Source: Pseudonocardia humida (GTDB lineage: Bacteria > Actinomycetota > Actinomycetes > Mycobacteriales > Pseudonocardiaceae). From it: a DNA stretch of 64,000 nucleotides. Positions 1 through 64,000 of this stretch are shown piece by piece. A program made the position numbers and the translations under genes. Below the pieces are notes generated by a model, which saw only the letters and a program-made list of their open reading frames with translations, was not told where the DNA came from and did not search any database. How positions within the stretch are numbered: the stretch's first letter is position 1; each line of letters opens with the position of its first letter. The stretch spans positions 62,001 through 126,000 of the forward strand of contig NZ_JAGSOV010000040.1 of NCBI RefSeq assembly GCF_023898865.1, read 5' to 3'.

Positions 1-949
1 GCCGCCCGTTCTCGCGCAGCGGCTCGGCGTAGCCGACGTCGGTGGGCGTGGTGTCGGCGATCCGCGGGTCGCTCCAGTACGGCAGCTCGCAGACCAGGGT
101 CAGGGTGCCGTAGCGCTCGGCGTAGGAGCCGGTCGAGTTGCCACCGGAGATGGTCTCGGCCAGGCCGGCGCGTTCGAGGTGGTCGTAGGCGTCGCGGACG
201 TCCAGCGACCGGAACACGCCGTCGGCGAGGCGGGGGATCCACGGCGCCTCCGGCTCGCCCTGGTGCAGCGGCAGCCCGAGCCGGCGCGGGATCTGCTGCA
301 GCGTCGGGTAGAGCGCGGGCTCGTCGCGGCTGAGGTAGTAGTAGACGCCGCCCAGCTCGGAGTTGTGCAGCGAGGCCATCAGCGCCGGACGGTGGGTGTC
401 GATGAGCCGCATCAGCGCCAGGGTCTCGGGCAGCACGGCGTCGAAGTAGGCGCCCTTGTGGTCCAGCGGGAACGTCCACTCGATCTGCTCGGCGCCCGCC
501 TGGCGGTAGAAGTGGCGGGCGTAGTGCTCGCGGGTGAACGGGCCCTTGAGCCAGCCCTCGTTGAGCCGCAGCCCGTCCGGGTCGATGCAGGCCACGATCC
601 GCCAGGTGTGCCCGAGGCGGGCGCGCAGGTCGGGGTCCTCGGCGAGCCTGCGGGCCAGGTGCGCGGCGGTGAGCCCGCCGATCGGCTCGTTGGGGTGGGG
701 CAGCCCGAACACCAGCGCCTCCGGCGCGCCCGGGGCGCCGTCGACGGTCAGGCAGGTCAGCGGTTCGCCCTGCGCCGACGTGCCCGCCCGGTGCAGGCGC
801 GCCGCGCCGGGGTGCTCGTCGGCGATCCGCGCGCACTCCGCGGCCAGTTCGTCGACCGTGGCGAAGGCGTCGATCGGGGGCACGGAGTCGATCTCCTCCG
901 CCAGCCAGCCGGGGACGGCCGTCTGCGGGGTGGGCGTCGTCGACGTCAT
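1..949 (-). CDS. M14-family zinc carboxypeptidase, C-terminus beyond window
   Basis: About 316 codons are visible; the reading frame is still open at the window edge, so the C-terminal end (where the catalytic Glu of the family normally lies) is missing. The ATG at 949 begins MTSTTPTPQ. The M14 zinc signature HPNEP gives His85 and Glu88, and a downstream SLHNSELGG stretch fits the third zinc ligand region. Family knowledge: M14 enzymes remove C-terminal residues from peptides or cleave amide links in cell-wall peptides. No signal peptide is visible, so a cytoplasmic role is likely. The divergent neighbour is an amidohydrolase starting at 1013, leaving a 63-bp shared promoter region. Substrate is unknown. 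Confidence 0.85.
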   Translation of the reverse strand, partial: MTSTTPTPQTAVPGWLAEEIDSVPPIDAFATVDELAAECARIADEHPGAARLHRAGTSAQGEPLTCLTVDGAPGAPEALVFGLPHPNEPIGGLTAAHLARRLAEDPDLRARLGHTWRIVACIDPDGLRLNEGWLKGPFTREHYARHFYRQAGAEQIEWTFPLDHKGAYFDAVLPETLALMRLIDTHRPALMASLHNSELGGVYYYLSRDEPALYPTLQQIPRRLGLPLHQGEPEAPWIPRLADGVFRSLDVRDAYDHLERAGLAETISGGNSTGSYAERYGTLTLVCELPYWSDPRIADTTPTDVGYAEPLRENGR

Positions 950-1012
950 GCCCGACCTCTCTACCCGCTCCGGGCCCGACCCGGGGATACCCGGGCCACT
1001 AGCATCACGACG

Positions 1013-2485
1013 GTGACCGGGCCCGTTGTCCTGCACGACGTCCGGGTGCCCGGCGGCGAGCGCCCCCTCGACGTGCGGATCGCCGCCGGTCGCGTGGTCG
1101 CGGTGGCCGACTCCACCGGATCTGCGCGCGGGCTGGCCAGGGCGGGCGACGAGGTCGTGCGCTGGGCGGGCGCGTACGTGCTGCCCGGCTTCGTCGACGG
1201 GCACGTGCACTGGACGCAGTGGGCGCAGGCCCGCCGCCGGGTCGACGTCACCGCGTCGGTGTCGGCGGTCGAGGCCGTGGCGGCGATCGTACGGTCGGGG
1301 GTGCGCGGCGACGTCGTGCGCGCCCAGGGCTACCGCTCCGCGCTGTGGGCCGAGCAACCGCACAAGGACCTGCTCGAACGGGCGCTGCCCGGAGTGGCCG
1401 TCGCCGTGGTGAGCATGGACCTGCACGCCGTCTGGCTGAGCCCGGCCGCGCTGGCCCGGCTCGGGCTCGACCACCCCACCGGCGTGCTGCGCGAGCAGGC
1501 CGGGTTCGACGCGCAGCGGGCGCTGTCGGAGCTGGAGCCGCCCGCCGTGCTCGACCGGTGGGTCGCCGAGGCGTCGGCGGCCGCCGCGGCCCGCGGGATC
1601 ACCGGGATCCTCGACTTCGAGTTCGCCGACAACGCCGCCGACTGGTCGCGCCGGGCCGCGGCGGGCGACCCGGCGGTGCGGGTGCGGGCCGCGGTCTGGG
1701 AGCCGTGGCTCGACGCCGCCATCGCCGCGGGCCGGCGCACCGGCGACGTGCTGCCCGGCACGAACGGCCTGGTCCGCACCGGTCCCCTGAAGATCATCGC
1801 GGATGGTTCGCTGAACACCCGCACCGCCTACTGCCACCACCGCTACCCCGACCCCGGCGACGACCACGGCCTGCTGCTGGTCGAGCCGGAGGCGCTGCGC
1901 GCGCTGATGGCGAAGGGCGGCGCGCACGGCCTGCACCCCGCCGTGCACGCCATCGGCGACCGCGCCACCACCGTCGTGCTGGACGCCTTCGACACCGTCG
2001 ACGGGCCCGGCCGCATCGAGCACGCCCAGCTCGTCGACCCCGCCGACCTGCCCCGCTTCGCCCGCCCCGGGCTGGTCGCCTCGGTGCAGCCGCAGCACGC
2101 CGTGGCCGACCGCGACGTCGCCGACCGGCACTGGGCGCCGGTCGCCGCGCACGCCTTCCCCTACGCGGCCCTGCTCGCCGCCGGCGCCCGCCTGGAGCTG
2201 GGCTCGGACGCCCCGGTCAGCGAGCCCGACCCGTGGGCGGCGGTCGCCGACGCGGTGACCCGCACCGACGACGACCGGCCCCCGTGGCACCCGCAGCAGG
2301 CGATCCCGCTGCCGGTGGCGCTGGCCGGCGCGGCGGCGGGCCGCGGCCTGCCCGGGGTGGGGGAGGAGGCCGACCTCGTCGTGGTCGGGGCCGACCCGCT
2401 GCGCACCCCGGCGACCGACCTGCGCCGGATGCCGGTCCTGGCCACGCTGCGCGGCGGGGAGTGGACGTTCCGGGCCGGGGGGTGA
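1013..2485 (+). CDS. YtcJ-like metal-dependent amidohydrolase
   Basis: 490 aa. Starts at GTG 1013 (VTGPVVLHDV); the frame is open further upstream, but that stretch lies antisense to the M14 gene and is not protein-like. The N-terminal composite beta domain leads into LPGFVDGHVHW, with metal ligands His64 and His66. Further on are HAIGDRA and ELGSDAPV, the His and Asp metal-binding and catalytic segments of the amidohydrolase_3 (YtcJ/NfdA) group. These are cytoplasmic hydrolases acting on cyclic amides, N-formyl compounds or similar bonds; the substrate cannot be told from sequence. The stop lies 3 bp from the end of the convergent SDR gene. Confidence 0.85.
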   Translation: MTGPVVLHDVRVPGGERPLDVRIAAGRVVAVADSTGSARGLARAGDEVVRWAGAYVLPGFVDGHVHWTQWAQARRRVDVTASVSAVEAVAAIVRSGVRGDVVRAQGYRSALWAEQPHKDLLERALPGVAVAVVSMDLHAVWLSPAALARLGLDHPTGVLREQAGFDAQRALSELEPPAVLDRWVAEASAAAAARGITGILDFEFADNAADWSRRAAAGDPAVRVRAAVWEPWLDAAIAAGRRTGDVLPGTNGLVRTGPLKIIADGSLNTRTAYCHHRYPDPGDDHGLLLVEPEALRALMAKGGAHGLHPAVHAIGDRATTVVLDAFDTVDGPGRIEHAQLVDPADLPRFARPGLVASVQPQHAVADRDVADRHWAPVAAHAFPYAALLAAGARLELGSDAPVSEPDPWAAVADAVTRTDDDRPPWHPQQAIPLPVALAGAAAGRGLPGVGEEADLVVVGADPLRTPATDLRRMPVLATLRGGEWTFRAGG

Positions 2486-2488
2486 GCG

Positions 2489-3544
2489 CTACGGGATGAC
2501 CCGGCGCGCCCGCAGGTCGGCGAACATCCGGGGGAACATCTCGGCGGTCTCCACGTACTCGTGGAACCCGAACCGGCGGGCCTTGCCGCCGTCGGCGAAG
2601 AAGTCGTAGTCCCAGCCGAGCACGGCGTCGCCGAACGGCCAGGACGACACCTCGGCGTACCCGTGCCGCAGCCCGTGCCGCTCGACGAGGCGGCCCCAGA
2701 CGGGTTCCTTGTCGGCCATGACGTCGGTCAGCGACATCGGCAGCGGCGGGGCCACGTCGAGGTCGAACCAGGCGGCGATCCGCGGCCACATGTCGTTCCA
2801 CCGGAACAGGTCGCCGTTGGCGATGTTGAACGCCTCGTTCGCGCACCGCGGGTCGGTGGCCGCCCACACCGTCGCCTTGGCCAGCAGCCCGGCGTCGGTC
2901 ATCTCCAGCAGGGTGTCGTAGGCGCCGGGCGCGCCGGGGAAGCGCAGCGGCAGGCCCAGCTCCTTGCTGATGGAGGCGTAGACCGCCAGCACGGCGACCA
3001 GGTTCATCGGGTTGCCCAGCGCGAGCCCGCACACGACCGACGGCCGGATCGCCGACCACGTCCAGCCCCGTTCGCCGGCGCGCCGCTGCAGGTACTCCTG
3101 CTGGGAGACGTTGAACTCCGGGGGCATGTGCCCGGGGTCGGACTCGCGGGCGGGCGTGCGGAACGGGCCCAGGTGCGCGCCGTAGACCTTGTAGCCCTGC
3201 ATCAGGCTGACGTGCGCCAGGCCGGGCGCGACGGCGTCGACGGCCTCGACGACGTTGACGAGCATCGCCAGGTTGGGCGCGACGAGCTCCGACCAGGACG
3301 GGCGGTCCTGGTAGGCGGCGTAGAAGACGTGGGTGGCGTCGCGCAGCCCGGCGAGCTCGCGCCGGCAGTCGGCGGGGTCGAGGAGGTCGACCTGGATGTG
3401 GCGGACGCGCTCGGCGGGCTCGCCGGGTCGCCGGGACAGGCCGACGACGTCCCAGTCGCCCAGTCCGGCGAGGTGGTCGACGAGGGTGCGGCCGATGACG
3501 CCCTGGGCGCCGACGACGACGGCGACCTTGCGGTTCGTGCTCAT
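2489..3544 (-). CDS. PRISE-like NAD(P)-dependent SDR/epimerase-family reductase
   Basis: 351 aa, ATG at 3544 (MSTNRKVAVVVGAQGVIG). The nucleotide-binding loop GAQGVIG, the segment LMQGYKVYG and the stretch WSAIRPSVVCG match the layout of the progesterone 5-beta-reductase/iridoid synthase-like (PRISE) group of extended SDRs, which reduce conjugated enones with NADPH. The catalytic-Tyr segment, normally of the form FYY, reads EFNVSQQEYL here, so the usual Tyr seems absent and activity may differ. It is divergent from a LysR gene across 70 bp, which suggests LysR control and an inducible role in aldehyde or enone metabolism. Alternative: a general NAD-dependent epimerase. Confidence 0.8.
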   Translation of the reverse strand: MSTNRKVAVVVGAQGVIGRTLVDHLAGLGDWDVVGLSRRPGEPAERVRHIQVDLLDPADCRRELAGLRDATHVFYAAYQDRPSWSELVAPNLAMLVNVVEAVDAVAPGLAHVSLMQGYKVYGAHLGPFRTPARESDPGHMPPEFNVSQQEYLQRRAGERGWTWSAIRPSVVCGLALGNPMNLVAVLAVYASISKELGLPLRFPGAPGAYDTLLEMTDAGLLAKATVWAATDPRCANEAFNIANGDLFRWNDMWPRIAAWFDLDVAPPLPMSLTDVMADKEPVWGRLVERHGLRHGYAEVSSWPFGDAVLGWDYDFFADGGKARRFGFHEYVETAEMFPRMFADLRARRVIP

Positions 3545-3593
3545 GGGTCGAGCGTCCGCCGGCTCCGCCCATGAGTCCAATGCATAGTCATCA

Positions 3594-3611
3594 CCGGATC
3601 CATAGGATCGG
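3594..3611. promoter_or_regulatory. Inverted repeat in SDR/LysR divergent promoter, candidate LysR site
   Basis: CCGGATCC, ATA, GGATCGG form a near-perfect dyad (one bulged base) that ends three bases before the LysR ATG at 3615 and lies 50 bp from the divergent SDR start. Regulators of this family normally autoregulate from the intergenic region of a divergent target, so this is a reasonable operator candidate. No direct proof. Confidence 0.4.
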
Positions 3612-3614
3612 CTC

Positions 3615-4556
3615 ATGTTCAGCCTGCGCCAGCTGGAGTACCTCGTGACGGTGGTGGACACCGGGTCGTTCACCCGGGCCGCCGCGCTCCTGCACGTCAC
3701 CCAGCCGGCGCTCTCGCACCAGGTGCGGGCGCTGGAGCAGCAGGCGGGCGGGCGGCTGCTGGAGCGGCTGCCGCGCACCGTGCGGGCGACCCCGATGGGG
3801 CGGGCACTGCTGCCGCACGCCAGGGCCGCGCTGGCCGACGCCGAGCGGGCCCGGCTGGCCGCCCGGCAGGCCGTCGGCCTGGACTGCGGCGAGCTGGAGG
3901 TGGCCACCGTGTACTCGGTGGCGCTGGGCGTGCTGCCGCCCGCGCTGCGCGCGTGGCACCGCGCCCACCCCGACGTCCGGATCCGGTTGATCGAGCACCG
4001 CCACGTCGACGAGCTGGCCGAGGCGATGGCGGGCGGCCGGGCCGACGTGGCGATCGGGTCGGTCCCCGAGGGCTGGGAGGGTCCGGTCCGCCCGCTCGGC
4101 GAGGAGGAGTTCGTGCTGGTCCTGCCCCCGGAGGACCCGGCGGCCCCGGCCGGGGCGACCGGGGGCCTGCTCGACCTGGCCGAGCTGGCCGACCGGCGCT
4201 GGGTCCACTACGCCCCCGGCCACGGCCTGGCCGAGGTGCTCGACCGGGCCTGCGCCGTCGCCGGCTTCGCGCCCCGCCCCGCCGTGCGCACCGAGCAGAC
4301 GGCCACCGCCCCGGTGCTCGCCGGCGCCGGCCTGGGCCCGGCGCTGACCCCGGCCAACACCGTCCCGGCCGGGATCGACGGCGTCCTGCGCTGGCCCGAC
4401 CCGCCGATCACCCGGCAGCTGGTCGCCTACACCCGCGGCGAGCCGGACCCGCTCACCGCCGCCTTCCTCGACACGCTCGCCGCCGAGTGCCGCCCCCGGC
4501 CCGCGCACCTGGTGGCGCCCCGCGCGGAGCCCCGCCACCCGCCGATCCGGCTGTGA
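3615..4556 (+). CDS. LysR-family transcriptional regulator
   Basis: 313 aa. The N-terminal winged HTH is plain: MFSLRQLEYLVTVVDTGSFT then AAALLHVTQPALSHQVRALE (residues about 1-60). The rest is the periplasmic-binding-like effector domain. ATG start at 3615, divergent from the PRISE-like reductase by 70 bp, the classic arrangement in which the LysR protein controls the neighbour and itself. Its 3' end converges on an AraC-family gene 19 bp away. The effector is unknown; a substrate of the reductase is the obvious inference. Confidence 0.93.
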   Translation: MFSLRQLEYLVTVVDTGSFTRAAALLHVTQPALSHQVRALEQQAGGRLLERLPRTVRATPMGRALLPHARAALADAERARLAARQAVGLDCGELEVATVYSVALGVLPPALRAWHRAHPDVRIRLIEHRHVDELAEAMAGGRADVAIGSVPEGWEGPVRPLGEEEFVLVLPPEDPAAPAGATGGLLDLAELADRRWVHYAPGHGLAEVLDRACAVAGFAPRPAVRTEQTATAPVLAGAGLGPALTPANTVPAGIDGVLRWPDPPITRQLVAYTRGEPDPLTAAFLDTLAAECRPRPAHLVAPRAEPRHPPIRL

Positions 4557-4575
4557 CCTCGCCCCGCGACCGGGG

Positions 4576-5505
4576 TCAGGCCGGGCTCATCGCCCGGTGC
4601 TCGCGCGGGCTCACCCCGCGGACCCGCTTGAACGCCGTGCTCAGCGCGTACGGGCTGGCGTAGCCGACCTGGCGGGCCACGCCGGCGACGGTGGCGTCGG
4701 GCTCGCGCAGCAGGTCGGCGGCCAGGGCCAGCCGCCAGGCGGCCAGGTAGGCCATCGGGGGCTCGCCGACGGCCTCGGTGAAGCGGCGGGCCAGCGCGGC
4801 CCGGGAGACGCCGACGGCGGCGGCCAGCGAGGCCACCGTCCACGGTCGGGCCGGCTCGTCGTGCATACGCCGCAGCGCCTTGCCGACCAGCGGGTCGCGG
4901 TGCGCGGAGTACCAGGCGGGGGCCGCGGAACGGTCGAACCACGTGCGCAGCACGGTGATCACCAGCAGGTCGAGCAGCCGGTCGAGGACGGCCTCCTGGC
5001 CGGGGTCGTCGCGACCGACCTCGGTGGCCAGCAGCCCCACCAGCGGCGAGTCGAGGTCGGCCGCGGACAGGCTGAACATCGGGGGCAGCGCGTCGAGCAG
5101 GCGCTGGCTGACCGCGCCGGGCTGCTCGTAGGTGCCGCAGATCGTGCTGATGGTCCCGTCCGGGGTGGTGCCCCAGGTGCGGACACCGAGGTCGATCGGG
5201 TAGGCGTCGGGGACGCCGATCGGGTAGCACTTCTGGCCGGGCTTGACGACCACGCTCGGCGCGGTGCCCGGGTCGTCGGCCATCGTGTAGTGGCCCGGCC
5301 CGCGGGTCACGCCCACGTCGCCGGCGTCCAGGCGCACCCACGGCCCGTCGTCGCCCGCGACCCACACCGTGCCCCGCACGACCGCCACCAGCGTCAGCGG
5401 CGACTCGTCCTCCAGCCGGATCGCCCACGGCGGGGAGAACGCGGTGCGCAGCAGGAAGGCCCCGCGCGCCCGCGGCCCGTCCAGGAAACCGGCCAGCGCG
5501 TCCAT
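4576..5505 (-). CDS. AraC-family regulator with cupin_6-type sensor domain
   Basis: 309 aa, ATG at 5505 (MDALAGFLDGPR). Residues 1-180 form the AraC-associated cupin domain that begins with a CCAPRSP-like region in relatives; here it reads AFLLRTAFSPPWAIRLED. The C-terminal third holds two HTH units: WTVASLAAAVGVSRAALARR and ATVAGVARQVGYASPYALST, ending GVSPREHRAM as expected for AraC/XylS. Divergent from the small PNPOx-like gene over 81 bp, so that gene is its probable target. Effector unknown. Confidence 0.9.
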   Translation of the reverse strand: MDALAGFLDGPRARGAFLLRTAFSPPWAIRLEDESPLTLVAVVRGTVWVAGDDGPWVRLDAGDVGVTRGPGHYTMADDPGTAPSVVVKPGQKCYPIGVPDAYPIDLGVRTWGTTPDGTISTICGTYEQPGAVSQRLLDALPPMFSLSAADLDSPLVGLLATEVGRDDPGQEAVLDRLLDLLVITVLRTWFDRSAAPAWYSAHRDPLVGKALRRMHDEPARPWTVASLAAAVGVSRAALARRFTEAVGEPPMAYLAAWRLALAADLLREPDATVAGVARQVGYASPYALSTAFKRVRGVSPREHRAMSPA

Positions 5506-5586
5506 GGCGCCATCGTAGACGCCCGCGTATGCGATCGAGCGGATCGACGATGGAACGTCCAGCCCGGCACCGGGAGCATTCCCGAC

Positions 5587-6075
5587 ATGACAGACACACT
5601 CCTGGACACCGCCACCCGGGCCGTGGCCAAGCGCTCCTTCTGCACCCTGGCCACCACATCGGACGCCTCGCGCCCGCACGTCGCCGGGGTCATCTACTCC
5701 GCGGTCGGGCGCACCCTCTACGTGAGCACGTTCCGCGAGAGCCGCAAGGCCCGCAACGTCGCCGCCAACCCCCGGGTCGCGGTCACCGTGCCGGTCCGGC
5801 GCCTGCCGGTCGGACCGCCCGCCGCGGTCCAGTTCCAGGGAAGCGCCCGGATCCTGGACAACGACGACCCGGAGATCCGCGACCTGGCCGCGGCCGGGCG
5901 GCTCAAGGCGATCAGCGCGCACGGCGAGCTGGAGCTGGACGGGGGCTGCGTCCTGCGGATCACCCCGGGGCGGCGGCTGGTCACCTACGGGCTGGGCATG
6001 CCGCTGCTGCGCTTCCTGCGCGACCCGCTCAACGCCGCGGGCGCCGTCGACCTGCCCGCCGACGCCGCGGCGTGA
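5587..6075 (+). CDS. PNPOx-like split-barrel flavin/F420-binding protein
   Basis: 162 aa, ATG at 5587. The sequence shows the pyridoxamine 5'-phosphate oxidase-like barrel: AVAKRSFCTLATTSDASRPH, then VIYSAVGRTLYVSTF and SRKARNVAANPRVAV, i.e. the phosphate-contacting R-K-R-N segment of FMN or F420 binders. Actinobacterial members are often F420-dependent reductases or haem/biliverdin-binding proteins; it is too short to carry the true PdxH C-terminal domain. Divergent from the AraC regulator. The end converges on the class II aldolase (10-bp gap). Confidence 0.8.
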   Translation: MTDTLLDTATRAVAKRSFCTLATTSDASRPHVAGVIYSAVGRTLYVSTFRESRKARNVAANPRVAVTVPVRRLPVGPPAAVQFQGSARILDNDDPEIRDLAAAGRLKAISAHGELELDGGCVLRITPGRRLVTYGLGMPLLRFLRDPLNAAGAVDLPADAAA

Positions 6076-6085
6076 CCCGGTCCAC

Positions 6086-6733
6086 TCAGCGGGGCGGCTG
6101 CTGCCCGTACCCGGCCAGCTGCCCGACCACCGCGCCGACCTGCGCCGCGGACAGCTCGCGCACCGCCAGCCCGGTGCTCAGCGCACGCAGGTGCTGGTCG
6201 CAGACGTACTCCAGGTAGCCGGCCAGCTCCAGGGCCTTCGCCGGGCCCGACCCGGTGACCACCGCGCCGTGGTTGCCCATCAGGGCGGCCGACCGGTCGC
6301 GCAGCGCCGCCACGACCGACGCCGCCAGCTCGTCGCTGCCGAACGTCGCGTACGGCGCCACCCGGACCGGGCCGCCGAACAGCGCCACGTAGTAGTGCGA
6401 GGCCGGCAGCTCGTCCAGCACCGCGGACAGCGCGGTGGACGCCGACGCGTGGGTGTGCACGATCGCGGCGGCGTCCGTCGCGGCGTAGACGGCCAGGTGC
6501 AGCGGCAGCTCGCTGGACGGGGCCAGCGGGGCGTCGACGGCGGTCCCGTCCATCCGGTGCACGCCGACCAGGTCGGGGGTCAGCCGGGCGTACTCCAGCC
6601 CGCTGGGGGAGACGACCACCTCGTCGCCCACCCTGGCCGAGACGTTGCCCGCGGTGCCCACGACCAGCCCGGACGCGCTCATCGCCCGGCAGGTGGCGGC
6701 CACGGCCGCGCGGGCGTCGTCGATGGCGTTCAT
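6086..6733 (-). CDS. Class II aldolase/adducin-family protein (fuculose-phosphate aldolase-like)
   Basis: 215 aa. TAGNVSARVGDEVVVSPSGL near the N-terminus, ELPLHLAVYAATDAAAIVHT with the zinc-binding HTH (VHTHASAS), and a later NHGAVVTG fit the zinc-dependent class II aldolase fold, which cleaves or epimerises sugar phosphates such as L-fuculose-1-P or L-ribulose-5-P. ATG at 6733, 5 bp after the STAS gene stop, so it is probably co-transcribed with the partner-switch pair upstream. That pairing of a sugar aldolase with stress-sigma control genes is unusual; it may simply be read-through. Confidence 0.85.
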   Translation of the reverse strand: MNAIDDARAAVAATCRAMSASGLVVGTAGNVSARVGDEVVVSPSGLEYARLTPDLVGVHRMDGTAVDAPLAPSSELPLHLAVYAATDAAAIVHTHASASTALSAVLDELPASHYYVALFGGPVRVAPYATFGSDELAASVVAALRDRSAALMGNHGAVVTGSGPAKALELAGYLEYVCDQHLRALSTGLAVRELSAAQVGAVVGQLAGYGQQPPR

Positions 6734-6738
6734 CGACC

Positions 6739-7074
6739 TCACTCCACCAGGAGCGTCCGGTCCAGTCCAGTGATCTCCAGCAGCCGCCGCTGGGCCGGGC
6801 GCAGCCCGGTGAGCACGAGCGTCGCGCCCCCGTCGCGGAACAGCCGGTCGGCCCGCACGAGCGCACCCAGCCCGGCGGCGTCGAGGAAGTCCAGCCCGCT
6901 CAGGTCGAGCACGACGTGCCGGTAGCCCTCGCGACGCAGCGCCGAGAGGGTGTCGCGGAGCTGGCCGATGCTGGCGAGGTCGAGCTCGCCGGACAGGTCG
7001 GCGGCGCCGCGGACCGGGCCGGAGCCGAGCTCGGACCGCACGGCGACCGCGAACGGGCGGTTCGGGTGGGTCAC
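6739..7074 (-). CDS. STAS-domain anti-sigma factor antagonist-like protein, lacking the phosphorylatable Ser
   Basis: 111 aa. I take GTG 7074 as the start because GGAG sits 6 bases upstream; a TTG at 7107 is possible but has no better site. The STAS fold is clear: LSGELDLASIGQL, then HVVLDLSGLDFLDAAGLGAL. In SpoIIAA/RsbV the motif is D-S-S/T-G with the first Ser phosphorylated; here it is D-A-A-G, so phosphorylation there is impossible. It lies directly downstream of an RsbW-like ATPase gene. Known role of family: binds the anti-sigma kinase and frees a sigma factor. An Ala variant would be always active or work by another mechanism. Confidence 0.85.
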   Translation of the reverse strand: MTHPNRPFAVAVRSELGSGPVRGAADLSGELDLASIGQLRDTLSALRREGYRHVVLDLSGLDFLDAAGLGALVRADRLFRDGGATLVLTGLRPAQRRLLEITGLDRTLLVE

Positions 7075-7188
7075 GTCGGGCTCCGGTGGGATCGGCGCAC
7101 GCGGCAACGCCGCTGCGCGGCTGGGATGAAGCCGTGCCGACGGTAGAGCGACCCGTCCGGGGGCGGAACCGCCGGACGGGGAACCGGG

Positions 7189-7593
7189 TCAGCCCTGCTT
7201 CCAGCGCATCCGCACGACCGTCCCGGTGCCGTCGTGGTGGACGTCGACCTCGTCGGCCAGCCCGCGGATGATCACCAGGCCGCGGCCCCGCCAGCCGGGG
7301 TCGGCCGCGGGCGGCCGCCACGCGCCCTCGTCGCGGACGGTGGTCTCGATGACGCCGTCGAGGTGCTGCGCGTCGAGCGTGGCCACCCCCGCGCCGTCGG
7401 GGTAGGCGTGGTCGGCGACGTTGGCCAGCGCCTCGTGCGCGGCCAGCACGACGTCCTCGACCAGCGGCTCCGCCAGCCCGTTCGCCCGCGCCCAGCGCTC
7501 GACCTCCTGCCGCACGCCGGCCAGCTGCGGGGCCAGCGGCCCGTCGGTCAGCCGCAGCCGCAGCGGGGGCGGCGGGCGGCCCGCTGCGCGCAT
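7189..7593 (-). CDS. RsbW/SpoIIAB-like ATP-binding (HATPase_c_2) anti-sigma regulatory protein
   Basis: 134 aa, ATG at 7593 with GGAGG 6 bases upstream. The GHKL fold shows the N-box HEALANVADHAY, a D-E-G box (RDEGAWRPP) and RGRGLVIIRGLADEV. Members bind ATP and act as serine kinases of STAS antagonists while holding a sigma factor. Downstream by 114 bp is the STAS gene at 7074. The WRPP-DPG-RGRGL signature is repeated in the ATPase domain of the giant SpoIIE protein at 15586, suggesting that both belong to the same regulatory network. Confidence 0.87.
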   Translation of the reverse strand: MRAAGRPPPPLRLRLTDGPLAPQLAGVRQEVERWARANGLAEPLVEDVVLAAHEALANVADHAYPDGAGVATLDAQHLDGVIETTVRDEGAWRPPAADPGWRGRGLVIIRGLADEVDVHHDGTGTVVRMRWKQG

Positions 7594-7776
7594 ACCTGAC
7601 CTCCGTGGTGGTGCCGGCCGCGGCGGCCCTGCGGCCGCCATCGATCTACCCGAAGCGGAGGGCACCCAACCGGACGGCGCGCCGGCGGGCCCGCTCGGTT
7701 AGGGTCTCGCTCAGGTTGAGCCCCTCGGTCGCCCGACCGCTGAGACCCACCCGGCCGGCGGGGAAGGGGCAGTGCG

Positions 7777-8121
7777 ATGCACGGACGCGCACGCCGCCCC
7801 GAGCCACCCCCGGCCCCGTTCGAGCTCGACGTCCGCATCGGCCCCGACCAGGCGACGGTCCAGGTCACCGGCGAGATCGACATGGTCAGCGCCGACCAGC
7901 TCGCGACCACCCTGCGCGGGCTGCTCGACCAGGGCTGCGACACCGTCGAGCTCGACATGTCCGGCGTCGGGTTCCTGGCCGCGGCCGGGTTGGCGGTGCT
8001 GGTCGAGCACGACCGCCGCTTCCGCGACGCCTCCGCCCGGCTGCTGGTCGTGCGCCCGTCGCGGCGGTGCGCGCGCCTCTTCGCGCTGACCGGGGTCACC
8101 GAGGTGCTCACGGTCCGCTGA
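7777..8121 (+). CDS. STAS-domain protein, second copy, no phosphoacceptor Ser
   Basis: 114 aa (MHGRARRPEPPPAPFELDVR). VTGEIDMVSADQLATTLRGL and VELDMSGVGFLAAAGLAVLV mark the STAS fold. The motif corresponding to D-S-S/T-G reads A-A-A-G, so both the Asp and the Ser are lost. A candidate -10 TAGGGT lies at 7700-7705. The gene is divergent from the RsbW-like gene and 6 bp upstream of the EamA transporter gene, so it may share a transcript with it. Probable protein-protein interaction module rather than a classical phosphorylated antagonist. Confidence 0.82.
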   Translation: MHGRARRPEPPPAPFELDVRIGPDQATVQVTGEIDMVSADQLATTLRGLLDQGCDTVELDMSGVGFLAAAGLAVLVEHDRRFRDASARLLVVRPSRRCARLFALTGVTEVLTVR

Positions 8122-8127
8122 GCCGGT

Positions 8128-9096
8128 ATGGATCCGGGCGGCCGCGCGTTGAGCACGGTCGTGTACTCCGACGGGGATCGACGCACGGCCGACCGGACCT
8201 GGCTCGTGGCGGTGGCCGCCGCGCTGTGGGGCACCGACGGGCTGCTGCGGCTACCGCTGGCCGGCCAGCTGCCCGCGGCCACCATCGTGTTCTGGGAGCA
8301 CCTGCTGATCGTGCTGGTGCTGATCCCGTTCCTGCCCTCTGCGGTGCGGGCGTTCCGCGGCGCGGCGCCACGGGAGCGGCTGGCCCTGCTGGTGATCGGC
8401 GTGGGGTCCTCGGCGGTGGCCACCGCGCTGTTCACCCAGGCCTTCACCTACGGCGACCCGGTCACCCCGCTGGTCCTGCAGAAGCTGCAACCCGTGGTCG
8501 CCGTGGTGGCCGCGGCCGCGCTGCTGGGCGAGCGGTTCCGCCCCGGCTACTGGGCGTTCGCGGTGCCCGCGCTGATCGGCGCCTGGTTGGTGGCCTTCAA
8601 GGACCCGCTGTCGGTGGCGCCGACGGCGCTGGTCGCCGCGCTGCTCGCGATCGGCGCCGCCGTGCTGTGGGCGATCGGGACGGTGCTCGGCCGGATGGTC
8701 AGCGTGCGGATGCCCAGCCGCGACGTGACGGTGCTGCGGTTCGCGATCGGCCTGCCCGCCGCCGCGGTGGTGCTGGCGCTCAACGGCGCCCCGCTCGCGG
8801 TGACCCCGGCCCAGCTCGGCCCGCTGGCGCTGCTCGCGCTGGTGCCGGGCCTGCTCGGGCTGAGCCTGTACTACCTGGGCCTGCGGGCCACGGCGGCCGC
8901 CCGCGCCACCCTGGCCGAGCTGGCGTTCCCGGTCACGGCCGCGCTGATCGGCGTGACGCTGCTGGGCGCCTCGCTGACGGTGACGCAGTGGGTCGGGCTG
9001 GTCGTGGTGGTGGCCGCGGTGACGGGCCTGGGGCTGCGGGAGCGGTCGCGGCAGCCGCTCGTCGTGGCGCCGGTCCCCACCGCTCCCGCCCGCTGA
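8128..9096 (+). CDS. EamA/DMT-family transporter
   Basis: 322 aa, ten predicted membrane segments in two EamA repeats (about residues 25-155 and 165-300). The first ends with the conserved glutamate-bearing helix end (LLGERFRPGYW), the second has TLAELAFPVTAALIGVTLLG. Such DMT permeases export amino acids, metabolites or nucleosides; the substrate is unknown. Starts 6 bp after the STAS gene (ATG 8128). A second ATG/GTG further in is possible because the first 25 residues are polar. Confidence 0.88.
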   Translation: MDPGGRALSTVVYSDGDRRTADRTWLVAVAAALWGTDGLLRLPLAGQLPAATIVFWEHLLIVLVLIPFLPSAVRAFRGAAPRERLALLVIGVGSSAVATALFTQAFTYGDPVTPLVLQKLQPVVAVVAAAALLGERFRPGYWAFAVPALIGAWLVAFKDPLSVAPTALVAALLAIGAAVLWAIGTVLGRMVSVRMPSRDVTVLRFAIGLPAAAVVLALNGAPLAVTPAQLGPLALLALVPGLLGLSLYYLGLRATAAARATLAELAFPVTAALIGVTLLGASLTVTQWVGLVVVVAAVTGLGLRERSRQPLVVAPVPTAPAR

Positions 9097-9413
9097 CCGC
9101 CGTCGCGTCCCGGCGAGCGAGAGCGCCTCTCGCTCAACGAGGTTGGCCGAGCGCGCCACTCGCTCACCCGGTCGGAGGCGGGGGAAGTGCGCCTCCGGCG
9201 GGCCTCGGCTCGAGCAGGGGCACTTCTCCGGGGGGACCGGCGGGGGTTGCCGGGGAGATGGCGGGTCCGGCAGGGGCCCCGGGGCACCGCGCGCACCGTC
9301 CGGCCACCGCGCACACGTCAGGACATGTGCGCGGCGGCGGGTAGGTGCGCGCGGTGACAACTGGGTGCCAGAACGTGGCTTCCTGAACCGGGGGTGGGTG
9401 CGGAGGCGCGTGG
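9097..9413. repeat. Intergenic region between convergent genes with hairpins and a short relative of the 48/62-kb repeat family
   Basis: 317 bp between the ends of the EamA and S4 genes. It opens with a GAGCGAGAGCGCCTCTCGCTC dyad-like unit and the phrase GAGCGCGCCACTCGCTC, both typical of the arrays near 47.8 and 63 kb. GGGGAAGTGC (9181) faces GGCACTTCTCC (9219), and CCGCGCACA/TGTGCGCGG (9307-9334) forms a 9-bp stem with a 10-nt loop. GTGGCTTCCTGA near 9374 resembles the arm of the 45.03-kb hairpin. No gene is supported here; transcription termination from both sides is the simplest function. Confidence 0.6.
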
Positions 9414-9812
9414 TCAGAGGTCGTCGGCGGTGCGGAGGCGGTCGAGGAGGCGGCGGTCGCGCTTGGTCGGGCGGCCTGCGCCGCGGTCGCGGCGGGCCAC
9501 CGGGACCGCGGCCTCCGGCGTCGGGGGCGGGGTGTGGTCGATGAAGCAGGTGGCGGCGTCGGCGGGACCGACCCGCTTCTGGATCACCTTGACGACCTCG
9601 ACGATCCGGGTGCTGTCCCGGCCCGCGCCCGCCGGGACGCGGGCCCGCACCCGGTCGCCCGCCTGCACCGGGGTGGCCGGCTTGGCCGGGCGGTCGTTGA
9701 CCCGCACGTGCCCGCCGCGGCACGCCGCGGCGGCGTCCGGGCGGGTCTTGGTCAGCCGCACGGCCCACAGCCAGCTGTCCAGCCGGCCCGTCTGCGCTTC
9801 GGGTGCCTGCAC
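9414..9812 (-). CDS. S4-domain RNA-binding protein, Hsp15-like
   Basis: 132 aa, close to the 133 aa of E. coli HslR. GTG at 9812. The S4 fold is at the N-terminus: RLDSWLWAVRLTKTRPDAAA then CRGGHVRVNDRPAKP and VQAGDRVRAR, the usual alpha-L RNA-binding loop. The C-terminus is basic (RPTKRDRRLLDRLR), as in Hsp15. The family binds stalled 50S subunits carrying nascent chains and helps recycle them after heat shock. Separated from malQ, which lies upstream on the same strand, by 55 bp. Confidence 0.88.
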   Translation of the reverse strand: MQAPEAQTGRLDSWLWAVRLTKTRPDAAAACRGGHVRVNDRPAKPATPVQAGDRVRARVPAGAGRDSTRIVEVVKVIQKRVGPADAATCFIDHTPPPTPEAAVPVARRDRGAGRPTKRDRRLLDRLRTADDL

Positions 9813-9867
9813 GGCCCCGATGATGGCGCGGCCGCCGTCGGGTTGCGACCCCGATACCGCCCGCGCG

Positions 9868-11811
9868 TCACCGCTCGTCGCGCAGCACCCGCACCACCTC
9901 GGCGACGCGCGGGTCGGCGCGCAGCTCCTCCAACGACTCCGCCAGCGGCAGCCGCCAGTTCGGGTACTGGTCGACCGTGCCCGGGAGGTTGGGCTGGCGG
10001 ACCTCGCCGATGACGTCGTATGGCGAGACCAGCACCAGCCGGGAGCGGCTGCGGGCCAGCAGCGCGTGCATGGCCACGACCAGCTCGTCGACGGTCGGCT
10101 CCCCGGGGCCGACCAGGCCCTCGGCGCGGATCATGTCGACCAGCTCGGCGCGCTCCTGCGCGGCCCGCGCCTCCTCGGCGGCGACGTCGCCGAGCAGGCC
10201 CAGCTCGGCCCGGGCCCGGACGTGCTCGGCGGTCAGGAACCCCGCCGCCGTGGGCAGGTCGTGGGTGGAGATCGTGGCCACCGAGTCCTCCGGCCACCGC
10301 CGGGGCGCCAGCAGCGGCTCCCCGGGGGCGTCGACGTCGCGGGTGAACCACAGCACCGACGAGCCGAGCATCCGGTGCGCGGCCAGGCCCTCGGTGACCT
10401 CTGGCTCGACGGTGCCCAGGTCCTCGCCGATCACCAGCGCGCCCGCCCGGTGCGCCTCCAGGGTGAGCACGGCCAGCATGACCTCGGCGTCGTAGTGGAC
10501 GTAGGTGCCGCGGTCGGCCGACTCGCCCGGCGGTACCCACCACAGCCGCCACAGCCCGGCCACGTGGTCGATGCGCAGGCCGTCGGCCTGGCGCAGCAGC
10601 GCGCGGAGCATGTCGCGGTAGGCGGCGTAGCCGGTGGCGGCGAGCCGGTCGGGGCGCCACGGCGGCAGCCCCCAGTCCTGGCCCTGCTGGCTGAACGCGT
10701 CCGGCGGCGCCCCGATCCGCACGCCCATCGCCAGCACGTCCTGCAGGGCCCAGCCGTCGGCGCCCTCCGGGTCGCACCCGACGGCCAGGTCGTGCACGAT
10801 CCGCACGCCCACCTCGCGGGCGGCCTCCTGCACCTCGACCAGCTGGGCCTGCACCTGCTGCTGCACCCAGGCGTGGAAGGCCACCCGCGGCGCCAGCTCG
10901 GCGCGCGCCCGCGCGACCCCCGGCGCGGAGGGCGAGCGCAGCTCGTCGGGCCAGCGGCTCCACCGCGCGCCGTGCCGCTCGGCGAGCGCGCAGTAGGTGG
11001 CGAACTCCCACAGGTCGTCGTCGGCGTCGGTGGGCTCCGGGCGCCCGTCGGCGCGCCAGAGCAGCTCCAGCGCCGAGCGCTTGGCCGCCCACGCCCGGTC
11101 GTGCTCGATCCGCCCGCCCGCGGTGAGCGGGCGCAGCGCGTCGACCTCGGCCCGGGTGGCGGCGTCGGCGCGCCGGTAGGCGGGCAGGTCGGTGATGCGC
11201 AGCGCGAGCGCGGTGCCGAACCGGCGGCTCGACGGGGTGTACGGCGAGGGCTGCACCGGCGGCACCGGGGTGATGGCGTGCAGCGGGTTGAGCAGCACGG
11301 CCCCCGCGCCGTGCTCGGCGCCCGTCCAGGTGGTGAACTCGCGCAGGTCGCCGAGGTCGCCGATGCCCCACGACGCCGCCGAGTGCAGGGCGTAGAGCTG
11401 CAGCATCCAGCCCCAGGCGCGCTCGGGCTCGGGCAGCGCCGGCGGCGCGACGACGACGGTGGCGGTCTGGTCGGCGGTCTCCAGCCGGTACCAGCCCGGT
11501 TCCAGGCCGGCGGGCAGTTCGGTGACCTCGCGGCGGGTGCCGTCCTCGCCGACGAGCACGCCGGGCACGGGCAGCGGCCTGCCCCGGTCGGTGCGCACGG
11601 CGATCGTGCCCGGCAGCCGTCCGGCCCGGGCCCGCTCGTCGGCGGCGGCCAGCGCGTCGCGCACGGCCCCGGGGCTGCTCGCGTCGACGTCGAGCAGGCC
11701 GAGGACGCGCACGACGACGTCCGGGTCGATCACCACCCGCTCGCGCTCGCCGTCGCGGTACTCGGTCGCCACGCCGTGCAGGGCCGCCAGTCGGGCCAGG
11801 TCCGTGTCCAC
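9868..11811 (-). CDS. malQ: 4-alpha-glucanotransferase (amylomaltase)
   Basis: 647 aa. GTG at 11811 with GGAG four bases upstream; the frame stays open much further but that region is antisense to the next gene. GH77 features: SWGIGDLGDL near the start of the barrel, QPSPYTPSSRRFG, catalytic nucleophile segment LRIDHVAGLWRLWWVP, the acid/base Glu in VIGEDLGTVEP and STHDLPT. It carries the extra N-terminal beta-sandwich (about residues 60-150) seen in actinobacterial and E. coli MalQ. It disproportionates maltodextrins and serves maltose or glycogen use. Stands alone, without other mal genes nearby. Confidence 0.93.
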   Translation of the reverse strand: MDTDLARLAALHGVATEYRDGERERVVIDPDVVVRVLGLLDVDASSPGAVRDALAAADERARAGRLPGTIAVRTDRGRPLPVPGVLVGEDGTRREVTELPAGLEPGWYRLETADQTATVVVAPPALPEPERAWGWMLQLYALHSAASWGIGDLGDLREFTTWTGAEHGAGAVLLNPLHAITPVPPVQPSPYTPSSRRFGTALALRITDLPAYRRADAATRAEVDALRPLTAGGRIEHDRAWAAKRSALELLWRADGRPEPTDADDDLWEFATYCALAERHGARWSRWPDELRSPSAPGVARARAELAPRVAFHAWVQQQVQAQLVEVQEAAREVGVRIVHDLAVGCDPEGADGWALQDVLAMGVRIGAPPDAFSQQGQDWGLPPWRPDRLAATGYAAYRDMLRALLRQADGLRIDHVAGLWRLWWVPPGESADRGTYVHYDAEVMLAVLTLEAHRAGALVIGEDLGTVEPEVTEGLAAHRMLGSSVLWFTRDVDAPGEPLLAPRRWPEDSVATISTHDLPTAAGFLTAEHVRARAELGLLGDVAAEEARAAQERAELVDMIRAEGLVGPGEPTVDELVVAMHALLARSRSRLVLVSPYDVIGEVRQPNLPGTVDQYPNWRLPLAESLEELRADPRVAEVVRVLRDER

Positions 11812-11989
11812 ACCGCTCCGTTCCCCGCACGCGCGGCGCCATTCCCCGGTTCGGGTGGCGGCGCTGCGAGCATCTCCGAGTTCCTGGTCTGACCAGCGAT
11901 AACACGCCCGGCACCGGTACCGGGCCGCGGCGTGGGCCAATGCTAGGTTCTCGATCACACGCCGCCGTCGTTCGGTCGGGAGGAGAGCG

Positions 11990-12049
11990 ATGAGCGAGCC
12001 TGCGCGTTCGGTGGTACCAGCGGCCGGGCGCGGCGGGGGGCAGCGATGA
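11990..12049 (+). CDS. 19-residue leader-type mini-ORF overlapping the next gene
   Basis: ATG at 11990 follows a strong AGGAGAG site and encodes MSEPARSVVPAAGRGGGQR, then TGA. That TGA overlaps the ATG of the 865-residue gene at 12046 as ATGA. A candidate -10 TAGGTT lies at 11944-11949. The setting suggests translational coupling: ribosomes load at the strong site, translate the short peptide and re-initiate. The peptide has no recognisable fold or attenuation-type codon run. Too short to be certain. Confidence 0.45.
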   Translation: MSEPARSVVPAAGRGGGQR

Positions 12050-14643
12050 GCCCGCCGGTCCTCGCCGCCGTCCTCGGGGTGGCGGTGCTGCTCGTCGCGT
12101 TCGCCGTCCTCATCGCGGTCACCGTCGTCCGGCGCCGCCGTGCCGCCCGGCCGCGGGGTCCGCGCACGGTGGCCGAGCTGGTCGAGCTGCGGGCGACGCG
12201 CGCGGCCGCGGCCGCGCGCGAACCGGCCGAGATCGTCGGTGCGGATCCCGCCGCGGACCCCGCCGCCGATCCGGGTGGCCCCGAGGGGCCCGGCACCGAT
12301 GACGGGCCGCCCATGGTCGCCGGCGCGGAGCCCGACCGCCACGACCGGGCCGACCCGACCGACCCGACCGAGGGCGGCAGGCACCGGGCCACCCCGGCCC
12401 GCCCGCCCACCGTCGTCCCGCCGCCCGAGGCGGACGCCCCGGACGAGATCGAGCTGCCCGCCGCGCGCCGCCCGGTCGAGCCGCCCGCCCGGCGCGCCCC
12501 CGCCGCGGAGAACGCCCCGCGCCCCGCCGACGCCGCCGAGCTGACCGGCGACGACACCCCGTGGCGGCGCGCCGCGCTGATGACGGCCTCGGCCGGCTCG
12601 CCCACCGCGTACGTCCCCCGGCTCGCGCCCCCGACCGCCGCCCCGCAGGTCGCCGCCCCGCCCGAGTGGACCGACCCCGACGACGCGGACGACGCGGACG
12701 ACACCGTCTGGTCGGGCTGGGCCGACTGGTCCGAGGTGGACGCCGAGGTCGAGGCGGAGTCCGAGGTCCGCGCGGAGCGGGCCGCGCAGACCGCAGGGAA
12801 CGGCCGGTCGACCGGGGCGGTGCGGCTGGTCCCGGGTCACGGTCCGCCCGCCGCCGAGCCCGCTGGCTCGGCGCCCCCGCGCAGGCTCACCGCCGTGCCC
12901 CCGATCGGGGGCAGGCGCCCCGATCCGGCCCAGGAGTCCACTTCGGACGGTGCGGGCGGCTCCGCGCCCCCGGTCGGGCTGCGCGCCGTCGCCGCCGCCG
13001 AGGCCCGCCCCACCGAGCCGGACCCCACCCCGCCCGCCGCGGACGCGCCGCCCCCGCTCCCGATCGCGGTCCCGACCGAGGAGGCCTCGGCGTCGGTCGA
13101 CGAGACCCCGGCCCCGGTCGTCGTCGACGAGACCCCGCCGGGTCCGACGGATGCCGCGCCCGCCGCGGACGTGGCGCGCCCGGAGCCGGTCCGCCCGGAG
13201 CCCGAGCCCGAGCCTCCGACCGCGCCGCCCCCGCTCCCGATCGCGGTCCCGACCGAGGAATTCGCGGTGTCGGTCGACAAGGCCCCCACCCCGGTCGACG
13301 AGGCGCCGTCGCGGGCGAACGACGCCCCCGCCCCGGCGCAGGAGGCCCCGGCCCCGGTCGACGAGGGCCCGGCCCCGGTCGACGAGGGCCCGGCCCCGGT
13401 CGACGAGGTCCCGGTGCCGGTCGACGAGGTCCCGGTGCCGGTCGACGAGGTCCCGGCCGTCGACCCCCCGATCGCGACCACCGAGGCTCCCGCCGACGAG
13501 CGGCCCGAGCGGCCCGAGCGGCCCGAGCGGCCCGAGCGGCCCGGGCGGCCCGGGCGGCCCGGGCGGCCCGGGCGGCCCGGGCGGCCCGAACCGCTCGTCC
13601 GGGCGCCGGAACCGCCCGGACCGGTCACCGCCGTCGCTCCCGCCCCGGCACCCCCCGCGTCCCGCCCGCCCACCACACCCGACAGGTGGACTCCGCGGGG
13701 GTGGGAGGCTGGACCCCCGCAGGCCCGGGGCGCGTCCGTGGCCGCGCTCCCCCCACCCGCCCCACGCGAGGTCGGAATGACGCCCGTCGAGCCAGCCGAG
13801 GCCACTCGGTCCCCGGTCCTGCCGCCGGCCACCCGGGCCGCGGACGCCGATCCGACCCGCACCGAGCCGCCGCCCCGGCGCCGCCCGCTGCGCTCGCCCG
13901 CCGAGCAGGCCGCCGAGCAGGCCGCCGCCGACCTGGCCCTGCTGCGCACCTTCGGCTACGCCGACCCGAGGCTGCGCCCGGACAGCGCTCCGGTGGTGTC
14001 GCTGGCGAGCCCGCTGGCCCCCGGGCCGGAGCCGGAGCCCGACGGGGCCGCGCAGCCGGTCCGCTTCCGGGTGGCCGGGCACGACGGCGCCGCGGTCGGC
14101 CGCGCCACCGTGGCGCTGCTGGACGACCGGGGCCGCCGGGCCGCGGCGGGCGCCGCGGGCGCCGACGGCTCCGGCACCGTCGACGCCCCCCGCCCGGGGG
14201 TGTACATGCTGGTGGCGAGCGCGCCGGGGCACCAGTCGGTGGCCGTGGCGATCACCGTCGCCGACGGCCCTATCGACGCCGAGGTGGCACTGGCCCGGTC
14301 GGCGTCGGTGGCGGGTGTCGTGTTCGGCGAGGACGGGCCGATCGCCGGTGCCCGGGTGACGCTCGTGCAGGACAGTGAGATCGTCGACGCCGTCGACTCC
14401 GCCGTCGACGGCGGCTACCGCATCGAGGACGTCCCGGCCGGGGAGTACGGGCTCTCGGTGGCCGCGGCGGGCTGCGCGCCGTTCGCGGCGCTGCTGGTGG
14501 TCCCGGAGGAGACCGAGGTGCGCCGCGACGTGGAACTGGAGTCCGCGCTGGCCCAGACTGACCACGACGACGCCGGGACCGAGTTCCCCGACGTGGCCGA
14601 CCTGCTGCACGGCGGCGGGGAGCAGCACCCATCCGGGAGGTAG
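12046..14643 (+). CDS. Membrane-anchored proline-rich protein with C-terminal carboxypeptidase-regulatory-like domains
   Basis: 865 aa. One N-terminal membrane helix (residues about 4-27, VLAAVLGVAVLLVAFAVLI) is followed by VRRRR and about 560 residues of disordered Pro/Ala/Glu-rich sequence. This holds a duplicated PPPLPIAVPTEE segment (near 13050 and 13229), tandem 7-residue repeats of APVDEGP/PVPVDEV type (13350-13460) and tandem 3-residue RPE then RPG repeats (13500-13590). The C-terminus (about residues 670-850) looks like two Ig-like CarboxypepD_reg domains (VRFRVAGHDGAAVGRATVAL and SVAGVVFGEDGPIAGARVTL). Lack of a signal cleavage site and the RRRR stop favour an inside C-terminus. The gene is followed after 2 bp by the lipase-like gene. 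Function unknown. Confidence 0.75.
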   Translation: MSPPVLAAVLGVAVLLVAFAVLIAVTVVRRRRAARPRGPRTVAELVELRATRAAAAAREPAEIVGADPAADPAADPGGPEGPGTDDGPPMVAGAEPDRHDRADPTDPTEGGRHRATPARPPTVVPPPEADAPDEIELPAARRPVEPPARRAPAAENAPRPADAAELTGDDTPWRRAALMTASAGSPTAYVPRLAPPTAAPQVAAPPEWTDPDDADDADDTVWSGWADWSEVDAEVEAESEVRAERAAQTAGNGRSTGAVRLVPGHGPPAAEPAGSAPPRRLTAVPPIGGRRPDPAQESTSDGAGGSAPPVGLRAVAAAEARPTEPDPTPPAADAPPPLPIAVPTEEASASVDETPAPVVVDETPPGPTDAAPAADVARPEPVRPEPEPEPPTAPPPLPIAVPTEEFAVSVDKAPTPVDEAPSRANDAPAPAQEAPAPVDEGPAPVDEGPAPVDEVPVPVDEVPVPVDEVPAVDPPIATTEAPADERPERPERPERPERPGRPGRPGRPGRPGRPEPLVRAPEPPGPVTAVAPAPAPPASRPPTTPDRWTPRGWEAGPPQARGASVAALPPPAPREVGMTPVEPAEATRSPVLPPATRAADADPTRTEPPPRRRPLRSPAEQAAEQAAADLALLRTFGYADPRLRPDSAPVVSLASPLAPGPEPEPDGAAQPVRFRVAGHDGAAVGRATVALLDDRGRRAAAGAAGADGSGTVDAPRPGVYMLVASAPGHQSVAVAITVADGPIDAEVALARSASVAGVVFGEDGPIAGARVTLVQDSEIVDAVDSAVDGGYRIEDVPAGEYGLSVAAAGCAPFAALLVVPEETEVRRDVELESALAQTDHDDAGTEFPDVADLLHGGGEQHPSGR

Positions 14644-14645
14644 CG

Positions 14646-15521
14646 GTGAGCGCGAGTGACGCGGTGCCCGACGGCGGCGACGCCCCGGGGGAGCCCCGGG
14701 AGGTCGACGGCAGGCTCGACGGCGCCCGCGGCGTGCGCCTCTACTGGCGCGGCCACCTGCCCGCCGGTGAGCCGCGCGGGGTGCTGCTGATCTGCCACGG
14801 CCTGGGCGAGCACGCCGGGCGCTACGGCAACGTCGTCGACGCGCTGCGCCCCGACGGCTGGGCCGTCTACGGGCTCGACCACCGCGGCCACGGCCACTCC
14901 GGGGGCCGCCGCGCCCACCTGGACGGCTACGCCGACTGGCTGGCCGACTTCGACGCGTTCCGCCGGCACGTGGTGGCGCTGCACCCGGGGCTGCCGGTGT
15001 TCCTGCTCGGCCACAGCATGGGCGGGCAGATCGCCCTGGCCTACGCCCTGGACCACCCCGACGACCTGCGCGGCCTGGTGCTCTCGGCGCCCGCGCTGGC
15101 CAGCGGGCAGGTCCCGGCGGCGGCCGTGCCGGCCCTGCGGCTGCTGTCCCGGGTCGGGGGGCGGCTGCGCCCGGTCGGCATCGACGTGACCAAGATCAGC
15201 AAGGACCCGGAGGTGGTCGCCGCCTACCGCGGCGACACCCTGGTCCACCAGGGCAAGCCGACGCTCGGGCTGATGTCGGCCCTGCTCGACGGCTTCGCGC
15301 TGGTCGACCGGGCGGGTGAGCTGACCATCCCCGTGCTGCTGCAGCACGGCGAGCTCGACGTCCTCACCGACCCCGCGGGCACCCGCGCGCTGGACGGCGC
15401 CCTGCGCACCCCCGACAAGACCGTGCACTGGTACGAGGGCCTGTGGCACGAGATCTACAACGAGCCGGAGCGCGAGCGCCCGCTGGCCGACCTGCGGGCC
15501 TGGCTCGACGCCCACCGCTAG
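14646..15521 (+). CDS. Alpha/beta hydrolase, monoacylglycerol lipase-like
   Basis: 291 aa, GTG at 14646, two bases after the stop of the preceding gene, so an operon is likely. The oxyanion region HGLGEHAGRY, nucleophile elbow GHSMGG, acid HGELDVLTD and catalytic His in YEGLWHEIYNE follow the order of the Hydrolase_4 (lysophospholipase/monoglyceride lipase) family. It should hydrolyse monoacylglycerol or lysophospholipid esters in the cytoplasm. A 6-bp hairpin (15510-15526) spans the TAG stop. Confidence 0.9.
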   Translation: MSASDAVPDGGDAPGEPREVDGRLDGARGVRLYWRGHLPAGEPRGVLLICHGLGEHAGRYGNVVDALRPDGWAVYGLDHRGHGHSGGRRAHLDGYADWLADFDAFRRHVVALHPGLPVFLLGHSMGGQIALAYALDHPDDLRGLVLSAPALASGQVPAAAVPALRLLSRVGGRLRPVGIDVTKISKDPEVVAAYRGDTLVHQGKPTLGLMSALLDGFALVDRAGELTIPVLLQHGELDVLTDPAGTRALDGALRTPDKTVHWYEGLWHEIYNEPERERPLADLRAWLDAHR

Positions 15522-15585
15522 TGGGCAACCAGCCGCAGGTAGACCCCCGTGGCCGCCGGTCACCGAGATCGGGCATCGTGGCGGC

Positions 15586-18500
15586 GTGACCCGCCCCGAG
15601 GACGGTGAGATCGCCCGGATACTGGCCGGCGACGGACCGATCGGCGTGCTGGGCCCGGTGGCCGGGTGGCCGCCCGAGCTGCGCTCCACCATGGACCTGC
15701 TGATGGGGTCCACGCACCCGCTGGCGGTGTGCTGGGGCCCCGACTTCGCGCTGCTCTACAACGACGCCTACGTGCCCGGGGCCGGGCGCAAGCACCCGGA
15801 GGGCTTCGGGGCGCCGGTCCGCGCGGTGTGGCCGGAGATCTGGGCCCGAATCGGGCCGCTGCTGGAGCGCGTGGTGCGCACCGGCGAGCCGCAGGGCCGC
15901 CAGGACGACCGGCTGGTCATGTACCGGCACGGGTTCGCCGAGGAGACCTACTGGAACTACTCGTTCAGCCCGTTGCGCACGGCCGACGGCCGTGTCGCCG
16001 GGGTGTTCAACATCACCAGCGAGACGACCCGGCGGGTGGTGGGGGAGCGGCGGCTGCGGCTGCTGGCCCGGCTGGCCGAGGCCGGCCGCGACGCGGGCTC
16101 GGTCGAGCGCGTGCTGCAGCAGGTCGCCGCGGTGCTCGACACGGCGCAGTGGGACGTCCCGTTCGCCGCGCTCTACCGCCACACCCCCGACCGCGAGGGC
16201 CCGCGGCTGGTGGCCGCGGCCGGGTTCGGCGACCGGGTCCCCGACCTGCCCGCTCCCGGCGCCGTCGGGTTCACGATGGTGGAGCTGCCCGGGGGCCTGG
16301 TCAGCGGGCGCGGGGTGCGCTCGACGGTGGCCGCGAGCGCCGTCGTGGCCGGGGCCGACGGCGGTCCGGCCCTCGGGGTGCTGCTGGGGGTGCCGCCCGC
16401 GCTGCCGTTCGACGCCGACCAGCGCTCCTTCCTGCAGCTGGTCGTCGACCACGTGGCGGCGGCGGTGGCCGCCGCGGGGGCGGCGGAGGCCCGGGGCAGG
16501 CGCGCGGCGGCGATGACCGAGCTGGAGCGGGCGCGCACCGGGTTCATCGCCGGGTTCGGCGAGGAGTTCCGCACCCCGCTGGCGATGATCCTGGGCCCGG
16601 TCGAGCAGCTGCGCGACCGCGTCCCGCCCGACCTGCGCGCCGACGTGGACGTCCTGGAGCGCAACGCCGCGCGCATGCTCAAGCTCGTCGACGACCTGCT
16701 CGAGGTCTCCCGCCTGGAGGCGGGCCGGGTCGCGGGCGCGTTCGTGCCGGTCGACCTGGGCGCGGTCACCGGGGAGCTGGCCGGGCTGTTCCGCTCGACC
16801 GCGGAGCGGGCCGGGCTGATCCTGGACATCGACTGCCCCCCGCTGCCCCGCCCGGTCTGGGTCGACCCGGAGCTGTGGGAGAAGGTGGTGCTGAACCTGC
16901 TGAGCAACGCGGTCAAGCACACCTTCGACGGCGGCGTGCGCGTCGAGGTCAGCGCCGACGGCGAGCACGCCGAGCTGCGGGTGATCGACACCGGGGTGGG
17001 CATCCCGGAGGAGGAGCTGGACCGGCTGTTCGACCGGTTCCACCGGGTGCGCGGCGTGCCGTCGCGCTCGGCGGAGGGCAGCGGCATCGGGCTTGCGCTC
17101 GTGCGGCAGGCGGTCGAGCTGCACGGCGGGACCGTCGAGGTGACCAGCACCGTCGACATCGGCAGCGTGTTCATCGTGCGGCTGCCGCTGGGGTTGGCGC
17201 ACCTCCCGGTGGACGCGCTGGGCCCCGCGCCCGAGCCGGGGCCGCGCTCGGCCAGCGAGATCGCCGAGCCGTTCCTGGCCGAGGCCCGGCGCTGGCTCCC
17301 CGGCGCCGAGCCGGACGAGCCCGCGGTGCCCGAGCTGCTCTCCCCGAGCGGCGCGCCCGGCGGGCGGGTGCTGGTGGCCGACGGCGACCCCGACATCCGC
17401 GCCTACATCGCCCGGCTGCTGTCCGAGCACTGGGAGGTCCAGGTCGTCGCGGACGGCGCCCAGGTGCTGGCCGCGGCCGCCGCCGACCCGCCCGACATGA
17501 TCGTCGCCGACGTCGCCCTGCCCGGACCCGACGACGGCCCCGGCGGTCTGGGCCTGGTGCGGGCGCTGCGCGCCGACCCGACCACGGCCGGGGTGCCGGT
17601 GGTGCTCGTCTCGGCCAGCGCCGGGGAGGAGGCCGCGGTCCAGGGCCTGGCCGCCGGGGCCGACGACTACCTGGTCAAGCCGTTCTCGGCGCGGGAGCTG
17701 GTCGCCAGGGTGGGCAGCCACCTGCAGCTGGGGCGCACCCGCCGGGCCGCGGAGCGCCGGTTCCGGGCGATGGCCGACGCCACGCCCGCGCTGATCTGGG
17801 TGGACGACGCGAGCGGCGAGCGGCAGTTCGTCAACCGCGGTTGGCTGGACTTCACCGGGACCGCCGACGCCGCCGTCGAGCTGGGCCGGGCCTGGCAGGA
17901 CCGCATCCACCCCGACGACCGCAAGCGCTACCGGTCGGTGCGCGAGGCCGCGACGACCACCGGGGCGGCGTTCGAGGTGGAGTACCGGCTGCGGCACGCG
18001 AGCGGCCACCACCGCTGGGTGCTCGACCGCGGTGCGCCGGTCAGCCCCGACGAGCACCCGACGGGGTTCGTCGGCGGCTGCCTCGACGTCGACGCCCAGC
18101 ACCGGGAGCGCCGGCGCAACCTGCTCTTCGCCGAGGTCGCCACCGCCCTGGACGCCGAGCGCAGCGCCGTCGGCCGGTTCCGGGCGCTGGCCAGGACGCT
18201 GGTCGAGCACGGCGTTGCCGACCTCGCGCGCGTGCACGAGCACCGCGCCGAGGGCACCCCCGCCCTGCGCGCGGTGGCCGCGGCCGACCCGGGGGCGGAG
18301 CCCGCGCTGCGGTCCTTCCCCGGCGACCTGGGACTGCTGGGCGAGGTGGCGGCCACCGGTCGCGCGCGGCTGGTCGTCACCGGGCCCGACCACCCCCTCG
18401 ACGTGGGCTCGGGCGTAGTGGCACCGCTCGTCGCGGGCGGGCGGGTGCTCGGCCTGGTCGCCTTGGACCGCACCGTCGACCGGGTCGCCTTCGACGCCGA

Positions 18501-21048
18501 GGACCTCGACCTGGTCGTGGAGATCGGCAGGCGGGCCGGTGTCGCGGTCGACAACGCCCGGCTGCTGGAGCAGGAGCGGGCGGCCAGCCAGCGGCTGGCC
18601 CTGCTGCACCGGGCCACCGCGCGGATGTCGGCGGCGGTCACCTCCGAGGAGGTGGCCGCGATCGCCGCCGACCACCTGGCCACCCTGCTGGGCTGCCGGT
18701 TCGTCGGGGTGTGGTCGGCGGCGGGCGACGGCCCGCTGCGGCTGATCGCCCGGCACGGCTGGACCGACCAGGTCCCGCGCAGCTGGGACCACCTCTCCCG
18801 ACGGGCCGACATCCCGGCGTCGCGGGCGTACCGGGCGCGGCAGCCGATCTGGATCCCCGACGAGGGCACGTGGCTGCGGACCGACGCGCGCACCTGGCCC
18901 GTGGTCAGCGGGGCCGGGATGGTCGCGCTGGGGTTCGTCCCGCTGCTGGTCGGCGACCGCTGCCTGGGTGTGGTCGGGGTCGGCTTCGCCGGCCCGCACG
19001 ACTTCGCCGACGACGAGCGGGAGGCTGCCGTGGCCGCGGTCGAGCTGGCCGCGCAGGCCCTCGACCGGGCCGATCTGTTCCGCGCCGAGACCTCCGCCCG
19101 CCGCGCGGCCGAGCGGCTGAGCGCGGTGGCCACCGCGCTGTCGCGCGCGGTCGGCCTGGACGCCGTCGCGCAGGTGGCGGTCACCCACGCCGTCGCCGGC
19201 ACCCGGGCCCGCTCGGCGGTGGTCCTGCTGGTCGGCGACGGCGGGCAGCTGCAGCCGATGGCCGTCGAGGGCTACGACCCCGAGGAGGCACCGGGCGATC
19301 TGCCCAGCGATGCCGACCACCCGCTGTGGAAGACGCTGCGCACCGGGGAGCCGATGTGGACCGCGGGCGGCGACCAGGACGTCTACCCGGTCCACAAGGT
19401 CGCGCCGCTGCTGGTCGGCGGGCGGGCGATCGGCGTGCTCGGGCTGCGGTTCGACACCGCGCCCGCCTACGACGAGTACCGGCGCGCGGTGGTGCTGACC
19501 CTGGCCGGCCAGTGCGCGCAGGCGGTGGCCCGGGCCCAGCTGCACCAGACCGAGCACGAGATGGCGGTCGTCCTGCAGCGCAGCCTGCTGCCCCAGCAGC
19601 TGCCCGCCCTCGACCGGCTGGCGCTGGCCCCGCGCTACCTGCCGGGCACCGCGGGCACCGAGGCCGGCGGCGACTGGTACGACGTGCTGGAGCTGCCCGA
19701 CGGCGGGCGCGAGCGGATCGCCCTGGTCGTCGGCGACGTGGTGGGCCGCGGTCCGGCCGCGGCCGCCGTGATGGGCCAGCTGCGCAGCGCGCTGGCCGCC
19801 AACCTGGTCAACGGGCAGGGCCCGGCCGGGGCGCTGGAGCAGCTCGACCTGTTCGCCCGCCGGGTGACGGGGGCGCGGGCGAGCACGGTGGCCTGCGCCG
19901 TGCTCGACCTGGGCAGCGGCGAGCTGCGCTACGCGTGCGCGGGCCACCCGCCGCCGCTGGTCGTCGGCACGGACGGCGCGGTGCGCCGGCTCACCGAGGG
20001 CCGCGGGACCCCGCTGGGGGTGACCGGGCGCCCGCCCTACGCCGAGGCCGCCGACCACCTGGAGCCCGGAGCGACCGTCCTGCTCTGCTCGGACGGCCTG
20101 TTCGAGCGCCGCAACGAGGTCGTCGACCGCGGCCTGGACCGGCTGGCCGCGGTGCTGGGCGAGCTGGACGGCCCGCCGGAGGAGGTCGCCGACGAGCTGC
20201 TCGACCGCATGATCGCCGACCGCTCCGCCCCGGACGACGTGGCGTTCGTGCTGGCCCGGCTGCTGCCCGGGCCGCTGCGGCTGCGGCTGGCCGCCGAGCC
20301 GGAGCAGCTGGGTGTGCTGCGCCGGGCGGTGGGCGCCTGGTGCCAGATGATCGGGATGGGCGAGGGCGGTCTCACCGACCTGCAGCTCGCGCTGGGCGAG
20401 GCCGTCACCAACTCCGTGGAGCACGCCTACCTGGGCGCCGAGCCCGCGGGGGTGGACGTCGAGCTGGACCGGTTGCCGGGCGGCGCGGTGGACGTGCGTG
20501 TGCGCGACAGCGGGCACTGGCGGCCCCCGCCGGAGGACCCCGGCTTCCGCGGCCGCGGGCTGTCGCTGATCCGCGACATCGCCGAGGAGCTGGCCGTCGA
20601 GCCGGGTCCCGACGGCACCACCGTCCGGTTCCGGGTGCCCGCGGTCCCGCTGGACGCGCCACCGGGGTCCCGGTTCCCCTCCCCGGCGCACCCGTCCGAG
20701 CCCGTGGAGGAGGCGCCGGCGCCGCTGGTCGGGGCCAGCCTGCGCAGGCGGACCGGGTCGGACGGCGTCCGGCTGCACGTCGACGGCGACCTCGACCTGG
20801 CCGGGGTCGCCGACGTCCGCGCCGAACTGCTCGCCGAGCTGGGCCGCAGCGGCACCGTCACGCTCGTGCTGGGCCGGGAGTGCTGGGTCAGCAGCGCGGG
20901 GATCGCGCTGCTCGCCGAGCTGGCCCGCAGCGCGGACCGACCGGTGCGGGTGCACACCCCCGAGGGCAGCCCGGCCCGCCGGATGCTCGCGCTGGCCGGG
21001 CTGGACCGCGTGCTGCAGGTCGAGGCCGACGCGGTTACCGCTCAGTAG
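15586..21048 (+). CDS. Giant SpoIIE-type phosphatase with kinase-like, receiver, PAS/GAF, anti-sigma ATPase and STAS domains
   Basis: 1820 aa, GTG 15586. Order seen: N-terminal PAS/GAF-like sensors (1-300); HisKA-HATPase (310-510); receiver (593-715) with phosphoacceptor Asp642 and LVKPFS; PAS (725-840); about three GAF domains (850-1310); PP2C/SpoIIE phosphatase (1325-1560, GGDWYDVLELP, VGDVVGRGP, CSDGLFERR); RsbW-like ATPase (1562-1690); STAS (1715-1820). The H-box reads GFGEEFRTPL: the position of the phosphorylated His is Glu326, although the ATP lid motifs (Asn441 N-box, DTGVGIP, GSGIGLAL) are intact. The STAS motif keeps a Ser (VSSAGIAL). It probably integrates signals to dephosphorylate STAS antagonists and free a sigma factor. 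The free STAS/ATPase genes at 6.7-8.1 kb may be partners. Confidence 0.9.
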   Translation: MTRPEDGEIARILAGDGPIGVLGPVAGWPPELRSTMDLLMGSTHPLAVCWGPDFALLYNDAYVPGAGRKHPEGFGAPVRAVWPEIWARIGPLLERVVRTGEPQGRQDDRLVMYRHGFAEETYWNYSFSPLRTADGRVAGVFNITSETTRRVVGERRLRLLARLAEAGRDAGSVERVLQQVAAVLDTAQWDVPFAALYRHTPDREGPRLVAAAGFGDRVPDLPAPGAVGFTMVELPGGLVSGRGVRSTVAASAVVAGADGGPALGVLLGVPPALPFDADQRSFLQLVVDHVAAAVAAAGAAEARGRRAAAMTELERARTGFIAGFGEEFRTPLAMILGPVEQLRDRVPPDLRADVDVLERNAARMLKLVDDLLEVSRLEAGRVAGAFVPVDLGAVTGELAGLFRSTAERAGLILDIDCPPLPRPVWVDPELWEKVVLNLLSNAVKHTFDGGVRVEVSADGEHAELRVIDTGVGIPEEELDRLFDRFHRVRGVPSRSAEGSGIGLALVRQAVELHGGTVEVTSTVDIGSVFIVRLPLGLAHLPVDALGPAPEPGPRSASEIAEPFLAEARRWLPGAEPDEPAVPELLSPSGAPGGRVLVADGDPDIRAYIARLLSEHWEVQVVADGAQVLAAAAADPPDMIVADVALPGPDDGPGGLGLVRALRADPTTAGVPVVLVSASAGEEAAVQGLAAGADDYLVKPFSARELVARVGSHLQLGRTRRAAERRFRAMADATPALIWVDDASGERQFVNRGWLDFTGTADAAVELGRAWQDRIHPDDRKRYRSVREAATTTGAAFEVEYRLRHASGHHRWVLDRGAPVSPDEHPTGFVGGCLDVDAQHRERRRNLLFAEVATALDAERSAVGRFRALARTLVEHGVADLARVHEHRAEGTPALRAVAAADPGAEPALRSFPGDLGLLGEVAATGRARLVVTGPDHPLDVGSGVVAPLVAGGRVLGLVALDRTVDRVAFDAEDLDLVVEIGRRAGVAVDNARLLEQERAASQRLALLHRATARMSAAVTSEEVAAIAADHLATLLGCRFVGVWSAAGDGPLRLIARHGWTDQVPRSWDHLSRRADIPASRAYRARQPIWIPDEGTWLRTDARTWPVVSGAGMVALGFVPLLVGDRCLGVVGVGFAGPHDFADDEREAAVAAVELAAQALDRADLFRAETSARRAAERLSAVATALSRAVGLDAVAQVAVTHAVAGTRARSAVVLLVGDGGQLQPMAVEGYDPEEAPGDLPSDADHPLWKTLRTGEPMWTAGGDQDVYPVHKVAPLLVGGRAIGVLGLRFDTAPAYDEYRRAVVLTLAGQCAQAVARAQLHQTEHEMAVVLQRSLLPQQLPALDRLALAPRYLPGTAGTEAGGDWYDVLELPDGGRERIALVVGDVVGRGPAAAAVMGQLRSALAANLVNGQGPAGALEQLDLFARRVTGARASTVACAVLDLGSGELRYACAGHPPPLVVGTDGAVRRLTEGRGTPLGVTGRPPYAEAADHLEPGATVLLCSDGLFERRNEVVDRGLDRLAAVLGELDGPPEEVADELLDRMIADRSAPDDVAFVLARLLPGPLRLRLAAEPEQLGVLRRAVGAWCQMIGMGEGGLTDLQLALGEAVTNSVEHAYLGAEPAGVDVELDRLPGGAVDVRVRDSGHWRPPPEDPGFRGRGLSLIRDIAEELAVEPGPDGTTVRFRVPAVPLDAPPGSRFPSPAHPSEPVEEAPAPLVGASLRRRTGSDGVRLHVDGDLDLAGVADVRAELLAELGRSGTVTLVLGRECWVSSAGIALLAELARSADRPVRVHTPEGSPARRMLALAGLDRVLQVEADAVTAQ

Positions 21049-21092
21049 CTCCACGGATGCCCGGCCGCGTCCGCGCCCCTAGCGTCACCGCC

Positions 21093-21413
21093 ATGACCAC
21101 GCTGTACGTCCCGCCGCCCGCCCCGCGCCCGCGCACCGACGCGACCCACATCGCCGGTGTCGCGCTGCTCGCGGTCATGGCGCTGCCGACGATCGGCTTC
21201 GCGTTCATGATGGGCGTCTTCGCCCTCGCCTACGGCGAGCTCGGCCTCGTCGCGCTCATCGCCGGGGGCGCACTGGCCGCGACCCTGCCCGCGCTCGTCT
21301 TCGGGGTCGCCGGCGCCCGGGCCCGCACGACCGGGAGGGTCCGGGCCTGGCTGGTCGGCTGCGTCGTCGTCGCCGCGATCCCGCTCGGCTGCCTGGCCGC
21401 CGTCCTGGGCTGA
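21093..21413 (+). CDS. Small membrane protein of unknown function
   Basis: 106 aa, ATG 21093, 45 bp after the giant phosphatase gene. A short Pro-rich N-terminus (MTTLYVPPPAPRP) precedes three hydrophobic segments: AGVALLAVMALPTIGFAFMM, VALIAGGALAATLPALVFGV and a final LVGCVVVAAIPLGCLAAVL. No family recognised. It may be co-transcribed with the upstream gene or expressed alone; TAGCGT at 21080-21085 could be a -10 element. Confidence 0.65.
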   Translation: MTTLYVPPPAPRPRTDATHIAGVALLAVMALPTIGFAFMMGVFALAYGELGLVALIAGGALAATLPALVFGVAGARARTTGRVRAWLVGCVVVAAIPLGCLAAVLG

Positions 21414-21428
21414 CGCGCCGGGGCGCGC

Positions 21429-22217
21429 TCAGGCGAGCGCCGCGGCGACGGCGTCGGCGTTGTCGTGCAGCCAGCGCCGGGCCCGCGCGTTGCGCTCGAC
21501 GGCGTCGGGCGTCCAGTACTCGGCGAAGCCCGGCACGCCGGCCGCGGCGCCGGTGCGCACGATCTCGCACATCCACTCGTGGTTGTCCAGGACCGCGGTC
21601 AGCAGGTCGGCCCGGCCGCGTTCGTCCAGGCCGTAGGCGTCGACCAGGATCCGCAGCCTGCGCAGCGCCCGGAAGCGCCGCGCGTCGGCGACGTCCACCG
21701 GCGCCCGCAGCGGTGCCCACAGCCGGGCCGCGGCCGCCACGTCCCAGAGCGGCGCGCCGGGCGCGGCCAGGTCGAAGTCGATCAGGGCGACGGCCACCCC
21801 GTCGCGGAAGACGACGTTGTCGAGGTTCGGGTCGTTGTGCGCCACGCCGGCCCCGTCGAACGGCGCGGGCACCGCGTGCGACCAGGTGTAGGGGGTGGGG
21901 TCGAAGCCGGCCGCTGCCTCGTGGAAGCGGCGCAGCAGCCGGCCCACGCTGACCAGCGCCGCGTCGGTGAGGCCCCACGCCGGGGCGGGCGCGGTGACCG
22001 CCTCCCCGGGCACGTAGCTGAGCACCTCGCGGCCCTCGCCGTCGACGCCCAGCACCCGCGGCGCCCCCTCGAAGCCGACGTCCTGCAGGTGGCGCAGCAG
22101 GGCGTGGGTCGCGGCGCTGGTGGGCCGCAGCGGCCTGCGCACCGTGTCGCCCACCCGGTGCACGCGCCCGCGGTTCGCGGTGCCGCCGTGCAGGGGGATC
22201 TCCGCGGCCGCCTTCAC
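21429..22217 (-). CDS. Aminoglycoside phosphotransferase-like (APH) kinase
   Basis: 262 aa. GTG 22217 overlaps the stop of the SorC-type gene as GTGA, so the two are translationally coupled. The APH fold shows the catalytic VAHNDPNLDNVVF (Brenner motif H-N-D-x-x-x-x-N) and metal-binding ALIDFDLAAPG. Family members phosphorylate aminoglycosides, choline, homoserine, sugars or other small molecules. Given its pairing with a sugar-sensing regulator and its position opposite a polyol uptake operon, a carbohydrate-kinase-like role is possible, but the sequence does not prove it. Confidence 0.8.
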   Translation of the reverse strand: MKAAAEIPLHGGTANRGRVHRVGDTVRRPLRPTSAATHALLRHLQDVGFEGAPRVLGVDGEGREVLSYVPGEAVTAPAPAWGLTDAALVSVGRLLRRFHEAAAGFDPTPYTWSHAVPAPFDGAGVAHNDPNLDNVVFRDGVAVALIDFDLAAPGAPLWDVAAAARLWAPLRAPVDVADARRFRALRRLRILVDAYGLDERGRADLLTAVLDNHEWMCEIVRTGAAAGVPGFAEYWTPDAVERNARARRWLHDNADAVAAALA

Positions 22218-23224
22218 CCCGCCCCCTTCACGCCGGGCGCCCCGGCCCGGACGGCATCGATCAGCGCCTCCGCCAGCGTGGAGTGGGTGACCAGGCTGTT
22301 GACCATGCCGCCGCGCACCGCGGCCAGGACGGCGTCGACCTTCGCCCGCCCGTAGACGATCGCGATGACCTCCCCGACCGCGCGCATCTGCGCGGCGGTG
22401 ATGCCGATCATGCGGTCGGTCAGCGCGGAGCGGACCGGCTCGCCCGCCGCGTCGACGAGCACCCCGGAGATCTCCGCGCACACCCCCTGCTCGGCCAGCG
22501 CGGAGCGCTCCGCCTCGCTCGTCGCGTCGTAGAGCGTCGACTGCTCGGGCGCCCACGCTCCCACCCCGGCCAGCGCGATCGTCACCGACCCGATCCGGGA
22601 GAACGCCTGGGCGACCTCGGGCTGGCGGCGCAGGGCCCGCGCGGTGGCCGCGTCGGGCACGGCCATCGGCGCGTAGAAGAAGTACGCCGGCCCGCCGGAG
22701 ACCCTGGCCACCTCGCGCACCAGCTCGATCGAGCTGTCGTCGACGTCGGGCCGGGCGAGCGCGCCGGTCAGCTGCACGACGGGGACGGTGGCCAGGCTGC
22801 GCAGCGCGGTCGCCATCGCGCTCACCGAGCGCGCCCAGGACAGCCCGAGCACGTCGTCGGGGGTGACGACCTCGGCGAGCAGCTCGGCGGCGGCGGCGCC
22901 CAGGTGCTCGCGCAGCGTGGCCGGGTCGTCCTCCGGGGTGTCGGTGACGACGCAGTGGGTGAGCCCGAGGGTGGCCATGAGCTGCGAGGACAGGTCGACG
23001 TCGATGGCGCCCGGGTGGCCGATCTCGATGCGCACCATGCCGCTGGCGCGGGCGTCGTCGAGCAGCCGGGCGACCTTGAACCGGCTCAGCGCGAACTCCT
23101 CGGCGATCTCCACCTTGGACCGGCCGTCGAGGTAGTAGCGGCGGGCGACCGCGGCCGTGAGCACGAGGTGGGCCGGACCGCGCGGCCCGCCCGTTGCTGT
23201 GACCACCGGCGACCCCCTGCTCAT
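22214..23224 (-). CDS. SorC/DeoR-type sugar-binding transcriptional regulator
   Basis: 336 aa, ATG 23224. The N-terminal HTH is VARRYYLDGRSKVEIAEEFA then LSRFKVARLLDDAR; the rest is the SorC sugar-phosphate-binding domain (VLGLSWARSVSAMATAL, with the later GGMVNSLVTHSTLAEALI). SorC-type proteins sense phosphorylated sugars or polyols. It is divergent from the polyol ABC operon starting at 23349, and two copies of GCTCATYTGAGC lie between them, one overlapping its own start codon, so it should control both itself and the operon. Confidence 0.9.
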   Translation of the reverse strand: MSRGSPVVTATGGPRGPAHLVLTAAVARRYYLDGRSKVEIAEEFALSRFKVARLLDDARASGMVRIEIGHPGAIDVDLSSQLMATLGLTHCVVTDTPEDDPATLREHLGAAAAELLAEVVTPDDVLGLSWARSVSAMATALRSLATVPVVQLTGALARPDVDDSSIELVREVARVSGGPAYFFYAPMAVPDAATARALRRQPEVAQAFSRIGSVTIALAGVGAWAPEQSTLYDATSEAERSALAEQGVCAEISGVLVDAAGEPVRSALTDRMIGITAAQMRAVGEVIAIVYGRAKVDAVLAAVRGGMVNSLVTHSTLAEALIDAVRAGAPGVKGAG

Positions 23225-23230
23225 TTGAGC
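23219..23230. promoter_or_regulatory. Operator copy 1 of the SorC-type regulator (candidate)
   Basis: GCTCATTTGAGC: arms GCTCA/TGAGC around two bases. It covers the regulator's own ATG (22-24 of the 2322x block), fitting autorepression. The next four bases GCTT are shared with copy 2. Confidence 0.6.
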
Positions 23231-23307
23231 GCTTCTTCGCCCATTGTTGCACGACGCATTGACTCCTGGTGAGCGTTGCCACACTCTGATCGTGTGATCG
23301 GGGCGGT

Positions 23308-23319
23308 GCTCATCTGAGC
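23308..23319. promoter_or_regulatory. Operator copy 2, upstream of the polyol ABC operon (candidate)
   Basis: GCTCATCTGAGC followed by GCTT, the same dyad as at 23219, 89 bp away and 29 bp before the solute-binding protein start. Two matching dyads in a divergent promoter point to one regulator acting on both genes. Confidence 0.6.
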
Positions 23320-23348
23320 GCTTTCCCGTCGATCCCGGGAGGAGCGCG

Positions 23349-24719
23349 ATGAAGCGGGCCGGACTACGGGGAGCGCTGCTGGCGGTGGTGATGCTGACCA
23401 GCACCGCCTGCGCGGGGTGGGGCGGCGGCGGGGGCGGTGACGGCGGCGCCGACAGCATCAACGTGCTGATGGTGAACAACCCGCAGATGGTCGACCTCCA
23501 GCGGCTGACCGCGGAGAACTTCACCGCCGAGACCGGGATCACCGTCAACTTCACGGTGCTGCCGGAGAACGACGTCCGCGACAAGATCAGCCAGGAGTTC
23601 TCCAGCCAGGCGGGCCAGTACGACGTGGCCTCGCTGAGCAACTTCGAGATCCCGATCTACGCCCGGAGCGGGTGGATCGCCCCGCTGAGCCCGCACATCG
23701 ACGCCGACCCCGACTTCGACCAGGCCGACATCCTCGGCCCCATGACCGAGTCGTTGACCGGCGACGACGGCCAGATCTACGGCGAGCCGTTCTACGGCGA
23801 GTCGTCGTTCCTGATGTACCGCAAGGACGTGCTGGAGGCAGCCGGCGTCGCGATGCCGGCCAACCCGACCTGGCAGCAGGTGGCCGAGATCGCCGCCCGG
23901 GTCGACGGCGCCGAGCCCGGGATGTCCGGGATCTGCCTGCGCGGCCAGCCCGGCTGGGGGCAGGTCTTCGCCCCGCTGACCACCGTGGTCAACACCTTCG
24001 GCGGCACCTGGTTCACCGAGGACTGGCAGGCGCAGGTGAACGCGCCGGAGTTCCGCGAGGCCGTGCAGTTCTACGTCGACCTGGTCCGCGAGTACGGCGA
24101 GACCGGCGCGTCGCAGGCCGGGTTCACCGAGTGCCTGAACAACCTGATCCAGGGCAACTCGGCGATGTGGTACGACGCCACGTCGGCGGCCGGCTCGCTG
24201 GAGGCGGCCGACTCCCCGGTCCGCGGGAAGATCGGCTACGCCCCGGCCCCGGTCGTCGAGACCGACAGCGCCGGCTGGCTCTACGCCTGGTCGTGGGGCA
24301 TCCAGGCGGCCAGCACCAGGCAGGACGCGGCGTGGGAGTTCATCTCCTGGGCCTCGAGCAAGGAGTACGAGCAGCTGGTCGGCGAGCAGGTCGGCTGGTC
24401 CGACGTGCCGGCCGGCAAGCGGGCGTCGACCTACGAGAACCCGGAGTACCTGGCCGAGGCCGGCGCGTTCGCCGAGCAGACCAAGGCCGCGATCGAGGCC
24501 GCCGACCCGCGCAACCCCGGCGTCCAGCCGCGCCCGGCGCTCGGCATCCAGTTCGTCGGCATCCCGGAGTTCCCCGACCTGGGCACCCAGGTGTCCCAGT
24601 CGGTCAGCTCGGCGATCGCCGGGCTGGTCACCGTGGACGAGGCGCTGGACCGCGGCCAGGAACTGGCCGAGGACGTGGCCGAGCGGTACCGCTCGCGGCT
24701 GGAGGAGGGCGAGTCATGA
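23349..24719 (+). CDS. Polyol/sugar ABC transporter solute-binding lipoprotein
   Basis: 456 aa. A lipoprotein signal is clear: MKRAGLRGALLAVVMLTSTAC, with the lipobox Cys about residue 21, and a Gly-rich linker after it. The mature part is a family 1 extracellular solute-binding protein (VLMVNNPQMVDLQRLTAENF, then IPIYARSGWIAPL and SAMWYDATSAAG), close in pattern to sorbitol/mannitol binders. It delivers the ligand to the two permeases that follow. GGGAGGAG precedes the ATG. Its TGA overlaps the next ATG. Confidence 0.92.
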   Translation: MKRAGLRGALLAVVMLTSTACAGWGGGGGGDGGADSINVLMVNNPQMVDLQRLTAENFTAETGITVNFTVLPENDVRDKISQEFSSQAGQYDVASLSNFEIPIYARSGWIAPLSPHIDADPDFDQADILGPMTESLTGDDGQIYGEPFYGESSFLMYRKDVLEAAGVAMPANPTWQQVAEIAARVDGAEPGMSGICLRGQPGWGQVFAPLTTVVNTFGGTWFTEDWQAQVNAPEFREAVQFYVDLVREYGETGASQAGFTECLNNLIQGNSAMWYDATSAAGSLEAADSPVRGKIGYAPAPVVETDSAGWLYAWSWGIQAASTRQDAAWEFISWASSKEYEQLVGEQVGWSDVPAGKRASTYENPEYLAEAGAFAEQTKAAIEAADPRNPGVQPRPALGIQFVGIPEFPDLGTQVSQSVSSAIAGLVTVDEALDRGQELAEDVAERYRSRLEEGES

Positions 24720-25666
24720 GCACCGCGCTGGAACCCCGGTCGGACGCCGCGACCGCGGACCGGCCCGGCGACGGGCGGTCCGCCCGCCGCGCCGGGGACT
24801 GGGCCCGCCGGGCGCCGCTGCTGCCGGCGCTGATCTTCCTGATCATCGTGACCCAGCTGCCGTTCGTCGGCACCCTGGTCATCTCGTTCATGGACTGGAA
24901 CGCCTACTACCCCGACGAGCGCGGCTTCGCCGGGTTCGACAACTTCGCCCGGGTGCTGACCGACGTCAACACCCGCGACTCGATCATCACCACGATCGTG
25001 CTGACCGTCTCCGTGGTGCTGATCAGCCTGGTCCTCGGGCTGCTCATCGCGCTGCTGCTGGACCGGGCGTTCCTCGGCCGCGGCCTCGTCCGGACCATGA
25101 TGATCACGCCGTTCCTGGTGGTGCCGGTGGCGGCGGCGCTGGTCTGGAAGCACGCGCTCTACAACCCCGAGTACGGCCTGTTCAACGGCCTGCTCACCGG
25201 GCTGTTCGGCGAGAACGCCGTGCAGCCGGACTGGATCTCGACCTGGCCGCTGAGCTCGATCGTGGCCGCCCTGGTCTGGCAGTGGACGCCGTTCATGATG
25301 TTGATCATCCTGGCCGGCCTGCAGAGCAAGCCGCACGACGTGATGGAGGCGGCCAAGATCGACGGCTGCTCGAACTGGCAGACCTTCCGGTACATGACCT
25401 TCCCGCACCTGCGCCAGTACCTGGAGCTGGGCGGGCTGCTCGGATCGATCTACATCGTGCAGAACTTCGACGCGGTGTTCACCATCACCTCCGGCGGGCT
25501 GGGCACCGCGAACCTGCCGTACACGATCTACCAGACCTTCTACAACGCCCAGGACTACGGCCGGGCCTCCGCGGCCGGCGTGGTCGTCGTGATCGGCACC
25601 ATCCTGATCGCGATGCTGGCCCTGCGCACCGTGTCGTCGCTGTTCCGCGAGGAGGGCTCCCGATGA
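24716..25666 (+). CDS. Polyol/sugar ABC transporter permease (first)
   Basis: 316 aa, ATG 24716 overlapping the upstream TGA. Six membrane helices; the EAA loop reads DVMEAAKIDGCSNWQTFRYM, which contacts the ATPase. Sequence such as LPFVGTLVISFMDWNAYY is typical of MalF-like polyol permeases. With the second permease it forms the channel. No ATPase gene lies in the operon, so a shared MsiK/UgpC-type ATPase elsewhere probably powers it. Confidence 0.93.
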   Translation: MSTALEPRSDAATADRPGDGRSARRAGDWARRAPLLPALIFLIIVTQLPFVGTLVISFMDWNAYYPDERGFAGFDNFARVLTDVNTRDSIITTIVLTVSVVLISLVLGLLIALLLDRAFLGRGLVRTMMITPFLVVPVAAALVWKHALYNPEYGLFNGLLTGLFGENAVQPDWISTWPLSSIVAALVWQWTPFMMLIILAGLQSKPHDVMEAAKIDGCSNWQTFRYMTFPHLRQYLELGGLLGSIYIVQNFDAVFTITSGGLGTANLPYTIYQTFYNAQDYGRASAAGVVVVIGTILIAMLALRTVSSLFREEGSR

Positions 25667-25704
25667 CCGCCCACGCACCGGCTCCCGCGGGAGGACGATC
25701 ATGA
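25663..25704 (+). CDS. 13-residue bridging mini-ORF between the two permease genes
   Basis: ATG 25663 overlaps the TGA of the first permease, and its own TGA overlaps the ATG of the second permease (25701), both as ATGA. It encodes MTAHAPAPAGGRS. GGGAGGA just before the second overlap is a good ribosome site for the next gene. The start resembles that of the second permease (ATGACCGCC, then ACGCACC), suggesting a small duplication. It would keep ribosomes on the message; a peptide function is doubtful. Confidence 0.4.
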   Translation: MTAHAPAPAGGRS

Positions 25705-26585
25705 CCGCCACGATCGACGCACCACCGGCCACGCCGTCCCGGCTCGCCACGGCCCCGCCGCGGCGCAACCGCTCCGGCATGCTGCTCGGACTGCTGGCCT
25801 GGATCGTCGGGCTGCTGTTCGTCGCCCCGGTGCTGTGGATGGTGCTGACCTCGTTCCACAACGAGAACGACGCGGCCACCAACCCGCCCTCGCTGTTCGC
25901 GCCGCTGAGCCTGGAGGGCTACGCGAACTTCTTCGGCTCCACCACCGGGGCCAGCCCGTGGCCGCCGCTGCTGAACTCGGTCACCGCCAGCGTGCTGTCG
26001 ACGCTGCTGGTGCTGCTGCTGGCCATCCCGGCGGCCTACGCGCTGTCCATCCGGCCGGTGCGCAAGTGGACCGACGTGCTGTTCTTCTTCCTGTCCACCA
26101 AGATGCTGCCGGTGGTGGCCGGGCTGCTGCCGGTCTACCTGATCGCCCAGGGCATCGGGATGCTGGACAACATCTGGCTGCTGGTCGTCCTCTACACCTC
26201 GATGAACCTGCCGATCGCGGTGTGGATGATGCGCTCGTTCCTGGCCGAGGTGCCCGGCGAGGTGCTGGAGGCGGCGTCGATGGACGGCTGCTCGCTGCCC
26301 CGCACGCTGCGCACCATCGTGATCCCGATGGTGGCGCCGGGCATCGCGGCCACCTCGCTGATCTGCTTCATCTTCAGCTGGAACGAGCTGCTGTTCGCCC
26401 GGGTGCTCACGGCCACCGTGGCGCAGACCGCCCCGGTGTTCCTCACCAGCTTCGTGACCAGCCAGGGCCTGTTCCTGGCCAAGGTCTGCGCCGCGGCCGT
26501 CGTGGTGTCGCTGCCGGTGCTCATCGCCGGGTTCGCCGCCCAGGACAAGCTGGTCCAGGGCCTCTCGCTGGGAGCGATCAAGTAG
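25701..26585 (+). CDS. Polyol/sugar ABC transporter permease (second)
   Basis: 294 aa, ATG 25701 behind GGGAGGACGATC. Six helices with the EAA loop EVLEAASMDGCSLPRTLRTI. MalG-like; LFFFLSTKMLPVVAGLLPVY matches the sorbitol/mannitol permease group. Pairs with the first permease. The stop TAG shares a base with the GTG of the dehydrogenase gene. Confidence 0.93.
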   Translation: MTATIDAPPATPSRLATAPPRRNRSGMLLGLLAWIVGLLFVAPVLWMVLTSFHNENDAATNPPSLFAPLSLEGYANFFGSTTGASPWPPLLNSVTASVLSTLLVLLLAIPAAYALSIRPVRKWTDVLFFFLSTKMLPVVAGLLPVYLIAQGIGMLDNIWLLVVLYTSMNLPIAVWMMRSFLAEVPGEVLEAASMDGCSLPRTLRTIVIPMVAPGIAATSLICFIFSWNELLFARVLTATVAQTAPVFLTSFVTSQGLFLAKVCAAAVVVSLPVLIAGFAAQDKLVQGLSLGAIK

Positions 26586-28096
26586 TGGGGCCCCTGAACG
26601 CGGCCGCGCTGTCCGCGCTGCACCCGTCCGTGGCCGTGCCCCGGTACGACCGGGGCGCGGTCCGGGCCGGGATCGTGCACGTGGGCGTCGGCGCATTCCA
26701 CCGCGCCCACCAGGCCATGTACCTCGACCGCCTGATGAACGAGGGCAAGGCGCTGGAGTGGGGGATCTGCGGGGTCGGGGTGCTGCCGGGCGACCGGCGC
26801 ATGCGCGATGCGCTGGTCGCCCAGGACTTCCTCTACACGCTCGTGGAGAAGGGCCCGGACGGCTCGCAGGACGCCCGGGTGATCGGTTCGATCGTGGACT
26901 ACCTCCTCGCCCCGGACGACCCGGAGGCGGTGATCGAGAGGATGGCGAGCGAGGAGACGCGCATCGTCTCGCTGACGGTCACCGAAGGCGGCTACAACTT
27001 CAACGCGGTGACCGGCGAGTTCCAGGCCGACGCCCCGGGCGTCGTGCACGACCTGGAGCCCGGGGCCACCCCGACGACGACCTTCGGCCTGGTCGTGGAG
27101 GCCCTGGTCCGGCGGAGGCAGCGCGGCCTCCCGCCCTTCACCGTGCTGTCCTGCGACAACATCCAGGGCAACGGCGACGCCGCCCGCCGGAGCTTCAGCG
27201 CCTTCGCGCGGCTCCGCGGCGAGAAATCGGGCGACGAGGAGCTGGGCGACTGGGTGGAGCGGGAGGTGCGCTTCCCCAACGGCATGGTCGACCGGATCAC
27301 CCCGGTGACCACCGACGAGGACCGCGCCGGCATCGCCGAGTCCTTCGGCGTCGAGGACCGCTGGCCGGTCGTCTGCGAGCCGTTCTGCCAGTGGGTCCTC
27401 GAGGACCGGTTCGCGCTCGGCAGGCCCCCCTTCGAGGACGCCGGGGTCCAGGTCGTGGCGGACGTCGAACCGTACGAGCTGATGAAGCTGCGGTTGCTCA
27501 ACGCCAGCCACCAGGCGCTGTGCTACTTCGGCTACCTGGCCGGGTACCGGCTCGTGCACGAGGTCTGCCAGGACCAGGAGTTCGCCGACTTCCTGCTGGC
27601 CTACATGGACCGGGAGGCCACGCCGACGCTGCTGCCGGTCGCCGGGATCGACCTGCGCGCCTACAAGCGGGAGCTGATCGAGCGCTTCGCCAACCCGCAG
27701 GTGCGCGACACGGTCGCCCGGCTGTGCGCGGAGAGCTCCGACCGGATCCCCAAGTGGCTGCTGCCGGTGATCCGGCACAACCTGGACCACGGCGGCGACA
27801 TCGAGCTGTCGGTCGCGATCGTCGCGTCGTGGGCCCGCTACGCCGAGGGCGTCGACGAGCAGGGCGAGCCCATCGAGGTCGTCGACCCCCTCCGCGACAC
27901 GCTGGTGCCGATCGCCCGCGGCCAGCGCGACGACCCGCTCGCCTTCATCCGCAACCGGCAGCTGTTCGGCGACCTCGTCGACGACGAGAGGTTCGCCTCC
28001 ACCTACCGGCGCCATCTCGCGTCGCTGCACGAGCACGGCGCCCGGGCCACGCTGCACGGGATCGTCGAGCGGACGAAGGCGCGGTCCGCGACATGA
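26585..28096 (+). CDS. Mannitol/polyol 2-dehydrogenase family (long-chain) oxidoreductase
   Basis: 503 aa, GTG 26585 overlapping the permease stop (TAGTG). The Rossmann start is IVHVGVGAFHRAHQAMYLDR, and the catalytic Lys region is MKLRLLNASHQALCYFGYL, both diagnostic of the NAD-dependent mannitol/fructuronate reductase family. It oxidises the imported polyol to a ketose in the cytoplasm, fitting the ABC genes before it. Its TGA lies inside the left arm of a hairpin (28087-28146) shared with the end of the convergent DUF559 gene. Confidence 0.93.
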   Translation: MGPLNAAALSALHPSVAVPRYDRGAVRAGIVHVGVGAFHRAHQAMYLDRLMNEGKALEWGICGVGVLPGDRRMRDALVAQDFLYTLVEKGPDGSQDARVIGSIVDYLLAPDDPEAVIERMASEETRIVSLTVTEGGYNFNAVTGEFQADAPGVVHDLEPGATPTTTFGLVVEALVRRRQRGLPPFTVLSCDNIQGNGDAARRSFSAFARLRGEKSGDEELGDWVEREVRFPNGMVDRITPVTTDEDRAGIAESFGVEDRWPVVCEPFCQWVLEDRFALGRPPFEDAGVQVVADVEPYELMKLRLLNASHQALCYFGYLAGYRLVHEVCQDQEFADFLLAYMDREATPTLLPVAGIDLRAYKRELIERFANPQVRDTVARLCAESSDRIPKWLLPVIRHNLDHGGDIELSVAIVASWARYAEGVDEQGEPIEVVDPLRDTLVPIARGQRDDPLAFIRNRQLFGDLVDDERFASTYRRHLASLHEHGARATLHGIVERTKARSAT

Positions 28097-28146
28097 ACCT
28101 GGTGGGGCTCTCCGCGCCGGAGAACCCCCGAGAGGTTCATGTCGCG
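28087..28146. terminator. Hairpin repeat copy 1 carrying the stop codons of two convergent genes
   Basis: A 14-bp perfect stem (CGCGACATGAACCT at 28087-28100 with AGGTTCATGTCGCG at 28133-28146) plus inner GGGG/CCCC and CTCC/GGAG pairs. The TGA in each ACATGAACC arm serves as the stop of the dehydrogenase on one strand and of DUF559 on the other. It acts most simply as a bidirectional terminator; it is nearly identical to the copy at 29060. Confidence 0.7.
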
Positions 28147-29012
28147 CGGGCCAGGGCGCGGCGGAGTTGGTCGACGATGCGGTCGGGGCGGTCCAGGACG
28201 TCGTGCTTCGTGTAGCGGTAGACCCGCCAGCCCTTGTCGAGCAGGGCGGTGTGCCGGGCGATGTCGTGCAGGACGGCGTCCGGTGCGGTGTGGACGGAGC
28301 CGTCGTACTCGATGCCGATGCGGTGCTCGGGGTAGGCCAGGTCGAGCCAGAGCGCGCGCCGCGCCACCTCGTCCTGCACGACCCACTGGACCTCGGGGCG
28401 CGGTAGGCCGCCCAGCACGATGACCATGCGCAGCCGGCTCTCCATCGGCGAGCCCGCACGCCTATCGGCGAGCGCCAGCACCTTCGGCACATCGCGGTTG
28501 CCGCGAGTGCCCGGGTGCTGGGCCGCGAACCGCAGCAGCTCGCCCGGCTCGAACCCGTGCGCGTTGGCCAGTGCGTCGACAGCGGTGACGCGCTGCACGA
28601 GGCCGCCCCGACGGGCGAGGTCGTACGCGGTGCGCCGCGGTGAGGTCACGAGGACGCTCCCGACCTCGACCAGGTCGTCGGGCCCGGGGTGGGTGTGGCG
28701 CACGGTCAACCCGGGATGGCGGAGCTGCCGGTCGGCCCACACGAACACCTCCGCCGGGCCGTCGGGCCGCCCGCAGGAGGCCCCGAGCACCTCGGCCGCG
28801 GAGTGCAGGGCCAGCGCGCCCCGGCCCTCGACGTAGCGGTACGCCGCGTGCGAACGCAGGGCGAAGTCGGGCTCCCCGCCGCGGGCGTCGACGTAGGTGT
28901 CGGGGAGGATGCGCAGGTAGCGCGGCCCTCGCAGCACGTCCCACGTCACCAGCCCCGCTGCCACCGCGGCCGAGCCGCGGAACGCCACCGGCCACCCCGG
29001 TACCCCGCCCAT
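28137..29012 (-). CDS. DUF559-domain protein (Vsr/restriction-endonuclease-like fold)
   Basis: 291 aa. I use ATG 29012 (MGGVPGWPVAFRGSAAVAAG); an in-frame ATG at 29075 lies inside the second hairpin. The C-terminal DUF559 block includes PESRLRM-like MESRLRMVIVLGGLPRPEVQ, then DLAYPEHRIGIEYDGSVH and GWRVYRYTKHDVL, i.e. the D...ExD core of a PD-(D/E)xK-type nuclease. The N-terminal half has AbiEi-like winged-helix pattern (VLVTSPRRTAYDLARRG). Actinobacteria carry many such genes with unproved roles. Bracketed by two nearly identical hairpins, which suggests a cassette. Confidence 0.8.
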   Translation of the reverse strand: MGGVPGWPVAFRGSAAVAAGLVTWDVLRGPRYLRILPDTYVDARGGEPDFALRSHAAYRYVEGRGALALHSAAEVLGASCGRPDGPAEVFVWADRQLRHPGLTVRHTHPGPDDLVEVGSVLVTSPRRTAYDLARRGGLVQRVTAVDALANAHGFEPGELLRFAAQHPGTRGNRDVPKVLALADRRAGSPMESRLRMVIVLGGLPRPEVQWVVQDEVARRALWLDLAYPEHRIGIEYDGSVHTAPDAVLHDIARHTALLDKGWRVYRYTKHDVLDRPDRIVDQLRRALARAT

Positions 29013-29059
29013 CGGGCGAGCTTGTCGCACGCACCCCGGTCGGCGGGCCCGTTCCGCAC

Positions 29060-29135
29060 AACCCGCGCGCGACATGAACCTGGTGGGGCTCTCCGCGCCG
29101 GAGAACCCCCAAGAGGTTCATGTCGCGCGCGGGTT
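29060..29135. terminator. Hairpin repeat copy 2, upstream of the DUF559 gene
   Basis: A 22-bp perfect stem (29060-29081 with 29114-29135) with the same 32-nt inner part as copy 1 except one base (A for G at 29111). It occupies the region between the DUF559 start and the divergent NIPSNAP gene, where a terminator would not be expected, so a mobility or regulatory role is as likely as termination. Confidence 0.65.
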
Positions 29136-29177
29136 CGCTGACGCACCTTGTCAGGGGAGGCCGGTTACGGTCCGCGC

Positions 29178-29801
29178 GTGAGCATCGTGGAACTGCGGCA
29201 GTACACCCTGCACCCGGGCCGGCGCGACGAGCTGGTGGAGCTGTTCGAGCGGGAGTTCGTCGAGTCGCAGGACGAGCTGGGGGCCCGGGTGGTGGGCACG
29301 TTCCGGGAGCCCGCCCGCCCGGACCGGTTCGTCTGGATCCGGGAGTTCGACGACATGACCGCCCGGCTCGCCGCGCTGACGGCGTTCTACACGGGCCCGG
29401 TGTGGAAGGCCAACAGCGCCGCCGCCAACGCCACGATGATCGACTCCGACGACGTGTTCCTGCTGGAGTCGGTGGCCGGGGCGTTCGGGCTCGGCGAGCG
29501 GGCGCCCGTGGGGGCGGGGGAGCCGGGGACGTCGCGGGTGCTGGCGGTCGTCCACCTCGCCGACGCCGCGCCCGACCCCGCCGAGGTCGAGGAGGCGTTG
29601 GGCGTGGCGCCGGTGGTGCTGCGGTCGGCGCCGTACGAGAACGACTTCACGGCCCTGCCCGTCCGCGACGAGCGGGTGGTCGTGCGGTTCGCCGCCTATC
29701 CGACCGCCGACGACGCGGCCGCCGCCCGTGCCCGCCTCGCCCCCGGCGCCCTGCAGGTCCTGGAGCTCGAACCCACCGCGCGTTCCGCGTACCGCTGGTG
29801 A
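29178..29801 (+). CDS. NIPSNAP-family protein
   Basis: 207 aa, GTG 29178 (VSIVELRQYTLHPGRRDELV). Two dimeric alpha-beta barrel-like repeats: residues 1-105 with the typical VELRQYTLHPG opening and FVWIREFDDMTAR, and a weaker second half (LAVVHLADAAPDP onward). Bacterial NIPSNAP proteins have no settled function; some act as small-molecule-binding or monooxygenase-like proteins. Ends 9 bp before the convergent AbgT gene. Confidence 0.85.
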   Translation: MSIVELRQYTLHPGRRDELVELFEREFVESQDELGARVVGTFREPARPDRFVWIREFDDMTARLAALTAFYTGPVWKANSAAANATMIDSDDVFLLESVAGAFGLGERAPVGAGEPGTSRVLAVVHLADAAPDPAEVEEALGVAPVVLRSAPYENDFTALPVRDERVVVRFAAYPTADDAAAARARLAPGALQVLELEPTARSAYRW

Positions 29802-29810
29802 CCGGGGCCG

Positions 29811-31433
29811 CTAGGGCGCGAGGTGGATGCCCTGGCCGGGGCCCAGCGGCAGGTCGAAGGCGAAGAACACCGTCAGGATCAGCGCCCAGCAGATCCAGAA
29901 CGGCACCACGAACGGCACCATCTTGGCGATCACCGTGCCCAGCCCGGCCGAGGGCTGGTAGCGCCGCACGAACGTCAGCAGCACGATCATGTACGGGTTG
30001 AGCGGGGTCATGATCTGGGTCGCCGAGTCGCCCACCCGGAACGCGGCCTGGATGAACCCCGGCTCGTAGCCCAGCAGCAGGAACAGCGGCACGAACACGC
30101 TGGCCATCAGCGTCCACAGGCTCGACCCGGAGACGATGAACAGGTTGAGCAGCGAGGCCAGCACGACGAACCCGAGGATCGCCGGGTAGCCGGTGAGCCC
30201 GATGCCCTGCAGGAACTGCGCCCCGGTCACCGCCATCCAGGCGCCCAGGTTCGTCCAGCTGAACAGGGCGATGAACTGGCCGAGGATGAACGCCAGCACG
30301 ATGAACCCGGCCAGGTCGGCCAGCGCCCTGCCCATCAGCAGCGGCACGTCGGCGCTGCGCCGGATCACGCCGGCGGCGATGCCGTGGGCCAGCGCCGGGA
30401 CGAAGAACGCCAGGAACACCAGCGTGGTCACCGAGTCCAGCAGCGGCGACTCCGGCAGGTACCCGCCGGTGTCGTTGCGCAGCGGCGAGCCCGGCACCAG
30501 CACGAGCACCAGCACCGCCGCGAGCAGCGCGACGAACGCCGCGCCCGCCCAGCGCAGCCCGCGGCGCTCGGCGTCGGTCAGCTCCGCGCGCACCGCGGTG
30601 TGGGGCTCGTCGCCGGAGTCGCCCGAGTCGCCGGAGGGCGCGGGCTCGTCGTCCCGGTCGACCTCCTGGTCGGGGAACCCGGCGCGCACCAGCCCCGGCT
30701 CCACGACCTTGTCGATGATGAAGCCGGCCAGCAGGCTCAGCGCGACCGCCGAGACCGCGTTGAACAGGTAGTTCGACACGGGCGTGACCGCCGTCCCGGC
30801 GTCGGGCAGCGTCTGGGCCACGCTCGTGGTGATCCCGGCGAACAGCGCGTCGAGGCTGGTGACCAGCAGCGACGTCGAGTAGCCCGCGCCCGCCGCGGCG
30901 AACCCGCCGATCAGCCCGGCCACCGGGTGCCGTCCGGCGGCCCTGAACACGATCGCGGCCAGCGGCGGGATGATGATGAACGCCGAGTCGGCCATGACGC
31001 TGCCCGAGACGCCGACGAACCCGAGCGCGTAGGGCAGCACCGAGCGCCGGGCGTTGCCGAACGCGAGCCGGATCAACGCGGCCAGCATGCCGGTCCGCTC
31101 GGCCAGCCCCACCCCGAGCATGATCGTGACGACGGTCTGCAGCGGCGGGAAGCCGATGAAGTTCGCGGCCAGCCCGGTGAACAGGAACCGCAGGCCCTCG
31201 CCGGTGAACGCGCCCCGGATCGCGGTGGGCTCGTCCTCGCCCGGCACGGTCACCGACACGCCGGCCGCCGCCATCGCCGTGGACACCATGGCCACGACCA
31301 GGGTCAGGAGCACGAACAGGATGAACGGCTCGGGCAGCTTGTTGCCCGCGCGCTCGATGCCGTTCAGCACCCGGTCGAGACGGGTCGGCGCGGCCGCGGT
31401 CGCGGTGGGCTGCGGTGGGTGCTGCTCGGGCAC
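29811..31433 (-). CDS. AbgT-family transporter (p-aminobenzoyl-glutamate type)
   Basis: 540 aa. GTG 31433 is chosen because AGGAGG lies 8 bases upstream. About 11-13 membrane helices; family motifs LPEPFILFVLLTLVVAM, GVGLAERTGMLAALI, the SGSVMADSAFIIIPPLAAI hairpin region and IVSGSSLWTLMASVFVPLF. AbgT proteins use the ion gradient to import p-aminobenzoyl-glutamate or to export sulfonamides. The gene follows an M20 peptidase after 20 bp, the AbgB-AbgT arrangement, supporting uptake and cleavage of a folate breakdown product. Confidence 0.92.
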   Translation of the reverse strand: MPEQHPPQPTATAAAPTRLDRVLNGIERAGNKLPEPFILFVLLTLVVAMVSTAMAAAGVSVTVPGEDEPTAIRGAFTGEGLRFLFTGLAANFIGFPPLQTVVTIMLGVGLAERTGMLAALIRLAFGNARRSVLPYALGFVGVSGSVMADSAFIIIPPLAAIVFRAAGRHPVAGLIGGFAAAGAGYSTSLLVTSLDALFAGITTSVAQTLPDAGTAVTPVSNYLFNAVSAVALSLLAGFIIDKVVEPGLVRAGFPDQEVDRDDEPAPSGDSGDSGDEPHTAVRAELTDAERRGLRWAGAAFVALLAAVLVLVLVPGSPLRNDTGGYLPESPLLDSVTTLVFLAFFVPALAHGIAAGVIRRSADVPLLMGRALADLAGFIVLAFILGQFIALFSWTNLGAWMAVTGAQFLQGIGLTGYPAILGFVVLASLLNLFIVSGSSLWTLMASVFVPLFLLLGYEPGFIQAAFRVGDSATQIMTPLNPYMIVLLTFVRRYQPSAGLGTVIAKMVPFVVPFWICWALILTVFFAFDLPLGPGQGIHLAP

Positions 31434-31453
31434 GGCCACGACCTCCTGGGGAG

Positions 31454-32773
31454 TCAGTCGAAGTAGTTCGGCACGTCCAGCGGACCGCCCGCGGCGGCGA
31501 ACTCGGCGTGCACGGCCTCGCGAAGGGCGGCGTCGCCGAGGTAGTCGACGGCGGTGAGCGCGAGCCCGACCGCCCCGTCCCGGACGGCCCGGTCGCCTGC
31601 CGGGGAGGCCGCCGCCGCGGCGAACTCGACGGTGTGCAGGGCGCCCGTCGGCTCCGAGACGGCGATCATCGGGTGGATGGCGGGCAACCGGTAGGACAGG
31701 TTGCCCAGGTCGGTCGACCCGGTGAGGAACTCCGGCACCACCCCCGGCGGCAGCGGGGCGCGCCCGCACGGGCGCTGGTTGACCGCCCACCGCTGCGCGA
31801 GCGCCCGGTTGGGCCGGATCGGCAGGTAGGGCGGCTGCGCGTCCCAGATGAGCTCGACGCCGCACCCGGTCATCGCGGCCGCGCCCTCGGCCACCGCGGC
31901 CACCCGCGCCGCCAGGTCGCGCAGCGTCTCCGGGTCGCTGGAGCGCAGGTAGAACAGCAGGGCGGCGCGGTCCGGGACGACGTTGGGCCGGGCCCCGCCG
32001 TCGGTGAAGACCCCGTGCGCCCGGTCGCCGTCGGGCAGGTGCTGGCGCAGCGCGGCGACGCCCTGGTAGGCCGCGACGGCGGCGTCGAGCGCGTTGCGCC
32101 CCATGAACGGCTGCGCGGAGGCGTGCGCGGCGACCCCGTGGAACACCATCTCGACCTGCCGCCGCCCGAGGAACGGGTGCATCGCGATGTCGTGGGTGAA
32201 CGGGTGCAGCATGACCACGGCGTCGACGTCGTCGAACACGCCGGCCCTGGCCATCGTCTCCTTGCCGCCGCCGCCCTCCTCGGCCGGGGTGCCGAACAGC
32301 GACAACCGCCCGCCGGTGCGCTCGACCACGGGCGCGGCGGCCAGGAACGCGCCGACCGCCGTCGAGCAGATGATGTTGTGGCCGCAGCCGTGCCCGATCC
32401 CGGGCAGCGCGTCGTACTCGGCCAGCACGCCGACGTGCGGCCCGGTCCCGCCGACCCGGCTGACCAGCGACGTCTCCAGCCCGCCGATCCCGATCTCGCT
32501 GTCGTGCCCGTGCCGGGCCAGCACGTCGGCCACCGCCCGCACCGAGCGGTGCTCGGCGAACGACTCCTCTGGGTGGGCGTGCAGGTCGTGGGAGAGCGCC
32601 ACGAGCTCGTCGCCCAGCGCGGCGGCGGCCTCGACGACGGCGTCGCGCACGTCCTCCGGCGCCCCGTCGAACTCCGAGGCCGGCGGCTCGGCCTCGGCCA
32701 CGGCGCGCTCGGTGCGGGCCACCAGGGAGCGCAGGAAGGAGTCGTCGGGCGGGACCGGTTCGGCGCGCGGCAT
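31454..32773 (-). CDS. M20-family metallopeptidase/amidohydrolase, AbgB-like
   Basis: 439 aa, ATG 32773. Metal sites are visible: HDLHAHPEESFAEHR, GHGCGHN (bridging Asp/His region), GTPAEEGGGGK with the catalytic Glu pair, and late LHTVEF. This is the AbgA/AbgB branch of M20, which cleaves p-aminobenzoyl-glutamate and similar amides. It stands just upstream of an AbgT transporter in one transcript. LTGSTDLGNLSYRLP is characteristic of AbgB-type sequences. Confidence 0.9.
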   Translation of the reverse strand: MPRAEPVPPDDSFLRSLVARTERAVAEAEPPASEFDGAPEDVRDAVVEAAAALGDELVALSHDLHAHPEESFAEHRSVRAVADVLARHGHDSEIGIGGLETSLVSRVGGTGPHVGVLAEYDALPGIGHGCGHNIICSTAVGAFLAAAPVVERTGGRLSLFGTPAEEGGGGKETMARAGVFDDVDAVVMLHPFTHDIAMHPFLGRRQVEMVFHGVAAHASAQPFMGRNALDAAVAAYQGVAALRQHLPDGDRAHGVFTDGGARPNVVPDRAALLFYLRSSDPETLRDLAARVAAVAEGAAAMTGCGVELIWDAQPPYLPIRPNRALAQRWAVNQRPCGRAPLPPGVVPEFLTGSTDLGNLSYRLPAIHPMIAVSEPTGALHTVEFAAAAASPAGDRAVRDGAVGLALTAVDYLGDAALREAVHAEFAAAGGPLDVPNYFD

Positions 32774-33065
32774 GCCCGGGGAGGGTAATCCGGTCGGGCC
32801 GGGGCCGCCGGGTGTGATCAACGGGGCGGGTCCGCGCGCCTGCCGGCCCTGCTTCTCCCTGCTCCGCGTCCGGGTCGCCCCGGTGCTTCTGCACCACCTC
32901 GGCCAGCAGCACCTCGGCCGTCTCGGCGACGAGGAACACCAGCGCCGCCACCGCACCCGCGACCGCCCAGGCGAGCCGGCCGCTCAGCAGCGCCGCCGTG
33001 GCGGCGACCGCGAGGACGGCCGGGGCCACGGAGAGGAAGTCCTGCGCCGTCCCGAGCAGTGACAC
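32774..33065 (-). other. Possible small two-helix membrane ORF without its own stop
   Basis: From GTG 33065 the frame encodes MSLLGTAQDFLSVAPAVLA, then two hydrophobic segments (LAVAATAALLSG and LAWAVAGAVAALVFLVAETA) and a polar tail from about residue 65. No stop follows in frame until the AbgT gene, an improbable fusion; a different frame has a stop at 32818. Either a short frameshift hides the true end, or the ORF is chance. The rest of the 484-bp gap before the glycosyltransferase has only a small hairpin at 33244-33262. Confidence 0.3.
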
Positions 33066-33243
33066 CTCGTGCGGGGCCGTTCCGAAGCCGAAGGCGGTGG
33101 AGTCGCCCGGCGCCGAGGTGCTGATGCCGTCCTGACCCTGCCCCGACGACCGCCCTCGCCCGGGCCCGGTCCCTCGCCGATGCCCGGTGCTCTACCCCGC
33201 CCGGTCGGTCCGGATCCGCGCGGTCGGGCGTCGTCACCGGGCC

Positions 33244-33262
33244 GGTGACCGGCGCGGTCACC
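33244..33262. terminator. Short hairpin at the end of the glycosyltransferase gene
   Basis: GGTGACC/GGTCACC arms (7 bp, 5-nt loop) overlap the TGA stop of the minus-strand glycosyltransferase. No U-tract, as is usual in these bacteria. Confidence 0.4.
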
Positions 33263-34439
33263 GCCCGGCGAGCACCCGCTCGATCCCGTCCGCCGCGGCG
33301 GTGGCCCCACCCGCGGCCGCGATCTCCCCGCGCATCCACTCCAGCCGCTCGCGCACGGCGGCGTCGTGGGCGACGTCCTGCACGCTCGCCCAGAAGGCGT
33401 CGGCGGTCAGGCCCGCCGCGTCGAGCGCGCGTCCGAGGCCGAGCTCGGCGATCCGGTCGGCGTTGGCGCGCTGCTCGGCCATCTGCGGCAGGGCCACCAG
33501 CGGGACCCCGAACCGCAGGCCCTCCATCGTGCCGCCCATCCCGGCGTGGGTGACGAACACGCGGGCGTGGCGCAGCACCGCCAGCTGCGGCACCTGGGCG
33601 TGCACCTCGACGTTGGCCGGCAGCGGACCGAGCGCGGCCGGGTCCACGTCGCCGACCGCCATCACCACGTGCCAGGGGCGCTCCGCCGCCGACGCGGCCA
33701 CCATCCGGTAGAAGTCGGGGAGGTCGTTGTAGCCGGTGCCGAGCGACACCAGCACCGTCGGCGCGCCGCCGGGCGGGGGCGTCCAACCGCCCTGGAAGGC
33801 GCGCTCGGTGAGGCAGGGACCGACGAACGCGTAGCCGTCGGGGAAGGTGTCGCCCGCGTACTGGAACGCCCGCGGCAGCGTGACCAGCCGCAGGTCGGCG
33901 GTATCGCCCCGGGTGAAGCCCTGGACGTCGCCGATGCCCTGGCCGCGCAGGTAGCGGCCGATGCGCAGGACCGTGCGCAGGAACCGCGGGCTCAGCGGGT
34001 TGATCCGGGTGTACTCCCGCATCGACCAGTGCCGGTTGGCCACCAGGTTCGGCCACGTCTCCACCGACGGGACGCCCCAGCGGTGCGCGAGTATGCGCCC
34101 CCACCAGGCCAGCGGGCCGTCGTGCAGGACGAGGTCGGGGGGCTCGGCGTCGGCGAGGACGGGGACGAGCGCCGCGGTCTCGTCCAGCAGCATCCCCATC
34201 GCCCGGACCAGCTCCCGCCCGTGCATCTGCGGGATGTCCGCGCGGTCCAGCGCCTCCCAGGTGGAGGTGACGGGCTCGTAGCGGGCGCCGGTCTCGGTGA
34301 TCCGGTCGGCGAACGGGGTCGGGGCCCAGTAGCGCACCTCGTGGCCGCGGCGCACCAGCTCCGCGACGATCCCCAGCGTCGGGTTGACGTGTCCCGCTCC
34401 CAACGGTCCGTAGCACGAGATCCTCGCCACGGCGCGCAC
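33258..34439 (-). CDS. MGT-type (GT1) glycosyltransferase
   Basis: 393 aa, GTG 34439 with GGAGG four bases upstream. N-terminal acceptor-binding half begins ISCYGPLGAGHVNPTLGIVA; the C-terminal donor half has VLVSLGTGYND and the nucleotide-sugar motif VEVHAQVPQLAVLRHARVFV then THAGMGGTMEGLRFGVPLVA. These belong to the macrolide/natural-product glycosyltransferase family (UDP-sugar donors). There are no biosynthetic neighbours, so a detoxifying or resistance role (as in OleD/MGT) or a cell-envelope role is more likely than a pathway role. Ends near hrpA (19 bp). Confidence 0.9.
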   Translation of the reverse strand: MRAVARISCYGPLGAGHVNPTLGIVAELVRRGHEVRYWAPTPFADRITETGARYEPVTSTWEALDRADIPQMHGRELVRAMGMLLDETAALVPVLADAEPPDLVLHDGPLAWWGRILAHRWGVPSVETWPNLVANRHWSMREYTRINPLSPRFLRTVLRIGRYLRGQGIGDVQGFTRGDTADLRLVTLPRAFQYAGDTFPDGYAFVGPCLTERAFQGGWTPPPGGAPTVLVSLGTGYNDLPDFYRMVAASAAERPWHVVMAVGDVDPAALGPLPANVEVHAQVPQLAVLRHARVFVTHAGMGGTMEGLRFGVPLVALPQMAEQRANADRIAELGLGRALDAAGLTADAFWASVQDVAHDAAVRERLEWMRGEIAAAGGATAAADGIERVLAGR

Positions 34440-34458
34440 GCTACCTCCGACCGGCGCG

Positions 34459-37400
34459 TCAGCGGGGGAGGGCGTCGATCGCCTTCTGGATGCGGGACAC
34501 CGAGACGGGGTAGCGGGTGCGCATGGGGTGGGCGTAGAGCCCGACCCGCAGCTCCTCGATCATCCACCGGATGTCGCGCAGCTCCGGGCTCGGGTCGACG
34601 CCGGGCGGGAGGGCGGCGAGCTCGGCGGCGTACTCGTCGGCGACCACCCGGACCTCGGCGGTCCAGGCGGCGTCGCGGTCGGGATCGGCGCGCAGCTTCT
34701 CGATCCGCCGCTCGATCGCCTCCAGGTAGCGGGCCACGTCGACCAGCCGGGTGGCGCCGTCGACGGTGGCGAAACCGGGACCGACCAGCGCGTTCAGCTG
34801 GGCGGTGATGTCGGCGACGCCCGCGCGCAGCAGGGGGGCGCGCAGGTCGGACAGCGCGGCCTGCACCCGGTGCCACACGGTCAGCACCCCGCGCACGGCC
34901 TGCAGCACCTGCATCGTGGTGGAGCCCAGGCGGGCCGCGAACAGCGTGCGCAGCCGGGTGTAGGAGCGCTCGTCCCACGCCGGGCCGCCCGCGGCGGCGA
35001 TCAGCGCGTCGGCGGCGGCGGTGGTGCAGTCCTCCAGCAGCGCCGCCACCGAACCGTGCGGGTTGCGCGACAGGGCCAGCTTCGCCGGGTTGTCCAGGCC
35101 GCGCTGGACCTGCTTGACCGGCGACGGGGAGCGCATCAGCAGCAGCCGGCGCACGCCGCGGTGGTGGGCGGAGTCGCGCTCGGCCGCGGTCGGGAACACC
35201 CGCACGTCGACGGTGCTGCCCCGGTCGACCAGGCCCGGGTAGCCGGTGACGACGTGCGCGCCGCGGCGCACGCGGTGCTCGCGGGGCAGGTCGCCGATGG
35301 TCCAGTCGGTGAGGCCGGTGCGCTCGATGTCGGCGCCCGCGCTGGCCAGCTCCTCGCGGACCTTCGGGGCCAGCCGGGTGCGCAGCTCGTCGAGGTCGGT
35401 GCCGGTGGCCAGCTCGCGGCCGCGCTCGTCGACGACCCGGAAGGTGACGGTCAGGTACTCGGGGAGGCGGTCGAGCTCCCAGGCCTCGCGCGGGATCTCC
35501 ACCCCCCGCATCCGGCCCAGCTCGCGCTCCAGGCCGTCGAGCAGGGGCTCGTGCGGTTCGACACCCCCGGCCTGCAGCCGGCCCAGCACGGCGCGGGCGT
35601 GGTCGGGGGCGGGCGCGAACAGCCTGCGCAGGTTCTTCGGCAGTGTCTTGATCAGCGCGGTGACCAGTTCCTCGCGCAGCCCGGGGACCTGCCAGGTGAA
35701 CGGCGTCTGGTCGATCTGGTGCAGCGCGGCCACCGGCACGTCGACGGTGACGCCGTCGGTGCGCTGCCCCGGCTCGAACGCGTAGGACAGCGGCAGGGTG
35801 AGCCCGCCCGCCTCGACGTGGTCGGGGTAGGCGCCGCGGTCGACGGCGCCGGCCTGGTCGGTGACCAGCATGTCGGTGGTGAAGTCGAGCAGGTCGGGCT
35901 CGCGGCGGGAGGCCTTCTTCCACCACGAGTCGAAGTGGCGCCCGGAGACCACGTCGGCCGGGACCCGCTTCTCGTAGAAGGCGACCAGGGCCTCGGAGTC
36001 GACGACGAGGTCGCGGCGGCGGGCGCGGTGCTCCAGCTCCTCGGCGTCGTCGAGGAGCTCGCGGTTGGCGTGGAAGAACCGGTGGCGGGTGTCCCAGTCG
36101 CCGTCGACGAGGGCGTGCCGGATGAACAGCTCGCGAGCCAGCTCCGGGTCGGTGCGGCCGAGCTGGACGGTGCGGTCGGTGACGATCGGGATGCCGTGCA
36201 GGGTGACCCGCTCGGTGGCCACGGCCGCGGCCTGCTTGCGCGACCAGCGCGGCTCCGAGTACGAGCGCTTGACCAGGTGCCCGGCCAGCGGCTCGATCCA
36301 GTCCGGGGAGATCCGGGCGACGGTGCGGGCGAACAGCCGGGAGGTCTCCACCAGCTCGGCGGCCATCACCCAGCGCGGGCCCTTCCGGGCCAGCGGCGAG
36401 CCCGGGAAGATCATGAACTTGGCGCCGCGCGCGCCGAGGTACTCCGTCGCCCCGCGGCGCTCGGGCTTCCCGGCCGGCTTGGCCGCCGACTTGCCCTTCC
36501 CGGTCTCCTCCTCGCGCATGCCGACCTGGCTGAGCAGCCCGGACAGCACCGCGATGTGCACGCGGTCGGGATCGGTGGCGGGCGCGGCGTCCGGGATGGC
36601 CATCCCGGCGCTGCGGGCGGCGGCGCGCAGCTGGTGGTGCAGGTCCTGCCACTCGCGGATGCGGAGGTAGTGCAGGAACTCCTCGCGCAGCAGCTTGCGG
36701 TAGCGGTTGCCGGACAGCTCGGCGCGCTTCTCGGCGAGGTAGCGCCACAGGTTCAGGAAGGCCAGGAAGTCGGAGCCGGCCGCATCCAGGGTGGCGTCGT
36801 TCGCGGTGAACTCGCCGGCGAACCGGGCGTGCTTGGCGTCGGCGGCCTGGCGCTGCTCGGCCGGGCGCTCGCGCGGGTCCTGCACCGACAGCGCGGCCGT
36901 GATCACCAGGACGTCGCGCAGGCAACCGGTGCGGTCGGCCTCGACGAGCATCCGGCCCAGGCGCGGGTCGACCGGCAGCGCGGCCAGCGACCGGCCGACC
37001 GGGGTCAGCCTGCGCTCGGGGCCGGGCGATGCGGTGTCGAGCGCGCCCAGCTCGGTGAGCAGGGCGACGCCGTCGGCGACCGAACGCGCGTCCGGCCGCT
37101 CGACGAACGGGAACTCGGCCGGGTCGCCCAGGTCGAGCGAGATCATCTGCAGGATGACCGAGGCCAGGTTGGTGCGCAGGATCTCCGGCTCGGTGAACTC
37201 CGGGCGGGCGTCGAAGTCGTCGGAGGCGTAGAGCCGGATGCAGATCCCGTCTGCGACGCGGCCGCAGCGCCCGGCCCGCTGGTTGGCGCTGGCCTGCGAC
37301 ACCTTCTCGATCGGCAGCCGCTGCACCTTCAACCGGCGCGAGTACCGGGAGATGCGGGCCGTGCCCGTGTCGATGACGTAGTGGATGCCCGGGACCGTCA

Positions 37401-38715
37401 GCGACGTCTCGGCGACGTTCGTGGCCAGCACGACCCGGCGCCCCGCGTGCGGCTGGAAGACGCGGTGCTGCTCGGCGGCCGACAGCCGGGCGTAGAGCGG
37501 GATGACCTCGGTCGCGCGCAGGTTGCGCTTGCCGAGCGCGTCGGCGGCGTCGCGGATCTCCCGTTCGCCGGGCAGGAACACCAGGATGTCGCCGGGGCCC
37601 TCGCGGGACAGCTCGGCCACGGCGTCGCCGATGGCGTCGAGCTGGTCGCGGTCGGGGTCGGCGTCGGGGTCGTCCGGGTCGACGACGGGCCGGTAGCGGA
37701 CCTCGACCGGGTAGCTGCGCCCGGAGACCTCGACGATCGGCACGGGCGCGCCGATGGCCTCGGCGAAGTGCCGCGCGAAGCGCTCCGGGTCGATCGTCGC
37801 CGAGGTGATGACGACCTTGAGGTCGGGGCGGCGGGGGAGCAGCCGGGTGAGGTAGCCCAGGATGAAGTCGATGTTGAGGCTGCGCTCGTGGGCCTCGTCG
37901 ATGATCAGCGTGTCGTACTGGCGCAGCATCCGGTCGCCGGTCAGCTCGGCCAGCAGGATGCCGTCGGTCATCAGCTTGACCAGCGTGTTCTCGCCGACCT
38001 GGTCGGTGAAGCGGACCTTCCAGCCGACCTTGTCGCCCAGCTCGGAGCCCAGCTCCTCGGCGATCCGGGCGCCCACCGTGCGGGCGGCGAGCCGGCGCGG
38101 CTGGGTGTGCCCGATCAGCCCGCGCACGCCGCGGCCCAGCTCCAGGCAGATCTTCGGGATCTGGGTGGTCTTGCCCGACCCGGTCTCCCCGGCCACCACG
38201 ACGACCTGGTGGTCGCGGATGGCCGCGGCGATGTCCGCGCGGCGGGCGCTGACCGGCAGCGCCTCCGGGTAGGTGACGGTCGGGACGGCGTCGGCGCGGC
38301 GGGCGAGGCGCTGCTCGGCCTCGTCGACGGCCTTGCCGAGGGCGGCGATGTCGCGGTCGCGGGCCTCGGCGTCGCGGAGCCGGACGGCGGTGTCGAGCCT
38401 GCGCCCGAGGCGCTGCTCGTCGCGCAGCGAGACGGCGCCGAGCCGCTCGCGCAGGGCGGCGGCCTCGGCGGTGTCGACGGCCGGACCGGTGGCGGGGCGC
38501 TCGCCGGCCGGGCGCCCCCGCCCGCGCGGACGGCGGGCCCGGCGCGGGCGCGACGCGGCGCCGGCGCCCCGGCCGGTCGCGTCCTCGGCGGAGGTCGACC
38601 GGCCGGTGGGCGCCGGCGCGTGATCGTGGGGCACGGTGCCGGATCCGGGGCGGGCGCCGGAGCCGTCGGCGGACGGGCTCACCGGCGCGCCGGAGCGGGT
38701 GGGAGTCGCGGACAT
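34459..38715 (-). CDS. hrpA: ATP-dependent RNA helicase HrpA
   Basis: 1418 aa versus about 1300 in E. coli. ATG 38715. After a 75-residue Arg/Pro-rich N-terminus come the DEAH-box motifs: GETGSGKTTQIPK (Walker A), QPRRLAARTV, LIIDEAHERS, ITSATID, NVAETSLTVPG and QRAGRCGRV. The C-terminal HA2, OB and DUF3418 domains follow. HrpA resolves stalled or collided ribosomes and unwinds structured RNA. Monocistronic-looking; 28 bp from the small downstream-strand ORF at 38744. Confidence 0.96.
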   Translation of the reverse strand: MSATPTRSGAPVSPSADGSGARPGSGTVPHDHAPAPTGRSTSAEDATGRGAGAASRPRRARRPRGRGRPAGERPATGPAVDTAEAAALRERLGAVSLRDEQRLGRRLDTAVRLRDAEARDRDIAALGKAVDEAEQRLARRADAVPTVTYPEALPVSARRADIAAAIRDHQVVVVAGETGSGKTTQIPKICLELGRGVRGLIGHTQPRRLAARTVGARIAEELGSELGDKVGWKVRFTDQVGENTLVKLMTDGILLAELTGDRMLRQYDTLIIDEAHERSLNIDFILGYLTRLLPRRPDLKVVITSATIDPERFARHFAEAIGAPVPIVEVSGRSYPVEVRYRPVVDPDDPDADPDRDQLDAIGDAVAELSREGPGDILVFLPGEREIRDAADALGKRNLRATEVIPLYARLSAAEQHRVFQPHAGRRVVLATNVAETSLTVPGIHYVIDTGTARISRYSRRLKVQRLPIEKVSQASANQRAGRCGRVADGICIRLYASDDFDARPEFTEPEILRTNLASVILQMISLDLGDPAEFPFVERPDARSVADGVALLTELGALDTASPGPERRLTPVGRSLAALPVDPRLGRMLVEADRTGCLRDVLVITAALSVQDPRERPAEQRQAADAKHARFAGEFTANDATLDAAGSDFLAFLNLWRYLAEKRAELSGNRYRKLLREEFLHYLRIREWQDLHHQLRAAARSAGMAIPDAAPATDPDRVHIAVLSGLLSQVGMREEETGKGKSAAKPAGKPERRGATEYLGARGAKFMIFPGSPLARKGPRWVMAAELVETSRLFARTVARISPDWIEPLAGHLVKRSYSEPRWSRKQAAAVATERVTLHGIPIVTDRTVQLGRTDPELARELFIRHALVDGDWDTRHRFFHANRELLDDAEELEHRARRRDLVVDSEALVAFYEKRVPADVVSGRHFDSWWKKASRREPDLLDFTTDMLVTDQAGAVDRGAYPDHVEAGGLTLPLSYAFEPGQRTDGVTVDVPVAALHQIDQTPFTWQVPGLREELVTALIKTLPKNLRRLFAPAPDHARAVLGRLQAGGVEPHEPLLDGLERELGRMRGVEIPREAWELDRLPEYLTVTFRVVDERGRELATGTDLDELRTRLAPKVREELASAGADIERTGLTDWTIGDLPREHRVRRGAHVVTGYPGLVDRGSTVDVRVFPTAAERDSAHHRGVRRLLLMRSPSPVKQVQRGLDNPAKLALSRNPHGSVAALLEDCTTAAADALIAAAGGPAWDERSYTRLRTLFAARLGSTTMQVLQAVRGVLTVWHRVQAALSDLRAPLLRAGVADITAQLNALVGPGFATVDGATRLVDVARYLEAIERRIEKLRADPDRDAAWTAEVRVVADEYAAELAALPPGVDPSPELRDIRWMIEELRVGLYAHPMRTRYPVSVSRIQKAIDALPR

Positions 38716-38743
38716 CGTGCTCGCAGTGTGCCTTCTTCTCGGG

Positions 38744-39004
38744 CTACGCCGTGCGCAGGGTGGGAGTGATCTCGTCGGGCGCCGGCTCGTCGGCCGCCGG
38801 GTGCTCGACGAGCGCCAGGACCCGGTTGGCCAGGAACCGCGCGGTGCGCACGGTGCTGCCCCCTCGGGTGACCTCGCTGACCTCGACGGTGCCCCGTGAG
38901 TGGGTGGTCACGACGCGGCGGCCCGCGCGCGTGGCGATGACGTCGTAGGTGCGCGTGGTGCCGCTGCCCGCGTCGATGACGATCTCTACCCGGTCGCCCT
39001 TCAT
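38744..39004 (-). CDS. Small conserved-looking hypothetical protein
   Basis: 86 aa, ATG 39004 (MKGDRVEIVIDAGSGTTRTY). Short beta-rich pattern: VEIVIDAG, TYDVIATRAGRRVVTTHSRG, VEVSEVTRGG, ARFLANRVLALVEHPA. No cysteine cluster, membrane segment or recognised domain. It is oriented toward and 28 bp upstream of hrpA, so it could be co-transcribed with it. The strong alternation of basic and hydrophobic residues suggests a small beta-barrel, possibly nucleic-acid-binding; that is inference. Confidence 0.65.
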   Translation of the reverse strand: MKGDRVEIVIDAGSGTTRTYDVIATRAGRRVVTTHSRGTVEVSEVTRGGSTVRTARFLANRVLALVEHPAADEPAPDEITPTLRTA

Positions 39005-39166
39005 GGCTCCTCGTCTCTCCCCGCCCGCGAGCGGAGCAGTTCCCCGATCACTGCGGGCCGGAGGGGGCGGCGCCGTCGGGGGCGGCGCCGCCCGGGCGGC
39101 CGCGCCGCACGGCGGTGGAGGCGCCGGGCGCGGCATGCTCGAGGGGATGGGGCGTCCGAGCCAGGT

Positions 39167-39710
39167 GCTGGTCGCCTCGCGGCGGCCGGCACAGTGCGGC
39201 TCCTGCCGAACGGTATTCCGCACTGGCTCTTCGTAATGAGACCCGGGGACACAGGTCACCCGGCCCGGACACTCGTTCCAACGGTGGGGAGCCCCGGAAG
39301 ATTCCCGCGGACCCCACCGAACTGCTGTCCGAACCGCGCGCTGGTCGCCTCGCGGCGAACGGCGCGGCAGGGCTCCAGCCGGTGTCGCCACCGCGGTGTT
39401 CCCTGCCGGCTCTTGCATATGAGACCCGGGGACACAGATCGCCCGGTCCGGACAGTCGTTCCAACGACGGGGACCCCGGGAAGCTTCCCGCGGCTCCCGC
39501 CGCCGTGCCGTCCGGACCGAGCGCTGGTCGCCTCGCGGCGCGCGGCGCGGCGGGGCCCCCGCGTGAGCGGTGCTCCCCGCCGGCTTCTGGGTGAGACCCG
39601 GGGACACAGGTCGCTCGATCCGGACGCCCAGCACAACCGACCAGGGTGCCCGATGATTCCCGCCCCGGCACCCGGGTTTCCCCCGGCTCCCGCCGCACCG
39701 GCCCCGCACC
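39167..39710. repeat. Three tandem ~175-185-bp units with a covarying 8-bp stem
   Basis: Units begin at 39167, 39340 and 39523 with GCTGGTCGCCTCGCGGCG. Each then has a 7-nt spacer and a stem whose arms differ from unit to unit yet remain complementary: CAGTGCGG/CCGCACTG, CGGCAGGG/CCCTGCCG, CGGCGGGG/CCCCGCCG. Then comes the invariant GAGACCCGGGGACACAGRTC. Units 1 and 2 also share CGTTCCAACG and a GGAAGNTTCC dyad; unit 3 is degenerate at its end. ORFs here are open on several frames but none looks like a protein. The rest of the 39005-39755 gap has no other feature I can support. Confidence 0.75.
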
Positions 39711-39755
39711 GCTCGACGCCGCCCGCCGCCGCGCCCCGGGCGCGCTACCGAGCGG

Positions 39756-40601
39756 TCAGCCGCGCAGGGCGGCCAGGACGGCGTCGGTCCAGACCGGCCA
39801 GGCCCGCTGGGCCCACTCGCTGAAGTCGCGGTCGGTCAGCGCGACCGCCGCCGCGCCGGCGTCCGGGTCGACCCACAGGAACGTGCCGGACTGGCCGAAG
39901 TGCCCGAACGTCGACGGCGAGCTGGTCGAGCCCGTCCAGTGCGGGGACTTGCCGTCGCGCAGCTCGAAGCCCAGGCCCCAGTCGTTGGGGTCCTGACGGC
40001 CGAAGCCGGGCAGCACGCCGGGGAGGTCGGGGTACGCGACGCGGACGGCGTCGCGCAGCGTGTCGGCGTGGACCAGGGTCGGGGCCTGCAGCTCGGCGGC
40101 GAACCGGGAGAGGTCGGCCGCCGTGGAGGCGGCCCCGGCGCCGGCCGAGCCCTCCAGGCGCGTCGAGGCCAGGCCGAGCGGGATGCACAGCGCCTCGTGC
40201 AGGTAATCGGCGAAGGACATGCCCGCGGCCTCGGCGATGGTGGTGGCCAGGACCTCGAAGCCGGTGTTGGAGTAGATCCGCCGGGTGCCGGGCTCGGCCT
40301 GCACGCGCAGGGCGCTGGCCCCGGCCTCGAACGGCAGCCCGGAGGCGTGCGCGACGAGGTGGCGGACGGTCGAGCCGGGCGGCCCGGCCGGCGTGTCCCA
40401 CTCGACGGCGCCCTCCTCGACCGCGACGAGGGTGGCGTAGGCGGTGAGGAGCTTGGTCACCGAGGCGAGGCGGAACACCCGGTCCTGCTCGCCCGCGGTG
40501 GCCAGCACCGCGCCGTCGGCGCCGACGACCGCCACGGCCGCGTTGTCCACGGGCCAGTCGAGCGCCGTCTGCGCGGCCTTCCCGAGCGCTGCTGCGTCCA
40601 C
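39756..40601 (-). CDS. Class C beta-lactamase-family serine hydrolase
   Basis: 281 aa from GTG 40601 (VDAAALGKAAQTALDWPVD); a GTG at 40634 would add 11 residues but runs into the divergent gene. The penicillin-binding fold shows SVTK (Ser-x-x-Lys nucleophile), YSNTGFEVL (Tyr-x-Asn) and the late FGHFGQSG triad. No signal peptide, so probably cytoplasmic esterase or D-peptidase-like rather than a secreted beta-lactamase. Divergent from the DUF72 gene. Confidence 0.88.
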   Translation of the reverse strand: MDAAALGKAAQTALDWPVDNAAVAVVGADGAVLATAGEQDRVFRLASVTKLLTAYATLVAVEEGAVEWDTPAGPPGSTVRHLVAHASGLPFEAGASALRVQAEPGTRRIYSNTGFEVLATTIAEAAGMSFADYLHEALCIPLGLASTRLEGSAGAGAASTAADLSRFAAELQAPTLVHADTLRDAVRVAYPDLPGVLPGFGRQDPNDWGLGFELRDGKSPHWTGSTSSPSTFGHFGQSGTFLWVDPDAGAAAVALTDRDFSEWAQRAWPVWTDAVLAALRG

Positions 40602-40626
40602 CCGGCCATCCTGCCCCGCCGCTGGA

Positions 40627-41454
40627 ATGCTCACCGGGGTGGCACGGGTCCGGATCGGTACCTCGGGGTGGCTCTACCCGCCGTGGCGCGGCGACTTCTA
40701 CCCGCCGGGCCTGCCCCAGCGCCTGGAGCTGGAGCACCTGTCCTCGCTGGTGGACACGGTGGAGATCAACGGCTCGTTCTACTCGTTGCAGCGCCCGGAG
40801 AGCTACGCGGCGTGGGCCCGGCGCACCCCGGCGGACTTCCTGTTCGCGGTGAAGGGGCCGCGGTTCGTCACGCACATGAAGCAGCTGCGCGACGTCGCGA
40901 CGCCGCTGGCCAACTTCTTCGCCTCCGGCGTGCTGGCGCTGGGCCCCAAGCTCGGCCCGGTGCTCTGGCAGCTGCCGCCGCGGATGCGGTTCGACGCCGA
41001 CAAGCTGGGCGGCTTCCTCGAGCAGCTGCCGCGCGGCACCGCCGCCGCCGCGGAGCTGGCCGCGGGGCACGACGAGCGGCTGGAGGGCCGCAACCACCTC
41101 ACCGTCGACGCCGACCGGCCGATCCGGCACGCCGTCGAGCCGCGGCACGAGAGCTTCCGCGATCCCGCGTTCGCCGCCCTGCTGCGCGAGCAGTGTGTGG
41201 CCACGGTGATCGCCGACTCGGCCGGCACCTGGCCGACCTTCGACCAGGTCACCTCCGACCTGGTCTACCTGCGGATGCACGGCTACGGCGAGCTCTACGC
41301 CGGCGGCTACCCGCCCGAGGTGCTCGACGCGATGGCCGAGCGGATGCGGGGCTGGCGCGAGGCCGGCCTGGACGTCGTGGGCTACTTCGACAACGACGCC
41401 AAGGTCCACGCCCCCCGCGACGCGATCGCGCTCGCCGGCAGGCTCACGGGGTAG
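40627..41454 (+). CDS. DUF72-family protein
   Basis: 275 aa. Start taken as ATG 40627; GTG 40639 (VARVRIGTSGWLYPPW) is also possible. Family hallmarks: IGTSGWLYPPWRGDFYP, VEINGSFYSLQ, FAVKGPRFVTHMKQL, VEPRHESF, and YLRMHGYGELYAGG. DUF72 proteins have a TIM-barrel fold and no settled function; a nuclease/DNA-linked role has been proposed for some. 28 bp upstream of cinA on the same strand. Confidence 0.9.
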   Translation: MLTGVARVRIGTSGWLYPPWRGDFYPPGLPQRLELEHLSSLVDTVEINGSFYSLQRPESYAAWARRTPADFLFAVKGPRFVTHMKQLRDVATPLANFFASGVLALGPKLGPVLWQLPPRMRFDADKLGGFLEQLPRGTAAAAELAAGHDERLEGRNHLTVDADRPIRHAVEPRHESFRDPAFAALLREQCVATVIADSAGTWPTFDQVTSDLVYLRMHGYGELYAGGYPPEVLDAMAERMRGWREAGLDVVGYFDNDAKVHAPRDAIALAGRLTG

Positions 41455-41482
41455 GGCGCCCGGAATCGGGTACCGAGCCTGC

Positions 41483-41971
41483 GTGGATTCGACGGTGACG
41501 ACGCGAGACGAGCGGGCCGCGGCCCGGGTGGCCGAGCTGGCCGTGCAGCGCGGGCTGACGGTGGCCGTGGCCGAGTCGCTGACCGGTGGCCAGATCTCGA
41601 CCGCGCTGGCCGCCGCCGAGCAGGCGGGCCAGTGGTACCGGGGTGCGGTGGTCGCCTACTCGACCGAGGTCAAGCACGAGGTGCTGGGCGTGCCCACCGA
41701 GGAGGTTGTGCACGCCGAGGCGGCCAGCGCCATGGCCCGCCGCACCCGGGAGATGCTGCTGGCCGACGTGGCCGTCGCGGTCACCGGGGCGGGCGGCCCC
41801 TCCCCGCAGGACGGGCGGGAGCCGGGCACGGTGTTCCTGGCCCTCGACGCCGCCGACCACCACCGCGTCGCCCGGCTGCAGTTCGACGGGGACGAGCCGA
41901 TGGAGGTGCTGTCGGGTTCGACGTCGGCCGCCCTGGACGCCCTCGTCGCCTACCTCGAAGGTCGTGACTGA
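41483..41971 (+). CDS. pncC: CinA C-terminal-type nicotinamide mononucleotide deamidase
   Basis: 162 aa, GTG 41483. The PncC fold is recognisable by AESLTGGQISTALAA (catalytic Ser), VVAYSTEVKHEVLGV, VAVAVTGAGGPSPQDGREPG and the end GSTSAALDALVAYL. It has only the amidohydrolase part, not the N-terminal MoeA-like domain of full CinA. It recycles NMN to NaMN. The TGA stop starts a perfect palindrome that separates it from the convergent MBL gene. Confidence 0.9.
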   Translation: MDSTVTTRDERAAARVAELAVQRGLTVAVAESLTGGQISTALAAAEQAGQWYRGAVVAYSTEVKHEVLGVPTEEVVHAEAASAMARRTREMLLADVAVAVTGAGGPSPQDGREPGTVFLALDAADHHRVARLQFDGDEPMEVLSGSTSAALDALVAYLEGRD

Positions 41972-42007
41972 GTCTCCCGGTCCGGACCGGGAGACTCACC
42001 CACGACC
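41960..42007. terminator. Bidirectional palindromic terminator between cinA and an MBL gene
   Basis: A perfect 28-bp palindrome (41970-41997, arms GAGTCTCCCGGTCC) sits in an outer pair GGTCGTG/CACGACC (41960-41966, 42001-42007). Both convergent genes end inside it, so one structure serves both transcripts. Confidence 0.75.
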
Positions 42008-43003
42008 GAAGTCGACGGTGCCGACGGCGCTGCCCGCGGGGGCCGGCCGGTAGGCGGGTCGCGACGGGCCGGCCAGCCGGCCGTCCGGGGTCACCAGCGC
42101 GGCTTCGACGGCGTGCAGGCCGGCCAGCGCGGCGGGGTCGGGGTCGCCCTGGAAGATCCGCTCCAGCGCCCGGCCGTACTCGGTGTGGTCGTGCCCGGGC
42201 GCCGGCACGAGCCCGGGCAGCTCGGCGCGCAACCGGCGGATGCGCTCGATCGAGTCGAGCTGGCGGTCGCGGGCCCGCCGCCCGAGCATGATCGGCCGGA
42301 TCCGGTCGCTGTCCAGGTGGCGCAGCGTGTAGAGGGTGTCGCCGACGCAGAGCACCCGCCAGTCGCCGCCGTCGATGAGCACGCTGAGGTGCCCCGCCGA
42401 GTGGCCGGGCGTGGGCAGGAGCACGACCGAGCCGTCGCCGAGGACGTCGTGGCTCGCGGGGAACGGGCCGACCGGCGGCCCGGTGAACCGGACCTGCTCC
42501 GGGTCGGTGAGCACACCCTTGAGCGACGGCGTGCGGCGGAACGGGAAGATCCCGAGGTTGCGCGCGGACCAGTCGTCGGCCGACACCAGGAACCGCGCCC
42601 CCAGCAGGTCCCGCACCCCACCGAGGTGGTCCTCGTGCAGGTGGGTCAGCACGACCGTGCGCACGTCCGCGGCGGTCAGCCCGCGCCGCTGCAGGTGGCC
42701 CAGCAGCTGCTGGCCCTCCTCCAGCGAGTACTCGTCCTCGTCGAAGGCGGCGCGCAGCAGCGGCCCGTCGTAGTAGGCGCGGTGGTCGTGGGCCTGGCGC
42801 CAGGTGATGCCGGTGTCGACCAGCAGCGCGCCGTGCTCGGGGTGCTCGACCAGGAAGGCGTGGATGGGCACGGTGATGAAGTGGCTCTTGTCCCGCAGGA
42901 ACCGCAGCATCCCGCGGACGCCGACCCACTGGTCGTCGGTGCCGCCGTAGAACTGCCCGTAGGGGACCTTGGTGTCACCGACGTGCAGCACGTGCAGCTT
43001 CAT
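41996..43003 (-). CDS. MBL-fold hydrolase, AHL-lactonase-like
   Basis: 335 aa, ATG 43003. The metal site is TVVLTHLHEDHLGGV (HxHxDH), with later PTPGHSAGHLSVL and CVGDTLYTLR. Order and spacing resemble the N-acyl-homoserine lactonase (AiiA/AttM) branch, including HFITVPIHAFLVEHPEHGAL at the start. The ATG overlaps the stop of a TetR gene (ATGA), so the pair is translationally linked and TetR-controlled. A lactonase or other ester/lactone hydrolase is likely; substrate unknown. Confidence 0.87.
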   Translation of the reverse strand: MKLHVLHVGDTKVPYGQFYGGTDDQWVGVRGMLRFLRDKSHFITVPIHAFLVEHPEHGALLVDTGITWRQAHDHRAYYDGPLLRAAFDEDEYSLEEGQQLLGHLQRRGLTAADVRTVVLTHLHEDHLGGVRDLLGARFLVSADDWSARNLGIFPFRRTPSLKGVLTDPEQVRFTGPPVGPFPASHDVLGDGSVVLLPTPGHSAGHLSVLIDGGDWRVLCVGDTLYTLRHLDSDRIRPIMLGRRARDRQLDSIERIRRLRAELPGLVPAPGHDHTEYGRALERIFQGDPDPAALAGLHAVEAALVTPDGRLAGPSRPAYRPAPAGSAVGTVDFGRG

Positions 43004-43707
43004 GGTCGTCCTCCGTGTCCGGTCGCGGCGGCGGCCCATGCGCTCAGGTCCGCGGGGTCGATGAAGTCGAGCGAGCCGGGGGCCGCTCCGAGCGTGGTGT
43101 GGATGGCCCGCTGGTAGGCCAGGGCGGTGCGGTCGAGCTCGGCCGCGGTGGTGGCGCCGTCGGCGATCCCCAGCAGCGCCAGCCCGATCTGGTCGGCGCC
43201 TTCCTGCATGAGGGAGAGCACGACGCGGGCAGCCCCGACCGGGTCGTGCACGGCGAGTTCACCGGCCGCGACGCCCTCCACGACCAGTGCCTCGACCAGC
43301 GGGGCGAACCGGGCCGCGGCTGCCCGTCGGGTCCGCGCGTGGACCAGCGCGTTGTCGTCGGAGTAGAGGCTGCGCAGCGCCTCGACCAGCAGGGCCCGGT
43401 CGCGCGACTTGGCCCCGCCCAGCTCGCGCAGCAGCGCCCGCAGCCGGTCCCGGGGCCCGCCCGGGCCCCGGGCCACGGGGGCCAGCGCCGCCTCCCACCG
43501 CGCGAGCCTGCGCTCCAGCAGCGCCTCCAGCACGTCCGACTTCGCCGCGAAGTAGTGGTAGAAGGCGCCCTTGGACATGCCGGTCCCGGCGATCAGGTCC
43601 TGGATGGTCAGCCGGTCGAAGCCCTTCTCGACGACGAGGCGCTCGACGACGTCGAGGATCGCGTCGCGGCGGGCCGCGTGCAGCTGCGGGTCGACGGTCC
43701 GGGCCAT
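43000..43707 (-). CDS. TetR-family regulator of the lactonase-like operon
   Basis: 235 aa, ATG 43707 with GGAGG upstream. The N-terminal HTH is IQDLIAGTGMSKGAFYHYFA, followed by SKSDVLEALLERR-like AKSDVLEALLERRLA. The C-terminal ligand domain ends LSLMQEGADQIGLALLG. A 29-bp AT-rich dyad lies immediately upstream, a textbook TetR operator, so it should repress itself and the MBL gene it overlaps. Confidence 0.92.
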   Translation of the reverse strand: MARTVDPQLHAARRDAILDVVERLVVEKGFDRLTIQDLIAGTGMSKGAFYHYFAAKSDVLEALLERRLARWEAALAPVARGPGGPRDRLRALLRELGGAKSRDRALLVEALRSLYSDDNALVHARTRRAAAARFAPLVEALVVEGVAAGELAVHDPVGAARVVLSLMQEGADQIGLALLGIADGATTAAELDRTALAYQRAIHTTLGAAPGSLDFIDPADLSAWAAAATGHGGRP

Positions 43708-43717
43708 CGCCGCCTCC

Positions 43718-43746
43718 TTTAATAAACCGACTGCCGGTTTATTAAA
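43718..43746. promoter_or_regulatory. TetR operator (12-bp arms) upstream of the lactonase operon
   Basis: TTTAATAAACCG, ACTGC, CGGTTTATTAAA: a perfect dyad with a 5-bp centre in an otherwise very GC-rich region, just before the TetR ribosome site. Its AT content also suggests it overlaps the promoter. Confidence 0.8.
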
Positions 43747-43782
43747 GGGGCGTCGAACGGCCGGGTCAAGACCAGGATCGGA

Positions 43783-44949
43783 TCAGCCGGTCAGGGCGGC
43801 CTCGCGGGCCACGCCGTGCGCCACCAGCATCCGCCGCCCGACGGCCATCAGCGCCGCGGCCACCAGCATCGTCCCGGCGCCGATCAACCAGGCGGTCGGG
43901 AACGACAGGTGGGTGGCCAGGAAGCCGAAGCCGATCGGCCCGATGAAGCCGCCGCCGTACACGCCGACCTGCACGATCGACGTCGCGGCCGCAGGGGCCG
44001 ACGGGTTGAGCCGCACCACCGCGAACTGCAGCAGCCCCGGCCACGCCCAGCCCAGGCCGAACCCCAGCACGGTGCCCAGGACGAGGGCCGTGGTGCCGGG
44101 CACGGCCAGCAGGGCCAGGCCGCCCGCGCCGAGCACGAGGCTGCCCGCGACCACCGCGATGTGCCCGCCGGAGCGGCGGTCGGCCGCCCAGCCGTGCAGC
44201 AGCCGCAGGACGAGCCCGACGACGCTGCCCAGGGTCAGCGTGAGCCCGGCGAGCCCGGCGTCCACGCCGCGGTCGACCGCCGAGGCCACCAGGAAGATGC
44301 CCAGCGCGCTGGACGCCGCGGCGGCCAGCCCGGCGGCGACCCCGATCACCGACAGCGCGGCCTTGGCCAGCTCGCCGTCGCCGCGCGTCCGCTCGCGCCG
44401 GATGCTCTCCCGCGGGGTGAGCAGCAGCGCGGCGAGCGCGAGCCCGGCCCCGATCGCGTACGCCCACCGCCAGCCCACCGTCAGTGCGACCGCCGGGACC
44501 GCGGCCCCGGACAGCAGGGTCGCCAGCGGGATCGCGGCCTGCTTGACCCCGAACGACAGCCCCAGCCGGGAGGCGGGGACGTAGCGGGCCAGCGTCAGGT
44601 TGGAGGCGAGCTGGCCGAGCACGTTGCACCAGGCCCCGCACAGCAGGATCACCACGAGCGCGGCGTAGGACCGGGCCAGCACGGCCATCGCGGTCATCAC
44701 CAGCGCGGCCCCGATCACCGCCGCCCGGCTGGTCGGCACCGAGCCGAACCGCTCGACGAGCCACCCGCTCGGCAGCGAGGCGAGCGCGCTGACCGCGAAG
44801 AACAGCGCGACGACGACCCCCAGCCCCGCGGGGTCGAAGCCCAGCTCGGCGGAGATCTGGACGGTCAGCCCACCGGTCAGGAAGACCGGCAGCGTGCAGA
44901 CCGTGGTGGTGGTGACGGCCCCGGCCGCCGCGCGCACGGCACCCGACAT
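43783..44949 (-). CDS. MFS transporter
   Basis: 388 aa, ATG 44949, twelve predicted helices. The loop after helix 2 reads LPSGWLVERFGSVPTSRAAV, a form of the MFS G-x-x-x-D/E-R-x-G motif, and helix 5 includes GVKQAAIPLATLLSGA. Pattern close to CynX/NimT-like exporters. Substrate unknown. It is transcribed toward the TetR operator (37 bp), not with that operon's promoter, and is separated from the MBL gene above it by a large hairpin (45027-45081). Confidence 0.88.
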   Translation of the reverse strand: MSGAVRAAAGAVTTTTVCTLPVFLTGGLTVQISAELGFDPAGLGVVVALFFAVSALASLPSGWLVERFGSVPTSRAAVIGAALVMTAMAVLARSYAALVVILLCGAWCNVLGQLASNLTLARYVPASRLGLSFGVKQAAIPLATLLSGAAVPAVALTVGWRWAYAIGAGLALAALLLTPRESIRRERTRGDGELAKAALSVIGVAAGLAAAASSALGIFLVASAVDRGVDAGLAGLTLTLGSVVGLVLRLLHGWAADRRSGGHIAVVAGSLVLGAGGLALLAVPGTTALVLGTVLGFGLGWAWPGLLQFAVVRLNPSAPAAATSIVQVGVYGGGFIGPIGFGFLATHLSFPTAWLIGAGTMLVAAALMAVGRRMLVAHGVAREAALTG

Positions 44950-45026
44950 GTGAGCAACGCTAACCGGCTACCCGCCGGTCGCCCCCCGATGTGACCCACC
45001 CCCCTCCTCCCCACCCGCCCCCCGAA

Positions 45027-45081
45027 CGTCAGGAAAGCCACCATCAGGACACCTGGCGTCCGGATGGTGGCTTTCCTGACG
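45027..45081. terminator. Long hairpin downstream of the MBL/acyl-CoA ligase operon
   Basis: CGTCAGGAAAGCCACCATC (45027-45045) pairs with GATGGTGGCTTTCCTGACG (45063-45081): 19 bp without mismatch, with a small GGAC/GTCC inner stem. No U-tract. Position just past the stop of the minus-strand MBL gene fits termination before the MFS gene. A single arm-like copy occurs near 9374. Confidence 0.75.
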
Positions 45082-45123
45082 GCGGGGCGGGGCGGGGCGG
45101 GCGGGCGGGTCAGGGCGGGCGGG

Positions 45124-45939
45124 TCAGGGCGCCGCGAGCTGGAGGTAGGCGCGCTCGACGGCCTGGAGCGCGAACGTCCCGAAGTAGGGCAGCTCGCGCG
45201 CGGTCTCGGCGGCGGGACGGCCCTCGGCGTGCCCGGCCCTGGCCACGTCGGCCAGGCGGGCCAGCTCGGCGCGCTGCCCGGCGACGAACCCCCGGTCGAC
45301 GACGGCGCCGTGCCCGGGCACCACCGGGCCCTCGACCAGCTCCAGCAGGGCGTCCATCGTGGCCGGCCAGTCCAGCGGGTAACCGTCGCCGAACTGCGGC
45401 GGCGCGCCCTCCTCGACGAGGTCGCCCGCGACCAGGAGGTCGGCGTCGGGCACGACGACGACCAGGTCGCTGTCGGTGTGCCCGCGGCCCAGGTGGCGCA
45501 GCCGCACCGACCGCCCGCCGACGTCGAGCGTCGCCGCCCCGTCGACGGCGGCGCCCGGCGCGACCAGCTCGGCGACCTCGATCCGCCGGGCCTCCTCCTC
45601 GCGGCCGGCCGCGCGGTGGTGCTCGGCGATCCGGGTGCGCATCGCGACGCCCTCCGGCCCGGCGAGCACGTCGACGCAGCGCCGGTGCCCCCAGATCGGG
45701 GCCGGGCGGAAGGCGGCGTTGCCGAAGGCGTGGTCGTAGTGGAAGTGGGTGTTGACCACCGTCCACGGGTGCGGCGTGACGGTGCGCACGGCGGCGGCCA
45801 GCTCGGCGCCCTCCACCTCGTCCGAGCGGGTGTCGACGACCAGGCAGGCCCCGTCGCCGACGACCAGCGTCACGTTCAGGTCGAGGCTGCGGTGGCGACG
45901 GACGAAGACCCGGTCGGCGACCTCCGTCCAGGAGTCCAT
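45124..45939 (-). CDS. MBL-fold metallo-hydrolase (second)
   Basis: 271 aa, ATG 45939. VVNTHFHYDHAFGNAAF carries the HxHxDH site, then LRHLGRGHTDSDLVVVV, LVAGDLVEEGAPPQF and VPGHGAVVDRGF, all in the order of class B MBL-fold hydrolases (glyoxalase II/lactamase superfamily). The start overlaps the stop of the acyl-CoA ligase gene by one base, so the two are one unit. A thioesterase-like or lactone-hydrolysing role beside a CoA ligase is inference. Confidence 0.85.
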   Translation of the reverse strand: MDSWTEVADRVFVRRHRSLDLNVTLVVGDGACLVVDTRSDEVEGAELAAAVRTVTPHPWTVVNTHFHYDHAFGNAAFRPAPIWGHRRCVDVLAGPEGVAMRTRIAEHHRAAGREEEARRIEVAELVAPGAAVDGAATLDVGGRSVRLRHLGRGHTDSDLVVVVPDADLLVAGDLVEEGAPPQFGDGYPLDWPATMDALLELVEGPVVPGHGAVVDRGFVAGQRAELARLADVARAGHAEGRPAAETARELPYFGTFALQAVERAYLQLAAP

Positions 45940-47555
45940 CAGCCCTGGATGCGGCTGGTCTGCCCGGCCCACTCCCGCTCGCGCAGCTCGAACTTCTGCA
46001 CCTTGCCGGTGGACGTCTTGGGCAGCGCCTCGACCAGCTCCACCTCGCGCGGCGCCTTGTACCGGGCGATCTTCGTCTTGACGTGCTCGACCAGCTCCTC
46101 GCCGGTGGCGCTCTGCCCCGGCGCCAGCACCACGAACGCCTTGGGCCGCTCGCCCCACTGCTCGTCCGGCACGCCGATCACCGCCGCCTCCAGCACCGCC
46201 GGGTGCGACACGATGGCCTGCTCGACCTCGATGGTGGAGATGTTCTCCCCACCGGAGACGACGACGTCCTTGGCCCGGTCGCGCAGCTCGACGTAGCCGT
46301 CGGGGTGCAGGACGCCGAGGTCGCCGGAGTGGAACCAGCCGCCCTCGAACGCCTTCTCGGTGGCCGCGGGGTCGTCGTAGTAGCCGAGCATGACGTTGTT
46401 GCCGCGCATGACGACCTCGCCCATCGTCGTCGCGTCGGCGGGCACGTCGTTCATCGCGGCGTCGACGACGCGCAGCTCGTCGGCGCAGACCATGCCCACG
46501 CCCTGGCGGGCCTGCAACCGGGCCCGCTCGTCGCCCTCCACGTCGGCCCACTCCCGTTGGAACTGGTTGACCGAGTACGGGCCGTAGGTCTCGGTGAGCC
46601 CGTAGACGTGCACGATCCGGAAACCCATGCGCTCGGCGTGCGCGATGGTCGTCGGCGACGGGGGCGCGCCCGCGGTGGTGATCGTGATGGGCCGGTCGAG
46701 CTCGACGGCCTCCGGGGCGCGCAGGATCGTGGTGACGACGGTGGGCGCCCCGTTGAGGTGCGTGACGCCGTGCTGCGCGATCAGCTCCCAGATGACGTCA
46801 CCGCGCACCTCGCGCAGGCAGACGTGGGTGCCGCCGATCGCGGTGACGGCCCACGGCGTGCACCAGCCGTTGCAGTGGAACATCGGCAGCGTCCACAGGT
46901 AGACGCTGTCGAACGTGTGCCCCGAGTGCACCACCTCACCGAACGAGTTCAGGTAGGCGCCGCGGTGGGAGTACATGACGCCCTTGGGGCGCCCCGTCGT
47001 CCCCGACGTGTAGTTGATCGAAATGCAGGACGTCTCGTCGGCCACGCTCCAGGGCAGCGGCTCGTCGTTGCCGCGGGCGAGCAGGTCGTCGTAGGTGACG
47101 CCGCTGCCGGTGCCGTCGCCCGGGCTGACCGGGTCGATCACCGTGATGATCTCCTCGACGGTCTTCAACGCCCCCGCCACCGGCGCCACCGTCGGGTGCA
47201 GCGCGGCGTCGACGACGAGCAGCTTCGCCCCCGAGTGGTCGAGGATGTAGCGCACCTCGTCGGTGGACAACCGGGTGTTGACGGCCACCAGCACCGCCCC
47301 CGCCAGCGGCACCGCGAAGTGCGCGACCAGCATCTCGGGCACGTTCGGCAGCAGGTAGGCGACCCGGTCGCCCCGCGAGACCCCCGAGCCGCGCAACGCG
47401 TGCGCCACCCGGTTGACCTCCGCGGCGAACCCGGCGTAGGTGTGCCGCCGCTCGCCGTACGCGATGGCCGTCCGCTCGGGGAAGACCTTGGCGGAGCGGT
47501 CGAGGAACGCCAGCGGGGTCAGCGGGGTGTTCCAGACGCTCTGGTCGGCGGTCAT
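45939..47555 (-). CDS. Acyl-CoA synthetase (AMP-forming ligase, FadD-type)
   Basis: 538 aa, ATG 47555. ANL-family motifs: INYTSGTTGRPKGVMYSHRG (P-loop), VHVYGLTETYGPYSV, GWFHSGDLGVLHPDGYVELR, DRAKDVVVSGGENIST and the catalytic LPKTSTGKVQKFELR. The pattern is that of medium/long-chain acyl-CoA ligases (FadD35-like). It makes acyl-CoA from free acid and ATP. Co-transcribed with the MBL gene that follows. Its 5' side faces the 1.6-kb repeat element copy 1. Confidence 0.92.
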   Translation of the reverse strand: MTADQSVWNTPLTPLAFLDRSAKVFPERTAIAYGERRHTYAGFAAEVNRVAHALRGSGVSRGDRVAYLLPNVPEMLVAHFAVPLAGAVLVAVNTRLSTDEVRYILDHSGAKLLVVDAALHPTVAPVAGALKTVEEIITVIDPVSPGDGTGSGVTYDDLLARGNDEPLPWSVADETSCISINYTSGTTGRPKGVMYSHRGAYLNSFGEVVHSGHTFDSVYLWTLPMFHCNGWCTPWAVTAIGGTHVCLREVRGDVIWELIAQHGVTHLNGAPTVVTTILRAPEAVELDRPITITTAGAPPSPTTIAHAERMGFRIVHVYGLTETYGPYSVNQFQREWADVEGDERARLQARQGVGMVCADELRVVDAAMNDVPADATTMGEVVMRGNNVMLGYYDDPAATEKAFEGGWFHSGDLGVLHPDGYVELRDRAKDVVVSGGENISTIEVEQAIVSHPAVLEAAVIGVPDEQWGERPKAFVVLAPGQSATGEELVEHVKTKIARYKAPREVELVEALPKTSTGKVQKFELREREWAGQTSRIQG

Positions 47556-47862
47556 CGGCTCTCCTCGACGTGCGGCAGGTCCCCGCTGATCCTCAGCCCT
47601 CCCCGCCCGCTGGGCAACCACCCCACCCCAACCGCACCGGCTCACCGAGCCCGGCCGCCGGCGAACGGCGCCCTCGACCAGCAGGTTGGGCGAACGCGCC
47701 ACCCGCCCGCCCGACCTCACCCCGGTTGGGCGTACGGCGCGCTGGGCCGACCAGGCTGGGCACCGCCCCACTCGTTCGCCCGGCCCCTCCGGCCCGGGTT
47801 GAGCCAACGGCGCTCCCGCCCAAGGAGACTGGCCCGCCGCGCCACTCGCTCGCCGGTTGGGA

Positions 47863-48230
47863 CGAGAGTCGCGCTCACCCCGCCGGACGCAACGAAAGTC
47901 GCGTTCGCTCCGCAGGGCGCAACGGAAGCCGCGTTCGCTCCACCGGGTGCAACGAGAGTCGCGCTCGCCCTACGGGGCTGGGCGGACGCGCCACTCGCTC
48001 GCGGTGGGACGAGAGTCGCGTTCGCTCCTCGGGGCGGAACGAGAGTCGCGCTCGCGCCGCCGGGCGGAACGAGAGTCGCGCTCGCTCCTCGGGGCGGAAC
48101 GAGAGTCGCGCTCGCTCCCCAGGACGCAACGAAGTCGCGCTCGCCCAACGAGGCTGGGCGGACGCGCCACTTGCTCGCGGTGGGCCGAGAGTCGCGTTCG
48201 CTCGACCGGGCGCAACGAGAGTCGCGCTCG
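47863..48230. repeat. Array A: eleven 30-bp units with interspersed 27-bp modules
   Basis: Units with the core ACGAGAGTCGCG begin at 47863, 47893, 47923, 47953, 48010, 48040, 48070, 48100, 48130, 48186 and 48216. Spacing is exactly 30 except where a 27-bp module (GGCGGACGCGCCACTYGCTC) is inserted, giving 57 and 56. One unit (48130) has lost a base, breaking the frame. Copy 2 keeps only the outermost part of this array, so it has expanded or contracted. Confidence 0.8.
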
Positions 48231-48710
48231 CGCCCCGGCGAGGCGGCGCGCAGCACCGCGAGCGGGGCGAGGCACGGGGCGCGTAGCGCCCACCTCACCC
48301 CCGGAAGTGCTCCCCTGCCGTCGCCTCGGCGCGCACGGCGCAGCGCCTCCGGCGCCGGCCCGCACCCCGCCACGTGTTCGGAGCCGCGGACGGCGCAGCG
48401 GAGCGGAGCCGGGAAGCGGCGGGGTCCGGCGCCTGCGGTAGCGGGTGGTGGTGGGGTGTGGGTCGGTGTCGGAGGTGTTTCGATGGGTGGGTCGAGGTGG
48501 CGGCAGGGGAGCACTTTCCCACCCCCTGCTGGAGCTGAGGTCGTCCGCCGCGGAGGCGCCGCCGGAGGCGCAGTAGGCCGCAGCGTTGGCGGGCGGCGCG
48601 CCCGGCCCGAGGCTCAGCTCATGGACAGGTGAAGAGCGCGCCTGCGCGGCGGGCGACCTCGGATCGAGCAGGGGTCCGGCCCCTGCCCTCACGCCGACCC
48701 GCCCAGGGTT

Positions 48711-48793
48711 GCACGCCCGGGAAAACCCCCGCACGGCTGGCATCCACGCGCTGCGGTCGGCAGCGGAGGGTGCGGGGGCCTTCCGGGCGCGCA
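48711..48793 (-). ncRNA. Candidate long stem inside element copy 1 (minus-strand RNA)
   Basis: On the minus strand the arms at 48793-48770 and 48734-48711 pair through a GC-rich stem with G-U pairs (GGCC side opposite GGTT side) and one bulged base. Copy 2 forms the same stem from its plus strand. On the opposite strand the same positions would be A-C mismatches, so if this is RNA the strand is predicted. No promoter was identified. Confidence 0.35.
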
Positions 48794-48896
48794 CGCTGAG
48801 CGTGCCGACGTGACGGCAGGGGCCTCGGGAGAGGAGCGGGGCGCTGACGCGCCCCGGGGCTCCTCGCCTCCGGCGCTGCGCGCCGCATCGGGCGGG

Positions 48897-49250
48897 ACGA
48901 GCACTGCTTTCGTCGCGTCCGGTAGAACGAGCGCGACTCCCGTCGCGTCCGGTAGAACGAGCGCGACTCCCGTCGCGCCCGGTAGAACGAGCGCGACTCT
49001 CGTTGCGCCCCAGACGAGAGCGGCTCTCGTCCCACATAGCCGGGCGAATCTGGCTCTCGTCCCACATAGCCGAGCGAGAGTGGCTCTCGTCCCACATAGT
49101 GGGGCGAATGCGGCTCTCGTTCCAGGTAGCCGAGCGAGAGTGGCTCTCGTGCCACGTGGCGGGGCGAGAGTGGCTCTCGTGCCACGTGGCGGGGCGAGAG
49201 TGGCTCTCGTGCCATCCACCCGAGCGAGAGGGGCGCTCGACCCACGTGCT
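48897..49250. repeat. Array B: about twelve 30-bp units, perfectly in phase
   Basis: From about 48897 to 49250 the unit changes by substitution only; the central dyad is CGAGAGTGGCTCTCG (6-bp arms, 3-nt centre) in the best copies at 49136, 49166 and 49196, and CGAGCGCGACTCCCG in the older-looking ones. A period of 30 bp equals about three DNA turns and also ten codons. No spacers, so it is not CRISPR. Confidence 0.8.
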
Positions 49251-49331
49251 TGGCCGAGCGCGCCGTTCGCTCAAGCAGGGCGAGGGAAGCGTCCCGGGAC
49301 CGCCGCCCGGCGGTCGAGCAGGAGCGCTCGG

Positions 49332-49523
49332 TCAGCCCTCGAGCCGGATCGCGGCGCGCGGGCAGGCCTTGACGGCCTCCTCGAGCTTGGGGCGCAGCTC
49401 TTCCGACGGGTTCTCGTCGAGGATGTAGAGGTAGTCGTCGTCCCGTACCTCGAACACCTCGGGGGCGATGCCCATGCAGATGGCGTTGGACTCACACAGA
49501 TCGAAGTCGACCACGACCTTCAT
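49332..49523 (-). CDS. Small [3Fe-4S]-type ferredoxin
   Basis: 63 aa, ATG 49523. VDFDLCESNAICMGIAPEVF and VKACPRAAIRLEG give Cys10, Cys16 and Cys54 (C-x5-C...C-P), the three-Cys set of actinobacterial 3Fe-4S ferredoxins; the position of the fourth Cys is occupied by Ala/Met. These proteins feed electrons to cytochromes P450 or other oxidoreductases. No P450 gene is next to it. The 3' end faces element copy 1. Confidence 0.92.
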   Translation of the reverse strand: MKVVVDFDLCESNAICMGIAPEVFEVRDDDYLYILDENPSEELRPKLEEAVKACPRAAIRLEG

Positions 49524-49615
49524 GACCCCATGGTGCACCCGCCCGGCTCGGGCGGGAAGCCGGGGTACCGGGTACGGGTACCCTCACCAGGGCTTTGGGT
49601 GACCTAACCCGGGTG

Positions 49616-49786
49616 TCAGCGGCCGGCGGTGGTGGCCGGGCCGTGCTGGGGCACGCGGACGGTGGCGGCCGCGGACGGGCCCGGGTCGGGTGGGAAGGCG
49701 GTAGTCGCGGTCAGCATGCCGGCGGCGACCCCGGCGCTGATCAGGGCGCAGACGAGGGCGGTTCGGCGGGATACGCACAGGCGCAC
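49616..49786 (-). CDS. Small membrane or secreted hypothetical protein
   Basis: 56 aa if started at GTG 49786, where GAGGA lies 8 bases upstream. VRLCVSRRTALVCALISAGV then AAGMLTATTAFPPDPGPSAA: a basic N-terminus, one hydrophobic helix and a Pro/Ala tail, like a short signal-anchored peptide. The frame is open further upstream but that part is low-complexity. No family recognised. It may be a chance ORF. Confidence 0.4.
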   Translation of the reverse strand: MRLCVSRRTALVCALISAGVAAGMLTATTAFPPDPGPSAAATVRVPQHGPATTAGR

Positions 49787-49985
49787 TTCGGCGTCCTCTC
49801 GGGGCGGGGTGGCCCGGGCGGGGGCGGGGGCCGCGGCAGCGGCCGTCCCCCGGACCATCACGCCGGCCCCGCCCGGCGTTAACAGCCCGGTGACGTGATC
49901 CCGCCAGATTGCGCTGATCGGCGGTACAGGGACCACTGAAAGGTGGCGGAGCGCGGGTAACAGAGGTGACCCGCACCGCCAGGGT

Positions 49986-51863
49986 TCAGGTGCGGCGCAG
50001 GACCGGGCGCAGGGCGTCCAGCACGCCGGCGTCGTCGATGGTGGAGGGGACCGGCTCGTCGGCGCCGTCGGCGATGCCGCGCATCGTCTTGCGCAGGATC
50101 TTCCCGGAGCGGGTCTTGGGCAGGGCGGGCACGACGGCGACGTCCTTCAGCGAGGCCACCGCCCCGACCTGGTTGCGCACCAGCGCCACCAGCTCCGCGC
50201 GCAGCTGCTCCTCGTCGACCTGGACGCCCGCCTTGAGCACGACGAACCCGCGCGGCACCTGGCCCTTCATCGCGTCCGCCACGCCGATCACGGCGCATTC
50301 GGCGACGGCGGGGTGCGTGGCGAGCACCTCCTCCATGCCGCCGGTGGACAGCCGGTGCCCGGCCACGTTGATGACGTCGTCGGTGCGGCCCATGACGTAG
50401 ACGTAGCCGTCGGCGTCGATGCGCCCGCCGTCGCCGGTGAGGTAGTAGCCGTCGAACGTCGACATGTACGAGCGGACGAACCGCTCGTCGTCGTTCCACA
50501 GGGTCGGCAGCGAGCCCGGCGGCATCGGCAGCTTCACCACGATGGCGCCGTCGGTGCCGGGCTCGACGGGGTTGCCGGAGCCGTCGAGCACCCGCACGTC
50601 CCAGCCGGGCAGCGGGCGGGTGGGGGAGCCCGGTTTGATCTCCAGCAGCTCGATGCCCGCGGGGTTGGCCACGATCGGCCAGCCGGTCTCGGTCTGCCAC
50701 CAGTGGTCGATGACCGGGATGCCGAGCAGCTCCGACGCCCACCGGTAGGTCTCCGGGTCGAGCCGCTCGCCGGCCAGGAACAGGTACCGCAGTCCGGACA
50801 GGTCGTACTCGGCGAGCAGCTTGCCCTCCGGGTCCTCCTTCTTGATCGCCCGGAACGCGGTGGGCGCGGTGAACATGCTCTTGACGCCGTTCTCGGCGAC
50901 CACCCGCCAGAACTGCCCGGCGTCCGGGGTGCCCACCGGCTTGCCCTCGTAGAGCACGGTCGTGGCGCCGGCCAGCAGCGGCGCGTAGACGATGTAGGAG
51001 TGCCCGACGACCCACCCGACGTCGGACGCGGTGAAGATCGTCTCCCCGGCCCCGACGTCGTAGACGTTGGGCATCGACCAGGCCAGTGCGACGGCGTAGC
51101 CGCCGCCGTCGCGCACCACGCCCTTGGGCTTCCCGGTCGTGCCCGACGTGTAGAGGACGTAGAGCGGGTCGGTGGCCTTGACCGGCACGCAGGCGGCGGG
51201 CTCGGCGCCGGCCATCGCCCCGGCCCAGTCGACGTCGTCGGGTCCCATCTGCGCGGTGGCCTGCGGGCGGGCCAGGATCACCCGCTTGGCGGGCCGGTGC
51301 GCGGCCAGCTCGATGGCGCGGTCGAGCAGCGGCTTGTACTCGATGACCCGCTTGCCCTCGATGCCGCAGGACGCCGAGACGATCACGGTGGGCCGGGCGT
51401 CGTCGATCCGGACGGCGAGCTCCTTGGCCGCGAACCCGCCGAACACGACGGAGTGCACCGCGCCGATGCGGGCGCAGGCCAGCATGGCGACGGCGGCCTC
51501 CGGGACCATCGGCATGTAGATCACGACGCGGTCGCCGCGGCCGACGCCGAGGCCGACCAGCACGCCGGCGAACCGGGCCACCTCATCGCGCATCCGCGCG
51601 TAGCTGTAGGTCCGCTTGGTGCCGGTGACGGGGGAGTCGTAGACCAGCGCGGCCTGCTCGCCGCGGCCGGCGTCGACGTGGCGGTCGAGGGCGTTGTGGC
51701 AGACGTTGAGCTCGCCGTCGGGGAACCAGCGGTAGAACGGCGGCCGGGCGCCGTCCAGGGCGCGGGTGGGCTCGACGTGCCAGTCGAGGGAGCGGGCCGC
51801 GGCCAGCCAGAACCCCTCCGGGTCGTCCGTGCTGGACCGGAAGACGTCCTCGTAGGCGCCCAC
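49986..51863 (-). CDS. Propionyl/acetyl-CoA synthetase (AMP-forming)
   Basis: 625 aa, GTG 51863 with GGAGG six bases upstream. Acs/PrpE features: VYDSPVTGTKRTYSYARMRD, LYVLYTSGTTGKPKGVV, HSVVFGGFAAKELAVRIDDA, HWWQTETGWPI, GYYLTGDGGRIDADGYVYVM, GRTDDVINVAGHRLSTGGME and the regulatory Lys motif SGKILRKTMR that is acetylated in the family. Length and the start (AYEDVFRSSTDDPEGFW) favour the PrpE branch, activating propionate or acetate. It stands alone, divergent from the GDSL gene. Confidence 0.92.
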   Translation of the reverse strand: MGAYEDVFRSSTDDPEGFWLAAARSLDWHVEPTRALDGARPPFYRWFPDGELNVCHNALDRHVDAGRGEQAALVYDSPVTGTKRTYSYARMRDEVARFAGVLVGLGVGRGDRVVIYMPMVPEAAVAMLACARIGAVHSVVFGGFAAKELAVRIDDARPTVIVSASCGIEGKRVIEYKPLLDRAIELAAHRPAKRVILARPQATAQMGPDDVDWAGAMAGAEPAACVPVKATDPLYVLYTSGTTGKPKGVVRDGGGYAVALAWSMPNVYDVGAGETIFTASDVGWVVGHSYIVYAPLLAGATTVLYEGKPVGTPDAGQFWRVVAENGVKSMFTAPTAFRAIKKEDPEGKLLAEYDLSGLRYLFLAGERLDPETYRWASELLGIPVIDHWWQTETGWPIVANPAGIELLEIKPGSPTRPLPGWDVRVLDGSGNPVEPGTDGAIVVKLPMPPGSLPTLWNDDERFVRSYMSTFDGYYLTGDGGRIDADGYVYVMGRTDDVINVAGHRLSTGGMEEVLATHPAVAECAVIGVADAMKGQVPRGFVVLKAGVQVDEEQLRAELVALVRNQVGAVASLKDVAVVPALPKTRSGKILRKTMRGIADGADEPVPSTIDDAGVLDALRPVLRRT

Positions 51864-52071
51864 GCCTGGCCTCCTCGCCGTCGCGCCGGACCCCGCGGCC
51901 CGGGTGCTCGACCCGACCCTAGGACGCGCGCCCTCCGCCGGGCAGGTCCGTAGAGCGCCGATCGGCCTCCGACGGCCCCGCGCCCTCCCCGATTGGCGGG
52001 TGTAGTAGCCCGTTCCACCGGCTACTGCATGCCCGCTCTGCTGTACGGCGTAACGATATGTGACGATAGGC

Positions 52072-52081
52072 CTACATGTAG
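52072..52081. promoter_or_regulatory. CTACATGTAG palindrome in the prpE/GDSL divergent region
   Basis: A perfect 10-bp palindrome three bases before the GDSL ATG, in an AT-richer stretch (52050-52085). Could bind a regulator or be part of the promoter; unproved. Confidence 0.3.
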
Positions 52082-52084
52082 TGC

Positions 52085-53527
52085 ATGTCGCTTGGTGTGG
52101 ACGGTGCGGGAACCGCGTCGGCGTTCGGGTTCAAGCGGCTGGGATCGCGCGGGCGCGACATCGCGCGGGGGGTGAGCGGGCTGATGGGGCGCAGGCATGG
52201 CCGTCCGGTCGGGTGGCGTCCGGTCGTGGACCGCTTCCAGCTGGGCCTGGCGGTGGCGGCCTCCTGCCTCGCCGGGCTGGTGCTGGCCGTACCGGGCTCC
52301 TACGGGGTCGGGCCGGTCGCCCAGGCGGGCGCCGCGCCCGGGGTCATCGCCTGCGCCCCGGCGTGGATCACCGGCTGGCAGGCCGCGCCGCAGGCCGCCG
52401 CCACCGAGGACGGCCTGGCCGGGACCACGCTGCGGATGATCGTGCTCCCGCAGGTCAGCGGCTCGCAGCTGCGCCTGCGGCTGTCCAACGCCTACGGCGC
52501 GACCCCGCTGGAGGTCGGGGCGGTCTCGGTGGCCCGCGCCGGCGAGGGCGCCGCCCTGGCCGAGGGCACCCAGCGCACGGTCACGTTCACCGACGAGCCG
52601 CGGGTCGTCATCCCGGCGGGCGAGGAGGTCGTCAGCGACCCCGTGCCGCTGCACGCCGAGTCCGGCATCGCGCTGGCCGTCAGCGTCTTCCTGGTCACCG
52701 TCCCGGAGCGGATCACCCGGCATGCCGTGGCGCTGCGGACGTCGTTCCGGTCCGGCCCGGGGGACGCGACCCTCTCCGACGCGTCGGCGTTCCCGGACAG
52801 CGTGAACTCCTGGTCGGTGCTGACCGGCCTCGACGTGTTCACCGCCCGCCCGGTCAACGCGCTGGTCGCCGTGGGCGACTCGATCACCGACGGCGTGGGC
52901 AGCGGCGTCGACGTCGACGAGCGCTGGACCGACGCGCTCACCCGCAGGCTCACCGACCCCGCGGCGCTGCCCGGGGCCCGGATGGTGGTGCTCAACGCCG
53001 GGATCTCCCGCAACCGCCTGCTCGCCGACGACGCGGAGCGCGACGGCGACTCCCCGCTGACCCGCTTCGAGCGCGACGTGCTCGACCCCTCCGGCGCCAC
53101 CGACGTGGTGCTGCACATCGGTACCAACGACATCGCCGTCGGGCACAACGCGACCGAGGTGGTCGACGGCCTGCGCCAGTACGTGGCCCGCACCCGGGCC
53201 GAGGGCAGGCGGATCTACCTGACCACGATCACGCCGTCGACCGCCGGCGCGCACGGCACCCGGGGCGCGATCGGCACGCGCAACGCCGTCAACGCCTGGA
53301 TGCGGGCCCAGGGCCCGCTGATGTCGGACGGGGTCTTCGACTTCGCCGCGGCCGTGGCCGACCCGGCCGACCGCGACCGGCTGGCCCCCGCGTACGACTC
53401 CGGCGACGGGCTGCACCTGTCGGCGGCGGGCTACCAGGCGCTGGCCGACGCGGTGGACATCACCCGGCTCAGCGGGAGCCCCTGCCTCGGCGAGACCCCG
53501 GCCGCCCGGGCGGCGCCGGGGCGGTGA
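52085..53527 (+). CDS. Secreted SGNH/GDSL-family hydrolase
   Basis: 480 aa from ATG 52085; an ATG at 52184 is a possible later start. A hydrophobic signal (LGLAVAASCLAGLVLAVPGS, residues about 52-71) follows a long basic N-terminus. Block I is VAVGDSITDG (catalytic Ser), block III is LHIGTNDIAVG and block V is DSGDGLHLSAAGY (Asp-x-x-His). Before it is a beta-sandwich (about residues 100-250). These are extracellular esterases or carbohydrate/lipid deacylases. Divergent from prpE. Confidence 0.88.
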   Translation: MSLGVDGAGTASAFGFKRLGSRGRDIARGVSGLMGRRHGRPVGWRPVVDRFQLGLAVAASCLAGLVLAVPGSYGVGPVAQAGAAPGVIACAPAWITGWQAAPQAAATEDGLAGTTLRMIVLPQVSGSQLRLRLSNAYGATPLEVGAVSVARAGEGAALAEGTQRTVTFTDEPRVVIPAGEEVVSDPVPLHAESGIALAVSVFLVTVPERITRHAVALRTSFRSGPGDATLSDASAFPDSVNSWSVLTGLDVFTARPVNALVAVGDSITDGVGSGVDVDERWTDALTRRLTDPAALPGARMVVLNAGISRNRLLADDAERDGDSPLTRFERDVLDPSGATDVVLHIGTNDIAVGHNATEVVDGLRQYVARTRAEGRRIYLTTITPSTAGAHGTRGAIGTRNAVNAWMRAQGPLMSDGVFDFAAAVADPADRDRLAPAYDSGDGLHLSAAGYQALADAVDITRLSGSPCLGETPAARAAPGR

Positions 53528-53572
53528 GCGCCGCCCGCGGCGATCTCGGCTGTGACCTGGCACACTCGAGGC

Positions 53573-53833
53573 ATGGCCCGTGGCAGGCGCAGACCGGAGC
53601 GGCGGCCGGGACGGCAGAGCCGCGACCCGGTGCCCGCGCACGTCGTCGACCCGTTCGACGTCCTCGACGTCCTCCCGCTCGCAGACCCGGACGACCCGGA
53701 CGACGGCCTGGGGGGTTCGGCGGGCGTGCGGGAGCCGCGCAGACCGCTGCCCCTCGGGCCGATGTCGGGCGCGGGGGCGCTGCCGGAGCCGACCCCGTTC
53801 CTGGTCGCCACTCTGCCCGATCCGCGCCGCTGA
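53573..53833 (+). CDS. Hypothetical protein, low complexity
   Basis: 86 aa, ATG 53573: a very basic start (MARGRRRPERRPGRQSRDPV) then an acidic, Pro/Asp-rich middle (DPFDVLDVLPLADPDDPDD). No domain seen. It follows the GDSL gene by 45 bp on the same strand and converges on the RHH-like gene (13 bp). Probably expressed but unassigned. Confidence 0.5.
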   Translation: MARGRRRPERRPGRQSRDPVPAHVVDPFDVLDVLPLADPDDPDDGLGGSAGVREPRRPLPLGPMSGAGALPEPTPFLVATLPDPRR

Positions 53834-53846
53834 GCGGCGGCGGCAG

Positions 53847-54296
53847 CTAGTCCTCGCGGCGCGAGCGCCTGCCCAGCTTGCGCAGCGGGCTGCGGCGGCG
53901 CTTCTCGGCCTCCTCGACGACGGCGAACGGCCCGGTCGGGGTGTCCTCGCGGTCGAGCCGGTCGATCACCCAGTCGACGGCGAGCGCGCCCGGCGACACC
54001 CCGCGCTCCTGGGCGATCCGGCGCAGCTGCTCGATGCGCAGCGCGGGCAGCCGCAGCTGGAAGACCTGGGCGTGGCCGAAGCCCCCGGTCAGCGAGGGGT
54101 CGTCGGTGGTCGGGGCGAGCGCGGCCAGGTAGGAGTCGAGCTCGACGTCCGCCGGCGCGGCGACGGCGTCGTCCCGGGGGTCGGCGCGCCGGCCCGGTGC
54201 CGTGCGCGGCGCGGGCACCGAGCGGTGCCGGGGGCCCGGCTGCGGCGGCGGGCCCTGCTGGGGCAGGGGCCCGGGCGGCGGGAGCGGGTACGACAT
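53847..54296 (-). CDS. Proline-rich protein with C-terminal ribbon-helix-helix-like segment
   Basis: 149 aa, ATG 54296 (MSYPLPPPGPLPQQGPPPQP). The first 60 residues are disordered Pro-rich; residues 85-120 (VFQLRLPALRIEQLRRIAQE then RGVSPGALAVDWVIDRLDRE) have the strand-helix-helix pattern of CopG/RHH DNA-binding proteins, as in antitoxins. The tail is basic (KRRRSPLRKLGRRSRRED). No toxin-like gene lies beside it. DNA-binding is inference. Confidence 0.55.
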   Translation of the reverse strand: MSYPLPPPGPLPQQGPPPQPGPRHRSVPAPRTAPGRRADPRDDAVAAPADVELDSYLAALAPTTDDPSLTGGFGHAQVFQLRLPALRIEQLRRIAQERGVSPGALAVDWVIDRLDREDTPTGPFAVVEEAEKRRRSPLRKLGRRSRRED

Positions 54297-54363
54297 GGGT
54301 GGAGGGTACGGGCGCGGCGGACGGGGGCCCCCCCGCCCGCCCCCGGGGGGGCACGGGGGGGCC

Positions 54364-54387
54364 GGGGGGGGGGGGGGGGGGGGGGGG
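54364..54387. repeat. 24-base G homopolymer within a C/G-only tract (54300-54420)
   Basis: 24 consecutive G, flanked by shorter C and G runs. Could form G-quadruplex structure or be a base-calling/assembly artefact. It separates the RHH-like gene from the HMA gene. Confidence 0.6.
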
Positions 54388-54466
54388 CCCGGGGCGCGGC
54401 GCCCGCCCCCCCCCGCCCGCCCCGCGGGTCGTCCGGTGGTCGCCGGGAGTAGGGGTGGTGGCGCGG

Positions 54467-54739
54467 TCAGTGCGAGACGAGCTCGTACCCGGCCTCGTCG
54501 ACGGCGGCGGCGATCTCGGCCTCGGCGACGACGCGGTCGGCCAGGACGGTGACCGCACCGGACTCGAGGTTGGCGTGCACCGCGCAGACCCCGGCGATGC
54601 CGTTGATCCCCTCGGTGACCGAGCGGACGCAGTGCGGGCAGTCCATGCCCGCGACGGTGACGGTGGTGTGGAAGCTGCCCGCGGCGGCGACGGGGCGGAG
54701 CGTCGCGAGGGGGGTGTGGATGGACATGGGGCAAGTCAT
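54467..54739 (-). CDS. Heavy-metal-associated (CopZ-like) domain protein
   Basis: 90 aa from ATG 54739; ATG 54727 is an alternative start (neither has an ideally spaced ribosome site). VTVAGMDCPHCVRSVTEGIN is the copper/metal-binding GMDCxxC motif, and VTVLADRVVAEAEIAAAVDE completes the ferredoxin-like HMA fold. It is a copper chaperone or transport accessory; no P-type ATPase or CsoR gene is adjacent. Confidence 0.88.
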   Translation of the reverse strand: MTCPMSIHTPLATLRPVAAAGSFHTTVTVAGMDCPHCVRSVTEGINGIAGVCAVHANLESGAVTVLADRVVAEAEIAAAVDEAGYELVSH

Positions 54740-55157
54740 CCTCTCGGCGTGGAGCCCGGGGGCGCGAACTCCTCAGCGCAGATGGTAGGGCGCGGGAACG
54801 GTCGAACGCAGACCAGCCGACGCAGGACGGTACCGGTCCCGCCGGGGCGAATCCACCGGTGCGTGGTCGGGCGATCGCTCGCTGTGATCATCGGGACCTG
54901 ATCGTCCCGGCAGCCTCACCCGGGCAGCGGGGTGCGACGCCGACAACGGATAGGTAACGTCTCGGTCACGGCCACGGGGGTGGCTGTGGGGGACGCCGGT
55001 GTGTCCACCGTCACCACAAGGGGTGAATCCACCGGTCTCTCGGGGGCGGGGTGGCCCACGAGCCGTCGCTCCGCAGCTTTCGGCGGCCGTGGCCGGTCGC
55101 GGCCGAAGACCGCGGGCGGCCTCCGGGCACGGGGACGACCGCACGGGGAGGCGTCGA
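54740..55157. other. Intergenic region upstream of two divergent small genes
   Basis: 418 bp. The phrase GAATCCACCGGT occurs twice, at 54849 and 55024. A possible -10 (TAGGTA at 54951) and a GC-rich stem region exist, but I cannot assign a riboswitch or a gene here. Confidence 0.4.
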
Positions 55158-55394
55158 ATGAGCAGTGGGATCAGCAACGCACGGCAGGACGTGGGGGACG
55201 ACCGGCCGGTGGCGGGGGCCATCCCGACCCAGCGCACCGCGGCCGACGCCTACCGCGTCTCGGAGGAGCAGTTGCACAGCGCGCGGATGGTGGTCGCCCG
55301 CAACTGCTCGGACTCCGACGACCTCCGCCAGTTGCTCGACATGCTCGGGCTGATCTCCGCCAACCCCGACCTGCCGCCCCCGGTACGGCGCTGA
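55158..55394 (+). CDS. Conserved-looking small actinobacterial protein of unknown function
   Basis: 78 aa, ATG 55158 with GGGAGG seven bases upstream. MSSGISNARQDVGDDRPVAG then AYRVSEEQLHSARMVVARNC and DLRQLLDMLGLISANPDLPP: an all-helical small domain. I recall similar short actinobacterial proteins but no assigned function. Followed by a strong hairpin terminator and the tRNA cluster. Confidence 0.75.
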   Translation: MSSGISNARQDVGDDRPVAGAIPTQRTAADAYRVSEEQLHSARMVVARNCSDSDDLRQLLDMLGLISANPDLPPPVRR

Positions 55395-55413
55395 CCAGCG
55401 GCGGAGCTGGTAA

Positions 55414-55437
55414 GTGCCCCCCGGGTTCGGGGGGCAC
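55414..55437. terminator. Hairpin terminator after the 78-residue gene
   Basis: GTGCCCCCC/GGGGGGCAC, 9-bp stem with a GGGTTC loop. Located 19 bases after the stop. Confidence 0.8.
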
Positions 55438-55510
55438 GACGGGTCTGGCATATAGTTGCCTCGCTCCCAACGGAAAGCCGTTGCGGGCGGGGGTCACCCC
55501 GGTGGCTCAA

Positions 55511-55583
55511 GCCCCCATCGTCTAGCGGCCTAGGACTCCGCCCTTTCAAGGCGGCAGCGCGGGTTCGAATCCCGTTGGGGGCA
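55511..55583 (+). tRNA. tRNA-Glu (TTC)
   Basis: 73 nt. Acceptor GCCCCCA pairs with TGGGGGC; anticodon loop CTTTCAA gives TTC; T-arm GGGTTCGAATCCC. CCA is not encoded. First of three tRNAs. Confidence 0.95.
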
Positions 55584-55633
55584 CGGTACAGTCCGCTGTA
55601 CCGTCCGTTCTCAGCAACACATGTTCCAAGCAA

Positions 55634-55707
55634 GGCCCAGTGGCGCAGTTGGTTAGCGCGTCGCCCTGTCACGGCGAAGGTCGCGGGTTCGAGTCCCGTC
55701 TGGGTCG
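55634..55707 (+). tRNA. tRNA-Asp (GTC)
   Basis: 74 nt. Acceptor GGCCCAG pairs with CTGGGTC (one G-U); anticodon loop CTGTCAC gives GTC; T-arm GGGTTCGAGTCCC. 50 bp after tRNA-Glu. Confidence 0.95.
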
Positions 55708-55740
55708 CTCCACGATTCGTCCGGTGCTCTGCACCGGCAC

Positions 55741-55814
55741 GGCCAGGTAGCTCAGTTGGTACGAGCGACCGCCTGAAAAGCGGTAGGTCGGCGGTTCGAC
55801 CCCGCCCCTGGCCA
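55741..55814 (+). tRNA. tRNA-Phe (GAA)
   Basis: 74 nt. Acceptor GGCCAGG pairs with CCTGGCC; anticodon loop CTGAAAA gives GAA; T-arm GCGGTTCGACCCCGC. Completes the Glu-Asp-Phe cluster common in actinobacteria. Confidence 0.94.
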
Positions 55815-56066
55815 CACCTCTGCTCCGGCCCTCGCGTGATGTCGTCGGGCCGCCCTTCCCCCGCTGCTCTCGTACGCGCGGGTACGGTCATGGTCACGTG
55901 CCCTCGGGTTCCGCCCGTTCGGGCCGTCGGGACGCCCGCCCCCCGACGGGAACCGCCTCCTCGGCGACAGCTCCGGATGGGCGGTGTGACCAGCTCCCCG
56001 AGTGGTTAGCATCGGATTCGGGCGGGGGAGCCGATCGGGCCGCGGGCGGGCCGGAGGAGTACGGGG

Positions 56067-57401
56067 GTGCGTGTGCCGAGGCCGAACCCGCTGGCCGTCA
56101 GCACGTGGGCGGTGTGGTCGCTGCCCGGGCGCGTCCTGGGCACCGTCGTCGCCGTCGTGCTGCTCACCGCGGCCGTGCTCGTGCTGCAGGTGCTCTCCCT
56201 GCCGGCCGCGCTGCCCCCGAACTGGGGCTGGACGCTCGTGGTGCTCGCCGTGGCCGCCGTCATCGGCACCGAGGCCTCGCTGGGCACCGAGCGCCGCCGC
56301 CGCCGCACCGACTCCAGCCCGCACATCGACCTCAGCTCCGTGTGGACGTTCGCCGCGGCGGCCCTGCTGCCGGGGGCGCTCGCGGCGGTCGTCGTCGTGA
56401 TCGTCTACGGCCACCTCTACGCCAGGGCGTGGCGCCCGGACGCGATCCCGCCGCACCGGGTGGTGTTCAGCGCGGCCGCGATCGTGCTGTCGGTGCAGGC
56501 GGCCGCGGTGGTCGTCGCCGCGGTCGACCCGGCCGAGCGGTTCCGCAGCCTGGTCGGGCTGCTCGTCGTCGCCCTCGCGCTGCTGGCCTACGCCGCGGTC
56601 AACATGCTGCTGGTGGTCGGGGTCATGGTGCCCACCGGCACCGCACCGGACATGGCCACGTTCCGCCGCCTACTCGGGCCGCTCGACGAGGCCGTCCTGG
56701 AGTTCGCGACGCTGTCGATGGGTGCGCTGGCCGCCGGGGCCATGGCCGCGTTCGGGCCGGCCTACGCGGCGTTCGTGCTGCCCACGCTCTTCGTCCTGCA
56801 CCGCACGGTGCTGGTCCGCCAGCTCGAGGAGGCCGTCGACACCGACGGCAAGACCGGCCTGCTGAACTCGGCCGGGTGGCACGTGCGCGCCACCCGCGCG
56901 CTGCGCCGCAGCGAGCTGGCCGACGCCCAGGCCACCGTGCTGGTGCTCGACATCGACCACTTCAAGCAGGTCAACGACGACCACGGGCACCTCGTGGGCG
57001 ACCAGGTGCTCGCCGCCGTGGCCGCCGCGGTGAAGGCCGAGGTCCGCGAGGAGGACCTGGTCGGCCGGTTCGGCGGGGAGGAGTTCGTGGTGCTGCTGGC
57101 CGGTCTGGACGGCGACCACGACCCGGCCGCCGCGCGCACCGTCGCCGAGCGCATCCGCCAGCGCATCGCGGACCTGCGCGTGGTCGTCGAGATCGGCGAG
57201 CCGCCGCGCCAGGTCGAGGTCGGCGAGCTGACCGTGTCCATCGGCGGCGCCACCTTCCCGTCCGACGGCAGCGAGCTCGTCCAGCTGGTCGAGGGCGCCG
57301 ACACGGCCATGTACGCGGCCAAGCGGGCGGGGCGCAACAAGGTGCGCATCGGGGTCGAGCCGGTGGCCGGCGCGGGGGCCGGCCCCCTCCCGCTGGCCTG
57401 A
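56067..57401 (+). CDS. Membrane-bound GGDEF diguanylate cyclase
   Basis: 444 aa, GTG 56067 with GGAGGAG upstream. Residues 20-255 contain about seven helices (MASE-like sensor); the GGDEF domain follows (about 260-430). The active site GGEEF is residues 336-340, with VLDIDHFKQVNDDHGHLVGD as the metal/GTP site. The product-inhibition I-site R-x-x-D (REED, 327-330) lies five residues before GGEEF, as in feedback-inhibited enzymes. It should make c-di-GMP in response to a membrane signal. Followed after 2 bp by the MftR-like gene. Confidence 0.93.
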   Translation: MRVPRPNPLAVSTWAVWSLPGRVLGTVVAVVLLTAAVLVLQVLSLPAALPPNWGWTLVVLAVAAVIGTEASLGTERRRRRTDSSPHIDLSSVWTFAAAALLPGALAAVVVVIVYGHLYARAWRPDAIPPHRVVFSAAAIVLSVQAAAVVVAAVDPAERFRSLVGLLVVALALLAYAAVNMLLVVGVMVPTGTAPDMATFRRLLGPLDEAVLEFATLSMGALAAGAMAAFGPAYAAFVLPTLFVLHRTVLVRQLEEAVDTDGKTGLLNSAGWHVRATRALRRSELADAQATVLVLDIDHFKQVNDDHGHLVGDQVLAAVAAAVKAEVREEDLVGRFGGEEFVVLLAGLDGDHDPAAARTVAERIRQRIADLRVVVEIGEPPRQVEVGELTVSIGGATFPSDGSELVQLVEGADTAMYAAKRAGRNKVRIGVEPVAGAGAGPLPLA

Positions 57402-57403
57402 CC

Positions 57404-57994
57404 GTGCGCCGCCCGGTCACTTCGCGCGCGGAGATCGAGCACATCGCGCTCGACCTGTTCAGCGCCCGCGGCTTCGACACCACCACCGTCGACGACATCG
57501 CGGCGGCGGCGGGCATCGGACGGCGCACGGTCTTCCGCTACTACGCCTCCAAGAACGACATCCCGTGGGGCGCGTTCGACGAGCAGCTCGACCGGATGCG
57601 CGAGACGTTCGCCGCGCTGCCCGACGAGCTGTCGGTGCTGGCCGGGGTGCGGGCCGCGGTGCTGTCGTTCAACGACGTCCACCCCGACGAGCTGCCGTGG
57701 CACCGCAGGCGGCTGCGGCTCATCCTGGGCACGCCCGCGCTGCAGGCGCACTCCACGCTGCGCTACGCGGCCTGGCGGCGGGTGGTCGCCGAGCACGCCG
57801 GGCGCCGCCTCGGGCTGCCGGTCGACGGGCTCGTCCCGCAGGCCATCGGGCACGCCAGCCTCGGCGTCGCGCTGGCCGCCTACGAGCGCTGGCTGGACGG
57901 CGGCGGCGACCTGCACGCCCTGCTCGACGAGGTGTTCCGGGCCCTGGAAGCCGGTCTGGACCGGACGGCGGACATCGGTCCGGCCGGAAGGTGA
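57404..57994 (+). CDS. MftR-like TetR-family regulator (mycofactocin system type)
   Basis: 196 aa, GTG 57404, two bases after the GGDEF stop. TSRAEIEHIALDLFSARGFD then TTVDDIAAAAGIGRRTVFRY and YASKNDIPWGAFDEQLDRMR, plus WHRRRLRLILGTPALQAHST, are the diagnostic segments of MftR, the acyl-CoA-sensing repressor beside mycofactocin biosynthesis genes. No mftA-F genes are in the window. Co-transcription with a diguanylate cyclase is unusual. It may be an orphan paralogue. Confidence 0.85.
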   Translation: MRRPVTSRAEIEHIALDLFSARGFDTTTVDDIAAAAGIGRRTVFRYYASKNDIPWGAFDEQLDRMRETFAALPDELSVLAGVRAAVLSFNDVHPDELPWHRRRLRLILGTPALQAHSTLRYAAWRRVVAEHAGRRLGLPVDGLVPQAIGHASLGVALAAYERWLDGGGDLHALLDEVFRALEAGLDRTADIGPAGR

Positions 57995-58067
57995 TCTTCG
58001 TTGGGCCGGGCGTCGCATCCCGGTCCCCAGGCGTTACCGGGTGCTGCTCGGCGCGCTCCGACCGTGA

Positions 58068-58241
58068 TAGGTTTCGGCCTGGTTGCAGTCGTTCCTCCTC
58101 GATCGTTGTGAAGCGTCCGTGGAAGTTGACGGTGGGCTTCACAGGCGTGGGTAGAGGCACTCTGCGTTCGTCGGTGTTTCCCGTGCAGCCACCCGGTCGG
58201 CACAGTGCCGGCAGGATCCGCTTCACGTATGGAGATCAGGT
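58068..58241 (+). promoter_or_regulatory. cspA promoter and ~160-nt leader with two alternative stems
   Basis: TAGGTT at 58068-58073 is a good -10 candidate. The leader has GTGAAGCG (58108-58115), which can pair either with GCTTCAC (58136-58142) or with CGCTTCAC (58219-58226); the latter ends 15 bases before the start codon and near the GGAG (58231). Such exclusive pairings resemble cold-shock mRNA switches. Structure is inferred, not tested. Confidence 0.5.
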
Positions 58242-58445
58242 ATGCCGCAGGGCACCGTCAAGTGGTTCAACGCCGAGAAGGGCTTCGGCTTCATCGCGAC
58301 CGACGACAACGGTCCGGATGTGTTCGTCCACTACTCGGCCATCCAGTCGGACGGCTTCCGCACGCTCGAGGAGAACCAGCGGGTCTCCTTCGAGGCGAGC
58401 CAGGGCGCCAAGGGCCCGCAGGCCGACACGGTCCGCCCCATCTGA
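58242..58445 (+). CDS. cspA: Cold shock protein CspA
   Basis: 67 aa, ATG 58242 with GGAG seven bases upstream. [15 protein letters not shown] (RNP1-type) and [10 protein letters not shown] (RNP2-type) are the nucleic-acid binding motifs. Acts as an RNA chaperone that melts mRNA structure. Long leader and a strong downstream hairpin mark it as an independent unit. Confidence 0.97.
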
Positions 58446-58469
58446 GCCCAGCTCCGTCAGGAGCTCCTC

Positions 58470-58502
58470 GAGGCCGGTGACCCCACGGGGGTCACCGGCC
58501 TC
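58470..58502 (+). terminator. Terminator of cspA
   Basis: GAGGCCGGTGACCCC/GGGGTCACCGGCCTC: a 15-bp perfect stem with a 3-nt loop (ACG), 25 nt after the cspA stop. No U-tract. Confidence 0.85.
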
Positions 58503-58544
58503 GGTGCGTTCCGGGGTGGCGCCGTCGCGGACCCGACGCGACGC

Positions 58545-59459
58545 TCAGCTGAGCGCGGGCCCCAACCAGTCGGCGGTGATCGCGATGCCCTCATCCACCC
58601 CGCGCGGGGCGTAGCCGAGCGCCCGCGCCCCGCTGTCGTCCACCCGCACCGGCGGGAACTTGCCGTAGACCTCCGAGCGCCGGGCGAACGTGCCTGCGCC
58701 GTCGGGCAGCGTGGCGCCCGGCGGCAGCGTCTCCACCCGCCGTCCGCCGGTCCGGTCGGCGAAGGCGTGCAGCACCCGCCCGAAGGAGGCGGCCTCCCCG
58801 CACAGCACGTACCGCCGCCCCGGCTCGCCCCGGTCCAGCGCCAGCAGGTGCCCGGCGGCGGCGTCCTCGGCCAGCACCCAGCCCACCCGCGAGTCCACGA
58901 TCACCGGCTCGTCGCCGCGGGCGGCGGCCAGCAGCAGCTCGTTGTAGGACTCCGGGCCGCGCGGGCTCGGTCCGTAGATGCCGGTCGGGCAGGCGACCAC
59001 GGTCTCGATGCGCCCGTCGGCGAGCACCAGCGCCTCGGCGGCCGCCTTGCTCGTCGAGTACGGGTCGGTGAGGGCGGGCGGGCCCGCGGGCTCCTCGGCC
59101 ACCACGCCGTCGGCGTCGATGATCGCCGCGCTGCTGCTGGTGAGCACGAACCGCTCGGCGCCCGCCGCGACCGCCGCCTCCAGCGCCCGGCGGGTGCCCT
59201 CGACGTTGGCCCAGCGGGTCTGCTCCGCGGTGCCGCCCACCGCACCGGCCGCGTGCAGCACGCCGGTGCACCCCCGGGCCGCCCGGGCCAGTGCCTCCTC
59301 GTCGGCCAGGTCGGCCACCGCGACGTCGACGCCGGGCGGCAGCACCGCCGCGGCCCGCTGCGCGTCGCGCACGACCGCGCGCACGTCGCGGCCCTCCCGC
59401 ACGGCCAGCGCGACCAGCGCGCTGCCCAGGTACCCGCCTGCTCCGGTGACCATCAACAT
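58545..59459 (-). CDS. NAD-dependent epimerase/dehydratase-family (extended SDR) protein
   Basis: 304 aa, ATG 59459 (MLMVTGAGGYLGSALV); ATG 59453 two codons later is an alternative. GAGGYLG is the NAD-binding glycine motif; the catalytic segment is SSSAAIIDADG with Ser, and Tyr/Lys in DPYSTSKAAAE (YxxxK). Pattern close to dihydroflavonol-reductase/epimerase-like proteins. It likely reduces or epimerises a small molecule; substrate unknown. Confidence 0.88.
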   Translation of the reverse strand: MLMVTGAGGYLGSALVALAVREGRDVRAVVRDAQRAAAVLPPGVDVAVADLADEEALARAARGCTGVLHAAGAVGGTAEQTRWANVEGTRRALEAAVAAGAERFVLTSSSAAIIDADGVVAEEPAGPPALTDPYSTSKAAAEALVLADGRIETVVACPTGIYGPSPRGPESYNELLLAAARGDEPVIVDSRVGWVLAEDAAAGHLLALDRGEPGRRYVLCGEAASFGRVLHAFADRTGGRRVETLPPGATLPDGAGTFARRSEVYGKFPPVRVDDSGARALGYAPRGVDEGIAITADWLGPALS

Positions 59460-59585
59460 GGCGCCATCGTGGCAGTCACCGCTGACCGACGGCGCCCCGC
59501 GACGACCGGTTCCGCGCCGTGGTCGGGCGAGGTTGCCACCGCCGGTCTCCGTTCGCCCTCCGTTCATCCGGCCCGTCACCGATGC

Positions 59586-59618
59586 CGAGCGGTTTTGTCA
59601 AGAGGCAAAATCCGCTCG
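59586..59618. promoter_or_regulatory. AT-rich inverted repeat between divergent SDR and primase-like genes
   Basis: CGAGCGGTTTTG and CAAAATCCGCTCG pair with one bulged base across 8 nt. It is the most AT-rich spot in the 284-bp gap (59460-59743) and could be an operator or promoter part. The rest of the gap shows no gene. Confidence 0.45.
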
Positions 59619-59743
59619 TCTCGGCGTGCGGCGCGGTCGTCGCTGTGGCCTCCACTACCCGTTCCCGACCCGTCATGCTCGGTGTTGAGCCTCACAGAAC
59701 ACGCCGAACGGCAGGGGTTCACGAGACGCATCGGAGGTCCGGG

Positions 59744-60259
59744 ATGTCCGGCTGGGACAGCTACCGCACCGTGTACTGCGCGGAGCTGCGCGCCGCAGCC
59801 CGTGAGTTCGACGACCACGGCTGGCCCGTCGTGGTGCAGGGCGACGACACGGTGCTCCTGATCACCGGTGCGGCGTTGGACGTCCTCGAGGTGCCCGCCG
59901 CCGACGGCAAGCGGATGTGCGTGATCCTGCGCGACGCCGGCGCCGTGGTGCCGGTCGCCGCCACCCCGACGGGGTCCTGGTGGTACCCGATCACCTCGGG
60001 CGCCGCCCTGCCCACCGAGCTGCGCGACGTCGACGGCGTGCGGCTGCACACCGCGGGCGCCACCGTGCTGGCCCCGCCCTCCACCGTCCCCGACGGCTGG
60101 GTGCACTGGCGGGTCTCCCCGGCCCTGACCGGCTACCGCGTGCCCCCCGCCGACCTGATCCTGAGTGCCGCCGTGGACTCCGTCCGCCGCCGCGCCGACC
60201 TCGACCGCAACCCGGGTGCCCAGCGGCCCGCGGAGATGGTCGCGATGGGCGGGCGGTAA
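59744..60259 (+). CDS. Protein resembling a bifunctional DNA primase/polymerase N-terminal domain
   Basis: 171 aa, ATG 59744 with GGAGG eight bases upstream. Pattern WDSYRTVYCAELRAAAREFD then DDHGWPVVVQGDD, LDVLEVPAADGK, VAATPTGSWWYPI and VHWRVSPALTGYRVP matches short actinobacterial proteins related to the Prim-Pol fold that occur outside replicons. The catalytic acids of true Prim-Pol are not evident. Function unknown; the neighbours give no hint. Confidence 0.65.
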   Translation: MSGWDSYRTVYCAELRAAAREFDDHGWPVVVQGDDTVLLITGAALDVLEVPAADGKRMCVILRDAGAVVPVAATPTGSWWYPITSGAALPTELRDVDGVRLHTAGATVLAPPSTVPDGWVHWRVSPALTGYRVPPADLILSAAVDSVRRRADLDRNPGAQRPAEMVAMGGR

Positions 60260-60398
60260 CGACACCGCAAGAGCCGGTTCCCCGGCCCACCTCCCGCTGA
60301 CGCGGCTCGTCGCGCCGCGCCGGGAGGTCCGGGGAAGCCGGTGGTGCGGCGCCCGAGGGGGCACTTCTCCCTCGTCGCGCGGCCGCACCACAAAACGT

Positions 60399-60432
60399 GG
60401 CCGGGGTCGGTGGAACACCACCGACCCCGGCC
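60399..60432. terminator. Hairpin after the primase-like gene
   Basis: GGCCGGGGTCGGTGG/CCACCGACCCCGGCC, 15-bp stem with an AACA loop. Located 139 bp after the stop. Confidence 0.75.
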
Positions 60433-60562
60433 AGACCCACTTCCCGGCACGGCGCGGGCCGAACGCCGCGCCCCCCCCCCCCCGCGGGGGGGGGGGGGGG
60501 GCGCCCCCCCCCCCCCCCCCGGCCAGACCCACTTCCCGGCACGGCGCGGGCCGAACGCCGCG
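60429..60562. repeat. 42-bp direct repeat around a C13-GC-G16-CG-C17 tract
   Basis: The 42 bases at 60429-60470 recur exactly at 60521-60562. Between them lie only C and G runs (60471-60520), palindromic in pattern. True repeat or assembly artefact cannot be told. No gene in 60260-60718 otherwise. Confidence 0.7.
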
Positions 60563-60718
60563 CCACCGCGGCGCTGCCCCCGGCCGGGCCCGCCTGCCCG
60601 GCGACCGGGCACCGGGAGCCGGGACGGGCCGTGGGGCGGGAACCCCGGACCAGCGCGACCGCGCCGCGCGGCGGCCGTCCCGACGCCCGATCATCGGCCG
60701 GACGGGCAAGATGGGCAT

Positions 60719-62083
60719 GTGCAGAATCCCGGGTCCACCCGATCGGGCGTGAACGCCCCCGAGGCCTCGCCCCCCGAAACCGGCCGCGGTCGCCGCTCCG
60801 TCCCGATCGTCGAGGTCGGCCTGGGTTTCGGCCGGGTCGACGCGGCCACCAAGGCCAAGGACCTGCGGCGGATGAAGATGTTCGCCACCGGGCTGCTGCT
60901 CGCCGCGACCGTCGTCTTCCTGCTGGCCCGCATCTGGGAGGTCAACGACGGCCCCACCTGGATCGGCTACGTCCGGGCCACCGCCGAGGCCGGCATGGTC
61001 GGCGCGCTGGCCGACTGGTTCGCCGTCACCGCGCTGTTCCGCCACCCCCTCGGCCTGCCCATCCCGCACACCGCGATCATCCCGACGAAGAAGGACGCCT
61101 TGGGCGACAGCCTGGGCGACTTCGTCGGCGAGAACTTCCTCTCCGAGGACGCCGTGCGCGCCCGCCTGGCCGGCGTCGACATCTCGGCCAGGGTCGGCAC
61201 CTGGATCGCCCAGCCGGAGAACGCCGACCGGATCACCGCCGAGCTGGCCACGGCCGCCCGCGGCGTCGTCACCGTCCTGCGCGACGACGACGTCCAGGAG
61301 GTCATCGAGCAGGTCCTGGTGCGCAAGCTGCTGGAGAAGGAGATCGGCCCACCCCTGGGCACGGTCCTGCAGGGCGTCCTCGCCGACGGCTCCCACCGCC
61401 GCCTGGTCGACCTGGTCATCGACCGCGCCTACGACTGGATCGCCGCCAACCAGGAGATGGTGCTGCGGATCGTGCAGGACCGGGCCCCGAGCTGGTCGCC
61501 GCGCTTCGTCGACTCCCTCATCGCCGACCGGGTGTTCCTGGAGGTGCAGAACTTCGCCTGGGCGGTCAAGACCGACCCAGAGCACCCGCTGCGCAAGGCC
61601 GTCGACACGTTCCTCGTCGAGTTCGCCACCGACCTGCAGAACGACCCCGAGACCATCGAGAAGGCCGAGCGGATCAAGCACCAGATCGTCGAGCAGCCCG
61701 AGGTCCAGCGCTTCATCGGCCAGGCGTGGGGCACCGTCAAGGCCCTCATCCTCGACGCCGCCGCCGACCCGTCCAGCGCCCTGCGCACCCGCGTCCGCGA
61801 CGGCCTGGTCGCCTTCGGCGAGCGCCTCGACTCCGACCCCGAGCTCCGCGGCAAGATCGACGGCTGGATCGCCGACGCCGCCGGCTACGTGGTGCGCCAC
61901 TACCGCCACGAGATCACCACCCTGATCACCGACACCATCGCCAAGTGGGACGCCGAGGAGACCTCCCGCAAGATCGAGCTCCAGGTCGGCCGCGACCTCC
62001 AGTTCATCCGCATCAACGGCACCGTCGTGGGCGCGTTGGCGGGCCTGCTCATCTACACGATCAGCCATCTCCTGATCGGCTAG
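60719..62083 (+). CDS. DUF445-family membrane protein
   Basis: 454 aa, GTG 60719. Two membrane segments: near residues 55-72 (FATGLLLAATVVFLLARIW) and at the C-terminal end (VGALAGLLIYTISHLLIG). The DUF445 signature is GMVGALADWFAVTALFRHPL and GLPIPHTAIIPTKKDALGDS, followed by a long alpha-helical region. Family function is unknown; members appear as envelope-associated proteins. Element copy 2 begins immediately after the stop. Confidence 0.9.
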   Translation: MQNPGSTRSGVNAPEASPPETGRGRRSVPIVEVGLGFGRVDAATKAKDLRRMKMFATGLLLAATVVFLLARIWEVNDGPTWIGYVRATAEAGMVGALADWFAVTALFRHPLGLPIPHTAIIPTKKDALGDSLGDFVGENFLSEDAVRARLAGVDISARVGTWIAQPENADRITAELATAARGVVTVLRDDDVQEVIEQVLVRKLLEKEIGPPLGTVLQGVLADGSHRRLVDLVIDRAYDWIAANQEMVLRIVQDRAPSWSPRFVDSLIADRVFLEVQNFAWAVKTDPEHPLRKAVDTFLVEFATDLQNDPETIEKAERIKHQIVEQPEVQRFIGQAWGTVKALILDAAADPSSALRTRVRDGLVAFGERLDSDPELRGKIDGWIADAAGYVVRHYRHEITTLITDTIAKWDAEETSRKIELQVGRDLQFIRINGTVVGALAGLLIYTISHLLIG

Positions 62084-62160
62084 CCCCAGGCCTCGCTTGA
62101 GCGAATGGCGCTCTCGCCCAAGCAGGTGGGTCGAGCGGCCCTCCCGCTCGGGGTGGAGGG

Positions 62161-62390
62161 GACGAGAGCCACTCTCGCCCCGCCATATGACACGAGAGTC
62201 ACTCTCGCTCGGCTGTGTGGGACGAGAACCACTTTCGCTCTGCTACCTGGGACGAGAGCCACTTTCGCTCGGCTGTGTGGGACGAGAGCCGCTCTCGTCC
62301 GGTGCGCAACGGGAGTCGCTCTCGTTCTATCGGGCGCGCCGAAAGCCGCGCTCGTCTCGACCGCGCGCGACGAAGTCGCGTTCGTCTCGC
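62161..62390. repeat. Array B' of 30-bp hairpin units
   Basis: Seven or eight units: 62161, 62191, 62221, 62251, 62281 are exactly 30 apart, then 27 and about 30. Dyad forms include CGAGAGCCACTCTCG and CGAGAGTCACTCTCG. Confidence 0.75.
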
Positions 62391-62492
62391 TCGATGCGGC
62401 GCGCAGCGCCGTGAGGCGAGGGAACGCCGGGGCGCGTCAGCGCCCCGCTCCTGTCCCGAGGCCCCTGCCGTCACGTCGGCGCGCTCAGACGT

Positions 62493-62573
62493 GCGCGCCC
62501 GGAAGGCCCCCGCACCCTCCGCTGCCGACCGCAGCGCGTGGATGCCAGGCGTGCGGGGGTTTTCCGGGCGTGC
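62493..62573 (+). ncRNA. Candidate 23-bp stem in element copy 2 (plus-strand RNA)
   Basis: 62493-62515 pairs with 62551-62573 over 23 bp with three G-U pairs and no mismatch; the 35-nt loop holds an inner CGCTGC/GCAGCG stem. Only plus-strand RNA keeps those pairs. No promoter identified. Confidence 0.4.
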
Positions 62574-63291
62574 AACCCTGGGCGGGTCGGCGTGAGGGCA
62601 GGGGCCGGGCCCCCTGCTTGATCCGAGGCCGCCCGCCGCGCAGGCGCGCTCTTCACCTGTCCATGAGCTGAGCCTCGGGCCGGGCGCGCCGCCCGCCAAC
62701 GCTGCGGCCTACTGCGCCTCCGCGGCGGGCGACCTCAGCTCCAGCAGGGGGAGAAGTACTCCCCTGCCGCCACCTCGATCCGCCCATCGAAGCACCTCCG
62801 TCACCGACCCGCACCCCACCACCACCCGCCTTCGGCGGGCGCCGGGTGCCGCCGCTTCCCGGCTCCGCTTCGCTGCGCCGTCCGCGGCTCCGAACACGTG
62901 GCGGGGTGCGGGCCGGCGCCGGAGGCGCTGCGCCGTGCGCGCCGAGGCGACGGCAGGGGAGCACTTCCGGGGGTGGGCGGCTGCGCGCCCGGGGGCTCGC
63001 CCCGGCTCGCGGCGCTGCGCGCCGCCTCGCCCGGGGCGCGAGCGCGACTCTCGTCCCGTCCGGCGAGCGAGTGGCGCGGCGGGCCAGTCTCCTTGGGCGG
63101 GAGCGCCGTTGGCTCAACCCGGGCGGGAGGTGCCGGGCGAGCGAACGGCGCGGCGGGCAGGCTTCGTTGGGCGAGAGCGCCGTTCGCTCACGTTGAGGTC
63201 GCCAATGCCCAGGTCAGCGGGGCGAGAGTGGCTCTCCGCGACCCCGTCCCGCCCGTCGAATGCGCTACCACGAGTAAGCCTCGTCACGACT

Positions 63292-63333
63292 GCAAGCAGA
63301 GTGCTTGCAGGAGCTAGCACTCGCGGGTAGCGT
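63292..63333 (+). promoter_or_regulatory. Promoter and autoregulatory dyad of the HTH gene
   Basis: -35 TTGCAG (63305-63310), 17-bp spacer, -10 TAGCGT (63328-63333). The dyad GCAAGCA-GAG-TGCTTGC (63292-63308) overlaps the -35, the place for autorepression. Confidence 0.6.
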
Positions 63334-63360
63334 CGTCGGTGACGGAACGAGGTGGGGTAC

Positions 63361-63810
63361 GTGGCAACCGGTAAGGGCGACAACGCGGTCGGCCAGGCTG
63401 TCGAGCACGTCGGGCAGGCCGTGGGGCAGGCCGTGGGCGACATCGGTGCCTACATCCGCAGCCAGCGCGAGGGCGCGCAGGTCTCGCTCCGCCAGCTCGC
63501 GAGGACGGCGGGGGTCAGCAACCCCTACCTGAGCCAGATCGAGCGCGGTCTGCGCAAGCCGTCCGCGGAGATCCTGCAGCAGATCGCGAAGGGGCTGCGG
63601 ATCTCGGCGGAGGTGCTGTACGTGCGGGCCGGGTTCCTCGACGAGCGGCCGGCCGGTGCCGTCGTGGACGCCGTGCTCGCCGACCCCGATCTCACCGAGC
63701 GCCAGAAGCAGGTGCTTCTGGACGTCTACCAGTCGTTCCGGCGGGAGGGCGCGGATGTCGCCCCCGCCGACCCGACGCCGACCCACCCGAACACGATCCA
63801 CCAGGAGTGA
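63361..63810 (+). CDS. XRE-family HTH transcriptional regulator
   Basis: 149 aa, GTG 63361. After a polar N-terminus (about 30 residues) comes the HTH: IRSQREGAQVSLRQLARTAG then VSNPYLSQIERGLRKPSAEI, LQQIAKGLRISAEVLYVRAG. The same type of gene (Rv0474 in M. tuberculosis) stands upstream of hbhA, and here it precedes an HbhA-like gene by 5 bp, so it likely regulates that operon and itself through the upstream dyad. Confidence 0.9.
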   Translation: MATGKGDNAVGQAVEHVGQAVGQAVGDIGAYIRSQREGAQVSLRQLARTAGVSNPYLSQIERGLRKPSAEILQQIAKGLRISAEVLYVRAGFLDERPAGAVVDAVLADPDLTERQKQVLLDVYQSFRREGADVAPADPTPTHPNTIHQE

Positions 63811-63815
63811 TCACC

Positions 63816-64000
63816 ATGGCAGTCCAACTGCCCACCGCCGCGGACGTCCGCAAGGCCCGTGAGCAGGCCGCGAAGAACGCCGCCGCCCAGGCCGAGGTCG
63901 CCCGCACCCCGCTGCTCGCCGTGCTCGGCGCGAGCGAGGTCGCTTTCAGCGCGGTCAGCAAGGCCGCCGCGGTCGCCGCCGACCGGGCCGCCGACGCCCG
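63816..64000 (+). CDS. HbhA-like heparin-binding hemagglutinin homologue, truncated by window end
   Basis: About 61 residues visible: MAVQLPTAADVRKAREQAAK then TPLLAVLGASEVAFSAVSKA. The helical, Ala/Lys-rich start with APLLAALGA-like TPLLAVLGA is typical of HbhA and its actinobacterial relatives. The family's Lys-rich C-terminus is out of view. Known in mycobacteria as a surface adhesin; elsewhere its role may be envelope or membrane related. Confidence 0.8.
   Translation, partial: MAVQLPTAADVRKAREQAAKNAAAQAEVARTPLLAVLGASEVAFSAVSKAAAVAADRAADA

What the first reader, a model, noticed from the sequence alone, without database searches (positions are those of the whole stretch)
47690..63190. 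Inverted pair of long non-coding repeat elements around a 13-kb segment
Copy 1 (about 47690-49275) and copy 2 (about 62095-63190) share a conserved core and hairpin arrays in opposite orientation. The inner ends both close with CGCTCAAGC-type sequence. Frameshifts between copies rule out a protein, yet long exact runs remain, suggesting function or recent copying. The segment between them (ferredoxin, prpE, tRNAs, GGDEF, cspA, DUF445) could invert by recombination. I know of no named family that fits; related low-complexity arrays may be annotated as proteins in other genomes.
Basis: seen in the sequence. Interest (0 to 1): 0.82.

Follow-up and report, generated by a model that had tools for sequence, protein, structure and literature searches.

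The report
Dispersed giant hairpin repeats in Pseudonocardia
The two inverted elements belong to a large family of non-coding, hairpin-forming DNA repeats scattered behind genes in this Pseudonocardia, and their core hairpins are related to hairpins beside the replication gene of small integrated mobile elements in other species, which hints at where such repeats can come from.

Summary
In detail: copy 1 (47684-49285) and inverted copy 2 (about 62085-63200) share a core 96% identical outside gaps. "Inverted pair around a segment" is not supported. They are 2 of 55 element-bearing intergenic regions in the 14% of this 8.29-Mb genome that I read (regions picked around hits). The sister species P. 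lacus lacks both, and the segment has one orientation in all 8 other genomes where I could test it.

Each element is palindromic: 30-bp palindromic arrays flank three giant tandem hairpins (A, B, C), each bounded by CCCCTGC...GCAGGGG. I found no predicted gene, no strand signature of RNA selection and no RAYT. Elements are enriched between convergent genes.

New: hairpin C is homologous to a hairpin 354-462 bp from a Rep_1 rolling-circle initiator in 12 other Pseudonocardia genomes (FtsK/TraB-like gene on the other side in 5 of 5 tested), near a conserved CTTGGTA. B has kin there too. The core thus looks like an escaped replication-origin (sso-like) hairpin set, dispersed in two sister species without a Rep_1 match. 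All 8 close DUF222-HNH gene copies end at a hairpin foot, so they are a candidate driver. Homology is shown; direction, sso function and dispersal enzyme are inferred.

The parts
47684..47861 (+). copy 1, left outer palindromic units (GGTTGGGCGAACGCGCCACCCGC type)
   Evidence: repeat families D11 and D5 and inverted arm I5 to copy 2; starts where collinearity with P. lacus ends, 47624
47862..48232 (+). copy 1, left array of 30-bp palindromic units (CGAGAGTCGCGCTCG core)
   Evidence: 40 window matches of the unit versus 7.1 expected from shuffles
48233..48301 (+). copy 1, left cap, roughly an inverted copy of the right cap
48302..48521 (+). copy 1, hairpin A, feet CCCCTGC at 48312 and GCAGGGG at 48503
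   Evidence: (fold of 48290-48530, -180.6 kcal/mol)
48522..48678 (+). copy 1, hairpin B, feet CCCCTGC at 48523 and GCAGGGG at 48668
48679..48826 (+). copy 1, hairpin C, feet CCCCTGC at 48680 and GCAGGGG at 48816; homologue of the hairpin beside Rep_1 in other Pseudonocardia
48827..48900 (+). copy 1, right cap
48901..49245 (+). copy 1, right arrays of 30-bp units (two types)
49246..49285 (+). copy 1, inner end (CGCTCAAGC)
   Evidence: (I23)
62085..62381 (-). copy 2, inner end and right array
   Evidence: (I1, I23)
62382..62457 (-). copy 2, right cap
   Evidence: L002 coordinates shifted to the window
62458..62605 (-). copy 2, hairpin C
62607..62751 (-). copy 2, hairpin B
62748..62970 (-). copy 2, hairpin A
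62971..63201 (-). copy 2, left cap and outer units; most of the left array is missing

Best explanation
The two elements are members of a family of dispersed, composite, non-coding palindromic repeats that act at the DNA level. A mosaic of short 30-bp palindromes (REP/BIME-like) carries a core of up to three giant hairpins with a common foot, CCCCTGC...GCAGGGG. The core hairpins (C firmly, B well, A marginally) are relatives of hairpins in the non-coding stretch between a TraB-like FtsK gene and the Rep_1 rolling-circle initiator of integrative elements in other Pseudonocardia. I read that stretch as the element's origin region (sso-like hairpins followed by a dso-like CTTGGTA). In the ancestor of this species and P. 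lacus the hairpins left that replicon, lost the nick-like motif, and multiplied as non-autonomous DNA, with single-strand or double-strand-break processing at the hairpin foot as the likely step. They persist mainly behind genes, where they break no promoter and probably act as strong two-way transcription barriers. Shown: family, anatomy, placement, lineage-specific copies, homology of C to the Rep_1-adjacent hairpin, absence of RAYT and of Rep_1 matches in the two genomes, physical link to DUF222-HNH genes. Inferred: direction of descent, sso function, the enzyme that copies them, the effect on transcription.
For: Family: 120 BLAST matches in the own genome and 55 element-bearing intergenic regions in 1.14 Mb (49 core, 6 array only; 12 at edges). 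Modules combine freely, and each hairpin in both window copies has CCCCTGC and GCAGGGG feet. Placement, 43 non-edge regions: convergent/tandem/divergent 21/19/3 against 64/341/172 background; Fisher 7e-9 (convergent) and 7e-4 (divergent). Lineage-specific: P. lacus has 108 bp and about 12 bp of unaligned sequence where this genome has 1.7 and 1.15 kb. Origin: in 62 Pseudonocardia genomes, model R1 hits 17; of the 15 other than own and P. lacus, 12 have the hairpin 354-462 bp from a Rep_1 match, and 5 of 5 tested upstream genes are FtsK/SpoIIIE. A palindrome-preserving shuffle control gives C 60 and 58 against a maximum of 32 and 35 (0 of 100 each). Tree: 11 Rep_1-linked hairpins split from 40 dispersed ones at 100/95. 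CTTGGTA in 10 of 12 of those regions, in 0 of 55 dispersed ones. A tyrosine integrase was found near 4 of 4 hairpins examined. Rep_1: none in own or P. lacus. DNA-level: G.T versus A.C mispairs 14 to 11, and B orientation relative to transcription 9 to 7 in 16 tandem sites.
Against: Direction is not proven: the tree only separates the two sets, and the element could have captured a dispersed hairpin. 3 of 15 non-sister hairpin genomes (G079, G028, G085) do not have the hairpin next to Rep_1, and G072 and G084 have Rep_1 without a hairpin match. In other genera of the family, hairpin kin occur without a detected FtsK or Rep relative (tblastn). A barely exceeds its shuffles, and one of three B copies does not. 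No enzyme was seen to move the hairpins; no clear target-site duplication at the two window sites (by eye). Orthologous hairpin C-B in L086 and P. lacus L142 shows that some copies are old. In P. lacus the divergent depletion is not significant (p=0.15).
Confidence: 0.6

Rival explanations
1. A DUF222-HNH (13E12-type) element is the real driver: it homes to or carries the hairpin, and the free hairpins are its leftovers or targets.
For: 8 of 8 own copies of one HNH subfamily (86-100% identical to L150) end at a hairpin foot, CCCCTGC plus a C or B arm; 3 of 4 P. lacus copies (65-67% identical) do too. Their 5' ends share GTTGCGAT with unrelated flanks beyond. A locus with the hairpin in both species has the HNH gene only here.
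Against: Most hairpin sites have no HNH gene. P. lacus L242 and the ninth own DUF222 gene (L223, 58%) lack the hairpin. Hairpins beside Rep_1 in G005, G007 and G023 have no HNH link found. Several own HNH copies are frameshifted or interrupted. No target was shown to be cut.
Confidence: 0.25
2. The hairpins are an old palindromic repeat family of Pseudonocardiaceae, and one was captured as an origin hairpin by the Rep_1 element.
For: Seven genomes of other genera have full-length R1 matches, G199 with nine. Six tested hairpins beat all 100 palindrome shuffles against the Rep_1-linked set. In G199, 8 of 9 lie between convergent genes.
Against: Inside Pseudonocardia, 12 of 15 non-sister genomes with a hairpin have it next to Rep_1. 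The other-genus hairpins are less close to the window's C (1 of 6 beats all shuffles).
Confidence: 0.25
3. A structured RNA or 3'-UTR element selected for its RNA fold (terminator, sponge or riboregulator).
For: Very stable folds; both window copies have the same orientation relative to transcription; behind genes; C arms pair better within a copy than between copies (p=1.2e-6, 33 copies) and 6 of 30 pairs show two-sided changes.
Against: No orientation bias over 16 tandem sites (9 to 7). No G.U excess over A.C (14 to 11). A and B arms show no within-copy preference (p=1.0 and 0.75). Outer arms pair no better with their own partner. No Rfam match in 46000-64000 except three tRNAs. Fast turnover between sister species.
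Confidence: 0.08
4. An inverted-repeat cassette that flips the 13-kb segment.
For: Long, nearly identical inverted copies; recombination between them is possible in principle.
Against: 8 of 8 testable genomes have the same orientation. The family has dozens of other copies. No recombinase is linked.
Confidence: 0.03

Closest known systems
REP / BIME / REPIN with RAYT (PMC2817692, PMC3733652; passages seen)
   Same: Dispersed intergenic palindromes, mosaic arrays, species-specific, behind genes, a nuclease-type gene abutting a hairpin (as RAYT genes abut REPs)
   Different: No RAYT: the only Y1 transposase is an IS200/IS605 member. Hairpins of 150-215 nt rather than 20-40 bp units. Foot CCCCTGC/GCAGGGG rather than a GTAG or CGTC tag. 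The core is related to a hairpin beside a replication gene.
Single-strand origin (sso) of rolling-circle plasmids and ICEBs1 (PMC4595007, PMC5714925; passages seen)
   Same: Non-coding stretch of stem-loops beside the initiator gene; the pBAA1 and ICEBs1 sso has three important stem-loops
   Different: Activity not tested here; the dispersed copies lie outside any replicon and lack the CTTGGTA motif
AICE, actinomycete integrative and conjugative element (PMC3218068; passages seen)
   Same: Source loci in other Pseudonocardia combine an FtsK/SpoIIIE gene, a rolling-circle Rep and a tyrosine integrase, two of them beside a tRNA
   Different: Rep is Pfam Rep_1; element ends and transfer not determined; the window holds only related hairpins
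DSO-gene-SSO elements (PMC5037232; passages seen)
   Same: Published proposal that rolling-circle origins let flanking DNA move without a transposase
   Different: Described for plasmid genes of Staphylococcus, not for dispersed chromosomal hairpins
13E12 / DUF222-HNH repeats
   Same: The genes joined to hairpins are DUF222 plus HNH by Pfam
   Different: The window elements carry no such gene; the name 13E12 is recalled

Membership tests
REP/RAYT palindromic repeats | High-copy intergenic palindrome | tested here: met
REP/RAYT palindromic repeats | Cognate RAYT (REP-associated tyrosine transposase) in the genome | tested here: not met
   one Y1_Tnp match in the genome; 132 bits for IS200 (cut-off 55) but 28.2 for REP_Tyr_transpos (cut-off 80)
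REP/RAYT palindromic repeats | Unpaired GTAG or CGTC tag at one end | tested here: inconclusive
   foot is CCCCTGC/GCAGGGG; CGTC occurs inside the stem (CCCCTGCCGTC), not as an unpaired tag
MITE | Terminal inverted repeats | tested here: met
   about 20 strongly conserved bases at each end of C in 35 aligned copies (one own copy, L075, left out)
MITE | Target-site duplication and parent transposon with the same ends | tested here: inconclusive
   no clear duplication by eye at the two window sites; no parent with both ends recognised among the sites read
AICE (source loci) | FtsK/SpoIIIE Tra protein | tested here: met
   5 of 5 upstream genes tested
AICE (source loci) | Rolling-circle or Prim-Pol replication initiator | tested here: met
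   Rep_1 within 354-462 bp of the hairpin in 12 genomes
AICE (source loci) | Site-specific integrase, tRNA attachment site | tested here: inconclusive
   tyrosine integrase near 4 of 4 loci examined, tRNA beside it in 2; element ends not mapped
Rolling-circle single-strand origin | Orientation-specific second-strand priming | not testable with these tools
   needs a plasmid assay
Structured RNA | Strand-specific covariation or transcript | tested here: not met
   no G.U over A.C excess, no orientation bias; transcripts not testable

The most novel reading that the evidence does not exclude
Replication-origin hairpins of a rolling-circle integrative element have become a self-spreading, RAYT-independent repeat family: origin hairpins are a source of REP-like chromosomal palindromes, with a DUF222-HNH nuclease gene riding at the hairpin foot, and comparable dispersal may have happened more than once in the Pseudonocardiaceae (nine hairpin kin in G199).
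Probability: 0.35. Interest if true: 0.88.

Novelty: new variant of a known kind. Interest (0 to 1): 0.7.

Why it matters
How REP-like repeats arise, and what copies families that lack a RAYT, is open (PMC3733652 states that CGTC REPs seem to lack a dedicated transposase). Here is a family with a plausible molecular ancestor, the hairpins beside the Rep_1 gene of an integrative element, and with a nuclease gene fixed to the hairpin foot. Both links can be tested. If right, replication origins join transposon ends as a source of dispersed bacterial palindromes. It would also explain many assembly breaks in such genomes: 12 of 55 element regions lie at a contig or region edge.

Tried and rejected
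Rejected: RAYT-driven REP; a protein-coding core; a known Rfam RNA; invertible segment; an outer stem tuned to its own partner arm (within-copy -29.6, between-copy -36.2 kcal/mol, p=0.029 in the opposite direction); orientation tied to transcription, as first suspected from the two window copies (16 tandem sites: 9 to 7). Led nowhere: an attempt to compare palindromes after the DUF445 gene in 30 genomes, where frames were often missed; a tblastn run with an invalid option (repeated); a failed script (repeated) and a failed tree (redone). The first tree counted P. lacus hairpins twice, once per strand; one search keeps one row per hairpin. Rows dropped: L075 left out of alignment A1 but kept in the tree; G065 (near-identical to G024) left out of the tree and of the CTTGGTA count; 12 edge regions left out of the placement test. 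One of the 3 divergent cases in that test, L149, arises because its frameshifted HNH gene was not predicted. The regions read were picked around hits, so the count of sites is not a genome-wide density. Counts are capped at 50 scored candidates per genome and read palindromes on both strands (P. lacus 14 matches = 7 hairpins). The CTTG-type nick site of pC194-like replicons and the name 13E12 are recalled, not from a call. Literature: ten searches; I saw listings and, for six papers, passages found by term, no whole paper. None of the listings shows these elements; that is all I can say about print.
Full report
CHECK. The repeat finder gives long inverted arms at 94-97% complementarity. Over the three core hairpins 489 of 537 aligned columns are identical, 28 being gap columns. 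A codon-model gene finder trained on 41 stretches of this genome finds no gene in either copy, and Rfam finds only three tRNAs in 46000-64000.

ANATOMY. The core is three tandem hairpins: A 48302-48521, B 48522-48678, C 48679-48826. Each is bounded by CCCCTGC and GCAGGGG, and so are the three of copy 2. Folded as single strands, the stretches around them give -181, -115 and -104 kcal/mol. Caps that are roughly inverted copies of each other and arrays of 30-bp palindromic units flank the core, so the minimum-energy fold of copy 1 is one nested palindrome with A, B and C at its tip. The outer pairing follows from the palindromic arrays: the two sides of a copy pair no better with each other than with those of other copies (21 copies).

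FAMILY. The core query gives 120 BLAST matches in this genome. I read 1.14 Mb of it, chosen around hits, and found 55 element-bearing intergenic regions: 49 with core modules, 6 with arrays only, 12 at contig or region edges. Modules combine as A-B-C, B-C, A-B, C-B-C', or single hairpins. The end motif CCCCTGCCGTCRCGTCG, with up to one mismatch, has 84 matches here and 20 in G067; the other 60 genus genomes have 0-4 each, much like the reversed control. The short palindrome CGAGAGNNNCTCTCG has 75 sites here, 45 in G067, 31 in G084, 10 in G072, 6 in G035 and at most 4 in the others. G067 is Pseudonocardia lacus: its contig of 52,339 bases is the only one returned by a scan of the named genome collection for a C hairpin with both ends (genomes very near the window's own may be left out of that scan).

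PLACEMENT AND TURNOVER. Of 43 non-edge regions 21 lie between convergent, 19 between tandem and 3 between divergent genes, against 64, 341 and 172 for 577 other intergenic regions in the same stretches (Fisher 7e-9 for convergent, 7e-4 for divergent). In P. lacus the figures are 9, 8 and 4 against 20, 93 and 62; convergent enrichment p=9e-4, divergent depletion not significant (p=0.15). Both window sites are empty in P. lacus: about 108 bp instead of 1.7 kb at site 1, and at site 2 only a single 30-bp-type hairpin just after the DUF445 stop. The AMP-binding gene and the DUF445 gene (Pfam) keep their relative orientation in all 8 genomes, P. lacus included, where both lie on one contig; 5 of the 13 genomes given to could not be tested. 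The C hairpins of the two window copies are each other's nearest relatives (99/99), so the pair is probably a recent local duplication.

DNA OR RNA. In the C alignment (35 copies, 30 pairs) 6 pairs have two-sided changes, and C arms pair better within a copy than across copies (p=1.2e-6, 33 copies), but A (6 copies) and B (28 copies) do not. G.T and A.C mispairs are about equal, 14 and 11, and B lies in either orientation relative to transcription (9 and 7 of the 16 tandem sites listed). This fits maintenance as DNA palindromes better than selection on a transcript.

WHERE THE HAIRPINS COME FROM. A covariance model of C (R1), run over 62 Pseudonocardia genomes, hits 17. Besides this genome (49 matches, capped) and P. 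lacus (14 matches, 7 hairpins read on both strands), 15 genomes have one to three matches. In 12 of these 15 (G005, G007, G023, G061, G063, G014, G024, G065, G002, G022, G076, G027) the hairpin is 354-462 bp from a match to Rep_1 (PF01446); G024 and G065 look near-identical. In G085 it is 3.1 kb away, and in G079 and G028 there is no Rep_1. Five upstream genes were tested and all five are FtsK/SpoIIIE; where that gene is predicted, the hairpin starts some 20-40 bases after its stop. After C follow GCGACCCCCTGC and a B-like arm, as in the own loci L086 and L082, then a further hairpin and CTTGGTA in 10 of 12 regions examined, but in none of 55 dispersed regions. A tyrosine integrase lies near 4 of 4 such hairpins that I annotated, beside a tRNA in two. 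This is the gene set given for AICEs in PMC3218068 (passages). PMC5714925 assigns Rep_1 to pC194/pUB110-type rolling-circle initiators, and PMC4595007 describes an sso with three stem-loops.

IS IT HOMOLOGY. BLAST already gave 73% identity over 171-186 bp to G023 and G005. Against shuffles that keep the palindrome, C scores 60 and 58 versus maxima of 32 and 35 (0 of 100 each). B scores 48 and 44 versus 32 and 36 (0 of 60 each), but the third B copy scores 34 versus 36 (2 of 60 reach it). A scores 44 and 46 versus 41 and 45 (0 of 60 each) and 40 versus 42 (3 of 60). So C is secure, B likely, A marginal. In the tree the 11 Rep_1-linked hairpins and the 40 dispersed ones form two sets (100/95; bootstrap not settled; root not fixed). 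Own and P. lacus have no Rep_1 match, and no FtsK or Rep relative occurs in the stretches of either that I read.

THE HNH LINK. Eight own DUF222-HNH genes (86-100% identical to L150) all end at a hairpin foot: GGTCCCGAAG or close, then CCCCTGC, then a C or B arm. Of four P. lacus copies at 65-67% identity, three do. In five other genomes no DUF222 gene that could be read to its end shows such an arm; one (L236) has the 7-mer alone. At one locus the C-B hairpin is shared by both species while the HNH gene is only here. This resembles RAYT genes next to REPs (PMC2817692, passages).

BEYOND THE GENUS. In 298 genomes of the order, 9 match R1 at 1e-4; 7 of these belong to other genera of the same family, with up to 9 matches in G199 (10 candidates scored per genome). 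Six tested hairpins beat all 100 palindrome shuffles against the Rep_1-linked set. In G199 8 of 9 lie between convergent genes. No FtsK or Rep relative was found near them with Pseudonocardia queries.

MECHANISM, WITH ODDS. Family of mobile non-coding palindromes: 0.97. C homologous to the Rep_1-linked hairpin: 0.9. That stretch is an origin region: 0.6. The dispersed set derives from it and not the reverse: 0.6. HNH as present driver: 0.25-0.3; a Rep-type enzyme in trans: 0.3; otherwise general repair or template switching. PMC5037232 proposes that rolling-circle origins mobilise flanking DNA without a transposase (passages), which makes an origin-based route plausible.

VERDICT. Real; not an inversion cassette; works like a REP/BIME family but is not one by the RAYT test; a new variant of a known kind, with an unusual and testable ancestry.

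Noticed in passing
window 9097-9413: A short array of two 30-bp palindromic units in another intergenic region, classed as convergent: a further member of the array family without core.
   Followed up: partly
L150, L082, L091, L217, L086, L149, L222, L224 (own genome): Eight near-identical DUF222-HNH genes, several frameshifted or interrupted, each ending at a hairpin foot.
   Followed up: yes
G199 loci L319-L326; L312-L317: Hairpins of about 140 nt with TIR CTTGGTGGTCATCCCGTCGCC in other genera of the family; in G199 eight of nine lie between convergent genes. Independent dispersal?
   Followed up: partly
L077 9860-10700; L080: A second palindromic array type (CACCGCGCACA...TGTGCGCGGTG) beside the hairpin cores.
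   Followed up: no
L306 (G061) 5497-6744: HK97-type major capsid gene between the integrase and the Rep_1-hairpin-FtsK block; possibly a phage-satellite-like element or two neighbouring elements.
   Followed up: no
window 59744-60259: Small protein with a weak Prim-Pol match (PF09250, 2.6e-5) inside the segment between the copies.
   Followed up: no
L086 9921-11236 and L142 9910-11216: Orthologous C-B hairpin in this species and P. lacus, with sequence to its left unrelated: the hairpin foot coincides with a rearrangement breakpoint.
   Followed up: partly
L100 (C59): The only Y1 transposase of the genome, an IS200/IS605 element with its TnpB-type gene beside it.
   Followed up: yes
window 54355-54387: Run of 33 bases that is 93% G.
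   Followed up: no
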